Origin: Liolophura sinensis
Taxonomy: Eukaryota > Mollusca > Polyplacophora > Chitonida > Chitonidae
Length of the DNA stretch: 64,000 bases
Reading direction: 5' to 3'
NCBI RefSeq assembly: GCF_032854445.1
Contig: NC_088304.1
Coordinates: 10,613,704-10,677,703, forward strand
Part shown: piece after piece, positions 1 to 64,000 of the stretch
How positions within the stretch are numbered: the stretch's first letter is position 1
Layout of the letters: each line of letters starts with the position of its first letter
Notes under the pieces: model-generated
Database searches by the model: none
Seen by the model: only the letters and a program-made list of their open reading frames with translations
What the model was told of the DNA's origin: nothing
Translations under genes and position numbers: made by a program

Positions 1-539
1 TAAAGCTATACACTTGAGTACGAAGTGAAACACCAGTGCAAAAAAATCCGTAAAACTGATATTATCTGGACTGACGGACTGACGGACTGATGGACGATAC
101 TTCCAGTACCTAGAGTGAATCCTTGTCTCCTTTCCAGTCGTGTACTATTTTCACTGGCCTCGACAAAGGTACTTCATTGGCGCGAATTTAGAATATATTA
201 ATTTATTATTTATATAAAAGTGAAATGTCAGGACTTCCTTCACTGATAAAAGTGATGTCTCCCTGGCTATAGTTAAATATCACTTTTCTATTACACATCC
301 CGACGCCATGACCTCACATTTTGTTTTATGACATTCCAGTCCGGCATAGCAGAATGACGTTATAATGCAAGTTCTGTCAACATTAACATTTATTACGTCA
401 CGCAACAAGACACGTCATGGCGACGTCACGCTATATACACAAGTCTGCGACGGCGTACAGCAAAAACACATCTTAAACTTGTTCAAAATCCCGATATTGC
501 CAAAATATAAATAATAAATAGAATATTGTACAGTGAAGG

Positions 540-1360
540 TTGAATATCATAAATATTTTTCTCACCTCTCACTCTAAAAATATGTGTGATATTCAACCTT
601 CACTGTGCAATATCCTCTATGTATCCCCCGATGATGATGGCAGTATTTCTTTATTTGGATGGTGTTTTATGCCGTACTCGAGAATATTTCACTTAATGCG
701 ACCAGCATTATTTTGGGGGGAAACCGTACTGAGTCCGGGGGAACGCACGGCCATCAGTAGGTTGCTGCAGACCTTCCCAAGTTCTATGGTGGTGGTAGAC
801 TTCTACTCCAAGAGATAAGAACTTCAGACATGGCGTCTATCACGTCATTTATGCTTAACAAAACTACATATGAGTTACCATGCGGTTTGCGCTTTATTTG
901 ACGAGGTGAGAAAGGTAATGCACAGGACATTGCATGAAGCACATTGTTACGAAGCAGAAAGCTTAGTCCTTTTGGAAGATGATGTATTCTCTGAAAGAAA
1001 AAGAAACAAAAAAGATAACAGAAAATACTTGAGAATCTTGACGATGGCATTAGGCCCCAATCAAAGAAATAAATTAGTTAAGCTAACGAATATCATTTTA
1101 ACTCCTGTTTTAATATCCTGTGTTAGGGCAAACTTTTATAGAACTAAAATAAACTAATGCGTGAGACATTTCATTCATTAAAATACTAAAAACACAAAAG
1201 ATACTAATTAAACCTAAATACATGGTTTTATACGTAAATTACTCACTGTGAATCTGTTCTGGATGTCTCCATGTCGAGGGTCGGACTATTCCTCTGTAAA
1301 TACAATGATCATTACGGTGAATATTATTACACATGCTTATTTGATCTTAATAATAAAACT
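540..1360. other. No recognised gene; SINE fragment plus unassigned sequence
   Basis: Apart from the SINE fragment at 648-780, this stretch has only short open frames without recognisable motifs. The segments 535-552 and 590-607 are inverted copies of each other (ttcaacctt/aaggttgaa), a small hairpin. Confidence 0.4.
648..780 (-). repeat. SINE-A (MetaSINE-like) fragment
   Basis: This is an antisense core of the abundant family: ggtgttttatgccgtactc, then aatatttcactta and gaccagcattat. The tRNA-like head is missing. Confidence 0.75.
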
Positions 1361-1627
1361 TTATTTATTTATTTATTTGGTGTTTTAAGCCATACTCAAG
1401 AATATTTCACTTATACGACGGCGATCAGCTTTATGGTGAGAGGAAATCGGTCAGGGCCCGGGAGAAATTCACGACCATCCGCTGGTTGGTGCCAGACCTT
1501 CCCACGTATAGCCGGAGACGAAGCCAGCATGATCTGGACTTGAACTCACAACGACCGCATTGGTGAGAGGCTCCTGGGTCATTATACTGCGCTAGCGCGC
1601 TAACCAACGGAGCCACGGAGGCCCAAA
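1359..1627 (-). repeat. SINE-A (MetaSINE-like), near full length
   Basis: The copy is antisense, with an (ATTT)n tail at 1359-1378, the conserved core, and a tRNA-derived head at 1535-1625 containing box-like sequences (ttgaactcacaac; gctaaccaacggagccac). It illustrates the family layout: tRNA-like head, core, A-rich simple tail. Confidence 0.88.
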
Positions 1628-2347
1628 TAGAGGAAAACAAAGCAAAAGTAACTACTGTGCGGATAGCGAAAGTATTTGACATAAAATAAAGATGGTGCTC
1701 ATAATGCCAAACAAACTAATATTACAAAGAGTATCAACGTTACTAAATTATGTGTCTTTCACGCAACATCATGCAGCCATTGTGTCAGTGGGTTACCACC
1801 GATAGCCCTGAGCTCTATAATGTTCCAGAGTAAATTAAATGGGTTGGGCTCAAGTACTCAGAACAGGAATCAGTCGACTCGAGTTATTGTCCGGAAGAAT
1901 GAAAACTGAGGCCATATGATTGGCCAAAATAAGACAACTGAGACATGGCGGTATGCATATACTCGGATTACATTTAGCTTTATTATTATTATTTTTTATT
2001 ACTTTTTTATTTATTATTATTATTATTTAGACAGTAAACGCTGGTCAGTCTGATGTAAACCTGCTGTGTTTGGGTTTCCATGAGGGATTACTCCCCGTTG
2101 ACGGTAGGTATTAGTTCAACGGTACAATGTTGCTAGTCCTTGGACGTACTGGTGTCAGTGATCAAGTGTGAATGATTCGCTTGTAAAATTTCTTGTTTCT
2201 TAAAACAATTTTTGAATCATTAAAATTTTCTGAAAAGATAGATTCATACCATCAAGGGAGGTAAATCCTTGAAGCAGGAAGTAACATATGTATTATGTTA
2301 AATTAAATACAGCATACTGAGTATACAAAATAATCCGGTTGACTTAC

Positions 2348-2446
2348 TTGTGGAGCAATTTTTGCCAGTAAAACCAAGTCTGCACGTGCAGGTGCATTTA
2401 TCAATTGCCAGTTTACCACCGTTCATGCAAAACACGCCCTTGCAAT
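2348..2446 (-). CDS. EGF-like domain exon of the CAP-EGF gene
   Basis: The exon has acceptor ttccattag and donor gtaagt at 2342-2347; it enters with two bases and leaves in phase 1. It encodes six-Cys EGF spacing: DCKGVFCMNGG, then CTCTCRLGFTGKNC. This is the module that follows the hinge in many CAP proteins. The phase-1 donor means at least one more exon downstream, probably left of the window; none was recognised in 1-2340. Confidence 0.85.
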
Positions 2447-5400
2447 CTAATGGAAAACATGAAGCACGAGAAATACTTATGATATTCAATCTTATATATA
2501 AAATAGTTAAAAATTATTGGATGATCTTTTTTCCTGAATTTCGTCCTTACAGTTTAATGCATTTCAAAAAACCACGTTGAATGACGAATAATCACTGATG
2601 AGTATTGAAACTGGACTTGGGCGTAAAGAATCGCTAGATGAAGAATTGCTTACTAATGTTAAGACATGGACATAACATAAGCATTTTAATACGTTATTGG
2701 TATGTCATCAACCTGCGGATGGTTGTGGGTTTCTGCCGGGCTTTGTCCAGTTTCCACCCACCATAATGCTGACCACCGTCGTATAAGTGAAATATTCTTG
2801 AGTACGGCGTAAAACACAAATGAGATAAATAAATAAATAAATAATACATTATTCCCTTAGTATCTCTTCAATGAATAACTTCTTTATCTCTTTACGAGAT
2901 GACGGAAGCTATTGATTTACAAAAAATAAATATGAAATTCTAAGGTTGGCGCAGAATTTACAAATTTCAACAGTCATGAGTTACTTTAAATCGCAAATAT
3001 GTAAATCCTATGAGACAAAGCAAGTTGTATTTTCAATCCATATTTTCCAGGCAAGAAATTGATAGAAAACAGGAAGTCGTTCCGTTTTGCATCTTGCCGT
3101 TCGGTGTGATTCTTGTAAAAAAAGTAGATGAATCGTGTAATGTGTACATGTATCTCAGGTGGAAATGGCGATATTCAAAAGGAAAAACATTTTTCATCGT
3201 TAAACCATAGAAATGAATGATTGTGAAGTTGTTTTAAAGCATTAAAGACACATACTGTTACAAATATTCCAGGTAAGATGGATTCAAATGTATATTGTAT
3301 ATTAAGTCGTCAGGAGGTAGGGAACTTTGATAATGTCCCTGATAATTTAAAATAACACCATGTAAAAATGGGTTATTTTTCTGTCCAAAACCGGCCTTTT
3401 GATTTTTTTAATCTGCATGACACACCTTTACAAAACCATATTGATAATGCATATCGTCAATGACGTGACAGAAACTTTTTTCTAAAAATGGTATTTAAAA
3501 TTAGACGAAAACACTTCACATGACTTTTATTCGGAACTGAACATAATCGATATATGACGTCACTAGCAACTGATATATGACGCCCCTGGCGATTGACATT
3601 ATCAATATGGTCCGTAAAGCCCACCATATAATTAAAACATTTGACTGTATTTAACTCGGTGATAAATATATATATATATAAATATATTTTACAGATACAG
3701 TTTCCAAAGGTCTTTGTACTGATTTGACTTTTTCAGTCCTTAAAGTGTGGAAAAAGCATTTATTGTCGAACTTAAGTAAGCCTACAATTGAAAGCAATCT
3801 GTAGAAATAATTTACCAAACTTACCACAAAGATTATCAACGCAGTTATCTGGACAATACTTGCAGGAAGGACCTTCTACATATGGACGTGCTGAACTTTG
3901 CCGTCTGTTTGAAAGAAGATACGCCGATTTCAATGCAAAAGTGACTTATAACTTCTAGCTGGTTTACATGACACGTAATTATAACGTTTTGACTTGTTAT
4001 TTCACACTGACATTTGGCTATAAGTACACCACCGAATGAATGAATAAGTTTGTTTAGCTTGCCAGACTATACTGAATCATAAACATACTTTAAGACTGTT
4101 GAATTTATTTATTTGATTGGAGTTTTACGCCGAATATTTTATTTATTCAACGGCAGGTAGCATTATAGTAGGAGGAAATCGGAGGAGCCCGGGGAGAAAC
4201 CCACGACCACCTGCAGGTTACTGAAGGGCCTCCGCACGTACGGCCATAGAGCTCGGAATCCAGCATGAGCTAGACTTGAACTCACACCGATCGCGTTAGT
4301 GAGAGCCTCCCGGATCATTATGCTCCACTAGCACACTAACCACCTTGCCACGGAGACCCCATTTCTTAAAAAAGATACTCCAATTTCCTACATTAAAAAT
4401 AACTTCTACATGGTTTACAACAGACGTAATTATAAGGGTTTGACTTGTTATAAACTGCCGTATGAATGAATAAGTTTATTTAGCTTGGAGGACTATAATG
4501 CAACATATTTAAACGGTTGTGGTAGGTATGTGTACATATTCATAAAACTGTAAAAGTGAGCCGGTTCAAGTTCATTTTTGGACCTCATCGTTGAAGGACT
4601 TGGACGTCCTCGTTTATATCGTGTGGATCGTATGCCGCAAACCATTTCTAATTAAACTTTCAAACCTCTTCGCAATGTTTTAATGGTGCTTGGTACTGGA
4701 AGATGCATTTTTTCACATTTATATTAGTTTCCAGGGTGTAAAAATAAGTTCTAACGTTGTGTAGCAAATTTTAACTTTTATGACGTCACTATTCAAGGAC
4801 TTACTGATTGTCCTGGCGCGAGTCCTTCTCTCGGCCAGCGACAACTGTTGTTTGGATACCATTAGTCCTTTAGTATTCTATTACTGTATTATAGCATAAA
4901 ACAGTGTCATATTCCACATAATATCGTGTTAGTCTAATAGAATATTTAGGTTGAAATAACACAATATATATGTTATATTTAGCAGAAAAATCTGCTGCAA
5001 TAGCAGAATACATTCTAGCTTCACTCAGACAACAGACTTTCTGTGACAATTAACAAATTAACTTTTTGAGTGTACAAGTCATTAGTCTCTTTGGGCGTCA
5101 GTAGTCAAGAATATAAGACAACATATAATAAAGAAGACAACAGCACAGAGAGTAAGACCAGAGATATTATTATACTGCTGGTTTTAAGGTTAAAGCAATT
5201 AGTTAAAAACAAGCTCGTTAAATACAATCTCCCGACTTCGAGGCGGCTCAACGTTCTAACCATTAGGCCATCGAAGTGGTATTGCTTTATTGGTGGATAG
5301 CTTTATCGAGAGGTGTGTATACGCCAGAGGAGCTATATTGTCTGCGATGAATATATACTCACCGTGGCTCCTTTCGCAGTCAAAAAAATCAAACCGACAT

Positions 5401-7560
5401 TTTTTGTTTCTGTCGTGAATCTATCGTTAACACCATGCACGATTTAAAAAGTATCGTGATGCCATTATGGGTACATCATGATGTGGTATACACTACACGA
5501 TATATGGTGCTTGCGAAAACAACAATGCTTCAATATGACATCGTTGTTCACGATACCGTATCGTAGGTTTAGTGTACACACCCTTAAGTTATCTGTGCCT
5601 TGGGATAACAAGGGCCGTTTTGTATTGTTACGCATGATTGTGCACGTCTTGGACAGGATCAGCACTAAAGCGTGTGTAAGTTTTCTTACTGTGGCATATA
5701 ATTGCAGATGTAATACTCTCTGGGTTTTGTGTTCCTGCACTTAGCGTAGCCACATCCAATCATCTGAGACGCCGCGCCAATCTCCTGAAAAAAAAACATA
5801 AACAAAACTTTGTGATATAACAATAAATGAAAAATAAATGATAACTGAAAAATTGAATGAATGAATGGTTTGGGTTAAGTCGGCAATATTTCAGGCAAAC
5901 CGAGGCAAAAGCTGAAAAATATACTTTGAGTTGAAAAATTGTATTTAGAGGAATGTTAAAATTTAGACTACATTTTGAATTTTCTTTGAAAACTAAAAAT
6001 ATATCTTATTGGCATGGTGTGGGCAATCATACATCAATCATCGAAAACTTCAACTTGTATGATCACCATAGCGTGATCAATGGCAAATCATCACGCGTAA
6101 CCGGTGACACCATTGTCAATGAAAATGGATTTTATTTTTGTTTTTTTAATGCCATATTCAAGATTTTTTCCACTGACGATGATGATGATTTTTATGGGTG
6201 GAGGAAAACGGCAGAAGTGAACCATCTACGTTTGGGAATTTAATAGAGCTTTCTCACATGTCACGAACGGATATACATATCATATTAGTCTATGGAAAGT
6301 AGCCTTTATCTAACACATGTAAGCAAGACATAAGACCTTACGTGGTACAGCGAAGCAAGACATAAGACCTTACGTGGTACAGCGAAGCAAGACATAAGAC
6401 CTTACATGGTACAGCTAAGCAAGATGTACACAAGACAGCTAAGCAAGACATAAAGCCTTACATGGCACAGTTAAGCAAGATGACACAACACCTTAAATCG
6501 CACAGCTAGGCCAAGTGACATCATAAGACCTTACATGACACAGCTAAGCAGGATGACACAAGACCTTACATGACACAGCTAAGCAAGACATAAGACCTTA
6601 CATGGTACAGCTAAGCAAGATGACACAAGACCTTACTTGACACAGTTAAGCAAGATGACACAAGACCTTACATGACACAGCTAAACAAGACATAAGACCT
6701 TACATGGTACAGCTAAGCAAGATGACACAAGACCTTACTTGACACAGTTAAGTAAGATGACACAAGACCTTACATGACACAGCTAAGGAAGACATAAAGC
6801 CTTACATGGCACAGCTAAGCAAGATGACACAACACCTTAAATCGCACAGCTAGGCCAGGTGACATCATAAGACCTTACATGACACAGCTAAGCAGGATGA
6901 CACAAGACCTTACTTAACACAGTTAAGCAAGATGACACAAGATCTTACATGACACAGCTAAGCAAGTACACCTTAAACTTTACATGACGCAGCTTACCAA
7001 GAGGATATAAGACCTTAAATCGCACAGCTAGGCCAGGTGACATCATCAGGCCTTACATGACACAGCTAAGCAGGATGATACAAGACCTTACGTGATACAG
7101 CTAAGAAGATGATATGAAAGCTTACATGGTACACCTACATATAAGCAAGATGAATTAGGTTAAAAAGCGTAATGTTAATTGCAATTTATTTATTAAGCAC
7201 TTAGATTGAAACAGTAAGAGATGGACCGGTTCCTGGAACTTTCTCACCCAGTTTGTAAAACTCTTTTTCTCTGTCCCATGCCCAGAAGATAGTTTTCCAT
7301 CCTCTGCCATCAAAGCCTGCATTCTGACCGACTGGATAATAATACGCTGGAAAACAATGAAAACGGTGAAAACGATGATTAGTGAATGAAACAAGGATTG
7401 TCAATTCAACTGACACCTATTGTGTTCATTTAGACCTGATATAACGGCTCGGCATCCAGCAAAGTCTGCTTCGTCAAGAACAGTTCAATTAAGAGATATT
7501 TTGTGTTCTGCCCTGTTTAAATGGAGGAATTATTCAACATTATTATCGTTGTCGTCATCA

Positions 7561-7591
<31 letters not shown>

Positions 7592-10500
7592 CGTCATCAT
7601 CATCATCATTATTTACTGTTATTTCAAGTAAGCTCTTTCTGTTTGCTTATTTGCCTGACTTTTTATGTATAAATTGCAACTCTTACAAGGAATGTGTCGA
7701 TACAATTTCGCTTCTTCGTTGTTTCCATAAGTACACTGTCTGGCCCACTTCTCAGCTCCTATGGCAAGTTTGTCATCCCAGTACTGGAAAATAGCATGCT
7801 TCATGTACAATTGTGCAATCATGTACAATAGCATGTACAATTGTGGCATATAAGTAGTAACAGCTTAGAAGTTTGTCATCCCAGTACTGGAAAATAGCAT
7901 GCTTTATGTACAATTGTGGCATATAAGTAGTAACAGCTTAGAAGTTTGTCATCCCAGTACTGGAAAATAGCATGCTCTATGTACAATTGTGGCATATAAA
8001 TAGTAACAGCTTAGAAGTTTGTCATTATAGTACTGGAAAATAGCATGCTTCATGTACAATTGTGGCATATAAATAGTAACGGCTTAGAAGTTTGTCATCC
8101 CAGTACTGGAAAATAGCATGCTTCATGTACAATTGTGTCATATAAATAGTAACGGCTTAGAAGTTTGTCATCCCAGTACTGGAAATAGCATGCTTTATGT
8201 ACAATTGTGGCATATAGATAGTAACAGCTTAGAAGTTTGTCATTCCAGTACTGGAAAATAGCATGCTCTATGTACAATTGTGGCATATAAATAGTAACAG
8301 CTGAGAAGTTTGTCATCCCAGTGCTGGAAAATAGCATGCTTCATGTAAAATTGTGGCATATAAATAGTAACAGCTTAGAAGTTTGTCATTCCAGTACTGG
8401 AAAATAGCATGCTTTATGTACAATTGTGGCGTATAAATAGTAACAGCTTAGAAGTTTGTCATCCCAGAACTGGAAAATAGCATGCTTCATGTACAATTGT
8501 GGCATGTAAATAGTAACAGCTTAGAAGTTTGTCATCCCAGTACTGGAAAATAGCATGCTTTATGTACAATTGTGGCAGATAAATAGTAACAGCTTAGAAG
8601 TTTGTCATCCCAGTGCTGGAAAATAGCATACTTCATGCTCAGTTGTGGCATGTAAGTAATAACAGCTTAGAAGTTTGTCATCCCAGTACTGGAAAATAGC
8701 ATGCTTTATGTACAAATGTGGCATATAAGTAGTAACAGCTTAGAAGTTTGTCATCCCAGTGCTGGAAAATAGCATACTTCATGCTCAGTTGTGGCATATA
8801 AATAGTAACAGCTTAGAAGTTTGTCATCCCAGTACTGGAAAATAGCATGCTTCATGTACAATTGTGGCATGTAAATAGTAACAGCTTAGAATTTTGTCAT
8901 CCCAGTACTGGAAAATAGCATGCTTCATGTACAATGGTGGCAGATAAATAGTAACAGCTTAGAAGTTTGTCATCCCAGTGCTGGAAAATAGCATACTTCA
9001 TGCTCAGTTGTGGCATGTAAGTAATAACAGCTTAGAAGTTTGTCATCCCAGTACTGGAAAATAGCATACTTCATGTACAATTGTGGCATGTAAATAGTAA
9101 CAGCTTAGACGTTTGTCATCCCAGTACTGGAAAATAGCATGCTTTATGTACAATTGTGGCATATATGTAGTAACAGCTTAGAAGTTTGTCATCCCAATAC
9201 TGGAAAATTGCATGCTTTATGTACAATTGTGGCATATAAGTATTAACAGCTTAGAAGTTTTGTCATCCCAGTACTGGAAAATAGCATGCTTTATGTACAA
9301 TTGTGGCATATAAGTAGTAACAGCTTAGAATTTTGTCATCCCAGTACTGGAAAATAGCATACTTCATGTTCAGTTGTGGCATATAAATAGTAACAGCTTA
9401 GAAGTTTGTCATCCCAGTACTGGAAAATAGCATGCTTCATGTACAATTGTGGCATGTAAATAGTAACAGCTTAGAAGTCTGTCATCCCAGTACTGGAAAA
9501 TAGCATGCTTTATGTACAATTGTGGCAGATAAATAGTAACAGCTTAGAAGTTTGTCATCCCAGTGCTGGAAAATAGCATACTTCATGCTCAGTTGTGGCA
9601 TGTAAGTAATAACAGCTTAGAAGTTTGCCATCCCAGTACTGGAAAATAGCATGCTTTATGTACAATTGTGGCATATAAGTAGTAACAGCTTAGAATTTTG
9701 TCATCCCAGTACTGGAAAATAGCATACTTCATGCTCAGTTGTGGCATATAAATAGTAACAGCTTAGAAGTTTGTCATCCCAGTACTGGAAAATAGCATGC
9801 TTCATGTACAATTGTGGCATGTAAATAGTAACAGCTTAGAAGTTTGTCATCCCAGTACTGGAAAATAGCATGCTTTATGTACAATTGTGGCAGATAAATA
9901 GTAACAGCTTAGAAGTTTGTCATCCCAGTACTGGAAAATAGCATACTTCATGCTCAGTTGTGGCATATAAGTAATAACAGCTTAGAAGTTTGTCATCCCA
10001 GTACTGGAAAATAGCATGCTTTATGTACAATTGTGGCATATAAATAGTAACAGCTTAGAAGTTTGTCATCCCAGTACTGGAAAATAGCATGCTTTATGTA
10101 CAATTGTGGCATATAAGTAGTAACAGCTTAGAAGTTTGTCATCCCAGTACTGGAAAATAGCATGCTTTATGTACAATTGTGGCAGATAAATAGTAACAGC
10201 TTAGAAGTTTGTCATCCCAGTGCTGGAAAATAGCATACTTCATGCTCAGTTGTGGCATATAAGTAATAACAGCTTAGAAGTTTGTCATCCCAGTACTGGA
10301 AAATAGCATGCTTTATGTACAATTGTGGCATATAAATAGTAAATGTTTAGAAGTTTGTCACCCCAGTACTGGAAAATAACATACTTCATGCTCAGTTGTG
10401 GCATATATGTAGTAACAGCTTAGAAGGTCAGACCAAGTGCACAGCAATGAGATATAAGAGTGAAATGGTGTTAGTACACATTCATTTTTCATAATCTTGG

Positions 10501-13500
10501 GAAACCTGTCAAAACGAAAATTAAACAATAATATAATGTAATGAGTGAAAGAAACTAATTGCGGATGGGTAAATCGATTTTAATATAGCCATGACATGAA
10601 GTGTTTGTTTTAAAGAACGTTGCAGATTTGTCCAAGGAAAAGGATTACTGTCAAGTGTAGTTGTGAAATCACCTCTTGTTTTAACAAATATTATCTATAT
10701 ATTTAAAGTAACATAAATACCAATTACTTGTATGTATGTGTTTTTTGTAAACATCATTACAAGAAGTTGCATCTTTTGGCTATTAATAATAACAAGAAAA
10801 TCAAAGGTTTTTCTTATTCCATGGCAACAATAATTAATATCCGGGTATTTCCAGTACGATGAGCAGAATACATAATTACAAAAGTATGCTGAGTTACGTC
10901 ATCAGAATATTAATAATCGAACAAAAACTACAACAAATGAAACCTATAAAAGGCCACTGGCTTTTAAATCGTGTCCTTTGGCCTAGAAGTAACTTCCACG
11001 GCTTACAACCGAGCTGCCACCCGATGATAGGAGTTTCATTCCTACCATTCTTCTAGTGTGCACAGAAGAAAGTTGTCTTGTTTATTCTTTTCCTTGTTAT
11101 ATACAAGCTAAGTTTCAAAATAAATTTATTTAAGAAAAAGAACTCTCAAACACAAGAATAGTGGTGGATGAAAAACTCAATCATTGTGTGACCGTGCGGT
11201 AAAAATAGATCTTTCCCAACGACTACACCAAATATTTATAATTTGAGTGGTGTTTTATGCAGTACTTAAGATTATTTCACTTATACGACAGCGGCCAGCA
11301 TTATGGTGGGAGGAAACTGCATGGGCAAAGCCCAGGAGAAACCCACGACAAGCGTCATTTGCAAAACAAAATTTTTCCACAGAGATCACGCGCAGATACT
11401 GTCAGACCCTTGGCTTATGAGGTCGCGCGCTCAAATCCAGCTTTTGCATATTGCTCCGTCTGCGGATTTGTCAGCTACGAAATGAAGGTTGGTGGTTTTC
11501 TTTCGATTTCCTCCATCCATGAATCTGAATGACTGCCACAAGGAGAGTAAAACTGGAGCAGCGATGCGAGTGAGGTAGTTAGTAAATAGTCACACTTAAC
11601 CTGTAAAACCCCGTCTTTTGCCAGTTTACCTCGCTTAGGGTTTTATTCTATCTGTTCACGTAAATGCTTAAAAGGTAGCACCTTGCAAAGACACCTAACA
11701 CCATGTCTTCAGCAGAGTGAAACTGAAAAATGCAGTAATGGTGATGACAAGGTATCACACATCAGTGATCCAGAATTTAAACAATGTTGAACGTTTATTG
11801 TTATAGAGTCATATCTTCATTAGAACATGCTCACCATTTTCAGCATAAAAGCAGCTGTCGGGTTTACTTTCGATCTGGCCTGATTGTGTGCATCTAGGAT
11901 ATACTTCTTGTCTTCTTCGCTAACCCCAGCGCTGCCAACAATGTAATTTGGGCTGTCAGTAGCACAATAGGTGCTATTCTCCACCGCTTGAAATTCCGGC
12001 GTACACGTGTCCGACACCTGGATTCCAAATGCAAAAATTACGACTCTAAAATAATGGCTATAATTTTATCTGACAGGTGTTTTACGCATTACTCGAACAT
12101 TTCAATTATACGACAGTGACAAGCGTTGCGATGGGAGGAAACCGGGCAGAGCCCGGACGAAGTCAATGTTTATTCACCATTAACACATTTCATGCAAAAG
12201 TTAATTCTTGGTTTCATTTATTTTATTTGTTTTACATCTTAGTCAAGAATATTTCACTTGTAGGACAGCATTGCAATCGCACTGACGAGAGGTTCATTGT
12301 GCTGCGCTACCATGCTAACCAGTCCGTCAGGTATTTTAATACATACGTCACCGTTAAAGGAAAACAAAACACAAAAACTGCACACTTCCTGGAAGAGAGA
12401 AGGAAATGTAATAGGTAATGAATATTACTTTTTCAATTTTTCTTTTAGAAGGAAGGCATTTTTACAGGATGGGCATTAGGGACCATCATCAGTATAATAC
12501 ATAAGTAAGTTTGAAACATTTATGTCGATATATTTTCTAAATGAGGTTGTGTTACATGTGTAATAAATTTAGTTTACTGTAATTTAATACTTTCTTCTAT
12601 GAAATGCTTTAAACTACAATTTTAACCATATTTATATTTTTATATATTGTTGTGGTTGTTTTTGTGCCGTATTCAGGAAAATGAATAAATAAGTAAACTG
12701 GAATACATACTGAAATATACCAGTTAACACAGTCACCAAATTACCTCCCGATTGTTCAGGTTATTTTAACTTCCTCTCTCAATGATTTTTAACGGTTCTT
12801 CCACATCTTGTACGGCAATCACTGTCAAAGACAAACATTCCCCTGAAGTAAAGTACGTGTAATCAAAATGGTAATTCTAAGCTGACGATCCAATCATGGT
12901 TATCTTACTTAATGAAATGTTATTTTACTAAACATATTCATGATTGGATTGTTGTTTAACTCTACACTCTAAAACATTTCACTTGAGCAAGCAAGCGTAT
13001 GAGTGGATAAAGATGACAGCATCTAAAGTTCCTGAAGGTAAACTTTCGCCTATGAAAATGAGGCGTGCAAAACCTTGACAGGTAAATTAACAAGAGGTTG
13101 TATTTTACCGGTTACGTGTGATCATTGGTCTTACTCTCTATGTTGTATGTCTTAAATTAATTTGGTTGCCTCTGAATGCAAGCCTGGACGCTGGACAAGA
13201 CAGATTATACGTTATTTACCATACCTCTTGCGGCGCATGCGCCACTCCCTACGTTCGCTTTATATCACTTCCACCACTGGCAAATTTTGTACAGGAATAC
13301 TGGACAAGACCGAGGCCACTCGGACCACAGTGGAAGTGATGTTAGAAAACACAAAAACTCTGTCTGAACTTCTTTTTCTACTGATACTTTATACACATAC
13401 ATTCTCTGTATTTAAAATATGTATAACAATTTTAACCAACACCTGAAATAATTTTATTACTGAATAATAAATTTAGTTAAGTTCAAGGACACCAGTGGTG

Positions 13501-13747
13501 AAGCTAAGACTAAACAAGCCTTCGTGCGTCGCACAGGCTCCAAAGTTCTGGCTTGACTAGAGATGGCAGTGATTTAAACGAGAGCGGCCAGAGAGCGGTA
13601 TATGCGCTGTGAGGAGTATGGTTTATTCTCAATACAATAATGCAAGTATGTCCAGTGTCAGAATATATGTATATGACGCTTCTCACATCGGCCATGAGAT
13701 AACACCGCCAGGGTCAACGCCATTAGCCAACTCCACTGCATCTTCAT
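2348..13747 (-). CDS. CAP/SCP-domain plus EGF-like secreted protein (gene span, 3' end outside window)
   Basis: This is a hand-assembled minus-strand gene with exons 13687-13747 (candidate signal peptide), 11835-12017, 7687-7783, 7248-7346, 5690-5784, 3825-3904 and 2348-2446. Reading phase matches at the junctions 11835/7783, 7687/7346, 5690/3904 and 3825/2446. The order of motifs is that of the CAP superfamily (CRISP/antigen-5/PR-1): DAHNQAR (first CAP histidine), WDDKLA..A..WA..C, PVGQN, then GCGYAKC, YYICNY and a Cys-rich hinge, followed by an EGF-like module. CAP proteins are secreted, disulfide-rich and often bind sterols or ions; the role of this one is unknown. Two gaps remain: the short exon with the usual GHYTQ-type second histidine was not found between 5784 and 7248, and the signal exon ends in phase 1 while 11835-12017 begins in phase 0, so an intermediate exon is probably missing there too. 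Confidence 0.85.
2706..2852 (+). repeat. SINE-A 3' core and tail
   Basis: The copy has caacctgcggatggttgtgg, the cataatgctg core and an (AAAT)n tail at 2825-2845. The head is absent. Confidence 0.8.
3664..3690. repeat. (AT)n microsatellite
   Basis: The sequence shows alternating at/ta repeats within an intron of the CAP-EGF gene. Confidence 0.8.
3825..3904 (-). CDS. Cys-rich hinge exon after the CAP domain
   Basis: The exon has an acceptor (caaacag) upstream of 3904 and donor gtaagt at 3819-3824; it is 26 codons with a split codon at each end. It encodes RPYVEGPSCKYCPDNC and then a VDNLC segment, the post-CAP hinge seen in CAP proteins of invertebrates. It joins in phase to the preceding CAP exon and to the EGF exon. 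Confidence 0.82.
4104..4361 (-). repeat. SINE-A, near full length
   Basis: The tail is at the left and the head ends at gccacggagacc (about 4350-4361). A few bases of the core are missing around 4130. Confidence 0.82.
4880..5075. repeat. MITE-like element, degraded copy (CTCAAAAAATTAA family)
   Basis: The right end, cagaatacattctagc ... caacagactttctgtg ... aactttttgagtg, matches the right arm of the palindromic element at 59922-60174. The left arm is decayed. Confidence 0.55.
5228..5290 (-). repeat. tRNA-like head of a SINE or tRNA pseudogene
   Basis: On the minus strand tggcctaatggttagaacg resembles a tRNA D-arm/A box, within a T-loop-less remnant. A functional tRNA could not be folded from it. 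Confidence 0.4.
5690..5784 (-). CDS. CAP domain exon with CRISP-type signature YYICNY
   Basis: The exon has acceptor with a long poly-T tract (tttttttttcag) upstream of 5784 and donor gtaaga at 5684-5689. It starts in phase 0 and ends in phase 2. It encodes MIGCGYAKC and YYICNYMP, the last two conserved blocks of CAP domains with their paired cysteines. The block that normally precedes it (GHYTQ) is absent from the exon and was not found in the upstream intron. Confidence 0.88.
6319..7140. repeat. Minisatellite, ~33-37-bp unit
   Basis: Roughly two dozen imperfect copies of aagcaagacataagacctta / catggtacagct run through the CAP-gene intron between exons 7248 and 5784. Read on the minus strand, units contain cttag, then ctgtgtcat, then gtaagg, that is acceptor-like and donor-like strings nine bases apart. 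Confidence 0.9.
7248..7346 (-). CDS. CAP domain exon (VGQN / AWDREKEF)
   Basis: The exon has acceptor ttttccag upstream of 7346 and donor gtgaga at 7242-7247; it enters with two bases and leaves in phase 1. It encodes YYYPVGQNAGF, then a Trp-rich helix ending AWDREKEFYKL, matching the family pattern (V/E)-G-Q-N ... W ... W-x-x-E. An open frame runs past the donor to a stop, but it is not CAP-like. Confidence 0.85.
7549..7613. repeat. Trinucleotide (CGT/CAT)n microsatellite
   Basis: Repeated tcg/tca triplets lie in the CAP-gene intron. A plus-strand serine-run frame here is an artefact. Confidence 0.9.
7687..7783 (-). CDS. CAP domain exon (YWDDKLA / WARQC)
   Basis: The exon has acceptor attttccag at 7784-7792 and donor gtaaga at 7681-7686; it is 32 codons plus one base. 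It encodes YWDDKLAIGAEKWARQC followed by a polar stretch, the second helix and first structural Cys of CAP domains. Its first 17-18 bases, together with the acceptor, are repeated in every unit of the array that abuts it at 7766-10427, so the true acceptor is the outermost copy of a long row of look-alikes. Confidence 0.88.
7766..10427. repeat. 73-bp minisatellite (~36 copies) containing a splice acceptor and exon start
   Basis: The period was checked at 7868, 7941, 8014 and 8087 and is exactly 73 bp. On the minus strand each unit reads tattttccag, then tactgggatgacaaactt, then ctaagctgttac. The first two parts are the acceptor and opening codons of CAP exon 7687-7783. A variant unit with catacttcatgctcagttg recurs at 8627, 8773 and 8992, and again at 9577, 9723 and 9942. 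The same 146/219-bp spacing repeated 950 bp away shows a higher-order duplication of about 13 units. Confidence 0.95.
10428..11240. other. Intronic sequence without recognised features
   Basis: AT-rich unique-looking DNA between the 73-bp array and a SINE fragment, inside the first recognised CAP intron. Nothing further was seen. Confidence 0.4.
11240..11350 (-). repeat. SINE-A fragment
   Basis: An antisense core (ggtgttttatgcagtactta, gcggccagcattatggtggg) ends near acccacgac. Confidence 0.8.
11555..11795. repeat. Copy of palindromic MITE-like family (gtaaactgac / ggttttattct)
   Basis: Shares cagtttacctcgcttagggt, then ttattctatctgttcacgtaa and tcagtgatccagaattta with the copies at 25911-26480, 41430-41592 and 53766-54900. 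It ends 40 bases from the donor of CAP exon 11835-12017. Confidence 0.65.
11835..12017 (-). CDS. CAP domain exon, N-terminal part (DAHNQAR motif)
   Basis: The exon has an acceptor at 12018-12020 and a donor gtgagc at 11829-11834; it is 61 codons, phase 0 to 0. It encodes a linker with two Cys, then VSEEDKKYILDAHNQAR and VNPTAAFMLKM, the first helix of the CAP domain with the conserved His. It joins in phase to YWDDKLA in the next exon, which recreates the family motif M-x-W-D-x-x-L-A. The intron that follows contains the 73-bp array. Confidence 0.88.
12066..12165 (-). repeat. SINE-A fragment
   Basis: Antisense core fragment: ggtgttttacgcattactcg, then gatgggaggaaaccgggcag. Confidence 0.7.
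12480..13680. other. Presumed first intron of the CAP-EGF gene; no exon recognised
   Basis: Contains a partial MITE-like copy near 13030-13145 (ttaccggttacgtgtgatca). A missing coding exon of the CAP-EGF gene may lie here, since the phases of the flanking exons disagree, but none could be recognised. Confidence 0.4.
13687..13747 (-). CDS. Candidate signal-peptide exon of the CAP-EGF gene
   Basis: On the minus strand an ATG at 13747 opens MKMQWSWLMALTLAVLSHGR, a short charged start, a hydrophobic core and a small/polar end typical of a cleavable signal peptide. It is followed by a consensus-like donor (gtgaga, 13681-13686) in phase 1. Position and strand suit the first coding exon of the CAP-EGF gene. 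The phase does not fit the next recognised exon directly, so the link is inferred and needs an unseen exon. Confidence 0.5.
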
Positions 13748-13826
13748 TCTTTGTATTGATGTAAGCAACTAAAAAACAGAACATAGATCTTTCCTATGTT
13801 GTAAACGTCAGACATATAGGAATAAC

Positions 13827-14036
13827 TTTATTTATTTGATTTGTTTGGTGTTCTACGCCATACTCCAGAATATTTCACTTAAACGATGGCAGCCAGTATT
13901 ATGGTGAGAAGAAAACAGAGGGAACTCGGGGAAAACCACGACCATCCACAGGTAGCTGGCAGGAATTGCTTTTAGTGTGAGGCTACTGAGTCTCTGTTCA
14001 GCGCTAGCACGCTAACTACTTGGCCATGGAGGCATC
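13827..14036 (-). repeat. SINE-A, near full length, diverged
   Basis: The tail is at the left, followed by core ttctacgccatactccagaa and a degraded head ending ggccatggaggc. Confidence 0.78.
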
Positions 14037-14229
14037 TTACATCTTATAATACACAGTGTCTTTTTGTGGGCTGAGGGGCTGCCATTTATCCAATGCGTAT
14101 ACTTTAATCGCCCCATCAGATGAGTCTTAACCAGCACTGAGGCAGTAGGTTCAAATCCAGTTGTCACTATAGTATAAGTAAAATAAAAAGCGTTGCTATT
14201 AACACAAAATTTCAATTTGCGATAGCTGT

Positions 14230-16980
14230 TTCTTAACTTGCCTCCTCCTTGTTCTACTTCTTTTCAGCTCCTATAAGGCAACAAAAATCGTTAAACTCAG
14301 ATTTAAAATTCTGATTTAAACCAACCGACGTCATATAAGTGGAAATTTCGATATTAAACTTTGGGATTAAACCATAATCAGATTAATACAAAATTTATAA
14401 TTCCGGTAAAAAAAACCGGTGCTAAGTCATCATCTAATGAAGATGAGAAGTGAACTTCAGCTTGGCTCAAATCCCAGTATCCCTCTATTTTCAAATAAAG
14501 ACTATGTTCCACAAAACCCACTACAGGTATGTACGGGGCGCTTTAAACACTGACCGCCTTTATTTTCCCATGTTGAAATTGTCAAAACACATACATGTCA
14601 CGTTTCCATCAATTCTATGCTTTTGTTTATAGTCGCGTATAGGTTGTCCCAAAGCCAACGAAGCTAGACCTTAGTTTGGATAGAGGAAGTTTACGGAGAA
14701 CTCGACGTTTACGAAATCATTCAAACGGTTTCTGTAATATTTCAAGGATATTTTGTGAGCATATACGGTATAGAAATATTAAAGTATACTAAAGTATCAA
14801 GACAAGAAATGAATTTATAACGTGGAACACCGAAAAGAGAATTTTATATATCATTTCAAAAGTAACATTTTCTAAGCGTTTTGTGAGGTGTTCATTTTCC
14901 AACATTTTAGAAAGTTTTAAATTTCTAATATTTTAGAAAGTTTTAATCTAACATACCTCCCTTCTTCTATAGCACTGTTAAATGTTAGATTCAACATTAT
15001 AAAAGTTACATATAATACATTTCAGTTTTTTTAACAGAATAACCGTCTTGGCAAAATGCGCATACATACTTACACATATAGGAGAGCACTCATCCGTGAT
15101 TTCTTGGAAGGAAAACAGGACTGCTTGTGATACTGGGGAATGGGTTACATAGCTTATATATAGTGTTAGCCCATTGTCCCAAAGCTAAATTAGGCTCTAC
15201 AGTTCATGTACATTATGATACATTTGATACATTATGACGTTTTGTCTGTAGCATCTAAATGTCATATTACACCATTTGCAAGATACGACGTGTTAATTAA
15301 CCAATTCGTGGATAATATCTTGTCAGAATAAAGAGGAACGCTTGTGGCAGAAATAAATGTGCAAAAACAAGAAACATATGGTCTACGTATGTTACTTTAC
15401 AAAATATGACTCCGGTTGTGTCGAGTGAGTTTCTTGGACCTCGGGCAAAAATATGTCTAAAAGTTAACTCAGATGACCCAGACGATGGTCCAGGCAATAA
15501 GTTCTACAAATATTTCGGCGTTAAACTAGCTACGAATATGCCCAAGCATTTAGTGTGACAGTGGGCAAAAGGGGGCATATGTAAAATAGGCTTACTGAAT
15601 TGGTCCTTAATCAACATGCTGAAATAAACCCTAGTGAAAAAGAGCCCTGATGTAGATGTCATTAACAGAGCTACATGTAAATCAGCTCTGAGAATAAAGG
15701 ACCCAAAAACCTTACGTGGTATACCTGTAGATACCCACATAAGTGAAACATTCTTGCATACAATAAAAGACTGACAGCAAAGAGCATAAAACCAGAAAAG
15801 CGACGACATCGTGACAATTGGCTAAATATGCACATGTATGTTTGGTGCATTCCAGTAAATAAACACATAGCAAAACAAATAAATAAGTATCTGTCTCAAT
15901 TACTAAATATACAGGGATAATAATTGTACATTCGACTCTTGGTGATGCTATGCGTCGAAACAGACTTTCGCATACCAGCCGTCAACCAATAAGAACGTTC
16001 CAGATCATTAATCTCAAGGCCAATTCCCAAAACGAGGCCTACACAAACCACAAAAGAACTAAGAAAGTAAATAAAGTACGAAAAAAGGACGGAATCATGC
16101 AGGTAGAAGCAGTCAACAGTTTTCATTGATTTTGGAAAAGAGCGAGGTATGTTCTAGGCCACTGTGTGAAATCAGTATTAAAATCGTGTACCATGCTAGA
16201 ATATGAGTTGTCGATAACAAAATATGTATCTCAGTTGCGCTTTGATTGCAGCTGTTCATATATCCAACATGGCGAACTAATTCAATGTGATGAATATACA
16301 GACCCTAGCCCCGAGCTTAGTCGAATTAGACACAAGCATGAAGCAGAGCGCCAAAGATTCTGCACGCAGGTGAATACATTTGACTGAGTATCGTTTCCAT
16401 AGTAGTTTTTGAATCGCTAAACATTACATGAAACAGTAATTTGAAAGTATCTCGTTTTAATATCTTATTTATAATATCTATGTGAAATTCACATTTCACA
16501 TGTTTGTTACATACTCCTTTTCAAACTGGTGCTTCATATTTTTTTGGAAATGGATCTTTCGTGGTTTCATGGTAGGCAAATGTCGGACGCATTCATGTGA
16601 GGCAACTTTTTCGTTATCCATGCCATATTTAAAGTGATATTTGGATGCAGTGTGTTTTGTGTTTCCGATATTAATCGACACTGACATATTTTTTCATTTA
16701 TCAAGACACGATCTGTGATGAAGTTTATATAGCTATGTCACAGACATTTGAAATAAGGTAATTAAACGCCACCATACAAAATATATGTTACCTAATGTAT
16801 GTGCCCCGAAGTTGTGCAATATTGTGTGATATTTTTATTTTTTCTTTCCCAATTTATCTAAACTGCTTTTCACTACATCCAAACCTGAGATGACAGGTTT
16901 GAATCCAGTCATTATATGAAACAGGGAAAACAACAGCATTTCAGTATATTGTTTTTTTTATGTAATATAATTATAGACGT
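14230..16980. other. Gene-poor stretch, nothing recognised
   Basis: No exon-like block or known repeat was recognised apart from a short direct repeat (ttttagaaagttttaa) near 14903-14945. Open frames are short and lack motifs. Confidence 0.4.
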
Positions 16981-16982
16981 AT

Positions 16983-17042
16983 ATTTATTTTTATTTATTT
17001 GATTGGTGTTTTACGCCGTAATATTTCACGTATACGACGGTT
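16983..17042 (-). repeat. SINE-A 3'-end fragment
   Basis: An (ATTT)n tail and gattggtgttttacgccgta are followed by a truncated core. Confidence 0.75.
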
Positions 17043-17970
17043 ATTCCTATACAATTTTTCGTCTTCGATAGGGATAACCTGTGTTGATAATCTTTGTAGT
17101 AAGTTTGACTAAACGCTTTTCTGCAGAATGCTTTAAAGTTTATCTAAGGTCGATAACAAGCAATTTTCTCTGCAATTTGAAAAGAAAGATAATATGAGAA
17201 TGAAATAAGCTTCGGTAAACAGGCTATACAAGTTTGAATGCATCGTAGCTGAAATATACCGTAATGATATGCGTCTTAAATGCTTTAAAACAACAATCAT
17301 TCATTTATATTGTTTAAAAATTTAGAACCTTCCGATAGGATGTATCACACCAGTTAATACCACATAGGGTTCTGCATGAAAAAAACTAGATGTTCTTCAT
17401 TTTAGGTTCTTTTTCTTATTCAGATAAGCAATATTTTAAACCAGACACGGGTTCATATTATAGGTATGCCTATTCTGCACATGGTGTATGGTGTCTGTGT
17501 ATGATGTACAAACACTTCCTGGACTCTCAGGTCTAGCTCTGACACATCTACAGTAAGAATATATGAACTAGACTGAAGTTTCTGGCAGAATTAGCCAACA
17601 CGCCGTTGCTGGTGTTGCTGTTAAGTAATATGTTGGACATAGCGTTGTCCAAACCTGGCTTATCATTTTGTTCTTTATATTTATAGTTTCTTTTTTATTT
17701 CAGAGAAATAACACCATCGTCCAAAAGGAATAATGCTGACCCACTGGGAACAACGTTCAGTGTTTATCACATTCTGTCTAGCCTTTCTCATCTGTAAAGG
17801 AAGCGTGAAATAAAACACAAAGTGCATGAAAACTCCTCTGTGGTTCTGTTTCAAAGCTGAATGTTTCACGTCGCAGGCTTGGTGTATCCTTGACCATGTG
17901 TAGTGCAAGACTTCCTGTAGCTTCTACAACCGCTCCCACTCACACTTACATTGCAACAATGCACAAACAT

Positions 17971-18075
17971 TTTTCTCGTAATTACGAGATTTTTTTCTCG
18001 ATATTTCCAGAAAAAATATGGTAATTACGAGAAAATATTCTCCCAAATAGGAACAAAAATCTAATAACTACGAGA
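17971..18075. repeat. Foldback element centred on tctcgtaattacgaga
   Basis: A perfect 16-base palindrome tctcgtaattacgaga at about 17975-17990 is followed by gtaattacgagaaaat and a degenerate actacgagaa. These make nested hairpins typical of a small foldback repeat. Confidence 0.65.
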
Positions 18076-18599
18076 ATTTTCCCAAAATTTTTTTTAACGT
18101 GACACTAGTGAGCTTTCATTGACGATAAGGCTCCTCAATCTATAAAATTTGGTATGAATTTCAGCATTCTAACTTTAAAACTTTTCAAGGTGCAGTCCAA
18201 AGACTGTCACAACTTGACAAAAATTCTTCAGTCATTGTACAAGCCCCGGCACATGTAAAATTCTAAAACACTGTGTAGGCCCCGTATGTCTTTTGCAGAA
18301 AATATACTGTAATCTGTGAATTCGTGAAAAGCGTCATTGAACCGAGACACCGCGTGACTCAACAAGTGTCGCCTTGACCTCAGTATAAGAGGCTCTGTAT
18401 ATAGCATATACCATGACTGCGTATACAACTTCTCTCATCAAGAGGCATACGTTATTACACGGCTGCTTTAGATAGCCTAATGCTATTTGCGTCTTTTGCA
18501 ACCTATTTAGAATAAGGAAGCATACAGCATTGAATTATATATAACAAAAAACTTGATCAGCATATCTAATCACCTGAACTAATTAAGGCCACAATATGT

Positions 18600-20075
18600 G
18601 GCTTTAAGAAGCGCATGTGGAGGTATTTTCATTATCAGAGATTAAGCTCTCTTGGATGTTTCGCCCCGAGTGCGAGTGCTTGGGGTTTAACGAGTTTCGC
18701 CCTGGGACTAGAAAAGTGTATCCCAGGATTCATTGCGTTTGTTGTGGTTGTTACGTACTGGGCGCCACGGGAGAGCATCAGGGTGGTCAGGGGATTATAC
18801 TGACAGCTGAAGAATGTAATAAACAAGCTCACGTTACACTGAGCAGTTAGTCTATGCTCCTACCAATAATGAATTTAGTACATGCACTTCGCAACAGGTT
18901 GAGTGTTTTATTATCGTTGTTTTGCGATGGGAATTTGGGAGAACACTCTGTGGAGATTAAGCGTGGCTACCCAGTACCTTTACGTATGTGGAGTGTCATG
19001 TCAAATATCCGTTTTCAAACTGCAGGGCTTGCCGTATACAAAGCTGAAGCAGAATCTAGCATTGCGAATTCATACTTGCAAATAGGCCTACCAGTAGACG
19101 AGATGTCAAATTACGATCAAAGCGACACCTACACACGTGCGGTTGCATTTCTTGGTCATTCTGGTGTAAATTGAAAGGCTGTCGACTTCCAAAGAAAAAA
19201 GTCAAACGTGGTAGTTTTCGGAAACCTCACGTGGAGTATGTTTTCTGTGTTTAATGGAGGCTATCGATACAAAAACATGGGAAAAGGAACTCTTCTGCAA
19301 TAGGAGGACAGTTCCTACTGTAAAGAACCATGATGACACGTGTAGACACTGACATACTAAATTGGAATTACATGAACACAGGAAGCTGATGACAGATATT
19401 TCTCAGTGAAATTCGTTTTTAGCTGAAATAGATTTGTACACATATTTGTTGCATAATGAGGGATCTCAGCAGACAACCATTCACCTGATAACGATGTGAG
19501 GTGACTTCCATGTAGGCCTAGCCCGAATAACTGGTTCGTCTGCATTGTACATTGTGCATCCTTTGTTTAGCATGATCATGCTTTTAGACAGTGTTTAGAA
19601 TTTAAAGGTTTGTAATAGACATCGCCTGTCTTTATACTTTCTTCGATTTTATTCATGACATTTTAGTCATATTTAGAGTTGTATGTATAGGCCTACTAGT
19701 TGGGAGACTTGTACGCGTGTCCACCTCATTGTCAGTGACTTGCCCCCATGTGCTGACGATTAACAACCATAGCTACAAAGTGCCATGCAGAGTAATGAAA
19801 CGGGCGGGGGTGGTGGAGCTAATCACTCTCTTCTGTCTTCTTCTGCCTCCAACTCAGATCGTGCGAATTAAAGTAAACGACAGTAACTCATGAGCAAAAG
19901 TTTTTGGCATTTAAAGTACCTGTCAATCATTTGGACTACACGGCCAACTCTTTCTGGGTCAGTATATTGCAGAATATGGATAGAGAAAGGTCACGTATGT
20001 ATGTCAATCCGTAGGTCATGAACAGGCGGATTCACTCAGTTCACTTTTCAGTGAGCGCGCCTCCTCATTGTATGC
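18600..20075. other. Upstream region of the mitochondrial P450; no recognised gene
   Basis: Two adjacent plus-strand open frames (18617-18850 and 18854-19174) have no recognisable domain. A tctgcctccaactcag string at about 19842-19857 could be an acceptor of a 5' UTR exon, but this is weak. No clear TATA box or initiator was identified. Confidence 0.35.
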
Positions 20076-20373
20076 ATGTATGTTTGGGTTTCAACGTCGC
20101 TCGTTCATTTGGTGAAAGTCCTGCCGTGTAACATGCCAGTTTCAATACCTGCTAGAAAATCACTGTGTTCTGTTGCTGGTAAGCTGAATGGGTTTGTTTC
20201 ATATCGTGCATATTTAGTACACGGTGCACGATGGCAAAGAACAGCGTCTGCCAGTGACTCAACAGAACGAAAGACAAATCCGTGTGGGGATTTTCAAAGC
20301 GCCCTGCCTTTTGAATCGATACCAGGACCAAAGGGATTGCCATACTTTGGAACTCTTTTACAGTACAAAGCAG
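20076..20373 (+). CDS. Mitochondrial P450 exon 1 (presequence and PGPKGLP)
   Basis: The frame opens at ATG 20076. A second in-frame ATG at 20133 (codon 20) starts MPVSIPARKSLCS, which looks more like a mitochondrial presequence, so the true product may be 532 residues. The exon ends with QYKA and a split Gly at donor gtaaga (20374). Confidence 0.88.
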
Positions 20374-23300
20374 GTAAGAATCTCCTCCACGAATCAGACG
20401 TTCATATATCAACCGTCAATTATCATGAACGTTCCAGTTTAACAATCTTATAACGTATGACGTGCGGGAATTGTTCGGCTGCCGTATATGACAGCCTACA
20501 AACACTTCAGAACAGATTTGCTAAAGCTGTTTACATTTTGAAAATGTTTTTTTTTATGAACGTTGGAAAGTTTTAAAATCTGTTTTACAATTTTACCAGT
20601 ATGTTGTGCAAGGGATATTGTATCTCCGTGACCGAGTTATAAGCATGACTGCGCCGCATTTTTCATCAGTGAGCTCTTAACAATGCAATCGCCTCGAGCT
20701 GAAATCCACCTCTTTCTAATGGCAGATCGTGCATGGAGAGGTCAGACAGGCAACTCCCGACCTCTAGCCCCCCACCCCATCGCCGCACGAGTTGCATACC
20801 ACTTTCATCCCCTCATAATTCTGGCCGCCAATCTACAAGTGAAATACTCTTGAGTAAGGCGTAAAACTTTTACAACTATTTGTTCATTTCAAAAGAATAT
20901 TGCCAAACTACCTGTTGGATGGTCGTGTTGTCATGGCTGTGTTTGTGGGTAATCTAAATTGAATCGAAATACTTTAACAGGTTAAAAAAAGTGGGTTAGA
21001 GTTTTGTCCGTTTAGTCGAATAATTAGCAAATATCTCATTCAACTGTGTCCAGACACCCTGCTTTGCTAAGAGTAGTAGGCCATGTGTATGGTGTAATCT
21101 CCCCCCAAACCGTTTACATGGCAGTGTCCAGGATTGAAAAGCTCATACAGCCTTGAAGAATTCGTTGTAGGATAGGCAGTGGAGATAAGAAACGCGAAAC
21201 TGAGTTTCCAGATTTGACTTGTCAATGCAACAACAGCAAGAAATAAAGTCAAAACTAACCAGCTGCGAGGATTGCTTTCCGGCGAATTATTTTCTCGTAG
21301 AACCCGCACAACGTCATTTACCGTAAAATGGTGATTTACGAAATTGCAAGTTTAAAAGTACTGGAACAAAAAAGTGCTTAAATTTTAGCAACTGGATGTG
21401 GTAAATCGTCCTACCAATTATGTAACCCTTTTCATAAATTTTTTTATGGGAAGGTCTCTCAGCAACCGGTCGTGGGTTTCCTCGGGGCTCTGATTGCTTT
21501 CCTCTTACCATAATGCTGGCAACGGTCGTAAAATTAAAAATATTCTTGAGTACAGCGTAGAAATAAAAATAATAAATAAATGTCATGCTTACTGGATAAT
21601 TTGTGTGACATGAAATTATCTGCCGCATTACTATTTAAACATTTCACGTTTGGTATAAAAATACATCTCTGAAGTTACTAAACATAGGTTTTTTTTATCA
21701 TAATACACCGCGTTTTCGAACTGTAACAGAAAGGTGTTTATGAACGGAACACTAATTTTTACCGAGGGGGAAAAATCGTCGCGGACTTCTTGCACTATGG
21801 ACCAATGCATTACGCTTTGAACCTACTGCCACATAAAACACACAAGCGTAATTTTCTTTTATCTCGTAAAAGTGTGTTATTTCTTTGTTCGAACTCTTCA
21901 TGTGGATTTGTGCGAAGGCTTTTAGCCTAAGGGGAGGTTTCAAAATGTCTTCTGGTTTTTCAAACGGTTTCTCCTGAAATATGGCTGACCATATTCTTCA
22001 CATAAACGACCCCTTTCTATGTGCAATTCAGTCTTATTTAACCGCTACGTTATCCCGTGATGCACTGCCCAGGGATAAGATATGGTTTGTCTTTCTCACA
22101 GCAATATACAATTCTTTTTGTGTTTTTTTGTGCTTTCAGTTTTATTTATTTATTTGATTGATTTTTTACGCCGTACTCAAGAATACTTCCCTTATAGGGC
22201 GGCGACCAGAATTGTGGTAGAAGGAAACCGGGGTAAAGTCATGACAATCCACAGGTTGCTGGAAGACCTTCCCACAATCCGGGGAGGAAGTCATTACGAT
22301 TCAGTTTTATTTAAACTGACGGCCAAACGAAACTTTACCATAGATTTAATGGCCCAAATTTGTAATAACACAAAACAACGGATGGTGGAAGTGTGATATA
22401 TTCAAAACAAAAAATATGTTTAGGTCATCCACGTCCAAAGTAAAGAAATGTACGGCAGCCCATATAGCCATCACGTGCTCAACTGGGGGTTGGGGTAATA
22501 AAAATCGACATTTCAGTTTGATGACCAATCGGGTAAGTAAGGAAAAAGTTGTTCAGTTTGATAATGTCGCCTCATCAATATGTGGCCACCCCTTGCTTCA
22601 ATGCATGCAAAAATTCTCCGAGGCATAGACAAAGTCAGTCGTCTGATGAGGTCACGTGGGATACGATGCCATTCTTCGTCAAGAGCCTGTGTCATTACTT
22701 GCCGGTTAGCTGGATGTTGTGCTCGTTGTCTTACGCGGCGATCCAGGGTGTCCCAGAGGTGCTCTATGGGAGACATGTCTGGGGAACGTGCAGGCCATAG
22801 TAAGGCGTTGACGTCTTCGGTGTCAAGGTAATTCTGCACGACTCGAGCTGTGTGGACGTTGTCTGGTAAAGGACACCACATGGATGCTGGCGAAGGAAGG
22901 GCAGATCAATCGGACGTAAGATGCCATCCAAGTAACGCCGAACTGTTAAGTTCCTATCGATGATGACCAGTGGTGTCCGATCCTGTCCACAAATCCCTCC
23001 CCATAACATCACTCCCCCACCACCATACGGTACCACCTCCTGAACGCAAGCTAAGGCCGTCTTCCATCAGCTCTGAACAGACAGAAGCGGCTTTCATCTG
23101 TGAAGACGATCCGTTGCCAATCACGTCGCAGCCAACGTCGTACAATTAGGACCCATCTCAACCTCTGACTACGATGTTGGGCCGTCAATAGCTGTCTTCT
23201 GAATGGGCGATGAGCTCGGATTCCGTTATCTAGGAGTCTCCTTGACACTATCTGCCGACTGAGCCTATGACCTAACGCATTCATCGATGATGACGTCACA

Positions 23301-26300
23301 GTCAGGAAGCGATTTCGCAGATGCAAGGCACGCAAGTACCGGTCCTACCTGGGCGTGCTTACCCTAGGTCTGCCTGTTCTTCTCTCTGCCTGTAACGCTG
23401 CATCAGATTTGTAACGATTACACGAGAACAGCCAAAAGTTCTTGCAATGTTAGCATGAGTGGCTGTTATAATCACCATGCCCAGGGCCCTCTGGCGTTGT
23501 TCAGGAGTCAGTCGTGACACCACTACGGTGTTTTTTAAGTACTGTGCAAGTCTTACTGGCTTTAACGTTTTATACACTTTTTGACCTCGTGGTTTCGCCC
23601 GTCCACTGGTCACGTGGTTTTAGAACTTTTCTCTTTCTGTTGCAACGGATTGCTATGGGCTTACATATAGCTTTTTCCATATGGGAATATGCTTGGACTC
23701 TTACTTTTACTAGGTTAAGCAGACCGAAAACGCTTGTTAAATTTCAATTTATGAGTGATAAAGTTTCTTTTGGCCGTCAGTTTATTTATTTATTTAATTG
23801 TTAATTAGCCCCATGCTGTAGAAATTTTCACTGATGTGACGCCCAGTTTTTATGTGTGGAGAAAACCGGAGCAAACCAACTACCAAAACTACAAAATCCT
23901 GCTTTAATTAACGCTGCCGCTGAAGCAGCGAGAGCTGGATTCGAACAAACGATCTTTGGTGAACAGCCAGCTGAACACAGGGAGGCAGCGCTGTTATAGT
24001 CGGAGCCAGCTTGGGCTCCTTTGTTTGTTCAAAGACAAGTTTTCTTGCTGTAAAATTAACATCCACATTGAAAGTTGCGGGTTTACTTCAATCTGCCATC
24101 TGCATGTTTTAAATTCGAGTAAGCGGGTTCAAATCCAGCTTTCGCTGGTTTGCTGCGGCTTTAAATCAGGGGGCTTGATAGGTACCTCCAGGGTTATAGT
24201 TAACTCCGAGCAATCTAGCTTATACTCTTCCGATAAACATATTTAAAAATATGCTCTTTCACCAAGAGGAAGGCCAGTCCTAAAGTACAACAACAACTTT
24301 TTCACTTAAACCTTATCATCACAGCTAAGGAATTCCACAGTATGCATTTAAAAACTAATGTAAAACGAGTCTATATATTTTCGATAGAGTTTGCCTTCGG
24401 CGGAGTATCAAGTTTTAGAAATTCCTTGTGTTAGGTCGATAGGCCTACTCATTGTACATGATTATACTATGCGTGCATATTGCATTATCATTACAGGTCG
24501 ATTAAAAGTTGCAAACTTGCACAACGTTTTCCTGGATTACTACAAGCGGTATGGTAAAATTGTCAAGGATACCGTTGCTGGACAAACAGTGATTCACATT
24601 TTCGATCCGGATTATGTGAAAGACTATTTCCAGCAAGAAGACAAACTGCCCGATGTGCCGCCATTGCTGGACGTCACTAAACAATACAGAAATGACCGGA
24701 AGCAGTCGCCTGGCCTTGGAAACTCGTGAGCTGACACTTCAGAGATTACACACAAAGATTGTAGGAAGTGGGATGGGGGGGGGGGGGGGGGGCGGAGGGG
24801 GATAGTAAGAATTGACAGGAATGTGGAAAGACATTTAAACAATTTGGCGAAATTTAAGTTGTCTACATGTTAAGGCCTGAAACAGATACTAGTACGTCCC
24901 TAAATTTGCGTTTATACGTTGCTATTTGTAACAGACTAACCTTCATAGTTCTCATCCGAACCGGCATTCTATTTTAGTCAAAAAGTATAAATTATAGCAC
25001 ATGAAGTCTTTGTCCTAATTTCAATCTAGTCGTATTCGACGAGTCGACACGGACAAGTTGCACAGAATAAATACCGTTAAAACTTCAGGCTAGTTGATGG
25101 AACCAGTTGGAATCTGAACAATGTATAGCGAGAGTCGACCGTTTTCATTATCAGGGTTTTCTTAGATTTCTAAAACATTGTTAATGTTTATTTGTTAAGA
25201 AAAGTACTCACCTGGAAGAGTAAAAAAAAATCCTATGAACTGAATATTGAGAAACCAATACGGCTACCCCTTATGCCTATACGTCTGCCGTAAGACCAAT
25301 ACGCCAGTCCTTGGGCCAAGACGGCTGGCCGCAGACCAACACAGTTGTCGATAGCCCCCTCAAGCCAGAATGGTACTGTCAAACCAAGGCAGCCCTCGGA
25401 CCGACACGGCTGCCCACAAACCAATATGTCATTTCTCAAGTCAATACGGCTGCCCTCGGTCCAGTGCGGCTGCTCTCATGACAAATAGGCTTCACTCAAA
25501 GTAATGCGAATATAAACAATACATTCATCGTACTTTAGTTGATGGTAAATACAAAAGAACTCATTTGCAGGTTCGCAACTTTGGCAGCAAAATAAATATG
25601 GTATGCTATGTTATCACAGTTTAAAGCAATTCTAAAGAGTTCTAATTCTAATTAACTGCCGCAAGTGATTGTCATGAGTGCTTCACAAATGCCTGTCTAA
25701 GGACACAGTGCTCAGATCTCTGGAGGTAGGGTTAAGAAACCATTTATTAGTATTCAGGACTCGAAGAAGAAAAAAAACACTAGTTTGTATACAGAGGCTA
25801 CGCAACAACAGGGCCTGTATCAGAAGATTCATTCATGTAGTGACCCCATGACGTCACCATTTTGGCTATGATGGCGGTCAACAGACTCGAGTGAGTCTGT
25901 CTGCCATGGTGCGAGGGGGATGTGTAATTTGCTGCATTTTAAGCATTTACATAAATAGTTAGAACAAATTCCTAACTAAGGTAAACTGACTACAGGCAGT
26001 ATATTACCAGTTACTTGTGACCATTTGTCAACTATCACAATGCTGTCATTGCGCTGGTTTTACTCTCTATGCTCTAATTTTTTTTATTATATTTAACACT
26101 TCTGATATACAGCGATTTTGCACATAAAGTTATGATTACTGGGGAATAAAATACAATTGAAGACGCACATCATAGTGAGTAAAACCCGAGCAGTGACGAC
26201 GATGTGATAGCTAGCTAACGGTTACACGTAACCGGTGAAATCAGGTCATTTGTCAGTTTACTTCATTTAGGGTTTTATTCTAACCGTTCTCGTAAATGCA

Positions 26301-29300
26301 TAAATAGTAGCAAATTACACGTTCCCTAGCGCAATGGATTCAGCAGAATTAGGTAAAAAAAGTGATGTTAATTGTAATTAATTAGACGTCACTGATCTAG
26401 AATTACTCAAAATGCTGTGTTGTCATCACATTTAACATACAATCAGATTAAAACAATGCAAGGGACCTTGGGGATGCGTAGTCCACCAGCAGAATCCTAG
26501 TTTGTGCAGGAATACAATACAGTTAACTTTCAGCAAGTCGTAGCAAAATTCTACGGAACCGCGGAAAAGATATAATATTATAATCCTTATATTTTGGCAG
26601 TCAAAGAAAAAGAAGAAAATGACAAAACTGTTCTGCTAACGCTGGAGGAAGTACGGCTTTACCAACCAATCAAAATGCTGATATTTGAAATAATAGCTTC
26701 TCATTGGCCACTTAGTCGGGGGAAAATACTTTGCCTTGAGTTAGCTGATTTGATTTCTTTATTCTCTTCTTTTCCGACGGCCAAGAAAAAAAAAAGAGAA
26801 TTTATTTACTTAATTTTTTTTCTTTTTAAATCCAATCAGAAGTGCCATTATTTAGAATGCAGCATTCCCATTGGTTCATTAAGTCGGGGTAAAGTTCTTT
26901 CCCGTGAGTTTGAAGATTTATCCCCTAGTTAGCCAGCCAATCACAGATGTTCTTTTAAAAATCGTTTGTGACAACAGGTCGTTCTGAATATAAGGGTAGG
27001 TTCAGAACAATGAAAGCTGTTCTCGTTCCTAAAGCAAGCGGTGATGCCATTGGCTGGTTAACTCAGGCATAAGTCCGCCAACTCCCAAAGTACTTTCCTC
27101 TATGAAAAAAATTTTAGTAAATAAATTTCTCTGTTTTTTTTGGCCGTCCGAAAAAAGAGAATAAAGAAACTAAATCAGCTAACTCGGGGCAAAGTACTTT
27201 CCCTCCGACATAGTGGCCAATGAGAAGCTATTATTTTAGATATTATCATTTTGAATGGTTTCATTTTGACGTCGGGGGAAAGTACTTTCCCCTGCGTTAG
27301 AAGAACAGTTTTTCTATTCTCTTTTTTTTTCGACGTCTAAAAAAATAAGAACTACATAACCATGTCCCTACTTAGAATTCAGCTCTGGAAGATTTTTCCT
27401 TTATTTTTTATCCGCTCACTTTTTCAGCCTGGGCAAAGAGTGGTACAGACTGAGAAGTGGGGTTCAGAAAGCAATGCTGGCCCCCACAGAGGTAGTCAGG
27501 TACTTCCCTAAGGTTAACAGTGTGGCAGAGGAATTCCTGCAGAAGCTCTTGAAAATAAGAGATGGCTGCGGACAAGTTCCCCATTTGCGGAATGAAATTG
27601 CACGCTGGTCCATAGAATGTAAGTTCACAAGTTTTTTTTTTTGTTCCTGGTAAGTAATTAAGTGAAGTTCTAGCTCTACATTACACTTGGCCTCAAACTG
27701 GACTGGTACGGACTCCATACATTGGCCGAAGGATTTGATCATGCGCCTTGTAACCGGAAACACGGGATTTATCCCAGGTCATGGTCATGCTTCAGATTTC
27801 TGAAACTGGTTTTCCTATCTGGACTGCTATAGGCGATAAGTACTGGTTGCCTTGATGTCAATATGCTGTGAGAGTGGGGTGTCAATATACTGTGACAGTG
27901 GGCGGTCAGTATACTGTGAGTCTGAGTTATCAACATGCTGTGAGAGTGAGCTGCCAATATACTGTGAGGATGTGTTGTCAATATACTGTGTGAGTGGATT
28001 GTCAATATACTGTGTGGATTGGGTGTCACTTTACTATGAGGATGGGGTGTCACTGTACTGTGAGGGCGGGGTGTCAACATACTGGGAGGGTAGGGTGTCA
28101 GTATACTGTGAGGGTGGATGTCAATAGACTCTGAGGGTCAGTTGTCAACATGCTGTGAGGGCCGGTTGTCAACGTGTTGTGAGGGTGGGCTGTCAATGTA
28201 TTTTGAGGGCGGGTTCTAAATATACAGTGAGGGTGGAGTGTCAGTATGCTGTGTGAGTCGGTTGTCAATATACTGTGTGGATTGGATGTCATTTTGCTGT
28301 GAGGGTGGGGTATCGCTGTATTGCGAAGGTGGGGTGTTAATATACTGTGAGAGTCGGTGCCAATATACTGTGAGAGTGGGTATCAATATACTGTGAGGTG
28401 GGGTGTCAATATAATGTGTGGGTGTGGGGTAAATATACAGTGTGGCTGAGGTGTCAACATACTATGAGGGTGGATTTTCAGTATGCTGTGTGGGTGGGGA
28501 GTGTACATACTCTGAGGGTGGGGTGTCAATCTACTATGAGGGTGGGTTTCAATATACTGTGAGGGTGGCCTGTCAGTATCCCGTGAGGGTGGAGTGTTAG
28601 TATAGTGCGACTGAGTGTGATATGGGCCTGTTGTCGGTATACTTTGTAATGTTGGGGTGAAATATCTGGTGACAGTGAACTGTGACTGGTTGGGGTGTCA
28701 TGCCTGGGATGTCATGTCAATTGGAAGTCTATATTCTGTGACTGGGTGGGATGTCATACCTGGTGTCAATATACCGTGACAATGTGGAGTGTCAAGTGCA
28801 TGTCAGTATTCTGTGACTGGTTGGGGTCTCATGCCTGGTGTGTGTCGGGGTAGTTTCTTGCCTTTTGTCAGTATACAGCTACTGGTGGGGTGGTGGAATT
28901 TCTAGTATGAACATAAGATTGATGTAGTAGAGGTTAAGCCTTCGACCAATAGCATAAAGTCTTGTCCAAATCGATATGGTGTAAATCTAGCGATACAGAG
29001 CAGTTTCACGGATGTTATATTTCAAATACATTATTAAGACAGTTCAATCGTGCCTCGATGTGGCTCAAATGATTGAAACCCTGGCTGGTTACGACTATCA
29101 GGCTTTTGACAAATGAGGTCGTGGGTTGGACATGGCGGTTTTCTTTTGTATAACTGTGCGTTTTTTCCCTTTTAGGCTTCGGAGTTTTTCTTTTTTTTAA
29201 GTAGGCCCAAAAAAGAAGAAAACCTCCCAGAAAAAGAGATCAAGTGGGAATTTGTCTTTTTTTTTCAAAGCAGAAAGAAAAAAAGAAAAACTCCCAGAAA

Positions 29301-32300
29301 AAGAGATTTTGCTTCGCGCTTTTGTTGTCACTATAATTGTATGATTATCTCGGGGCTCGTGATTACTAAGTTGGGCCCCTAGTTAACCGGCCAATCATTT
29401 GGCCGCTGACATCGCGATTTAGGCGAAACCACGTACCAAGTTGTAATCGGATTGACTAGGATTTTTTCCTGTTTCCTCTGTCTTTTAAAAAAAAGAAATA
29501 CTCTCGCCTGATCTCCTCAGGAGTTTTTCTCTTTTCCGTCGCTTAAAAAAAACTCCCACCGATCTCTTTTTCTGGGAGTTTTTCTTCTTGAGTACAGCGT
29601 AAAACACCAATCAAATATAAATAAATCGATCCATGCCCCCGTTCCTTTATGTTTGAACTATTATTTATAGCTGCATGGATCACGGCGTTTGACACCCATT
29701 TCGGATGCATTGCCAACAAAGATCACACGGAAGCCCAGGCCATAATTGACGCCAATGCTCTGATATTCCGTCTCTCCGTGGACATGAAGTTTTCCGTGCC
29801 TTGGTACAAGATCTTCCCCACCCCAAAGCGACGACGGATCTACGCGGCCGAGGACTACATATTAAGGTAAGTCAAGACGTCTATTCAAGCGTAAGTCGCC
29901 ATCATGTTGATGAAACATGATCGACACGTTACAGAAAGTTTTGAAATAGCGATGTCTATTCAGAGCAGAAGTACTGTATGTTGAAAAATAGTCTCTTCTT
30001 TCAGTCTTGTCCAAAAACAGTCTCTCCTCTTTCAGCATCGTCCAAAAACAGTCTCTGTTAGCATCGTCCAAAACAGTCTCTCCTCTTTCAGTATTATGCA
30101 AAAACAGTCTCTCCTCTGTTAGCATCGTCCAAAAACAGTCTATCCTCTATCTGCATTGTCTAGTAACAGTTTCTCGTCTTTCAGTATTGTCCAAAAACAC
30201 GTGGATCAAACTGTCGAGAAGATCAAAGTATTACAAGACAAAGGCGAATTATTGGACGGTCAATACAGCTTCTTGACGTACTTGTTGTCAAGGGAACAAC
30301 TGACGTATACAGACATCGTCATCCTCACGCTCTCACTTCCTTTTGATGGCGTCAGCACGGTACACAGTTATTTTATATTAAAGCATTCTACACAAAACAA
30401 AAGAGTTTTAATCTGAAGCGATTCTGTTTTCATGTATAAACAATGTGTAAAGTACCTTCATTTGATCAAGGGTATGAAAACTCTAGTGTTTTTTCTTTGT
30501 GAGAATAAATGATCGACTCTTCTCATGTGTGTAAGGTTGAATGACGTATCACATCGTATAAGAAGAGTTTTTTTTCTAATTCTGCACCCATCAGTTTTCA
30601 TATGAAAGCTAGGACATGTTCTCGTCTCACAGCTATTCCGGTTTTCTGTCACGTGATCTAAAAATGTCATTTCCTGTTTTCATTCTGACCATACAACTGG
30701 TGACGTCACATGTCCATATGCCTTGGCGTTTCACTTTGTTACTAAAATAATCCCATCATAACATGTCTATATGTTTTTAAGGTAAAAATAACAATGTATA
30801 TTTATATCACTAATTTTAATTTCGTGGGGTTATGTGGGTCTAAATTTCTGTGGTATGACTGTTTATTTTCAGAACGCAAGAATGCTTTACTTCAACATGT
30901 ACTGCATTGCCAAGAATCCAGACGTCCAGAAAAAACTGTACAATGAAATCGAGCAACATCTTCCAGGGGACGAACCTTTGACACCCGAGAAGCTCAGCAA
31001 ATTATCCTACCTCAAGGCTTGTGTGAAGGAAACTTTTAGGTATTGGTATGATTATGCAACTATCTTTGATTCAGAAGTGTTTGGTTGATGATTGACGAAA
31101 AATTTCAGATCAGTGTGACTGCAACTGAAAGTTAGACTGGAAATTGCCTGCCAAATGTTATAGCAACAACGATTTTTTAGCGATTCAAATATGACACAAA
31201 TAAGTATCCGAAGGTAGAAAAACAAGCTAAAAGTGGACCTCTCTTGGCGTTGCCATGTAGTGAACCAATAATGTGGAAATACCTGGGGCCTAAGCTGTGC
31301 GGACTAGTGTTCATTCCCACCTTTACTCATTTATTGCAAGAGAGCAATGGTCAAGTAAGACTGGAACCTCATTATAAATTTGGGCAGGTGAGAAGAGAGA
31401 TTTGGGTCTGTCGTTTTCGTCAACGGTTTGGTTCTTCGCCGTTGCAAAGCTTGTATTATATTCACCATAACGGTTTCTTCTCACCATAATGCTGGCCCTC
31501 ATCGTATAAGTGAAATATTCTTGAGTGCAGCGTAAAACACAAATCAAATAAATAAATAAATCAATAAATCAATAAATATTGATGTTAATGTAAGTTTCAG
31601 CTGGTTCAGATGTAGCTTTAAGTCAGGAGATTTGTCCGATACCTCTGGAGATACGGTGGTTTCATCTGCTATTCGGAAGGTTAATGTTAGCAATAAAGCA
31701 ATTTAAGAAACAAGTAAAAAACATTAAGTTTTTGTGTTCATTCTACACTTACGGGGCCTCCGTGGCCTACTTATTAGCGTTTTACCGTAGCACCATGACC
31801 CAGGAGCCTTTCACCGATGTGGTCGTCATGCCTTCAAGCCTTGCTCCTGGTGGCTTCCTATCCGGTTGTGTGTGGGAAGGTCTGTCAGCGGATGGTCGTG
31901 GTTTCCTCCAGGGCACTGCTCAGTTTCCCCCACTATACTCCTGGCCGCCGTATAAGTATAACTATTCGTGAGTACGACGTAAAACTCCAGTCAAAGAAAT
32001 AAAATAGTACTCTGTAATTATGAATTTGTTCTTGCAGGTTTTTTCCGATTGGGCTAGAGATTTCCCGGATTTTGAAGAAAGACATGGTTATCGGGGGCTA
32101 TCAGCTACCTGCCGGAGTAAGTGGCAGAATCTTAATTCCAAATAATAATTGTAAATAATAAACATAATGTATATGTGTGGTGAAAGACTATTGATCACAT
32201 CCCACCGTGTGTCGGAAGGTCTGTCCGCAACTTGTCGATTTTCGCGGGTTTCCCCCGGACTCTCCCCAATTTCCTCCCACCATAATGCTGGTCGCCGTGG

Positions 32301-35300
32301 TATAAATTAAATATTCTTGAGTACGGTGTAAACCACCAAACAAATAAATAAATAAACTATTGATCACTGTCGATTTCTTTATCAGGATTTTTTATCAACC
32401 GAGTAAAATGCATTGGAAACGTCATATTTTATGGTGACCCTTTCTGATCTTAAAGTGACCAGTGAGGTCACACAATCTATTTGCAATTTAACACGTGATT
32501 AAACTGCTGAACTTCAGAATTCAAAATACACACGCATATAGAGCAATGAATGCATTCGACGAATGGACATGGGAGCGAACTACTTCCAGCAAAAACTACG
32601 GATATGACGTCATTGATATCCACTGTAGGTCCCATAGACAACCGTGGAACCAATTATTTAAAGGGTTGCACTCTGCTGGAAAAATTCTAACCCCAAAAAT
32701 ATGATGTGTTTTCAGGTTGTTTCTTAATTAGGCCATCCCGTATATCAGTCAAACAAAATTGCTTGTTTTGATGATAAATAATAATATAACAATGAATTCA
32801 CGGAAATTTATATTTTTTGTCCCACTAAAAAGGTTGTAATTTGCGGATGTCTAAGTTAAATCGAATGCCTTTTTAGAGTGGATAGACGTGTTGTGTTTAC
32901 TGATACCTGGACCAGAAGGCTTGTAATTTTATGCTTCAGCAAACCAGTGAATTAAAAACATCGCCTTTTTAATTTTCGAACTTTTATGTATTGATTTATT
33001 TGACTCAAAAGTATATCATTTATACGACGGCGGCCAGTCTCATGGTGGGAGGAAACCAGACAGAGACCCAACGCTGATGTAAGACCTTCCCACGTACTAC
33101 CGGAGAGGATGCCAGAATGAGCTGGACGAAGATTTTAGCTGTGACGAGTGCCTCTTTATTCTTGTTGTGGGTTAGCGCGCTAGCGCAGCGTAATGACCCA
33201 GTAGCCTCACACCAATGAGAAGGTCTGACAGCAACCTGTGGATGGTCGTGGGTTTCCCCCGGGTTCTGCCCGGTTTCCTCCCACCATAATGCTGGCCGCC
33301 GTCGTATAAGTGAAATATTCTTTAGTACTTGAGTAAAACACCAATCAAATAAATAAATAAATATTCTTGTTGTAGCTGTTGTTGGGGATGGTAAACTTTA
33401 TTCTTTAGCCTGTGGGTGAATTTTTTAATTGGGCTTACGTCTCATCTTGTGACCTCACATTGTACATTTTTCTCTTTTTTTCTTCGTAGACTCAGTTGGA
33501 GATGAACAACTTCGTGATGGCCATGCTGCCCGAGTACTTTGTGAGCCCAGAGAGGTATCTGCCTGAACGATGGATCAAGGACACCTCGACACAAAACATT
33601 CACCCCTTCATCATGATCCCATTTGGGCACGGCCCGCGCATGTGTGTTGGTAAGTTTTGTGAAATAGCGGGTTTGAATGCGCATGACATATCCAGGTTTT
33701 CCTTGGGTAAACAACGGATTATGTCTCTTTGTTATGGCATTGAATCCATCGACATTCACACTCAATTCACCAAATTTCGTCCAAGTTTTAGAAAGTTTAG
33801 AAACTTTCCATAAAGTCACTCATTTTGTTGAAATCTTACATTATCTTAGAAAAATAAGGTAGATCTAAAACAAATCCTGAGCTGTCACAAAAGTTTGTAA
33901 TGTGGTAACATAGGCATAAATCGCGATATGCTTTTGTTTGTTGCCCGTATAACCTATTCTGGAGTGCGTACTTAGTGCACCAGAAATTTGGTATCTAACT
34001 TATTTTAAACATACATACGGGTATTTTTAGAACACGGACGGGTATATTCAAAACTATTGCGCATACCATCGCATCTTTATCGTCATGGCATATCATTTAG
34101 TTTGATTGTTGTTTGACACAATAGTCGAGAAGCTTTCATTTCTATTATGTCAGTCAGTTTTACGAGTGCAGGAATCCGGGATGCTTGGAGTTAACGACCG
34201 ACCGTTGGTAGGTTTTTTTTTGGCGAGCTCTCACATGCAAAAGACCGGCCCCGATATAGCACAGCTGGTAGAGAGTCTGCTTCGGGAGCCGTAGATCCAG
34301 GGTCGATCCTGGGTCGAGTCACACCTAAGACTTTAAAAGTGGAACTTCCTCGCTTGGCGTTCAGCATGAGAGGAATAGTGCAACGACTGGTTGACCCGTA
34401 TCAGTATAATGGCTGGGGCGGGGCGCCTTACTTGCCTTCGATAAGGCGCCTCAGTGAAACAGCGCTAGATAAAAGAGCGGTGGAAATCCGTCTTGCAAGA
34501 AGGAGGCACATGACATGCACTCTAAAGATTCCTTCGTCGTCATATGACTGAAAAATTGTTCAGTACAACGTTAAACGCCAAGCACTCACTCACGTGCGAG
34601 ATGCTTCATATTGGTGAAAGGCAAATGGTCTCTAGCGATCTGCATGTAAGACCAGACACAGAAGCATTATCGCACTTTTAGCCACCGAAGCCTAAAGAAC
34701 AATAAAAGCACAGGAATCACGAAGATTAAACTGACTTTGTCTTTTAGCCTAACAATTAAAAGACTCACACCTTAAGCACTCGATGACGACCCTCAATTGT
34801 AAAGATGTATGTAAGTATATATGTGTGTGTGTAAGTATGTATGTATGTATGTATCCTCTGTATTTTACGCTGTACGTAACATTTTTTCAGACTTATAACG
34901 GCCAAGAGTCATTCGATGTGTCTGTATTTACCTTTGTCGTCTTGTGGCAGGGCGAAGCCACCCAAATCTCAGTCAAGTATCCCGACTTCGAGGCGGACGT
35001 GCTAACAACTGGACCATTTATTTATTTGATTGTTGTTTAATGCCTTTCTTCAGGTTTGTCCCCATAGCAATAACATACAATTATGAACCAGAGCGCCAGA
35101 GATTTTGGATAATTGTTACGAGAAGGGTAGTGCAGTTATCTGTTTGGAACGATGTTCTTGAGAACTGCGTAAAACTCCAGTCAAATAAATAAATAAATTT
35201 GAAACGCCCCTTCATGATCTACCGTACCGCTTTAAACAATAATCAAATAAATAAAGAACGGTCGCTGTGAGTTCAACTCCAGCTCATGCTGGCTTCCTCT

Positions 35301-36067
35301 CAGCAACCTACGGATGGTCGTGGCTTTTCCCCTGGCTCTGCCCGGTTCCTCTTATCGTAATGAGTGAGTGAGTGGTTGGGGTTTAACGTCGTACTCAACA
35401 ATTTTTCAGTCATATGACGACGAAGGAATCCTTAGGGTGCATGTACGTGTAATGTGCCTCCTTGTTGCAGGACGGATTTCCACCGCTCTTTTATTTAGTG
35501 CTGCCTCACCGCCCCGCCCGAGCCATTATACAGATACTGGTCGTTGCACAATTTCCTTCATGCTGAAGTTACAACTTCCTCTTTTAAAGGAGTAGGTGTG
35601 ACTCGATCAAGGATTGATCCTGGATCTACCGGTCCCCTCTACCAACTGTGCTACTTATCGTAATGCTGGCCACCCTAATATAAGTGAAATATTCTAGTTT
35701 ACCATATATTAGACATGGTGAAATATCCACGACACGCTTGTTTTTGTAAGAATATTTCTCTCCGGTGTTAACATTGTCGACCTCCAGATGATCATGGGTT
35801 TCTGACCACCGTCGTATAAGTGAAATATTGGGCGTAAAATATCATCCAAACAAATAGATAAACAAATAAATGTTATGATTGTCATGCTGATTTCTCTATT
35901 AAACAGGAAGACGATTTGCGGAGCAAGAGCTGTACACGATGTTGACAAAGCTGTTCAAGACTTTCCACATTGAATGGACCGGTGCGGACTTGGACAAGAG
36001 CTATCGTATTTTGACGGAACCTAGCAGACCGTCGCAGTTCATTTTTACCGAACGAAATCCCAAGTAA
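20076..36067 (+). CDS. Mitochondrial-clan cytochrome P450, complete 9-exon gene
   Basis: Exons are 20076-20373, 24497-24725, 27428-27618, 29671-29866, 30185-30359, 30873-31039, 32038-32116, 33490-33649 and 35907-36067. The sum is 1656 nt (551 codons plus stop) and the frame is kept at all eight junctions. The product starts with an Arg/Ser-rich presequence suited to mitochondrial import. It then shows the PGPKGLPYFGTL membrane-proximal block, ETFR (ExxR, E416/R419), the PERYLPERW block and FGHGPRMCVGRR with heme-ligand Cys497. The double Arg after the heme loop is typical of adrenodoxin-dependent P450s. The I-helix reads DGVSTN: Thr363 is kept, but the usual Asp/Glu is Ser362. The best description is mitochondrial clan (CYP10/24/27/44-like); substrate and subfamily cannot be told. 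It is divergent from the CAP-EGF gene and convergent with the CYP3-clan P450. Confidence 0.93.
20815..20872 (+). repeat. SINE-A fragment
   Basis: Core end only: aagtgaaatactcttgagta, then aggcgtaaaac. Confidence 0.7.
21447..21582 (+). repeat. SINE-A 3' core and tail
   Basis: gggaaggtctctcagcaacc, then ccataatgctggcaacggtc, with an A-rich tail at 21557-21580. Confidence 0.78.
22139..22283 (-). repeat. SINE-A 3' core and tail
   Basis: The tail ttatttatttatttgatt is followed by the antisense core and the pre-head block gctggaagaccttcccac. Confidence 0.8.
22513..23613 (-). pseudogene. Broken Tc1/mariner-type transposase
   Basis: Minus-strand frames line up in the order of a Tc1-like transposase. 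An N-terminal helix-turn-helix region (LTPEQRQRALGM ... NIARTFGCSR) comes first, then LHLRNRF, then the catalytic FTDESRF block, then PYGGGGVMLWGGI, and finally WPARSPDMSPIEHLWD with the C-terminal GGH. The coding sequence is interrupted by a stop near 23357 and by frame changes near 23050 and 22880, so it is dead. The clan is known for cut-and-paste transposition. Terminal inverted repeats were not identified. It lies antisense in intron 1 of the mitochondrial P450. Confidence 0.9.
23779..23880 (-). repeat. Degraded SINE-like repeat, second antisense core type
   Basis: A tail ttatttatttattta is followed by a core reading ttttatgtgtggagaaaaccggagc, cut short here as a related variant of the family seen at 6141-6220, 44740-44830, 50190-50320 and 55746-55870. 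Confidence 0.55.
24497..24725 (+). CDS. Mitochondrial P450 exon 2
   Basis: Encodes LKVANLHNVFLDYYKRYGKI, then the beta-sheet segment with IFDPDYVKDYFQQEDKLPD, typical of the N-terminal third of mitochondrial P450s. It ends in a split Ser (tc) at donor gtgagc. A long G run starts about 50 bases into the intron. Confidence 0.92.
24775..24799 (+). repeat. Poly-G tract in intron 2
   Basis: About 18 uninterrupted G, then ggcggaggggg, lie about 50 bases after the exon 2 donor. The tract could form a G-quadruplex on the sense strand. Confidence 0.85.
25241..25495. repeat. Degenerate ~22-bp minisatellite
   Basis: Imperfect repeats of accaatacggctgccctcgg appear about ten times in intron 2. Confidence 0.75.
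25905..26480. repeat. Palindromic MITE-like element
   Basis: The left arm, about 25911-26075 (gtgtaatttgctgc ... aggtaaactgac ... ctggttttactctctatg), and the right arm, about 26165-26335, are inverted copies with a loop of about 90 bases. The right flank continues into a segment (agaattactcaaaatgctgt) shared with 53835-53873 and 54780-54830. Confidence 0.75.
26607..27322. repeat. Large foldback element in intron 2
   Basis: The arms 26607-26812 and 27108-27322 are inverted copies. Both contain caaaactgttct, aataatagcttctcattggc, agttagctgattt and tttctttattctcttttt in opposite orientation. The 300-base interior repeats the attggtt / cggggtaaagt motifs. The element ends about 100 bases before exon 3. 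Confidence 0.82.
27428..27618 (+). CDS. Mitochondrial P450 exon 3 (C-helix)
   Basis: The exon encodes LGKEWYRLRSGVQKAMLAPT, the C-helix with W-x-x-x-R (W, then Arg four residues on), then a helix ending IARWSIE. Split codons at both ends match the neighbouring exons. Donor gtaagt. Confidence 0.93.
27840..28880. repeat. 24-bp minisatellite in intron 3
   Basis: Many copies of gtcaatatactgtgagggtg plus four bases run to about 28620, with looser copies to about 28870. Because 24 is a multiple of 3, both strands stay open for long stretches; the eight-residue repeats this gives are not a gene. Confidence 0.9.
29158..29590. repeat. Foldback repeat in intron 3
   Basis: aaaaactcccagaaaaagag (29284 on) and its inverse ctctttttctgggagttttt (29563 on) form a perfect stem of about 22 bases. 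A further copy, cctcccagaaaaagagatc, lies at 29224. Confidence 0.75.
29671..29866 (+). CDS. Mitochondrial P450 exon 4
   Basis: Encodes AWITAFDTHFGCI, the E-helix block typical of mitochondrial P450s, then FSVPWYKIFPT and a basic segment KRRR. Acceptor ttatttatag, donor gtaagt, phase kept. Confidence 0.93.
29995..30200. repeat. 31-bp tandem array of exon 5 splice acceptor
   Basis: Units of cagtctctcctctttcag plus tattgtccaaaaa repeat about seven times, the last being the real exon 5 boundary (AG at 30183-30184). AG dinucleotides sit at about 30004, 30035, 30061, 30091 and 30122; the copy at about 30153 is mutated to TG. Confidence 0.92.
30185..30359 (+). CDS. Mitochondrial P450 exon 5 (I-helix start)
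   Basis: Encodes IVQKHVDQTVEKIKVLQDKG and the I-helix start LTLSLPFDGVST. The donor gtacac is weak. The reading is supported by the exact spacing from Gly360 to the NP of exon 6, as in related enzymes. Confidence 0.9.
30873..31039 (+). CDS. Mitochondrial P450 exon 6 (I-helix end to ExxR)
   Basis: Starts NARMLYFNMYCIAKNPDVQ (I-helix second half and J-helix) and ends KACVKETF plus a split Arg, giving the K-helix ExxR. Donor gtattg. Confidence 0.93.
31470..31565 (+). repeat. SINE-A 3' core and tail
   Basis: caccataatgctggccctca and the (AAAT)n tail lie in intron 6. Confidence 0.82.
31755..32012 (+). repeat. SINE-A, near full length
   Basis: Begins with the head ggcctccgtggcctacttat and ends in a degraded A-rich tail 25 bases before exon 7. 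Confidence 0.8.
32038..32116 (+). CDS. Mitochondrial P450 exon 7
   Basis: Encodes FFPIGLEISRILKKDMVIGG and YQLPAG, the segment after the K-helix. Acceptor tgttcttgcag, donor gtaagt. Confidence 0.93.
32205..32358 (+). repeat. SINE-A 3' core and tail
   Basis: ggaaggtctgtccgcaactt to (AAAT)n, in intron 7. Confidence 0.8.
32990..33365. repeat. Two SINE-A copies head to head
   Basis: An antisense copy (about 32990-33165) is followed by a sense copy (about 33168-33363, starting gttagcgcgctagcgcagcg), a natural inverted pair in intron 7 about 125 bases before exon 8. Confidence 0.8.
33490..33649 (+). CDS. Mitochondrial P450 exon 8 (heme-binding loop)
   Basis: Encodes the PERYLPERW block and the heme loop PFGHGPRMCV with the thiolate Cys497. 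The split Gly is completed by exon 9. Acceptor tttcttcgtag, donor gtaagt. Confidence 0.95.
34243..34596 (+). repeat. SINE-B (tRNA-derived, CACT tail), full length
   Basis: The head, atagcacagctggtagagag ... gggtcgatcctgggtcgagt, has A- and B-box-like sequences. The body is shared with 44851-45206 and, inverted, with 35363-35655 and 53875-54150. The 3' tail is ccaagcactcactcac rather than A-rich. Confidence 0.85.
34800..34856. repeat. (GTAT)n/(GT)n microsatellite
   Basis: gtatatatgtgtgtgtgtaa is followed by repeated gtat, in intron 8. Confidence 0.85.
35160..35360 (+). repeat. SINE-A fragments
   Basis: A tail fragment lies at 35160-35208, and a head/core fragment at 35262-35355 starts cgctgtgagttcaactccag. 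Confidence 0.7.
35363..35655 (-). repeat. SINE-B, antisense, full length
   Basis: Starts gagtgagtgagtggttgggg (inverted CACT tail) and ends in the inverted tRNA-like head (ctaccaactgtgctact). Confidence 0.82.
35660..35860 (+). repeat. SINE-A core fragments
   Basis: Two truncated cores lie side by side (taatgctggccaccctaata; accaccgtcgtataagtgaa), ending 45 bases before exon 9. Confidence 0.7.
35907..36067 (+). CDS. Mitochondrial P450 exon 9 (C-terminus)
   Basis: Completes the heme-loop Gly, then RRFAEQELYTMLTKLFKTF and a C-terminal segment ending ERNPK and TAA at 36065-36067. AATAAA candidates for polyadenylation occur near 36491 and 36757; which is used is unknown. Confidence 0.93.
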
Positions 36068-36371
36068 ACACAGAGACAGAAAGTGGTGAGGTCTAGAAAT
36101 CTCCAGTCCAACCCCAGGGTTTAAACCACGCCCGGTGTGCGAGTGGTTAGAAGTCACCGTACCAGTGTCGAACCACACGATAATAATCAATACCGGTGAC
36201 ATTCAAACAATATCATTACAATGCAATGTACGTATAAAAACATTGTCAGTGCTAGAGACTTGTAGTAATATATATATAGTATAGTATATTTAGTATATAT
36301 AGTATATTTACTAAATGTAAATACAAGTGCATTGTGGTTTTCTGGAAGAAAAAACCATTCCCATTTTACAA

Positions 36372-36500
36372 ACAGGCGGATGTTCGCGGGTTTCATGTGG
36401 GCTCTGCCCGGTATCCTTTCACCATACCGCTGGCCGCCGTCGCGAAACTGAAATGTTTTTTGAGCACGGCGTAAAACACCAATCCAGTGTAATAAATCAA
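36372..36500 (+). repeat. SINE-A core and tail fragment
   Basis: ggcggatgttcgcgggtttc, then cgtaaaacaccaatcc, possibly within the P450 3' UTR. It supplies the AATAAA at 36491. Confidence 0.75.
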
Positions 36501-37126
36501 ATCCAGTTTTACAGAAAAGTGAAATATATATGTGGAGGATGACGAACTCAGAAACATCTTCGCTCTCAGGTCATAGAGGTAACTCGCGCCTGTTCATCAA
36601 AATAACAATGACGGCGTTTTCGATTTTCTCATGTGGGATTCTTTTTGCTTTCAACTGCGATAAATAACTTATGTAACATCACAAAGACAACAGGTTATGG
36701 TTTTTAATCTTCTGATGGTCTCTTTTATTTTGTAGAAAGGAGTTTATTGGTAACAATAAAGTAAAATAAATTCACTGAAAATCAGTACGTTGTCATGTAA
36801 AGTATTCACTTCATTTCAATATATTATAAACTTCTGGACCAATCTTACAAATGTTCATATAATGAAAACCGCTACATGTGAAAGAAGCCTTAAATATAAA
36901 AAGATTTTGTGTAAATCTGCATTATCAAACGAAACCCCATATACATATAATAATAAATCTTACACAAAGAACACAAAATAACTGACACATATGAAGAGAA
37001 AACTATTACAATACATTTTAAACCTTTGCTTGCTCTCAACGTAAGTGAATGAGCTTTATCAACAAGCTAACCATCTTTACATAGCCTCACCACGATTGAT
37101 ATGTCGTCATATAAAGCCATTATCCG

Positions 37127-37260
37127 TCAGCAACCTGCGGATGGTCGTGGGTTTCCCCCGGGGCTCTGCCCGGTTTCCACCCACCATAATGCTGGCTGCC
37201 ATCGTATAAGTGAAATATTCTTGAGTTCGGCGTAAAACAGCAATCAAATAAATAAAAAAA
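37127..37260 (+). repeat. SINE-A 3' core and tail
   Basis: cagcaacctgcggatggtcg to caatcaaataaataaaaaa, well preserved. Confidence 0.85.
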
Positions 37261-37937
37261 GCCAATATCACACATTCTTTAGATTGTTTATGAAGTGCTT
37301 TTCAAGAATCTCTTAACACTTTTTTTTAACGATCTACGTAATATGTACGCATAATTAGCATTAAGAGGGCGTTTAAAACTGTACATATATATCAAAGATC
37401 TCTCTGAAATAAAGTACATGTAACAATTAAGAATTTTGCACCTGAAGATAAAGGTCATGCTTTCAAATCGCAATTGCAAGTGCATGGCGAAATGAAATGG
37501 TTTGCCGGTTTTCTTCCCCTATATTTTTAACCCTGCTCTTGTAAGAGAAATATTCCTGAGCACAACGTAAGCGAGCAATACTAACATTCTCCAGGAAATA
37601 TTCATTGTATTGCCGGTATAAAGTTTCCGTATTCAGTATATTACTACTAGTTACTACTAGTACAGTAGACAGTTTGTATACACGTCAACATAGAATCATC
37701 TTATTCAGTAATATAATAGCAATTGTAGTAATTATATTTTATGAAATATGCCCAAAAAAGTCACTGTATTCAGTATGTTCACAACAAAAGACATGTCAAC
37801 ATACGCCTAGAGTGGACCTATTGCACTGCATATGCCAAAACAAATTCAATGTATACAATACGTTGTCAGACAAGACAGGTCGTCAACATGACCTTATACA
37901 TGTAGTAAATATACTATATGCAATATGCAAAAAGTAA

Positions 37938-38130
37938 CCGAGGGACTTCCGTGGCTCAGCTTGTTTGCGCGCTAGCGCAGAGGAATGACCCTGGAGCCTC
38001 TCACCAATGCGGTCGCTGTGAGTTCAAGTCCAGATCATGCTGGCTTCCTCTCCGGCCGTACGTGGGGAGGTCTCCAAGCAACCTGCGGACGGTCATGGGT
38101 TTCCTCCCACCATAATGCTGGTTACAATGT
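37938..38130 (+). repeat. SINE-A head and core, 3' truncated
   Basis: The head ttccgtggctcagcttgttt includes the B-box-like gtgagttcaagtcc. The core stops after cataatgctggtt. Confidence 0.82.
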
Positions 38131-39412
38131 CTTTTAGCCTATCAAGGCAAAAGACATGGTAAGATTGCAATTATCAGTGAATATATTGAACGGATATAAT
38201 TATATCGAATTCAGACATACCATTATGTTATTTATCTGAGTTGGTGCTGTATTTTCGTGTTTTTGCTTTTTTTTTTTATTGAACAAAAATTAACGTTAAT
38301 GCTTGGTGTTTACTTTAAATCGGTTGTATTCATTATTCATCACAAATCAGTTGTATTCAGGATACAACTTCTGAGATTAGAGACATTTTATTCACTGTTG
38401 CATTGTCAGAGTTGAGACGCAGTGTTCAGTGTGTTTTCCAGTCATGGACAGATTTATTCAGTACATAGTCGAAGTAAACATGTCTTATTCAGTGTATGTT
38501 CCAAGAACGGACATTATGTTGTCGTTTTTCAAAGGAATGATGTCATATCCGGTATATTCAGGACCGAGGTTCCAGCTTTAGCCAAATTCCATTCACAGCC
38601 TCTGGGAATCCAAACAGTTGCAGCTTGAGTTCCGCCTGAAAGATAATGAAGGAAGTACATGAATTTCGGAGACCTTTAACCGAAATGGCTCATTTCAAAA
38701 TTTCATAAAACTGCATGATAAAAGATAAATGAAGGCTTTCTGGCATTGTTTGTTACGTGTACTTGTTTCAGTGTTTCTTCTAAAGTCTATAAAAGTCAGA
38801 TGAAATTTTAAAATTATTTTACCAGTTGGCTCATACATGTACGCTGGCGAAAATTTGCACAACACTGGTATTTCTATTGGCTTGTATTATAATGTTGAAC
38901 GATAACATGCAAGTACGTGTCGCGTGGGAAGTAAAAAGAGCATGTAGAATCGGTCTATCACCATAAAAGACCTTATCTTACTCGGGGATTTGGAACCAAT
39001 TTGAATATCGTGCACATATATAAAATAAACACAAGAAGGGCGCTGTTGCAGAGCTTTCAAACTAAATTCCAAATAGAATAATTTCTTTCACACTGAATTG
39101 TGAAAATGCCTGTATAATCGTTTCCAGGCACATGCCGGCACAGGCAATCTGTTACTGCGCCTTATGATGTTACGTCATGTCAAAACTTTTCCCATTACAA
39201 TGAAATTGTGTAAACTCGTCATTCCTCTGTATCGCAGAAGTATGCGAACCAGCGATGCCCCGATTAGGTAAAAATACCTGTCGGCCAATTTCGTCATCGA
39301 GAGTGACTCCCCTTGCTCTCTATATGGACACTGCACCTGAGATTGATTGCACAAAGAACCACAAAGCTTTGATTTAAGTCAAAATTATAAGACAAATGAA
39401 TCGCAATCTGAA

Positions 39413-39695
39413 CTACACCTGAGCTATCAACCTTGCGTCATTATGAAGTTTTAAATTTTCACTGAAGTCCACACCCACTTTGTGGAATCGATCTCTAGTG
39501 AGCAAAGCCTTTGAAAATATCGCGTGACCAACCTCGGTTTCAGCACTCCTCACAAATCGGTACCTCTGTAGAATAGACACGACCGCCATCTTGGCTTTCA
39601 AAAGAGCCAGTCTCATACCGACACAGTTCCTGGGGCCATGGCCAAAGGGCAGGTAGGCATAGGGGTGTCTTTTGGCCTTCTCCTCGGCAGAGAAT
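39413..39695 (-). CDS. CYP3-clan P450 exon 13 (heme loop and C-terminus)
   Basis: Completes Arg438, then [20 protein letters not shown] and the Cys462 loop, and ends at TGA 39413. The acceptor tatattcag is the last of a row of copies (19-bp array). Confidence 0.93.
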
Positions 39696-42600
39696 CTGAA
39701 TATATGGAGAGAAGCCGAAAATAAGAGGAAGAGCTGAACCTGAATATAAGGGGTGAATCTGAATGTAGGGGGTGAATCTGAATATAAGGAGTGAATGTGA
39801 ATATAAGGAGTGAATCTGAATATAAGGAGTGAATCTGAATATAAGGGGTCACTGCGCATAAAAGAAAATAAGAAAATTCATTGAATTTCCACTCCATGTT
39901 AGATATGCAGATCTTACGTATCGTGAAGCTTGTTTTCGAACTAGATTTGGGAGACGGCAAAATATTTGAAGCCGTTCATACACGGAACACAACGACCAGT
40001 GTTAATCATAGAATTTGTTAAATATGCCAAAATTATGCATGGATCAGGTTGGTGTGTACATTCTTTGTGTGATTTTACAAACAATACTTTACAAATCTTG
40101 ATTTTTTAATCAAGATCGAACATTACTTGGAGCAGTTATTGCACGGAAACTTAAGCAGAGCAGACGGACAGATGGACAAATGGAGGAAAAGCCAGACAGA
40201 CAAACAGTCCGACGGACAGATGTACATTAACGTCCCTCTTTTCGCTGAAGCCTGATCACACCGTTCACACATGAACACATGAAAACCGACTGCGTTTGTA
40301 TGCCATGGAAAAATAACAAGATCGTAACTGTACATTATTTCATCCAAAAGCAGCATGCATGGTCGTCGCAGCTGCTCGGGAACCTAAAACCAAAGTCTGC
40401 TCTACCCTGTTCTGTCTGCATATCTACCAGGGCATAATCCCGGCTCTGTCTGTTTCCCCCTAAACCAGTACGTACCTCTGAGGATTGAATTTTTCTGGGT
40501 CAGACCAGTACTTGGGGTTGTTGTGAATATAATTTACAGGAATCTGGATAGAGAGGCCTTTGGGAATCAGATGCCCTCCGATGACAATGTCGTCCTTAGT
40601 GTCACGAGCCAGTCTGGAGAATAAGAATATAATATTAGTTATAGGAAAAATTTTAATCTAGGACTTATTTATTTTCATCATGGGTGTTTGACGCTCTGCT
40701 CAAGGATTTTTAAAATCACATTATGGTGGCCAGGTTTTAAGAGATAAATAAATCTACGATAAAAGTTCCACGTCATTGGAATGGCTATTTCCTGTATTTC
40801 CTACAGCTAAGCTGGGGAGAATGAAACAGATCTCAGATCTCCAGCGTGTGCCCATAACAAACACCCAACATAAGCAAACGAGTGTTATAAATTGAAGATG
40901 TCTATTCCCATAATGCAAAGCGTAATTCAACATATGGACCTGAAATTTATTTCCATCCATGAAGATTCGATGGAAGGACTTAATTAAATTTCTTCAAATA
41001 AGCATCGCAAATCAACCCAGCCACGTCCTTACCACTTCTAGGGAAAATCGTTACCAGACAAAATCTGACAACAAACGTTGAAGGAGAAATTTAAAACCGG
41101 TAGGATCATTCTAATATAATTTTAGTATAAAATACAATACATTTCCTCAGATAAGATTTTCCATAAAACATACATGATGTGCATACAGATATAGGGCATA
41201 GTCTGCTTTTAGGCAGGTTAAAAATTCCCCACCTGTTAATCAAAACCCTCGAAAATTCCACGTGTGGTAACCTGAAACTTGAAACCTTGTCTACATGACC
41301 ATGTTCAAACATGACAGTTTCAAATATAAATGTCCTTTTATCAAAACCTTAAATTTTCATCCAAATACATGACTATACATAAATTCTTTAAAAGGTCGCC
41401 ATTTGCCTGTCTGATTAGCATTAAATCTCTATAATGACGATGACACAGAACGAAAAACCAGAGCAGCGACGACAATGTGCGGGCTGGCAAACAGTCACGT
41501 AACCGGTGAAATATGGCCTCTTGTCAGATACTCAGTTAGGGTTTTATTCTGACTGTTCATGTAAAAACATAAATACTAGCAACTTTGACATACCTCTGTC
41601 CAGCTGGGTAAATTCGGAGCGCTTCACTAATACACATGTCTAGATAAGGTAGACCCATTACATTTTCATAGTTAGGCTTATTCTGCAAGAAAGAGTACAA
41701 ATATGCCTTGTATATTTCATGCTAAGGTAAGAAACATAAAAATGATTATTTATATAGAAAAAATACAATGAGAGAGCCTTGCATGCTATGCAGCAGGTTC
41801 AGAGTAAAACTAGAAATATCTTATTTATTTATTTATTTATTTGATTGGCGTTTTACGCCGTACTCAAGAGTATTTCACTTATACGACGGCGGCCAGCATT
41901 ATAGTGGGAGGAAACCGGGCTGAGCTCGGGGAAAACCCACGTCCATCCGCAGGTGGCTGGCAGACCTTCCCACATACGGCTGGAGAGGAAGCCAGCATGA
42001 GCTGGACTTGAACTTACAGAAATTTAGAAACGTCTTGTGATATTGCAGCGTCATAAAAATAGAAATGTCATGCCATATAGCCGGGTCATAAAAAAGAAGA
42101 AATAACCTATCAGTTTGCAAGCCATAGAAAAAAAAAATAGAAATGTCTTCTCATATAGTAGGGTAATAAAAAATCTGTAAATGTCGTGATATTACAGGGT
42201 CAAAGGAAAAAAAACTACAAATGTCCTGTGATATTGCAAGGTCATAGGAAAACTAGACACGTCTTGTAATATTGCAGTGTAATAGGAAAAGTAGAAATAT
42301 CTTTACGTATTATTCAAAGCTGAAAGAAAACAATAGAAAGCAAAAGTTGTCTCAAAGAAGAAAATATCTTGATTTGTTGCAGCCACATGTAAAAAATAGA
42401 AACTAGAAATATACTGTCAAATTATACGCTCTGATAAAAACTAGAAACCTTCCCTACCTTCCCAACTTTGGTGTCAATCTCCTCAATAAGGGTCTCCTGG
42501 CATTCGGGATTCATCGCCAAACAGTAAGACAGCATACTTAACGTACCCGCTGTTGTTGCATATCCACCCAACATGAATACAAAACACTGAGCCTTGATTT

Positions 42601-45600
42601 CTGTCTCGGTAAGACCTGCGAATATATTCATCGTTTCTGTTTGAAATCAATGATCTTAAACTTTAAATCACCTGGGTCCGCTTGTTTAAAACAGTATTAA
42701 GACTTAATATCGGATTTAACTTTAAGCCAGGTTTGTTTTTTGTCCCAAAAATAATAGTGTAACAGTATATTAAATATGAACAAAATCAGTTTTTGCTCCA
42801 TTTGGTCTCTGTGCAACTGAATTGGTTCCTCAGTTTTGTGAATACATAATACGACTTAATATCGGTATTAGCTAATACGCTTTGAGCCACCGGACCCAGA
42901 CATACGAGAAATTATATATCACTATATGTGCTGGAACTTCCCATGCGTACTCTCTCATATCGAGTTTCTCCAGAATCTGTGGACTGCATTTCATGCAGCA
43001 AATCAATCATAAGATCAGTCATAAAATCAATCATACATGGTATACCTTGAATAAGACCATGAAAAACGTGACATGCCTGACTTTAACTAGCTCCCAAGCC
43101 TCCGTGGCTCAGTTGGTTAGCGCGCTAGCGCAGCGTAATGACCTAAAAGTCTCTCACCAATGCGGTTGCTGTGAGTTCAAGTCCAGCTCATGCTGGCTTC
43201 CTCTCCGGTCGTACGTGGAAAGGTCTGACAGCAACCTGCGGATGGTCGTGGGTTTCCCACGGGTTCTGCCCGGTTTCCTCCCACCATAATGCTGGCCGCT
43301 GTCGTATAAGTGAAATATCCTTGAGTACGGCGTAAAACATCAATCAAATAAATAAATAAATAAATAAATAATTACCTCGCCTTTGATTCTGGACATCAGT
43401 TTTCAGGGCATTTCGATCAACGTCCACATCGGCACTGTCAAGGTCATCCACACGTGCGTCAATCATCAACTGAAGAAGGTCCCGCCTTGTCTGTTACCAT
43501 GGAAATACAATACATGTACATCTAGAGATTTTGGGGGGGGGGCATATAATTTAATAATATTTTCCACGGCACAAGTTTACACTGAATTTGTCCATAATGT
43601 GCATGCTATACAATCGGGTTAATGAGAACTTTACTTTGGTGGGAGAAGCTCCCGCTACGTCCCCAAGTATCACTGATTCAAATCCCAACAAAGTCACCTG
43701 TTCACAAAAAATCCGACTCATTTGTGGCTGCTTTCTCTGTAACTCTGCCCTGATGGAATAAGATATAACACCGCTGCCCAACGATTCTGGGCCAACCGGT
43801 CAAATTTTATGCCAGATCATGTGACTCGAATATGAAAACAAGAAGGTAATCTCTGATGTCACGATGCTTTAAGAGGGCTCCGTACATTGGAAAACAGGAA
43901 TAGCGATGTAAATATTACGGTTGGTTGTGGGAGAGGGCATTTTGATCTTTTTGTCTTAGGCGGACAAAACTTCTAGCTCTATTGTCATATTTCACGATCT
44001 GGTTTACTGTATTTCTTCAACATTTTCGCATTTTTGCAAGATATTTACACAAGCATATTCTAATGGCAGATTTCTGTGCAAACTGATACAATTACGCCTT
44101 TTGCGAAGCCCTGAAATTGGCCAACCCAAACCAGTATAGTTTTGTATTTAAAATAAAATTTTAAGGGAACATACTTTGCACTTTCATATGCCAAAAGGTT
44201 GAGGGAATAGAATAAATCAAAAATGGATTTGTGCAGTCGCCTCCAGTTTTTCCAAAATTGCTGGTATGGTGACATCTACTAAGGCCTAGGTCGACTTATT
44301 GCTGTTTACCAGGCCCCGGGATCAAGAAGCAATCTTGGGTTTAAGTCAAAATTTCAAATTATTTTAAAATTGTTGTTTCTTATATTACAAGGTCAAATTT
44401 TATTTGTTTGAAAACATAAATTCTGGGTAAGCTCTTGTACAACAAATTTCAGCTAAAATAACACAAAGGAACATACGAAGTTTTGATATAAGTCTAAGAT
44501 CGCTTCGTGGTCCCGGGGACTGGAATCTAAATGCTACTTACTGTGCCGTGTTGTTTTCGTTGGTCAATATTATTCTTGACATCTCGCGCAATCACGTCCA
44601 CTGTTTCCTGCCAGGCCTTAGGGAAGGAGCTGATTTTGAAGAGTTTCATGATTTTAGTGATGAATGGAAATATCACTGAAACAACAACAACAAGGAGCTA
44701 ACTGTAGGCCCGTTGTCTGACATGACTGACTGATTGATCGCTTGATTGAATAGTGTTCAACTCCGTGCTCAAGAATTTTTCACTTTATTATGGCGCTAAG
44801 GTTTATGGGCGAATGAAACTGGCGATCAGCGATGCTTTCTCATGTAGTACTGACCGGCCCGGATAGCACAGATGGTAGAGCGTTCGCTTCGGGGACCGGT
44901 AGATCCAGGATCAATCCTTGATCGAGTCACACCTAAGACTTTAAAAGAGGAAGTTGTAACTTCCTCGCTTGGCGTTCAGCATGAATGGGATAATGCAACG
45001 ACTGGTTGACCCGTATCAGTATAATGGCTTACTTGCCTTCGGTAAGTCGTCTCAGTGAAGCAGCACTAAAATAAAAGAGCGGTGGAAATCCGTCCTGCAA
45101 CAAGGAGGCATATTACACGTACATGCACCCTAATGATTCCTTCGTCGTCAAATGACTGAAAAATTATTCAGTACGACGTTAAACCCCAAGCACTCACTCA
45201 CTCACGTAGTACTGCATGGCCTAGTGGTTTGCGCTTTAGAACCGCCTACTGATCTAGCAGCCTCTTACAAATAAGATCGATGTGAGCTCATGCCGGCTTC
45301 GTTTTCTGTTATGCATTGGAAGGTCTGACAGCAACCTTTGGATGGTTGTGGGTTTCCTCTGCTCGGTTCCCTCCTACCATAACGCTGGCCGCCGTCGTAT
45401 AAGTGAAATATTCTTGAGTACTGCGCAAAACTTCAATCAAATAAATAAATAAATGGGTAAATAAATCATGTAGTCTTATACGAAGTTCGATAGAGACAAC
45501 TTGCAGAAAAGTTTGCAGTATATAACCATTCTCTTTCATCTATGCTATACTTACGGAAACAAGACAATTGAAAATTCTTGAGTATAGCCTTACACAACGA

Positions 45601-48600
45601 TCTCATATGTAAATATCCCCAGCTCTTCTCGGTTTCCTCCCATCATAACACTGACCGCTGTCATATAAGTGAAATATTCTTGAGTGCAGCATTAAACAGC
45701 GATCAAATAAATAAATAAATCACAAGTAAATAAAAAAATAACTTCAATATCTTACTGTTCACTAGAACCATCATGGAGATTTTTGGAGAGAGCAGTTTTT
45801 TCAACAGCTGTGCGAATGAGTCGTCCGGGTTTTTCAAACTATTGGAGTCTATTCCGAAGGCTGTTCCGGATATGGCGTCCAGAGTATAACCTTTAAATAA
45901 TCTATACACAGGGACAAAATAAGAGTTATAGTCAAGGGTACGAAATTCATATCAAGTCAAAGTTCGTTAAAAAGACTCAGGTCATATCATCGAACACTCG
46001 CATATTGAGCACCGATAAAGCTGATTACCGTCACAAAAATGAAACACTCATGAACCAGGCGTTCAATACCAATCATATAAAAAGTAAGAAATTTATGGAA
46101 TATATAAAATTTAGCCACGAGTAACACAGTCATGTTCTATCAAAGTTAGTGAAAAATAAGAAACTCATTCCATACGAAAATTAGTCAAGACTAAGAAACC
46201 CGTGTCATCTCAAAATTAGTTAGGAGTAAGAAACTCATGTCAAATGAAAGTCAGTCTAGAGTAAGAAACTCGTGTCATATGAAAGTCAGTCCCATACGAG
46301 CCCAGTGGCATAGCCACGCGTAATACTGTATCAAAGAGATATCACGCTTGCTTACTCTTGGGTATCTATGCTCTTCCCGTCTTTGCTCTTTTCCGCTATC
46401 ACGTCTTGTAAGTTATCCAAGACAGACTGAATTATTGGTACCATCTGGAGAAAACACAGAGAAGGGGGAAATTATTCTCATTCCCAGCCTGAAACCAGGC
46501 TGTCTACCCATTTGTTACATTATTAATTGAGAACATATCGTTACATGCACTTGATACGAAGTGATTTGGTCAGGCATTAGAGCAGAGACAAAGTGACCTG
46601 GACAAACTTCCAGCGTTATTGTAGAGACAAACTGACAAGGACAAACTTCCAGTGTTACAGTAGGAACAAACTGACGGGGACAAACTTCAACGTTACAGTA
46701 TGTCAAGCTGACAAGGACAACTTCCAGTGTCACGTTAGAGACAAAGTGACTGGGACAAAGTTTCAGCTTTACAGCAGCGACAAAGTGACCTGGACAAACT
46801 TCTATGGACAAAGTAATGTAAGAAAAATTTCACGTTACAGTACTGTCTCCAAAGCCAAAGGCTAGAGACAAAGTTGCCCGGACAAAGGTCTGTTCTAATA
46901 ACGTCTAAACCAGGACAAACCATTTGCGATACAGTATAGTCTCACCTCACGGAGTCTCCCAGAGCTAAAGGCTGGAGACAAAGTGGCACGGACAAACTTC
47001 CAGTCGTCATCTTGTAAAATGGTCAGCTGCTTGCTCTCCACTTCGGTCAGCGATAATGTATCAGTTATCTGCAAATAATTTTTTTTTTACTTACGATACA
47101 GGCACAAGCAGATTTCAAAGATACAGAAAACGAAAAAAAAAGGTTTTTTTCCATACGGTGACTAATAGAAATTGTTTATTTAGCCTGATTCTAAAATCTA
47201 TTTAACCGTGAAAAATGTTTGAGATGTGTTTTAAACAATTGGGCAAAAAAATTCAGATCCCAGGATTGCTAATCGAACGTGTTTAGTCCAAACCTGTGTA
47301 GGTCCCTACCCGTTCTATTCGCACATGCTCGTCGTAGTACACGTGATCGTACTGAAAATGAGGCTGGCCGTCTGCTCTCTTTGGGAATAGAAGATGTCGA
47401 GAAGTGCCTCTGCATTTGGCAATTGCGGTGCTGGTATGTATTGATTGCTTTTATCTTTTCTTGTAAAATTGTTTGTGTCTGCTGCACAATTTATGTTGTG
47501 TTGTTCATCGTTACATACGTGCGTAGTTGTTGTGGCGAATAGAGATGTGGTTGTTGTGTTGTAGTGGAAGGTTAGGTAGATCTGAGATCTGTTTAAGTCT
47601 TCCGAGCTTAGCTTTCAGAGATACCAAAAACCCTTGACAAGCACTTTACAGTCCCAGCAAAATTCTTATACATTTTCATTAGCTTCAAATTTAACATCAC
47701 TACAGCCACATGCAGCGTCAGTTGAGCAGTCAGTGTATAAATCAGCGTGTAAATGGATGATGACTAACATGTTTATGCAATATGATGCTAACTCCATCTC
47801 CTAAGTACTCACGCACTGCTTGAATTTGACATCTTAACATGAGTGAGTGAATCGAAGAAACGCGATTACACATTATGGTGAGTAATGGCGTGAATGTAAA
47901 TAATTCCACCGCAGACCAGGCAAAGCATCTCCCTTTTTTACATCTGTTTAGATGATGCCATGTTAAAAAAATGGAAGCGGGTAATGCGTGGAGGTTTGCA
48001 GTTGTCTTGTGCCTAGATGCATCAAACATGTTTAGCTTACCATGTGTTTTGGGGGTAAACATGTTTAGGAATCCCAGACAAAAATATTTTGTGCCCTCCC
48101 CACGTATAATGCCTTCTGGTTTCAACCTAAGCACCTTTTCTCATTACATGTTTAGCCAACAATGTGCTTAAAAAACTGAAAGCAAGATTGTGTGGAGCTT
48201 TGTGTTCAGACACTACACACATATCTTAGAGTGTGTTGGAAAGTTGAATATTGAACTTCCCGGCGTGTGAGGCCCTGATAACAATAAACATGCGGCTCGA
48301 ATGGCCATTTCAGCAGTCTAACCCACTGCAGACCTGATGTCTTCCACCCATATGGTGCGCATAGCTGTACGTCACAGGTGGCTAAGTTCTACGGTACCCC
48401 GGATACTGGTGTTTCCTCAACAAATAAAATGGACCGCAGAGTGAATATTCTGTAAAATTCCAATGTGAGGTTCAGCAACAATGAAATAAATAAATAAATA
48501 AATCAAACTCAAACTCACTGTTCTGTTCACGAAGTTAGGGAACTTCTTCACTAGAATTTCTTTCACCATATCTGGATCGCCCACCAGGAGTTGAGGCGTT

Positions 48601-51600
48601 CGCATTCCCCAGGTTCTGTGAAAACAACAGCGAACAGGCATCATATTCACAGCTGGCCACATTATAATTTATGTTTGAAACTACAACTTTCCCTTAAAGG
48701 AAATTTCACGTTAAACTGAAATGAGCATCAGGTGAAGGGCAAATGAAAACTGTTTACTAAATTCCTTTTTACCCCAGATCACAATATTATGTACGTACAT
48801 TATACAAAAGTATAAATATATATTCCAATTTTTGGGATTGTGTAGACCTCATGTTTATGTAGTATGTGTAACTTGTATCTTTGTGCTTCCACGCAACACA
48901 TTTACAGATCATCATCTGAAAATATTTTTACTTATGACTTTAGATTTTTTCCCCACAGAATTTATATATGTTAGGATTTTAAGGCGGGCTTTACGGGCCA
49001 AATTTTATACTGTAACCGTTAGCCGGTTTGTTATCTATAGCCTACAGTTAATCTAACTGTAAAGGAGGTCAGGTGTATGAATGTCCTTCCATTTTCTCCA
49101 CAATTGTTCATCCGACTGGCTTCATACTTACCAAGTGTATTACGGAAGACCAAGAAAAATGCACAGTTGAGAGTTCAAATGCTGCGCATTGTGTATGCAA
49201 ATTAGGCAATGATGACGTGACATATCTTTCACTTTTACATGCATGTTCTTTCCTCAGCTGTGGAATGAATACTAGTATTTTGCGAAGTACAGACATCCGG
49301 TTTACACCGCGTGGCAGATATGAACTATTTTCTACTAGCAGAGCAAATTTACTTAAGGAAAAGACAATTCTAGACCAAATGTATGTACCCATCGATAAAG
49401 TATCTCACAGGACGTTTAAATAACATAACGTTTTATTTTTGTGATGTAGCACAATCGAAATATAGTAGTTCAAAGTAAGCAAAATCGCACACATTGAGAC
49501 AATTGAACGCCAACCCTATTTTGCCTTCCAACCACATGACCATGGGGTACGAGTGATGCGACATCATGTTTTTGGTTGTTCTATAAAAGTTGATTTAAAG
49601 AGCTACAAATCACTGTTCAGGTCTGGTTTCATCCCTTCTCCAAAATAACCCAAGTTATATTATTTATTGTCTTTTAATTTAACATGTATACTTACACAGT
49701 AAAAAATATTTACAGGTGAAGGAGAAAGTAGAAGGCAATGATAATGTAGACTCATGTGAGCTGACCGAACACCCAGTCCCAAACAGCCATTTTCCTACAG
49801 CCTATACCCCCTCTATACAAGGCTTAAACTGTAACGCTATATAATAGCTACACATCACTGTTTAGGTCTGTTTTCATCCCTTCTCCAAAATAACCCAAGT
49901 TATATTATTTATTGTCTATTAATTTAACATGTCTTCTTTGTGATCTTTACTCACATAATCACATCGCCGTATTTTTTGAGGAAACGGGAATCACTTTCCG
50001 CCACGCCCTGTGGGAGAAAAAACAACACATTTTCACAACTACACTCAGAAAAGTGACTCTGCATCACTGACTACGACAACTGACATTCACAGACTACCAA
50101 AAAAAAAAAAGATGAAAGTTTATTAAGTGAAAGGCATGTTTGGTTGTGAGTTCAATGTTGATCGGTTTCTTTCCTTATTTCCTCTTCATCGATTTGATTG
50201 TTGTCTAATGCCATACTCAAAAATTTTCACTCTTACGATGGCGATCAGTTTTATGGGTGAAGGGAACCAGAGTGACCGAAGTAAACCACCCACCTCTGGC
50301 AAGTTACAGACGAACTTGTACACCATACTGGTGGTGTCACAAATGGCCTTCAAAGAAGGTTTGATTGTGCAAAAGACTTAATGCACGACTGCATTCAGAC
50401 ATTACTGGTCATATCCATTATCGATATGGTTGCATGCGAAATACTGATTTTTGGCGATTCCTACAGTTTAAAGTATTATATGAGCCTAGACATAAACTGA
50501 TTACTATTCCAAGAAGAATTTCTTACCCAAAAGCTATATTTTATGCTAAAGTCTTCTTCAATGTCTATCTCACGGGAGTTAAATTTGTTTTGTTTTTCAC
50601 CGCCAGTACTTTAGTCACCTGACGAAAGAGTGCTGATGATTGGCTCAGAGCAGCTATGACATCAGTGCAAATCTATGAATATACTTACAATCGAAAACAT
50701 TTCCCACACGGTCCCCATAAAGGCACGAGGAGGAGGTCCAGGGAAGTTGAAGCGGCGGGTGATATACGGCCATATCCCATACCTGAAACAAGAAGACGTG
50801 TGGCAATATTAGGTGACATTTGGTCACGTGATATATCAATGACGTCATCAGTACATGGGCAATTGGCAAGAAAAGTAAATCTCAAAGAGAAAACTTGGGC
50901 GTAAACTTTTATAAGTCGTACGTTGCACTTACTCGTCACTAAATGGTTTATACGCTTGAATCTAAATTTATTTATTTCATTGGTGTTAAAGGCCGTACTC
51001 AAGAATATTTCACTGACAAGACGGCCATGTAAATTGTATACGGAGGAAACCATTCAGGTAAAGATGTCAGAATGCCACTGGCGCTTTCCGGGTGCCTAAG
51101 AGCCATCCTGACCTAAATGTGGTTCCGTTAAAATGAAGCATGTATTAGATGAAAGACTATTAAACACTGTCGAGGGAAATATTTCCATTTACAGTTTTAT
51201 AATTTTTCCAACCGAGAAAATCTGTCACTGGTCCTAATAAATCCAACTATTTTTATAGACAGCGTTTTTATGTTCTTTCATGCATCTGAAATGTATTTCA
51301 CGTTAGGGTTTTCTTTTCCTTTATCCTGGGGCTAATATAACACGTCACGTGCATCCTTTTGTAATTATAACACTTTGTCACGATATGTGGTTACCTTAGT
51401 CTCACGCTGTCACGTTTGGTGAGTTACGCTGGTCACTCTTGGTGGAACCTTTTGATATTTAATTGATGGTGATATGTCAGGCAATTCCTACAACTCATAC
51501 GAAGTTGTTATCTTCTTTAAGAAATGGTGATACACTCTAACATTACGCAACTTCTATTCTGTTAGGTGCCTCAATAATAGACGCTCTTTTCTGACTCGCG

Positions 51601-52816
51601 TTCGGGTAATTTTTCAAAAGGAAATCAAACTAGGCGGTTGGACGAACCAGAGAAAGTTGAAATTTCTTCGCCTTGCTAAAATAGGATCAACTTTAATGGC
51701 ATGCTTTTGCGAATCTCTTTATGTGGAGATTTAGCTGAAAACCAAAATGTGTCATCTACAATATAATGTAAACAATAATAAATAATATGTTCATATATGG
51801 CATACCTGTGCTTTACCTGTGCGCATGTATAACCCAGGGTCCTGAGATTGATCAGTTACACCTGGTGACCTATATAGATCCAGGCGCTTATTCACTACTA
51901 AATATAGTTGGTACGCGCCAACGCTGAGGCAAATTACCATATATGGACATGCATAGACCACGTTTACCGACAGCTTCAAGGAAGGCTATTTTTAGAAAAA
52001 GGAAATACCCATATCACCTGGAGCGAGACTTCAACTAGCTGTTTATGTTTTATTGTTTAAGTTTTCTGTAGACGACACTAGTGTATTTATACGATCTTGA
52101 CATATTAAAAAATGTATAAAATGTTTAATCTGTGAATAACAGTCTTTTAATTATATTATTTTTGAAATTTTTATTTGTTCCGATCTTGATGTCCAAGCTC
52201 ACGGTTAACGGGGACGTATCAGTAACGGCATCCACAACCGTTAAGTTAATTGGGATATCTGGTAGGTATTGTCCATGTACGAGAATGAATGTTGTCAGTC
52301 AGCCAGGTGATTTTTTTGTCACGCCTGTCCAGAAGACAGGAATTATAGCTCTACTTATTTTCAGTATAAATCAGTGCCTAAGCTGAATTCTTTTCGTTTC
52401 AGGTCAACTTCCTCCGCTAATCTCCATTATGAAGACGTCTCTAGCCTTCGTCACATACCTCTGGGATTAACCTAGGGGGTCTGTGTTAACCCCAGCAGTC
52501 ACACACCTCAGTATACTTTTAGGTCAACGCCTCCCAGACAGCAATAAAGAACGACAAGCTGTGTAATGTTTCACCTTTGCAGGAAATTACCGTTATCAGT
52601 AGGGCCTAAAACGTTTTTACTTTTTTAAGTGCATGCATATATGACATATATTTGTCAGAAAATGTGCAGATCTGTACGTGCCTCTGTACAGCCTGCCTAA
52701 GACAATTAACTATATACTCACATTTTAAAAAATACTTACAGGTAAAGGAGAAGGCAGAAGGCGATGATAATGTAGACCCATGTGGGCAGACCGAACACCC
52801 AGTCCCACACAGCCAT
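39413..52816 (-). CDS. CYP3-clan microsomal cytochrome P450, complete 13-exon gene
   Basis: Exons in coding order are 52816-52740, 50782-50689, 50007-49955, 48615-48519, 47068-46946, 46444-46356, 45901-45756, 44675-44542, 43490-43376, 42615-42458, 41682-41594, 40613-40476 and 39695-39413. They total 1596 nt (531 codons plus stop) with phase kept at all twelve junctions. The protein has an N-terminal membrane anchor ([14 protein letters not shown]), a Pro-rich hinge [10 protein letters not shown]-helix WKFVR (W130/R134), ExxR as EALR (382-385), FNPQRF in place of PERF, and the heme loop [11 protein letters not shown] with Cys462. This layout and the [14 protein letters not shown] block are those of CYP3-clan enzymes (CYP3A-like), which act in the ER with NADPH-P450 reductase. 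Family and substrate are not determinable. The I-helix reads GGYATT, with Ala329 where Asp/Glu is usual. Confidence 0.93.
39690..39850. repeat. 19-bp tandem array of the exon 13 splice acceptor
   Basis: Plus-strand units of agtgaatctgaatataagg start gtgaat at 39753, 39772, 39791, 39810 and 39829, exactly 19 apart. On the minus strand each reads ccttatattcag then attc, the same as the true boundary (atattcag then attc). The exon 13 frame is open through the whole array. Confidence 0.92.
40476..40613 (-). CDS. CYP3-clan P450 exon 12
   Basis: Encodes [19 protein letters not shown] and then [18 protein letters not shown]. Donor gtacg at 40471-40475 is weak, but phase and family alignment support it. 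Confidence 0.92.
41430..41592. repeat. Copy of palindromic MITE-like family next to an exon donor
   Basis: gagcagcgacgacaatgtgc ... cgtaaccggtgaaat ... gttagggttttattctgact matches the right arm of the 25905 element. It ends at the donor of exon 11. Confidence 0.7.
41594..41682 (-). CDS. CYP3-clan P450 exon 11 (ExxR)
   Basis: Encodes [20 protein letters not shown] plus [10 protein letters not shown]382/R385 are the K-helix pair. Acceptor tttcttgcag, donor gtatgt; a MITE-like copy follows the donor directly. Confidence 0.94.
41821..42018 (-). repeat. SINE-A core and tail, well preserved
   Basis: An (ATTT)n tail is followed by gattggcgttttacgccgta and the core up to gagctggacttgaactta. Confidence 0.88.
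42019..42450. repeat. Degenerate ~47-bp tandem repeat
   Basis: Repeated tagaaatgtcttgtgatatt, then gcagggtcataggaaaa, between exons 10 and 11 of the CYP3-clan gene. No exon homology was seen. Confidence 0.7.
42458..42615 (-). CDS. CYP3-clan P450 exon 10 (I-helix)
   Basis: Encodes [20 protein letters not shown], then [19 protein letters not shown] and EEIDTKVGK. This is the oxygen-activating I-helix; the expected acidic residue before T330 is Ala329. Donor gtaggg. Confidence 0.93.
43098..43372 (+). repeat. SINE-A, full-length reference copy
   Basis: The head cctccgtggctcagttggtt ... gctgtgagttcaagtccagc, the complete core and an (AAAT)n tail are all present. It is antisense to the CYP3-clan gene and its tail touches the donor of exon 9. 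Confidence 0.93.
43376..43490 (-). CDS. CYP3-clan P450 exon 9
   Basis: Encodes [20 protein letters not shown] and an acidic/Arg-rich linker ahead of the I-helix. Its donor reads gtaat, followed directly by the inverted SINE tail. Confidence 0.92.
43528..43543. repeat. Short poly-G run in intron 8
   Basis: ttttggggggggggcat, about 40 bases upstream (in gene sense) of exon 9. Confidence 0.8.
44542..44675 (-). CDS. CYP3-clan P450 exon 8
   Basis: Encodes [20 protein letters not shown] and [20 protein letters not shown], the F-G loop and G-helix region. Donor gtaagt, acceptor gtttcag. Confidence 0.92.
44851..45206 (+). repeat. SINE-B, full length
   Basis: The tRNA-like head gatagcacagatggtagagc ... 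gatcaatccttgatcgag is followed by the shared body and an ending of aagcactcactcactcac. Confidence 0.87.
45207..45455 (+). repeat. SINE-A, near full length
   Basis: Begins agtactgcatggcctagtgg directly after the SINE-B copy and ends in (AAAT)n. Confidence 0.83.
45610..45722 (+). repeat. SINE-A 3' core and tail
   Basis: ctcggtttcctcccatcata to (AAAT)n, 33 bases from the exon 7 donor. Confidence 0.82.
45756..45901 (-). CDS. CYP3-clan P450 exon 7
   Basis: Encodes [20 protein letters not shown], then [16 protein letters not shown] and a hydrophobic stretch, the E/F-helix block of CYP3-clan enzymes. Acceptor ctgtgtatag, donor gtaaga. Confidence 0.93.
45935..46300. repeat. Degenerate ~38-bp tandem repeat
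   Basis: Repeats of gtaagaaactcgtgtcatat and gaaagtcagt lie in intron 6. No exon homology was seen. Confidence 0.75.
46356..46444 (-). CDS. CYP3-clan P450 exon 6
   Basis: Encodes [20 protein letters not shown] and KDGKSIDTQ. Acceptor ttctccag, donor gtaagc; phase 0 in, phase 2 out. Confidence 0.92.
46583..46900. repeat. ~39-bp tandem array copied from CYP3-clan exon 5
   Basis: About seven units of agagacaaagtgacctggac, then aaacttccagtgttacagt, start near 46585, 46624, 46663, 46701, 46737, 46776 and 46862. Exon 5 itself contains ggagacaaagtggcacggac, then aaacttccagtcgtc. The unit at 46836-46890 also shares ctccaaagccaaaggct with the exon and tacagtactgtct with its donor side. Confidence 0.9.
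46946..47068 (-). CDS. CYP3-clan P450 exon 5 (C-helix)
   Basis: Forty-one codons, phase 0 both ends. Encodes [20 protein letters not shown] and [21 protein letters not shown]130 and R134 are the heme-propionate pair. Part of this exon seeds the adjacent intronic array. Confidence 0.93.
48519..48615 (-). CDS. CYP3-clan P450 exon 4
   Basis: Encodes [20 protein letters not shown] and [12 protein letters not shown], the beta-1 sheet and B-helix. Donor gtgagt; a SINE-type (AAAT)n remnant lies at 48481-48504. Confidence 0.93.
49602..49930. repeat. Direct repeats flanking the duplicated exon 1
   Basis: Two near-identical copies of about 85 bases (atcccttctccaaaataacc, then caagttatattatttattgt) lie at 49602-49687 and 49846-49930, one on each side of the pseudo-exon. 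Confidence 0.9.
49697..49843 (-). pseudogene. Duplicate of CYP3-clan exon 1 inside intron 3, inactivated
   Basis: About 147 bases match 52721-52869 (exon 1 with both flanks). The exon-equivalent 49790-49714 keeps its 77-bp length, the ATG and a GT at the donor, and starts MAVWDWVFG. However, codon 13, Trp in the real exon, is TGA. The following membrane-anchor codons are still recognisable. Confidence 0.9.
49955..50007 (-). CDS. CYP3-clan P450 exon 3
   Basis: Encodes [17 protein letters not shown] with a split Ile. Acceptor tctcccacag, donor gtgagt. Confidence 0.9.
50190..50320 (-). repeat. SINE-like repeat, second core type
   Basis: gattgttgtctaatgccata, ttatgggtgaagggaaccag, gtaaaccacccacctctggc; related to 55746-55870. 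Confidence 0.65.
50689..50782 (-). CDS. CYP3-clan P450 exon 2 (hinge)
   Basis: Encodes [20 protein letters not shown] and [11 protein letters not shown], the Pro-rich hinge after the anchor. Acceptor gtttcag, donor gtaagt. Confidence 0.93.
50976..51060 (-). repeat. SINE-A fragment
   Basis: ttatttcattggtgttaaag, then ccgtactcaagaatatttca, in intron 1 of the CYP3-clan gene. Confidence 0.75.
51100..52700. other. Intron 1 of the CYP3-clan P450
   Basis: AT-rich sequence with no recognised repeat or exon. Confidence 0.5.
52740..52816 (-). CDS. CYP3-clan P450 exon 1 (membrane anchor)
   Basis: ATG at 52814-52816 opens [20 protein letters not shown] plus CLLLYL, an N-terminal transmembrane anchor; donor gtaagt at 52734-52739. 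An in-phase exon 2 follows. The inactive duplicate at 49714-49790 confirms the exon limits. Confidence 0.92.
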
Positions 52817-53163
52817 TTTTTCCCCAGCTTATCTCCCCACTATACAACGCTTAAACTGTAACGCTATATGCTGTTGAAGTACGACGAGCTCACACGCCTA
52901 TGTGAGCAACGTTCGCGATGGAAGCTTCGTGTGCAACTGATCTTTGCGGTCTTACACGCCCAGGCTCGGCCTTGTAAACTTCTATACTGGGCTGTGACAC
53001 ATGAAGTCAGTCTGCACAGATATATGATTAAGTCCTGTGCATTTTTAATGATCTAATTGTAAACACTACCTCTGACCTAACGACCTTCACCTCGCCGGCA
53101 TCAGCGGTCAGCCTTGACAACACGTACTCGGAGATATCAGCGACGTGCCGCGCGACCGTGTAA

Positions 53164-53173
53164 CCTTATAAGG
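53164..53173. promoter_or_regulatory. Perfect CArG-box palindrome upstream of the CYP3-clan gene
   Basis: CCTTATAAGG matches CC(A/T)6GG, the serum-response-factor/MADS consensus, about 350 bases upstream of the start codon. Function is inferred only. Confidence 0.4.
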
Positions 53174-53765
53174 TAAACTGAACACTTGCATACGCCGTCA
53201 CACCGTGTAAGCTTTATCGGTCATGTTAGGGCATGTCAAACTCCTCACCGTGGCACATAGGAGGATGCGTTAGCGTATTTCAAGTATCGACCCTGCTGAC
53301 AGCAACAAACCAGACTTACCAGACTGCAGTACAGACAGAACAGCGCTATTCATAGCTTCTATCACCCGGAATCCTGGAAAGGTGCAGGAGGGAGGTGATA
53401 AGTGGAGGTGATAAAAGGGTCAAATGCTGATTTTGCCGATTGCTCAAGTTTAAAGTACTACGTTACACTGAATCCATCATATCTGACGGCTAGAGACATT
53501 CTGATTACTTTTAAGAAAAAATTTCTTATGCTAAAATCTTCTTCATTGCCAATCTCACCTGGATTAAATTGGAAATTTGTTTTCACCTCCAGTACATGAA
53601 CAAAGACTGTACTGATTATTTGGTTAGAGCAACGGAGACATTAGTGTAAAACTATACATACTGTTACAATGGAATCACGCTGTGTATAAATGGGATATGC
53701 ATTCTGCATTGGTTTTACATCGGTACGGGGCTCGCAGTTTGCTATCATCTCTCAGCTGGCGTCTT

Positions 53766-54900
53766 CCCATCGCTGCATGATCTTTGTCTACCTTCATTGC
53801 TCCCTTTGCATTCTTTTAATGTGATTGTATGTTAAATGTGATGACAACACAGCATTTTGAGTAATTCTAGAGCGAGTGAGTGAGTGATTGGGGTTTAACG
53901 TCGTGCTCAACAATTTTTTAGTCATATGACGACGAAGGAATCCTTAGGGTGTATGTAATGTACCTGCTTGTTGCAGGACGGATTTCCACCGCTCTTTTAT
54001 CTAGTGCTGCTTCACTGAAACGACTTACCGAAGGCAAGTAAGCCGCCCCACCCGAGCCATTATACTGATACGCGTCAATCAGTCGTTGCACTATCCCCTC
54101 CATGCTGAACGCCAACCGAGGAAGCCAGAACTTCCTCTTTTAAAGTCTTACACCAGTGATGTCTAATAAATTGCAATTAACATCAGTGCATATTTTTTTA
54201 CCTAATTCTGCTTAAGCCATGGTGCTAGGGGACGTGTAATTTGTTACTATTTATGCGTTTACATGAAAGGTTAGAATAAAACCCTAACTGAGGTAAACTG
54301 ACAAGAGGCCGGATTTCACCCACTGTATGTGTGACCATTTGCCAATTATCACGCTGTCGTCGCTACGCTGGTTTTACTCTCTATACTGCAGCCTTTTACG
54401 CTGTATACCTACATAAATCAGGTTTCTGCTTGTGGACTAAGCATCCTCGAGGCATGGTCCCTTTGTATTGTTTTCATGTCTCTGTGAACTGTGATGGGTA
54501 ATTTTACATCAGTGACGCCTAAATAAATTGCAGTTAGAATCAATGCGTGGTTTTACATAATTCAGAGAGTTAGGAGAGGTGCATGTTACATTTTACGCAT
54601 TTGCATGAACAGTTAGGATAAAATCCTGAGGTAAGTTGTCAAGAGATCAAATTTTACAGGTTACAGGTCACCATTTCCCAACTTTCACACTGTCGTCACT
54701 ACTCTGGTTTTCTTAAAATTGAAATGCACCATGGCTTTAACAGATTTAGGTAAAAAAAAATTTAATGATGATTAAGTCGTTAATGGTCCAGAATTACTCA
54801 ATACGCTGTGTTGTCATCACATTTCATAAAAAAATGACAGGAAAACAATGCAAAGGGACCAGTTCTCGGGGATGTTTAATACGAGTAAACCAGCCACAAT
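53766..54900. repeat. Cluster of palindromic MITE-like copies with a nested SINE-B
   Basis: One copy begins at about 53766 (tttgcattcttttaatgtga ... gagtaattctag), is interrupted by SINE-B at 53875-54150, and resumes at about 54155 (accagtgatgtctaataa ... actctctat). A second, inverted-arm copy fills 54421-54900. Confidence 0.75.
53875..54150 (-). repeat. SINE-B body, antisense, inserted into a MITE-like element
   Basis: Starts gcgagtgagtgagtgattgg and ends cttcctcttttaaagtctta; the tRNA-like head is absent. Confidence 0.83.
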
Positions 54901-55129
54901 CATTTCAAGAGCATCCGCGAACCGCGTGAAGTAGTACAGTACTCTTATTTAACCTGGTTGTCACGCTAAATTTGTCAGGGTATCTACTAGTCGGGCAACA
55001 CAAAGGGGACTAAAAATGTGTGAAAACACGCCATTCTCTGCTATTACGATGTAGTACGGAGGAACCTTTCCCGCCTTAAGTCATTTGGGTCCAAGCAGTG
55101 CAATCTATCCTTCATTCCTGTCTACCGAG

Positions 55130-55395
55130 GTTGGGCCATACCAAGACTTTAAAAATGGTACTTGTGGTTGTCTCGCTTAGCGCTAGGAAAGCTAGGAAAG
55201 TTAGAGCTAGGAAACAGGACTGGCATAATGTGACTGGGTCGGGTGTCATGTTTGGTGTCATGTATGGCGTCTACGGCGTGATACTTTAGTGGCGGCAGTA
55301 CTTTGGCGGCATGGACTCTCCCTACCAGAAGAACCCTCACCCCTAATGACTCCTCGTGTTAAGTACGACGATAAACACCAAGCATTCGTTCATTC
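55130..55395 (+). repeat. SINE-B, diverged
   Basis: agactttaaaaatggtactt ... gtacgacgataaacaccaag with a cattcgttcattc tail. Confidence 0.6.
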
Positions 55396-55514
55396 TTGAC
55401 TTTGTGGTGACATTTTGTGGACCAGTTTAAATCATGCGTTAAAAGAGAACATTGGTCTTTTACCATGAACCACTTAAAAATTGCACGGGAAAAGGTTTAC
55501 ATTGCTTGTTTTTT

Positions 55515-55533
55515 TTGGGGGGGGGGGGGGGGC
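55515..55533 (+). repeat. Poly-G tract
   Basis: tttttttt is followed by about 16 G and cgtaag. No gene context. Confidence 0.85.
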
Positions 55534-55745
55534 GTAAGTGTACGCAGAAACACAGCAGTCCAAGTGATGAAGAAAATTAGTTCACGTCTTTATTCAGCCT
55601 TGATAAGCAATGTTTATCAAGAAGGTAGGACCAGCCCAACAAGTCGGGTTCAGAATACCTACCCCCGCCCCCTTCTCCATTCAGATTTATATATTCCACC
55701 GCGTTTTTATTTATTACCATAAGATATAAATTACTTTCTGTCATC

Positions 55746-55870
55746 GTTTTTTAACGTTGTACTCAAATTCTTTTTCACATTACGTATAGCATATTGAGTT
55801 GAGGAAACCACATTGTCCGGGTTAAACCACAGACCTTTGGCAAGTCCGTAACGAACTTTCCCACACTTCA
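55746..55870 (-). repeat. SINE-like repeat, second core type
   Basis: tttttaacgttgtactcaaa ... accacagacctttggcaagt ... cgaactttcccacac, the antisense core shared with 50190-50320. Confidence 0.6.
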
Positions 55871-56309
55871 CATACAGATGTGCACAACAAACTGGTGGAC
55901 AAGCTGTCTTTTCAACTTCACTGAAAACCGTTGATTGCTTCTGTTTCTTAGTTCTTTGGTAGTTTGTGTTAAACCTCGTTTTGGGAATTGGACATACGAT
56001 TACTGACCGGGAACGTGCTTATTGGCTGAGTGCTGGTCTATGAAATGTCTGTTTCGAAGCATACATTCAACGACGAACGTTACACGCAAACAGACCCATT
56101 AGCGTCTTGGTTCCCTCCCAAATTGTTGACTTACTCCTTGTAATAAAGATCAGACCATCGAGCAAACATATTCTTTTCCGAAAACATCGACAGATATCAA
56201 ATGTTGTGACTAATTTCAATTTGCACATGTCCTTCCCCCCTTATAAATATAAGAACTATATTCTGCAGACGAACGTGGGAAGCTTGAAGAAACACACAAA
56301 AACTGTTGA

Positions 56310-56425
56310 CGCATTGAACACACATTCGCATGACGTATTAAAAGCACTAACACATGACGTATTAAATACACGTAAACGCCTGACGTATCAAATACACACA
56401 CAAACGCGTGACGTATAAAAACAGT
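56310..56425. repeat. ~29-bp tandem repeat containing TGACGTA
   Basis: Four imperfect copies of catgacgtattaaatacac; TGACGTA is a CRE-like core. Confidence 0.75.
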
Positions 56426-57224
56426 CTTGTATTGAGTATTTAATGCCATAGTCATTTGTACAACTCAAGTTGACACAATGACACGTACACCAAGATATCA
56501 CTGTACAAACCTGGGACAAATGCACAATACCCAGGCTCACAAGTTATCACGTGACACGACACGCATGAAAAGTAAGAAAACATTCCAAGAAGGAAAAAAA
56601 AAGTTTCATACGTTTGCCACGGTTTCCATTCAGTCCACACAAGCATACTATTAGGTAAGCAGGCAGTTAAAAACATGAAAAACGGCAATGGGATTTCAAT
56701 ATAGTGATCTCCAAGGGCACAATGAGAATTCATTGTCTGACGGAGTAATCACCCAAAATGACGTCAGTGAAAATATCCATTGTTAGGTGACACAGCAAAA
56801 AAACTAATCCGCATAGTAAAACGTTGAGGAGACAAATATGGATTCCGTGAACACACTATAGTATCAGTCTTTGCAAAGATCTCCAAAACAGCGGAAAGAC
56901 AAAAAAAAAAGTATTCGCCCACCAAAAACGAGGTCAGGTAATCCACAATACATTAAATTTTTGCATTTCACATTTTAGTGCTAATTAAGTTACAGTGAAT
57001 CCCTGTCGACACAGCTGGTTACATACACTAATTATACTCACTGGTACGTGTTGCGACTGATGTGCCTCACAGTTTGGCGAATACGAAAATTATCACTCAT
57101 TCGCCAATTTTGGGGTACATGAGCAATGTTATCCCAATCACATCGAACGTTACAAAGCAGACATGATCCACGCACGCATATATACATGTACACTTATACT
57201 GTAGATAGGTCAACACCTCTTTCA

Positions 57225-57440
57225 AATACACAATTAGTCGTACCTAGTAAACACATGTATAAGTAAACAGTCTTAATGACAGGCGAATATTTTAACAATT
57301 TGGCAAAATGTCCTTAAAATACACAATTTAGCGAGACTAATATACATGTATAAGTGAACAGTCTTTCTGTCAGACGAATAGTTTAACAGTTAGGCGAAAA
57401 TGTCCTTCAAATACACAATTAAGCGTGTCTAATATACATC
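57225..57440. repeat. ~110-bp tandem duplication
   Basis: acatgtataagtaaacagtc ... ggcaaaatgtcctt recurs twice, with a partial third copy. Confidence 0.75.
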
Positions 57441-57824
57441 TATAAGAAGACGGTTTAAAACGGTGTTTCACACAGCAAGTACATGTACTCGTAAATGACA
57501 TCGAACAGTTAAGCGATAAAAATGCATATCTTTACAATCCATACGTGGTTAAATTTAATGTGTTACAGTCTCTCATACCACTGGGGATTGGAAAATCACT
57601 TCAATTGCATGCGTATAAATCTATCATAGCATTCAAAATGTTACACCTGAAATTAAAGAGGAGTTGGAATTGACAAGACAGCATGGGCTTAATAAATCAC
57701 ATCTATCCGGAAACATTGTTTTTAACAAAAGTACGCCAAAAGAGAAAACTGCCACAGCGTTATCTGGTCGTTCGTGTTTCTTTCACAATGCCAGCAGTTC
57801 TTTTTCGCTTCCCTGCTGGCAATC

Positions 57825-58062
57825 CATTGACTGTATTGAATACAGCGGCTAGTTCGATTCTTTGACAGTATTAAACACAGCAGCTAGTCCGATCCATTGG
57901 CTGTATTAAACACAGCAGCTAGTCCGATCCACTATTTAAATACAGCAGCCAGTCCGATTCATTGACTGTACTGAACACAGCAGCTATAGTTCGATCCATT
58001 CTACGTACTGAATACAGCAACTGGTTCGATCCATTCAATGTATTGAATACAGTAGCTTGTTC
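57825..58062. repeat. ~40-bp tandem repeat
   Basis: About six copies of ttgactgtattgaatacagc, then agctagtccgatccat. Confidence 0.85.
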
Positions 58063-59921
58063 TACCCAGTTAATGGTCAGCCTCACCTTAGGCATCCAAT
58101 GAAATCTTACATGATCACTGCCATGTTAGTCCTACATCAAAATTGCATAATCGTGACCTCAAGTCTGATTAGCGTGAAATCTGCTGTTTCCGTGATCGAA
58201 TGCAACAACCACTGCGCAGTAGCTAACTGTGTAATGCCAGCTGACATAATTTTCTCTATTTCTGTACTTCTACCGTTACTTATTCACAATGGTTGACGCT
58301 AGAGATGAAATAACATAGCCCAAGTTGAACGCTCAGCGTTTTAAATCAAATACTTGAACGTACATTCCTATTAGCTACAGTACACCTAAATGGACCAGGT
58401 GCAAATTCAACAAAGCCATTTCTGATTTTAGTCAAATCTGAATCCACGATCTTACAGCTGATTTTTCGTCTATAGAAATTAGGAGTCTTGTCCACCTCAT
58501 CAATGTTATCCTAAGGCAAACATATCCAAATTTCAACTTCCTGTTCCTAAAACTAAGATTTGTGAAGAAGTTTCAAATTTTGACTTAAGTCAGAAATGAC
58601 ACTGTGGAACTCGCCCCAGCTCTGATAATCTCATTTCCACCTTCAGTCAATTTCCACACAGATCTGCAAAATGAGAAGAGGGTCACAGGTGTATTCAAAC
58701 CATACTCTGCGATGAATAATCTACAGTAAGTAAACAGTCCCATTTTTCAAAGAAAAAATGTTCAACAGTTTTAAAGAAATTACACATCTCGCATGAATCA
58801 CCATGACATAGTAATTAACATACTGCAAAACAATTCGGACTGTAATGAAAAGTATAACAATGCCTCATGACTTGAACATGTTCCAATAAGTCTTTTTGCG
58901 CTAAAACAAATTTAACACCAACAAATATAAAATTACCCATGCGTCAATCAACAAATATTAACTTACTAATAAACTCTGGACAACTACAAAAAAAAAAATC
59001 CCCAAAACTATAACAGTCGATGCAAGGCAAATGTATTGCCAAATGTACATCTTATTTTCATTCATTGAATCCTCTAATTTAATCACATTTGCAATTGGTC
59101 GTGACGGCAAAATTTCCAGAAATCCATCGGGCTCCTGCATGGGCTCATTTTCTGTATCAAACTTTTATCAAGAGTAAAATCACACTTAGCTCTTAATGTC
59201 AGCCTAACCTAATGGTTAAGAAATACGTACGACTTTAATCAAGAATGTCTACACTAAAAAAAATACGCGTAACAGTTTTCAAGCGCGTAATAAGGGTAAA
59301 AACTCGGCAACAGCTTGAACCTGGACAGAAGTTATTTTTTTTTTTAATGTAGGAGACTTGAATGTTCATACAATCACGAACAACTTGTATCAGTTTTTTG
59401 AAAACAATACCAGTATAAGCATCTAAAGTATCATCTTTAGTCAGGACAAGTAGTGCTATGTAACATACACCAGCTTGAATATTTATAAAAGTTCGAACAA
59501 CTGGGTAAGTTTTCAAATCAGCAGTAAGGCAAAATGTATGGTACATGCATTAGCTTCGGTCAGGGTAGAAGTTGCATTTTTTCTCTCTTTTTTGACGTTT
59601 GAGACTTAATTCTTAATACAATTTTGAACAGTCTTGACAATAAACTATGAACGTATAAAGCTGTCCCTTAATGCATCACGTTAAAATCCATTTATGGTTC
59701 TGAACATATGAGATTTGTAACAGTAAAATGTCTGAACAGAAGTTACATGTATTTCTATGCAAGAGACAACAAGAAACCATAATACAATTCTGAAAATTTT
59801 GGGACCAGTTTTTCAAAAGCACCTACGAATAAAAGCACAGTATCAGCTCCTATAGTCCGAACTAGAATGGCATGTGCCGTGTATGAGACAGGTATTTGAA
59901 GGTTGAAGTCTCCACTACACT

Positions 59922-60174
59922 CAAAAAATTAACCTGTTAGTTTTAACAGAAAGTCTGTTGTTTGAGCGATGTTACAATGTATTCTGTTATCGTAGCAGAT
60001 TGCTCTGATCAATATAACACATATTCTAATAATTCAACATAACGATTATATTCGACAAACGGGATAATTATGTTCAAAAGGACAGAATATTATGTTATAA
60101 TAACAGAATACATTCTAGCATCACTCACACAACAGACTTTCTGTTAAAATTAACACATTAATTTTTTGAGAGTA
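59922..60174. repeat. Palindromic MITE with CTCAAAAAATTAA ends
   Basis: Left arm ctcaaaaaattaacctgtta ... agtctgttgtttgagcgatg ... tgtattctgttat; right arm is its inverse, ataacagaatacattctagc ... ttaattttttgag. There is no coding capacity. Related copies lie at 4880-5075 and 61015-61195. Confidence 0.85.
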
Positions 60175-61014
60175 ACTTTTTCATACAACTGGTCTCTATG
60201 TAAAATTGTTTAACAGTCTGTCCTAGGTTACACCTTCTCTATCTTATCCCACATAGAACAGACAACTTTGTCGACGCAAATAACTGCTTATCCGTACTCA
60301 TCTTTGGAACTCCAATTCCTGACGACATTCCACTGTGAGATGTATAAAATCCGAACATCAAAATACCACACAGTAGACGATTTATTAGGCTGCCTTACAG
60401 CTATACTACGAGCATTCTTGTGGCACTAGATGTATTAAGTTCGCAAACAAAAAAATTAATGTCTGGCGTATCTTACTGCTTGATTACGATATGTTCCCAG
60501 GTCTGATATTTGATTTACTGCATGCTTTTAAAAACTGACATAATAACTTGTTTCTGATACCATGGTCGGTTTGAAATAATGCCAATAATATGAAGTGGAC
60601 TGATATTTGAAACACCCCTGAAAGTCAGTATATCTATAAATATGCAATTTTGACGGCGGTATTGAAAAAAAAATTATCCCCTATTATAAAAAAAGATATA
60701 ATAAACTCTATCGTCCTGGACACGCACAACTAAACAGTACAGCTCGGAATCGAAATTTACTTCAAAAAATAAACTACACATTCATGGTTTACGTTTTAGC
60801 CATTGATATAATCGGCGCTACAGATCCATGGCTATGGTTTGTATTAATGCTTAGTCACCTCGACCCAAGATCGTTCGGGATTACGAAATTCGTTCAATAA
60901 AATCAATCGATTTCAGAAAGCTACACAAACTGAATGAAAGTTTCCCATCGACTGGTCATACTCGTTGAGTTGATACACTAAACATTTTCGTTTTAAATAC
61001 AAAACCACATACGC

Positions 61015-61195
61015 ATGATGTCTGAGTAATGCTAGCATGCATTCTGTTATTGCAGCAGATTGTTCTGTTAAATACTGCACGCATGCTCTATTATTTTCAT
61101 TATTATTTTATATTATTAAAACAGAATACATACAATCTTCACTCAGACAACATTTCTGTTAAATTTAAAATATTATGATGTTTTCAGTGAAATTA
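61015..61195. repeat. MITE copy, same family, ends degraded
   Basis: tgtctgagtaatgctagcat ... attctgttattgcagcagat and aaaacagaatacatac ... ttcactcagacaac form the two arms. Confidence 0.7.
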
Positions 61196-61614
61196 AGAGT
61201 TTAGATAGTTCAATCAGGATTCCACACGTATTTGTACATCACGTAATTTTACAGGTACATTCTCCTATATTCCATAATTCGCTCACATATGTAAGTTAAC
61301 TCTAACCATGTGGTTCACCTTCATATACACAGTCGTTCATCTTATATTCGCAGTATTTCAATTATGTGTAGTTCACATACTTCTAGCCCATATACTATAT
61401 TCTCTATTATAATCGTGTCCACTGCGCGCTAAACTTTTGTAGTTCACAATGAAATCCTTTATATTCACATAGTGGTCGTTCAAAGCATATTTTCTATTAC
61501 CACCTTACTCAACGAACAAATTTGCTACATTTTTTTATAGTCCTTATTTCCATGTTCACTCAATTCAAAGCGCATATTTACCATGATAATAACACAATTA
61601 AGCATTGGTTAGCT

Positions 61615-61700
61615 TATTTAATTAGCTCACTTATTTATCTGTGTTTTTACGCCGCATACGACGGCGGCCCACATTATGGTTGGAGGAAGACGGGCATCAC
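61615..61700 (-). repeat. SINE-A fragment
   Basis: tgtttttacgccgcatacga, then cggcccacattatggttgga. Confidence 0.7.
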
Positions 61701-61914
61701 GGCATACAAGACCACATTGACCGTTTTTTCTCGCTTACATGTTTGAGGGTTTACGTACTTTGCGATGATCTTCAGTGGTACAGTGATCACTATAATACAG
61801 TGTGAGAGTGGAAGGGGGTTGAATAACCACAAAACGGGACAGCGTGGTCACTAAGCGAGATTGTGAGGGAAAAGAAAAATAGTGTGAGAAAAAAAAACGG
61901 ATAACGTGATTGCA

Positions 61915-61985
61915 CAGTGGGACAGTGTGGCGGAAAAAGTGGGACAGTGTGGCGGAAAAAGTGGGACAGTGTGGCGGAAAAACGG
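61915..61985. repeat. 22-bp triplicate
   Basis: Three copies of gtgggacagtgtggcggaaa plus aa, followed by related gaggcggcaaaac repeats. Confidence 0.9.
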
Positions 61986-63372
61986 GCTGATCGGTCTCCA
62001 AAACGGAAGCGAGGCGGCAAAACAGAAGTGAGGCGGCAAAGGATTTGCACATGAAATGCAGAGACGATTAAGCCCATAGCCACTGGTGCAAGGTTCAGAC
62101 CAATTCTTTGGCAGCATGACAACGTTGGACATCATATTATAACATATATACATAGTATAACTGACATTGAGCAGTGTGGACTACCTAAACAAAGATCTTC
62201 AATGGCCTAAAACAGCTACACTCTTTCTCACTCCATCGATACTATTTGTATGACACTACCGCTCAACACACAGTCAATCATGTAAATTTTGATTTTACCG
62301 GTCTTTAATTTTCCACTCAAAAACTAAGTGGAGATTTTAGGATGGGCTTGGATGACAAGTATTTGCCGTGAACAACCTCAAATTTCGCCCACAAAAAGTT
62401 CATTTCTTTTAGTGCTGAAACTTCAATATTTCTCCATGCATATCATCCTACCTTCTGAACGAAATCTCCAAACACCTTTCTAACAATCAGGCAAAATGTT
62501 AGGACATTTACCTCATGTAAATGTGTTACCTAAATTAACATTTGTAAACAAGGTCCTATAAACAAACACACTCATGATAAACGTGTGCCTACATGTATAT
62601 ACAACTTAAAAACAAATTCATTCCCAAAGAAAAAAAATACCTCATCATGTGTACAGGCCACCTAGGTTTTGTCACAGAAATGTCAAAGGTCAACTAGATT
62701 AACTTTCATACCCTGAAGGCTCTCAAAAGAAATAGCAAGTTTTTCCCTTTTAGTCCTTATCAAAATTAGTTCCTCCACTAACATAATATCTGAATGTATC
62801 ACCTCATGATTGCAACTATTTAATACAGTGTATTAAGAAAACAAAATAAAGTTTTAGACAAAAAAAAAATGAAGATATCGCAGTTCACACTGACTAATCC
62901 GCAAGCCTTTTTCAAAATATTGCATGAGCCAATCATAAAAAGAGCCTGTCTTGTTTTAAGTGTATTAGGAAAACTTATAAAAGAGAAACTCCCTATGATA
63001 GGTCTCTACTGAATAGCCTTGTCCACTTAAAAAAAAAACAAATCATAAAAGATAGACAAGGTCAACATCAAAAAAAAACACCTGTGATTTCTGTATGCTT
63101 GTTCTTAAAAAAAAATTACAAAGAATATGGCTCCATCCTCCTCCCGTACTTGAGAAATATGGACTGACCCTAAAACCATACTGAGACTGAAATCTTGCCG
63201 GCAAGAAAATGCGATGTACACACAATGTACACAATACCACTCACACTGGACATGTAGTACAGCATTATCAAGTGAAACTTATTATAAAGACACCTTGATT
63301 TTTTAACCAGTCAATAATATATACATACATATACATATACATGCAAAAATAAAGCCATTTTAAACTCATGCA

Positions 63373-63396
63373 GAAAAAAAAAAAAAAAAAAAAAAA
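63373..63396. repeat. Poly-A run (poly-T in the SH2B transcript sense)
   Basis: About 24 A lie 45 bases beyond the SH2B stop codon, presumably in its 3' UTR. Confidence 0.85.
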
Positions 63397-63440
63397 GCAG
63401 AGAGAAAAAGATTTTAAAAACCAGTTATCACATCATTGTG

Positions 63441-63896
63441 TCATACAAAAGAGTAATGATTCTCTACAGCTCTGCCATGGCCCGGCTGCTGTTGTGCCGC
63501 AGCTTGCTGTTGTTGTTCACGCATCACATTCTCTATGGATTCGGTGCGGGCCCGTACCGACCCACTGACTACGAGGGTGTCGCGTGCGCTATCCTGCGCA
63601 GCTGCCTGATGTGCCCCGGGAGTAACGCCCGTGCCTCTCATCCCCAGGCTGGAGGTAGAAGATGACCTCCCTGTATTCCCAATCAGCCTAGGTGAACCCC
63701 GCGGAAGCGTGGCCGCTGTCGGGGTGCGGGGTCGCTCCAGAGCGACAACATAGTCTGTGAGGGTGACATCAGAGGACCCGCCCGACTCCAGAGGGATCGG
63801 GTGCGTGCGGAAGTGCTCCAGCATATCAAACACCGTCTGAAACCATAGATGCTGAACTCTGCATTGTCCATCGCTGTTTATCGTCATTCGCAGATG
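63441..63896 (-). CDS. SH2B-like: SH2B-family adaptor, terminal coding exon (SH2 domain end and C-tail)
   Basis: The acceptor is ttcttttgcag (63897 on); the exon starts in phase 0 and ends at TGA 63441-63443. The first ~50 residues, [20 protein letters not shown] then [20 protein letters not shown] and a TDYVV block, are the C-terminal half of an SH2 domain with the wording specific to SH2B/APS/Lnk adaptors. These bind phosphotyrosines on JAK2 and receptor kinases. A low-complexity Ser/Pro/Gln tail follows, ending [10 protein letters not shown], which resembles the conserved C-terminal tyrosine motif of SH2B2/APS (a Cbl-binding site there). The PH domain and the start of the SH2 domain lie beyond the right edge. 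Arthropod- or vertebrate-type paralogue assignment is not possible from one exon. Confidence 0.93.
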
Positions 63897-64000
63897 CTGC
63901 AAAAGAATTTCTAAAATGTGAAAAGGAACAAATCATAAAGCTAACCATATCACAATAACCCTGTAGGTGCAAGTTGTAGATTTTACTGTATCTGACCTAA

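Follow-up and report, generated by a model that had tools for sequence, protein, structure and literature searches.

A row of decoy acceptors before a CAP-gene exon, and tandem arrays across other splice junctions, in the chiton Liolophura sinensis

How the right splice site is found among equals has been asked for a long time, mostly by means of artificial constructs with duplicated sites. A natural form of it arises in the 64,000 nucleotides of L. sinensis analysed here (NC_088304.1, positions 10,613,704 to 10,677,703; hereafter the window), where one intron of a CAP gene ends in many copied splice signals set in a row, so that the cell must pick one true site among look-alikes. We asked what this row is made of, how it could have arisen and been tolerated, and how often its like occurs elsewhere in the 609-Mb assembly (632 contigs), which was treated as that of a eukaryote with introns.

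The gene lies on the minus strand and its model was assembled via homology to a paralogue, L001, on contig C1. Exons 1-3, when joined, match PF00188 (E=3e-6, 28.5 bits; cut-off 21.1), which places the product in the CAP superfamily. The exons, in gene order, are as follows.

13687..13747, minus strand: first exon, signal-peptide-like (MKMQWSWLMALTLAVLSHGRC), placed by homology to L001 1292-1474
11835..12017, minus strand: exon 1 (VSDTC...FMLKM), with donor gtgagc
7687..7783, minus strand: exon 2 (YWDDKLAIGAEKWARQC...), with donor gtaaga from 7686; PF00188 on the joined exons
about 7248..7346, minus strand: exon 3 (YYYPVGQNAG...EFYKLG), with gtgaga as the likely donor, by reading
5690..5784, minus strand: exon 4 (EIGAASQMIGCGYAKC...CNYMP)
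3816..3906, minus strand: exon 5, cysteine-rich (RPYVEGPSCKYCPDNCVDNLCGKF), ends approximate

This model is incomplete, since a stretch of about 20 residues with an HYTQ motif, present in exon 3 of the paralogue, was not found in the window by comparison or by reading, and the phase of the first exon has no obvious fit to exon 1. The junction of interest is better anchored: exon 1 ends ..FMLKM/gtgagc (11835) and exon 2 starts YWDDKLA (7783), both backed by homology, and L001 has an intron at the same position and in the same phase (..MMKV/YWDDELA, gttttag/TACTGGGACGAT). The acceptor position given by the first-pass annotation for the exon at 7687-7783 is thereby supported. The counterpart intron of L001 measures 423 nt, whereas 4,051 nt separate exons 1 and 2 in the window, and no second acceptor copy was found within 500 nt upstream of the L001 acceptor. 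Because the L001 intron has no acceptor array, the simplest view is that the exon is older than the array. Across 93 codons of exons 1 and 2, dN/dS between the two genes is about 0.24 (0.317/1.30).

Two smaller repeats were seen in these genes. At the other end of the L001 intron homologous to the array-bearing one, four similar donor-region sequences (gtaagta..ctgccaacg, one of them with gtaaata) lie at 2566, 2598, 2648 and 2677 on the plus strand; this small donor array is absent from the output of Tandem Repeats Finder (TRF) at score 50. In the window, a 35-bp minisatellite with a higher-order period of about 102 bp occupies 6320-7137, between exons 3 and 4, and stops about 110 nt before the likely exon 3 donor.

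The row of copied acceptors fills the final 2.6 kb of the intron between exons 1 and 2, and comprises two parts.

7784..10426, minus strand: 73-bp minisatellite with 35 decoy 3' splice sites, then the true acceptor (TRF, motif scan)
7784..7886, minus strand: irregular exon-proximal unit of 103 nt, with the true acceptor AG at 7785-7784 (spacing list)

TRF, which had been proposed as the check on period and copy number, bore out both, returning 7832-10426 with a period of 73, 35.5 copies, 91% matches and a score of 4306; a head-to-tail unit within 10-100 bp makes this a minisatellite, as seen in one genome. In each unit, about 55 bp from the intron tail precede the first 18 bp of exon 2. A fuzzy scan counted 36 motifs of acceptor plus exon start, spaced 73 nt apart save for one interval of 74, one of 72 and the final 103. 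The first-pass count of about 36 copies thus agrees with the motif total, but only 35 are decoys, the last being the true site at 7784/7783. The likeness of the copies is close: over -10..+3, 26 of 35 decoys equal the true site exactly, and over the 28 nt from -10 to +18, 15 are identical to it and 33 differ at no more than two positions, which confirms that acceptor and exon start are shared. As AG is present in all 35, each unit bears a splice site in matching context, and the row of decoys upstream of the true acceptor exists as first described. The proposal that the array was seeded by the intron-exon boundary and grew into the intron likewise stands, on the evidence of 35 units of intron tail plus exon start and a paralogous intron free of them.

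The one alternative raised at the outset was an ordinary minisatellite resembling the exon by chance. Such a repeat, a satellite or mobile element unrelated to the exon beside it, could be entertained in a window with 42 TRF rows, where tandem repeats are plentiful; a query of two units nevertheless found at least 17 matches in the genome, every one inside the CAP array, and on this ground chance similarity is excluded. The 28-nt agreement across the boundary in 33 of 35 decoys, and the same anatomy built from unrelated units at other exons (below), also count against it, and we regard it as refuted.

Several named categories were compared with the array and set aside. Introner-type mobile introns are dispersed in copies over many genes, and the matches of this unit (at least 17) all lie within one array. 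Close tandem acceptors of the NAGNAG kind differ from decoys spaced 72-103 nt apart. The two bases after the decoy AG are TA in 28, CA in 6 and TT in 1 (n=35), which is not the pattern of recursive (ratchet) splice sites. The array does cross an exon-intron boundary, as in intron gain by tandem duplication, but the 18-nt copied exon piece holds no GT that could serve as the new donor. No clear higher-order repeat was evident, lag identities being only 0.914-0.935 across lags 1-12, with lag 5 the highest.

Could the true site be told from its copies by strength? Matrices were built from an exon sample of this genome, with 135 estimated acceptors and 136 estimated donors. They give the true acceptor 6.62 (26th percentile) and the decoys 5.0-7.84, with a mean of 6.70; 33 of the 35 decoys equal or exceed the true acceptor, and local strength on this matrix therefore cannot single it out. 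Among the 72 nt that follow a decoy, the best donor scores 1.62 in the median and 4.41 at most, and no donor-like GT in the whole array scores above 5.26 (21st percentile). The exon 2 donor, at 5.01 (18th percentile; median of estimated real donors 8.29), is itself weak and comparable to that highest-scoring GT, so that true site and decoys differ in where their best donor lies as much as in how strong it is. Every one of the 35 decoys, if used, would meet an in-frame stop before exon 2 ends, and the first-pass remark that the decoys shift the frame is supported. A 7-nt core, TTTCCAG, is intact in all 35 (column shuffle P 0.009); a run as long anywhere has a P of 0.29.

The explanation we consider probable is that a tandem duplication across the splice junction grew into a minisatellite and has been tolerated, the exon-side site being the one used. 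The duplicated segment would have run from a point in the intron to 18 bp into exon 2, with a short CTT match at its ends, thus copying the 3' splice site (I-ab-E to I-ab-ab-E); by eye, these three bases at the array start are common to the exon (AAACTT/GCC) and the intron flank (GACCTT/CTAAGC). Unequal exchange or slippage may then have carried the array to 36 copies, giving the order intron-(tail+exon start)x35-(tail)-complete exon. Provided that exon 1 is joined to the exon-side acceptor, the mRNA is as it was before the duplication, and the array would therefore be nearly neutral; it would be tolerated because the exon-side copy alone is joined to the complete exon. Most likely this last acceptor would be chosen because it is the sole one paired with a donor 97 nt downstream, as exon definition would have it, and the decoys, lacking a good donor nearby, would be passed over. 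A decoy used now and then would bring array sequence and a stop codon into the mRNA, and the product would presumably be removed. For donors the same logic would apply in mirror image, the mRNA being unchanged if the exon-side donor is used, and junction-crossing arrays should be nearly free wherever splice sites pair across the exon.

Two further acceptor arrays in the window, both at cytochrome P450 exons, have the same layout.

29984..30184, plus strand: second acceptor array, 31-bp unit gtctctcctctttcag/TATTGTCCAAAAACA, 6 decoys and the true site (TRF, reading)
30185..30359, plus strand: cytochrome P450 exon behind the second array, taken as P450 from its neighbours 30792-31085 and 33490-33810
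39696..39850, minus strand: third acceptor array, 19-bp unit ctccttatattcag/ATTCA, 7 decoys and the true site (TRF, reading)
39416..39695, minus strand: cytochrome P450 haem exon behind the third array (PF00067, E=4.7e-16), its 3' end set as the end of the open frame

AG is present in 5 of 6 decoys of the second array and in 5 of 7 of the third. The exon at 30185..30359 has no Pfam match of its own; in a P450 paralogue, L163, the exon begins, by eye, at the corresponding position and in the same phase, and upstream of it the acceptor is not repeated. The haem exon at 39695 and a surveyed paralogue, L057, appear to share the same intron (RFS exon start) with units of 19 and 32 bp, respectively, which suggests that arrays may have been born repeatedly and independently at that intron. 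Elsewhere in the window, on the minus strand, fragments at 22516-23344 resemble what we take to be a Tc1/mariner-type transposase, and an open stretch at 63444-63932, with no Pfam hit at 0.001, resembles what is presumably the end of an SH2B-type SH2 domain.

To place these cases, exons of five families were sampled by profile search: P450 (60 of 99 listed matches), kinase (40 of 138), ABC (13 of 19), CAP (5 of 10) and kinesin (33 of 132), the lists holding the best-scored candidates rather than every exon. Matches were dropped if they had in-frame stops or long open frames, as were overlapping kinesin stretches and some others, and arrays were accepted at a TRF score of at least 80 and a period of at least 12, together with reading of the sequence. 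A tandem array lies across a splice junction in 13 of the 151 sampled exons, at 4 acceptors and 9 donors, which amounts to 13/302 junctions (4.3%, 95% interval 2.5-7.2%); the window's three arrays lie outside this count. The unit lengths and copy numbers are as follows.

Acceptor arrays: L057 (32 bp x 10.3), L078 (37 x 8.8), L081 (80 x 7.1), L130 (64 x 9.8)
Donor arrays: L046 (28 x 2.0), L047 (57 x 6.1), L087 (67 x 7.7), L092 (65 x 5.3), L122 (48 x 13.6), L123 (33 x 19.5), L127 (125 x 4.0), L158 (30 x 2.4), L159 (63 x 10.5)

By family, the arrays fall in 3/60 P450, 4/40 kinase, 0/13 ABC, 2/5 CAP and 4/33 kinesin exons. The CAP family was surveyed because the window finding concerns a CAP gene; leaving this family out gives 11/146 exons. 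At the survey thresholds, none of 60 rows is an array wholly inside the coding match. Assignments were in part made by hand: L127, at first classed as intronic, was reassigned to the donor-crossing arrays, and in L046, L158 and L159 the automatic donor proved to be a decoy, the exon-side donor being taken by reading. Outside the count, L107 has a donor array at a neighbouring kinase exon, presumably Aurora-like, and L115/L160 an acceptor array at a neighbouring ABC-transporter exon, whose decoy exon piece has visibly drifted from the true exon, so that this array is not fresh. Together with the two P450 exons of the window, the 13 surveyed exons point to the same process at acceptors and donors elsewhere in this genome.

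Other candidates were not accepted. The array of L102 seemed at first to sit at the acceptor of the following exon, which L126 and L161, however, place far beyond it; in L157 and L134 the arrays stop near but short of the acceptor, and in L100 the array begins past the donor. L038 was excluded, its 31-bp array (1191-1291, gene orientation) running from the last P450 codons across the stop codon into the 3' region. Two duplications are sub-threshold: L015 (18 bp x 2 at an exon end, score 74), and L044 (19 bp x 2 near a P450 exon start, score 78), which was omitted as ambiguous; in the latter (897-935, gene orientation) the 19-bp duplication shifts the frame unless the second copy provides a new acceptor. 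L036 and L058, flagged by an automatic copy scan, are intronic arrays, and for L119, L120 and L071 inspection led to no claim of a junction array. Among the accepted cases, L122 and L123 are CAP genes about 6 kb apart on C13 with donor arrays of 48 and 33 bp, respectively, at the corresponding exon end.

If decoys are neutral, their splice dinucleotides should decay like the rest of the unit. Across 8 acceptor arrays with 91 decoys in all, 81 retain AG, against about 79 expected if it drifted like other columns, and acceptor decoys thus behave as neutrality predicts. In 8 of the 9 donor arrays (without L046), GT is kept in 46 of 63 decoys against 54.5 expected, with losses in 3/3 copies of L127 and 10/19 of L123; donor decoys may be mildly disfavoured, with some selection against them. 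No P value is attached to AG or GT retention because copies within one array are not independent. In the kinesin donor array L127 (925-1452, gene orientation), GT has become GG in all three decoys, a pattern that would fit homogenisation of the array to an inactive donor.

Whether junctions are favoured sites of array birth depends on the yardstick. The first counts the exon-side edge of each array, up to 60 nt inside the exon, against the intronic density (46 arrays in 191,626 flanking bases, not all read by hand as the junction cases were). By this measure 13 edges lie inside exons where 4.35 are expected (Poisson P 0.0006). The excess lies with donors (9 against 1.99, P 0.0002), acceptors being not significant (4 against 2.30, P 0.20), and the overall excess persists without CAP (11 against 4.26, P 0.0045), without L123 (P 0.002), and in the kinesin set, for which the prediction had been fixed beforehand (4 against 1.21, P 0.034). 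These values are to be read with paralogues that are not independent, four boundaries set by hand and a P450 donor flank of only 300 nt. The second yardstick is coverage: at a TRF score of at least 40 and a period of at least 7, tandem arrays cover 7,765/89,220 bases of the P450 stretches (8.7%) and 4,462/67,985 of the kinase stretches (6.6%), and with 4.3% of junctions covered, a junction is covered no oftener than an average base. The two yardsticks thus disagree, and the coverage result speaks against a hot spot and favours tolerance of randomly placed arrays. A bolder version, in which junctions are hot spots of array birth, thousands of genes carry authentic rows of decoys, strength alone cannot identify true sites and array length is a heritable, fast-changing dial on the productive share of mRNA, seems to us doubtful.

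Three other accounts of the CAP array deserve weighing beside toleration. The array might act as a row of poison acceptors, used often enough that its length tunes the productive share of mRNA. Decoys that match or outscore the true site in 33 of 35 cases, are transcribed before it and lead without exception to a stop would suit such a role, as would the retention of AG in 35/35 and of the 7-nt core; the decoys are not, however, followed by good donors, AG retention across the 8 acceptor arrays (81/91, about 79 expected) is only what other columns predict, and donor decoys are lost more than expected (46/63 kept, 54.5 expected). We therefore think this role unlikely. The missing HYTQ stretch and the ill-fitting phase of the first exon would also be in keeping with a decaying gene, in which the minisatellite has no effect on splicing, but six exons with open frames and splice signals, a dN/dS of about 0.24 across exons 1 and 2 and further arrays in kinase and kinesin exons make decay rather improbable.

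Least probable among these three is that the array is excised as a series of small introns, as in potato RdRp, with a donor from the copied exon piece. Duplication of this kind has been published for potato (PMC4974935), and of 4 units inspected in the kinase array L081, 3 contain a donor-like GT (ATGGTGTGT, score 8.2). The CAP exon piece, in the form that it has at the true exon, holds no GT in its 18 nt, donors behind the decoys are poor (median 1.62), and TA, CA or TT after the decoy AG (28, 6 and 1 of 35) does not yield AG/GT. Toleration of a grown duplication remains the reading we prefer, with four observations standing against it: donor-crossing arrays exceed the intronic edge density, which plain neutrality does not predict, donor decoys keep GT in 46/63 against 54.5 expected, the TTTCCAG core survives in 35/35, and the exon 2 donor is weak.

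The first-pass statement that no standard name is known for such an element needs softening, for there are precedents. Reed and Maniatis (1986, Cell 46:681; cited in PMC12480690) reportedly used duplicated splice sites in cis-competition assays; that work shares with ours the choice among identical sites differing in exon context and position, but its constructs were artificial and the present arrays are natural. The minisatellite of human IFI6 (6-16/G1P3) reportedly has a unit of 12 bp. It is reported to contain multiple splice donors (Nucleic Acids Res 1995, 23:1854; cited in PMC2572611) and, like the CAP array, is built on a splice site and supplies many; it differs in being a donor array of short unit whose sites are said to serve the transcript, while the chiton case concerns acceptors, predicted sites and several genes. 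In potato RdRp, an intron was gained by tandem duplication across an intron-exon boundary, with copying of the intron 3' end and exon 5' end, including the acceptor and polypyrimidine tract (PMC4974935); one extra copy arose there and a donor in the exon piece made the new intron, in contrast to 35 extra copies and no such donor here. Human duplicated genes have variable internal tandem repeats at exon-intron boundaries, with 27 intron modifications (PMC2812944). These too are minisatellites at such boundaries and alter splicing, but average about 4 units of 30 bp in recent primate paralogues, whereas the chiton arrays reach 36 copies and also occur at conserved kinase and kinesin exons. Earthworm metallothionein has minisatellites in intron 1, which the available text does not place at a splice site (PMC12783039). 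Earlier reports of long acceptor arrays, or of junction arrays at the percent level genome-wide, were not found in the open-licence literature; the kind is already known, and the copy number, the acceptor type and the frequency look new.

One genome thus offers natural tests of a problem otherwise posed with constructs, in the form of near-identical acceptors and donors that differ mainly in the complete exon and other splice site that follow. RNA reads across the arrays would help to tell whether sites are chosen first come, first served or by exon definition. Should the frequency extend past the families sampled here, errors of gene prediction and of short-read mapping are likely at many exons of such genomes.

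Follow-up and report, generated by a model that had tools for sequence, protein, structure and literature searches.

The window analysed here, a stretch of 64,000 nucleotides (G000:C10:10613704-10677703), is part of the 609-Mb assembly of the chiton Liolophura sinensis. Exon pieces from the window match proteins of the species itself at 100%, and L. sinensis also supplies the best protein matches of its concatenated P450 exons. On these matches an amphioxus origin, which the literature on similar arrays had brought to mind, was rejected. The initial annotation had reported four tandem arrays, with periods of 73, 31, 19 and about 39 bp, in three unrelated genes, each array holding the adjacent exon edge with its splice site. 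TRF recovers all four. The genes are less diverse than claimed: the CAP gene (PF00188) stands apart, but the other two are both cytochromes P450, a CYP44 and a CYP3-like gene, and the 19 and 39 bp arrays sit in a single gene, the CYP3-like one. In the following list a slash marks an exon/intron boundary.

About 7.2-12.1 kb, minus strand: CAP gene (PF00188 match).
7228..7346, minus strand: third CAP exon of the join, with acceptor TTTTCCAG/CG, matched by NCBI model P0004; putative 3' limit.
7687..7783, minus strand: second CAP exon, with donor CATTCCTT/GTAAGAG and an acceptor; its frame joins in the PF00188 match.
7784..10426 (TRF 7832-10426, 35.5 copies), minus strand: CAP array on the acceptor side, some 35 units of 73 bp (TRF, boundary alignment).
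11835..12065, minus strand: upstream CAP exon, ending ...AAFMLKM, an open frame with an HNQAR motif that takes part in the PF00188 join; putative 5' limit.
20.1-36.1 kb, plus strand: CYP44 (P450 protein matches).
29984..30199, plus strand: CYP44 acceptor-side array, 31 bp x 7.2 (TRF), lying 5' of the exon edge and overlapping it.
30185..30359, plus strand: CYP44 exon whose acceptor and first 15 nt lie inside the 31-bp unit (splice junctions of model P0121, alignment).
38.6-52.8 kb, minus strand: CYP3-like P450 (P450 protein matches).
39533..39695, minus strand: CYP3-like exon of the haem region, with acceptor TATATTCAG/ATTC inside the 19-bp unit (own-species protein match, alignment).
39696..39846 (TRF 39735-39846), minus strand: CYP3-like acceptor-side array, 19 bp x 5.9, continued to the exon by degraded sequence.
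46577..46945, minus strand: apparent remnant of a donor-side array of 76-bp units, present today as 39/75-bp copies that lack the donor (TRF, unit alignment, splice matrix).
46659..46801, minus strand: array stretch taken as a coding exon by NCBI model P0001 and lacking in paralogue P0002 (model comparison).
46946..47068, minus strand: CYP3-like exon 5 (120-123 nt), with donor GAG/GTGAGA, like its paralogues.

The PF00188 match was obtained from the join of three CAP exons; as stop-to-stop frames or as a two-exon join, the CAP exons gave no Pfam match. NCBI model P0004 starts with CAP exons of the window (7228-7783) and fuses them to a P450, leaving out the upstream CAP exon at 11835-12065. 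Intron 3 of the CYP3-like gene contains a decayed second copy of the first CYP3 exon (49713-49790; 77% identity, stop present).

Array units were scored against 46 exon boundaries, also as reverse complements. The 73, 31 and 19 bp units score 48, 35 and 25 at the adjacent acceptor. At boundaries over 2 kb distant they do not exceed 12, 13 and 10, and as reverse complements 12, 12 and 10. The template of the CAP unit is the acceptor TATTTTCCAG/TACTGGGA of exon 7687..7783: unit and true boundary agree at 50/50 nt, 32 of them intronic and 18 exonic. The motif TTCCAG recurs 35 times in the array, spaced 72-74 bp, and CAP units keep a mean identity of 91.6-93.7% at spacings 1-12; column counts over the units gave no clear pattern at the acceptor. 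The CYP44 unit comprises the acceptor with 15 nt from the start of the exon, and the CYP3-like unit has TATATTCAG/ATTC in common with its acceptor. By these alignments the three arrays repeat an exon edge, together with its acceptor, in tandem. The converse observation, that other minisatellites of the window lack such homology, holds for exon boundaries: the other 16 of the 20 window arrays scored have a best score of at most 12.

The fourth array is of a different nature. TRF describes it (46577-46802) as 39 bp x 5.9 or 75 bp x 2.8, and its copies combine exon-interior sequence with an intron tail, without a splice site. Among the 46 boundaries it has no boundary-level match (best score 12, or 14 on the reverse complement), and in the scanned region only the authentic donor reaches a donor matrix score of at least 4. 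The reported exon edge and splice site are thus borne out for the 73, 31 and 19 bp arrays and not for this one. It had also been suggested that only arrays preserving a splice site survive near exons, which does not fit these copies, as they have lost theirs. From alignment with its paralogues, the array appears to be what is left of an older 76-bp array on the donor side. A better preserved counterpart lies outside the window, in the neighbouring paralogue P0004:

L002:9136-9739 (G000:C10:10602839-10603442): donor-side array after exon 5 of P0004, 76 bp x 7.9 (TRF).

The final 62 nt of the exon, the GTAAGA donor and some 15 nt of intron make up the P0004 unit. The P0002 array is more decayed and has equal unit limits; across P0001 (the window gene), P0002 and P0004 the unit extends about 62 nt back into the exon and about 15-17 nt forward into the intron. 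Donors have eroded along the P0004 array: a full-score site survives in copies 1 and 2 and a weaker one in copy 3, copies 4-6 read AT for GT (ATAAGA), and copy 7 has none. P0002 retains a full-score donor in three copies. Taking as a mirage, after the amphioxus arrays compared below, any array whose unit crosses the adjacent exon/intron boundary, we find mirages in the 73, 31 and 19 bp arrays and at exon 5 of P0002 and P0004, but not in the present 39-bp copies. The P0004 copies also share differences from their own exon, as expected of homogenisation: one base of the exon is missing from 7/7 full copies, 6/7 have AATGTG where the exon has AAGTTTG, and exon 5 of P0004 is one base longer than both its array copies and its P0002 counterpart.

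What is new here is that this donor-side 76-bp array recurs, with equal unit limits, in three paralogous CYP3 genes. P0001, P0002 and P0004, whose proteins are 56-59% identical, group together (100/99) as the sister clade of P0006, P0014 and P0118 in a 64-protein tree that includes six L. sinensis CYP3. A peptide search found 13 exon-5 loci. Strong downstream copies of the unit occur at the loci of these three genes (scores 59, 38 and 32). Sequence was read for 486-522 nt downstream of the exon at the ten others, three of which correspond by peptide to P0006, P0014 and P0118 and seven of which are not among the proteins of the tree; nine have a best score of 7-11, under the best of 200 shuffles, and no copy. 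The tenth, L033, has a single short exon-end copy scoring 22, above 200 shuffles.

The simplest reading would be that the three arrays derive from one array in the common ancestor of P0001, P0002 and P0004; if so, the array outlasted two gene duplications, and its age and decay could be traced gene by gene. Separate births of the three arrays at a hotspot would accommodate the strong differences between the unit copies of the three genes, as well as the copy at L033. We consider this quite unlikely, given that unit limits are alike in all three genes, that the tree unites these in a single clade within the L. sinensis CYP3 set of six, and that nine of the ten other loci carry no copy above shuffles. 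L033 (G000:C10:12966554-12967153) is a decayed CYP3 exon 5 with a stop, followed by one partial tandem exon-end copy. L034 has a 39/78-bp array (L034:1-167 and 248-421) in the intron that follows a CYP3-type exon 5, with no exon-end copy downstream.

Unit alignments and matrix scores agree with the initial annotation in that the arrays copy exon edges and carry decoy splice sites. On an acceptor weight matrix built from 41 local acceptors, the true CYP44 acceptor scores 7.9, against 9.5 and 8.0 for the decoys at 30034 and 30090, the remaining AGs being lower. The true CYP3-like acceptor scores 5.1 and the AGs of its 19-bp array 3.4 to 7.1; the median of the 35 CAP copies, 5.2, equals the score of the true site. 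All three true acceptors score under the median of authentic acceptors, 10.0. Any effect of the arrays on splicing is predicted from these scores and from gene models, and the decoys are probably ignored, the exon-side copy being used, as in the P0121 model of CYP44.

Array sequence nevertheless enters two NCBI models, both of them predictions. P0001 takes 48 residues from the 39-bp array by passing over the normal donor in favour of a GTTTGT site farther downstream, and P0004 reads into its first array copy. Either annotation was misled by the arrays, or array copies are sometimes exonised. That decoys serve regulated alternative splicing or supply coding exons would suit the P0001 exon and the several decoys scoring as high as the true site. 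It is nonetheless very improbable: each of the periods 73, 31, 19 and 76 is one more than a multiple of three, so that splicing to an adjacent decoy would cause a frameshift, the in-frame CYP44 decoy at 30090 runs into a stop, and the extra exon, itself only a model prediction, is missing from P0002. In practice, boundary arrays may confuse gene prediction.

The initial annotation offered seeding at splice sites as one possible explanation of the arrays, chance placement being deemed unlikely. Introns here are rich in minisatellites, with 16 TRF arrays (period at least 15) in 56,440 intronic bases, or about one per 3.5 kb. Four of these 16 are boundary-homologous against 0.94 expected from random unit seeding (Poisson P 0.016, post hoc and uncorrected for the choice of window); one of the four is the P0004 array, which is related to the window's fourth array and is located elsewhere; within the window the count is 3/10. 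Random placement of whole arrays in gene spans makes the number at or near boundaries unremarkable (P 0.29-0.87), in a shuffle dominated by the 2.6-kb array.

We compared exon edges with intron sequence in two samples. The first comprised the three window genes and two CYP3 neighbours, a copy being a score of at least 18 within 1.5 kb. Copies occurred near 7/94 boundaries and in 412/1903 control windows of the same introns, a lower proportion at boundaries; windows within one array are not independent, so that the figures compare coverage, not events. The boundaries that passed the threshold include, besides those described above, candidates at P0002 132796 (score 21) and P0004 145411 (score 19), both in internal coordinates; the window's own exon-5 donor stayed under it.

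The second sample consisted of 20 P450 exons from a family search, chosen without regard to arrays: out of 99 tabulated matches, the first 20 with a length not above 330 bp, five with stops and many representing the same exon of one subfamily. With edges set at the ends of profile matches, copies scoring at least 16 were found at 0/40 edges and in 32/252 flank windows, and 2/40 edges reached 14; this test is too coarse, because the true donor of L037 lies 49 bp inside the match end. A wider-zone version at a score of at least 18 gave 2/40 edge zones and 8/50 flank zones. In the final test, acceptors and donors were set by splice matrix with an open frame, placing 39 of 40 boundaries. At a score of at least 16 none of the 39 had a copy, against 51/418 flank windows, which come from 6/20 loci; at 14 or more the counts were 1/39 and 61/418.

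Three candidate boundary cases were rejected. The two edge-zone positives, L044 and L045, proved to be arrays without the true acceptor, ending about 104 and 88 bp away, and an 18-bp tandem pair at L037 lies about 18 bp inside the intron, without the donor. The arrays of L044 (712-1000) and L045 (1-305) have a 35-bp period and sit near a P450 acceptor that they do not contain.

Arrays are thus common near these exons, and in neither sample are exon edges enriched for copies; the mild excess of boundary-spanning units stands on the other side. The genome-wide enrichment that had been proposed does not appear in the samples at hand, which are small and partly one gene family; their controls are local or restricted to P450 exons, and exon constraint may hide duplications reaching into exons. 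Acceptor tracts are pyrimidine-rich and could slip. Were splice-site sequences to prime template switching or slippage, so that exon edges preferentially seeded arrays, both this property and the 4/16 excess would be understandable. Copies are, however, scarcer near boundaries than in intron windows in both samples, and the excess was identified after the fact; we therefore hold such priming to be very unlikely.

Very probably the arrays are mirages that arose by chance in minisatellite-rich introns, where a seed segment will now and then span a boundary, and no special attraction to splice sites need be invoked. Such an array would start with a tandem duplication across the exon/intron boundary. 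The exon-side copy would retain its splicing role, and the remaining copies, now intronic, would multiply and be homogenised by slippage or unequal exchange, bearing decoy splice sites with them. A bolder view would make boundary-spanning arrays long-lived, heritable gene features across distant animals, the CYP3 exon-5 array having been kept through two duplications while feeding decoy donors and occasional new exons. We regard it as unlikely; if true, long-lived mirages could provide a constant supply of new splicing.

The initial annotation took 'splice-site minisatellites' for a new class, yet tandem repeats of apparently the same kind are known from amphioxus. There 'mirages' are described as tandem repeats across exon/intron boundaries with cryptic splice signals, unstable in length, normally spliced, and a proposed source of new introns (PMC3087553; PMC3902484). 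They occur in Adh3, the globins BflGb6 and BflGb9, troponin C and PGBD5 (PMC3902484, PMC3087553), with units of 10-72 bp in Adh3 and 150-160 bp in the globins, at 5' and 3' boundaries, and were suggested as a possibly general phenomenon of cephalochordates (PMC3087553). The literature searched, mostly without subscription papers, yielded no report of a boundary-spanning minisatellite in molluscs: the passages on minisatellites and tandem repeats in an abalone study describe a polymorphic 27-bp intronic minisatellite and mention no exon boundary there (PMC6905558), and those of a further mollusc study treat simple repeats alone (PMC3862624).

The Rogers-type model of intron gain, cited in PMC3087553, likewise invokes tandem duplication holding splice signals, and NCBI models here do take array sequence as exon; the predicted extra exon, examined as a candidate new intron position of this type, is present in the P0001 model alone. 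The chiton copies differ in that they sit in an existing intron. With the amphioxus mirages the chiton arrays, judged from the sequence of one assembly, share their anatomy. Both sides of the exon are again affected, acceptors in CAP, CYP44 and CYP3 and donors at CYP3 exon 5, and copies are homogenised within a gene, as indicated by the shared differences of P0004 and the identity of the CAP units. The chiton case differs in concerning a mollusc, so that mirages seem to accompany minisatellite-rich introns more broadly, as a by-product, and in presenting what is probably one array common to three diverged paralogues.
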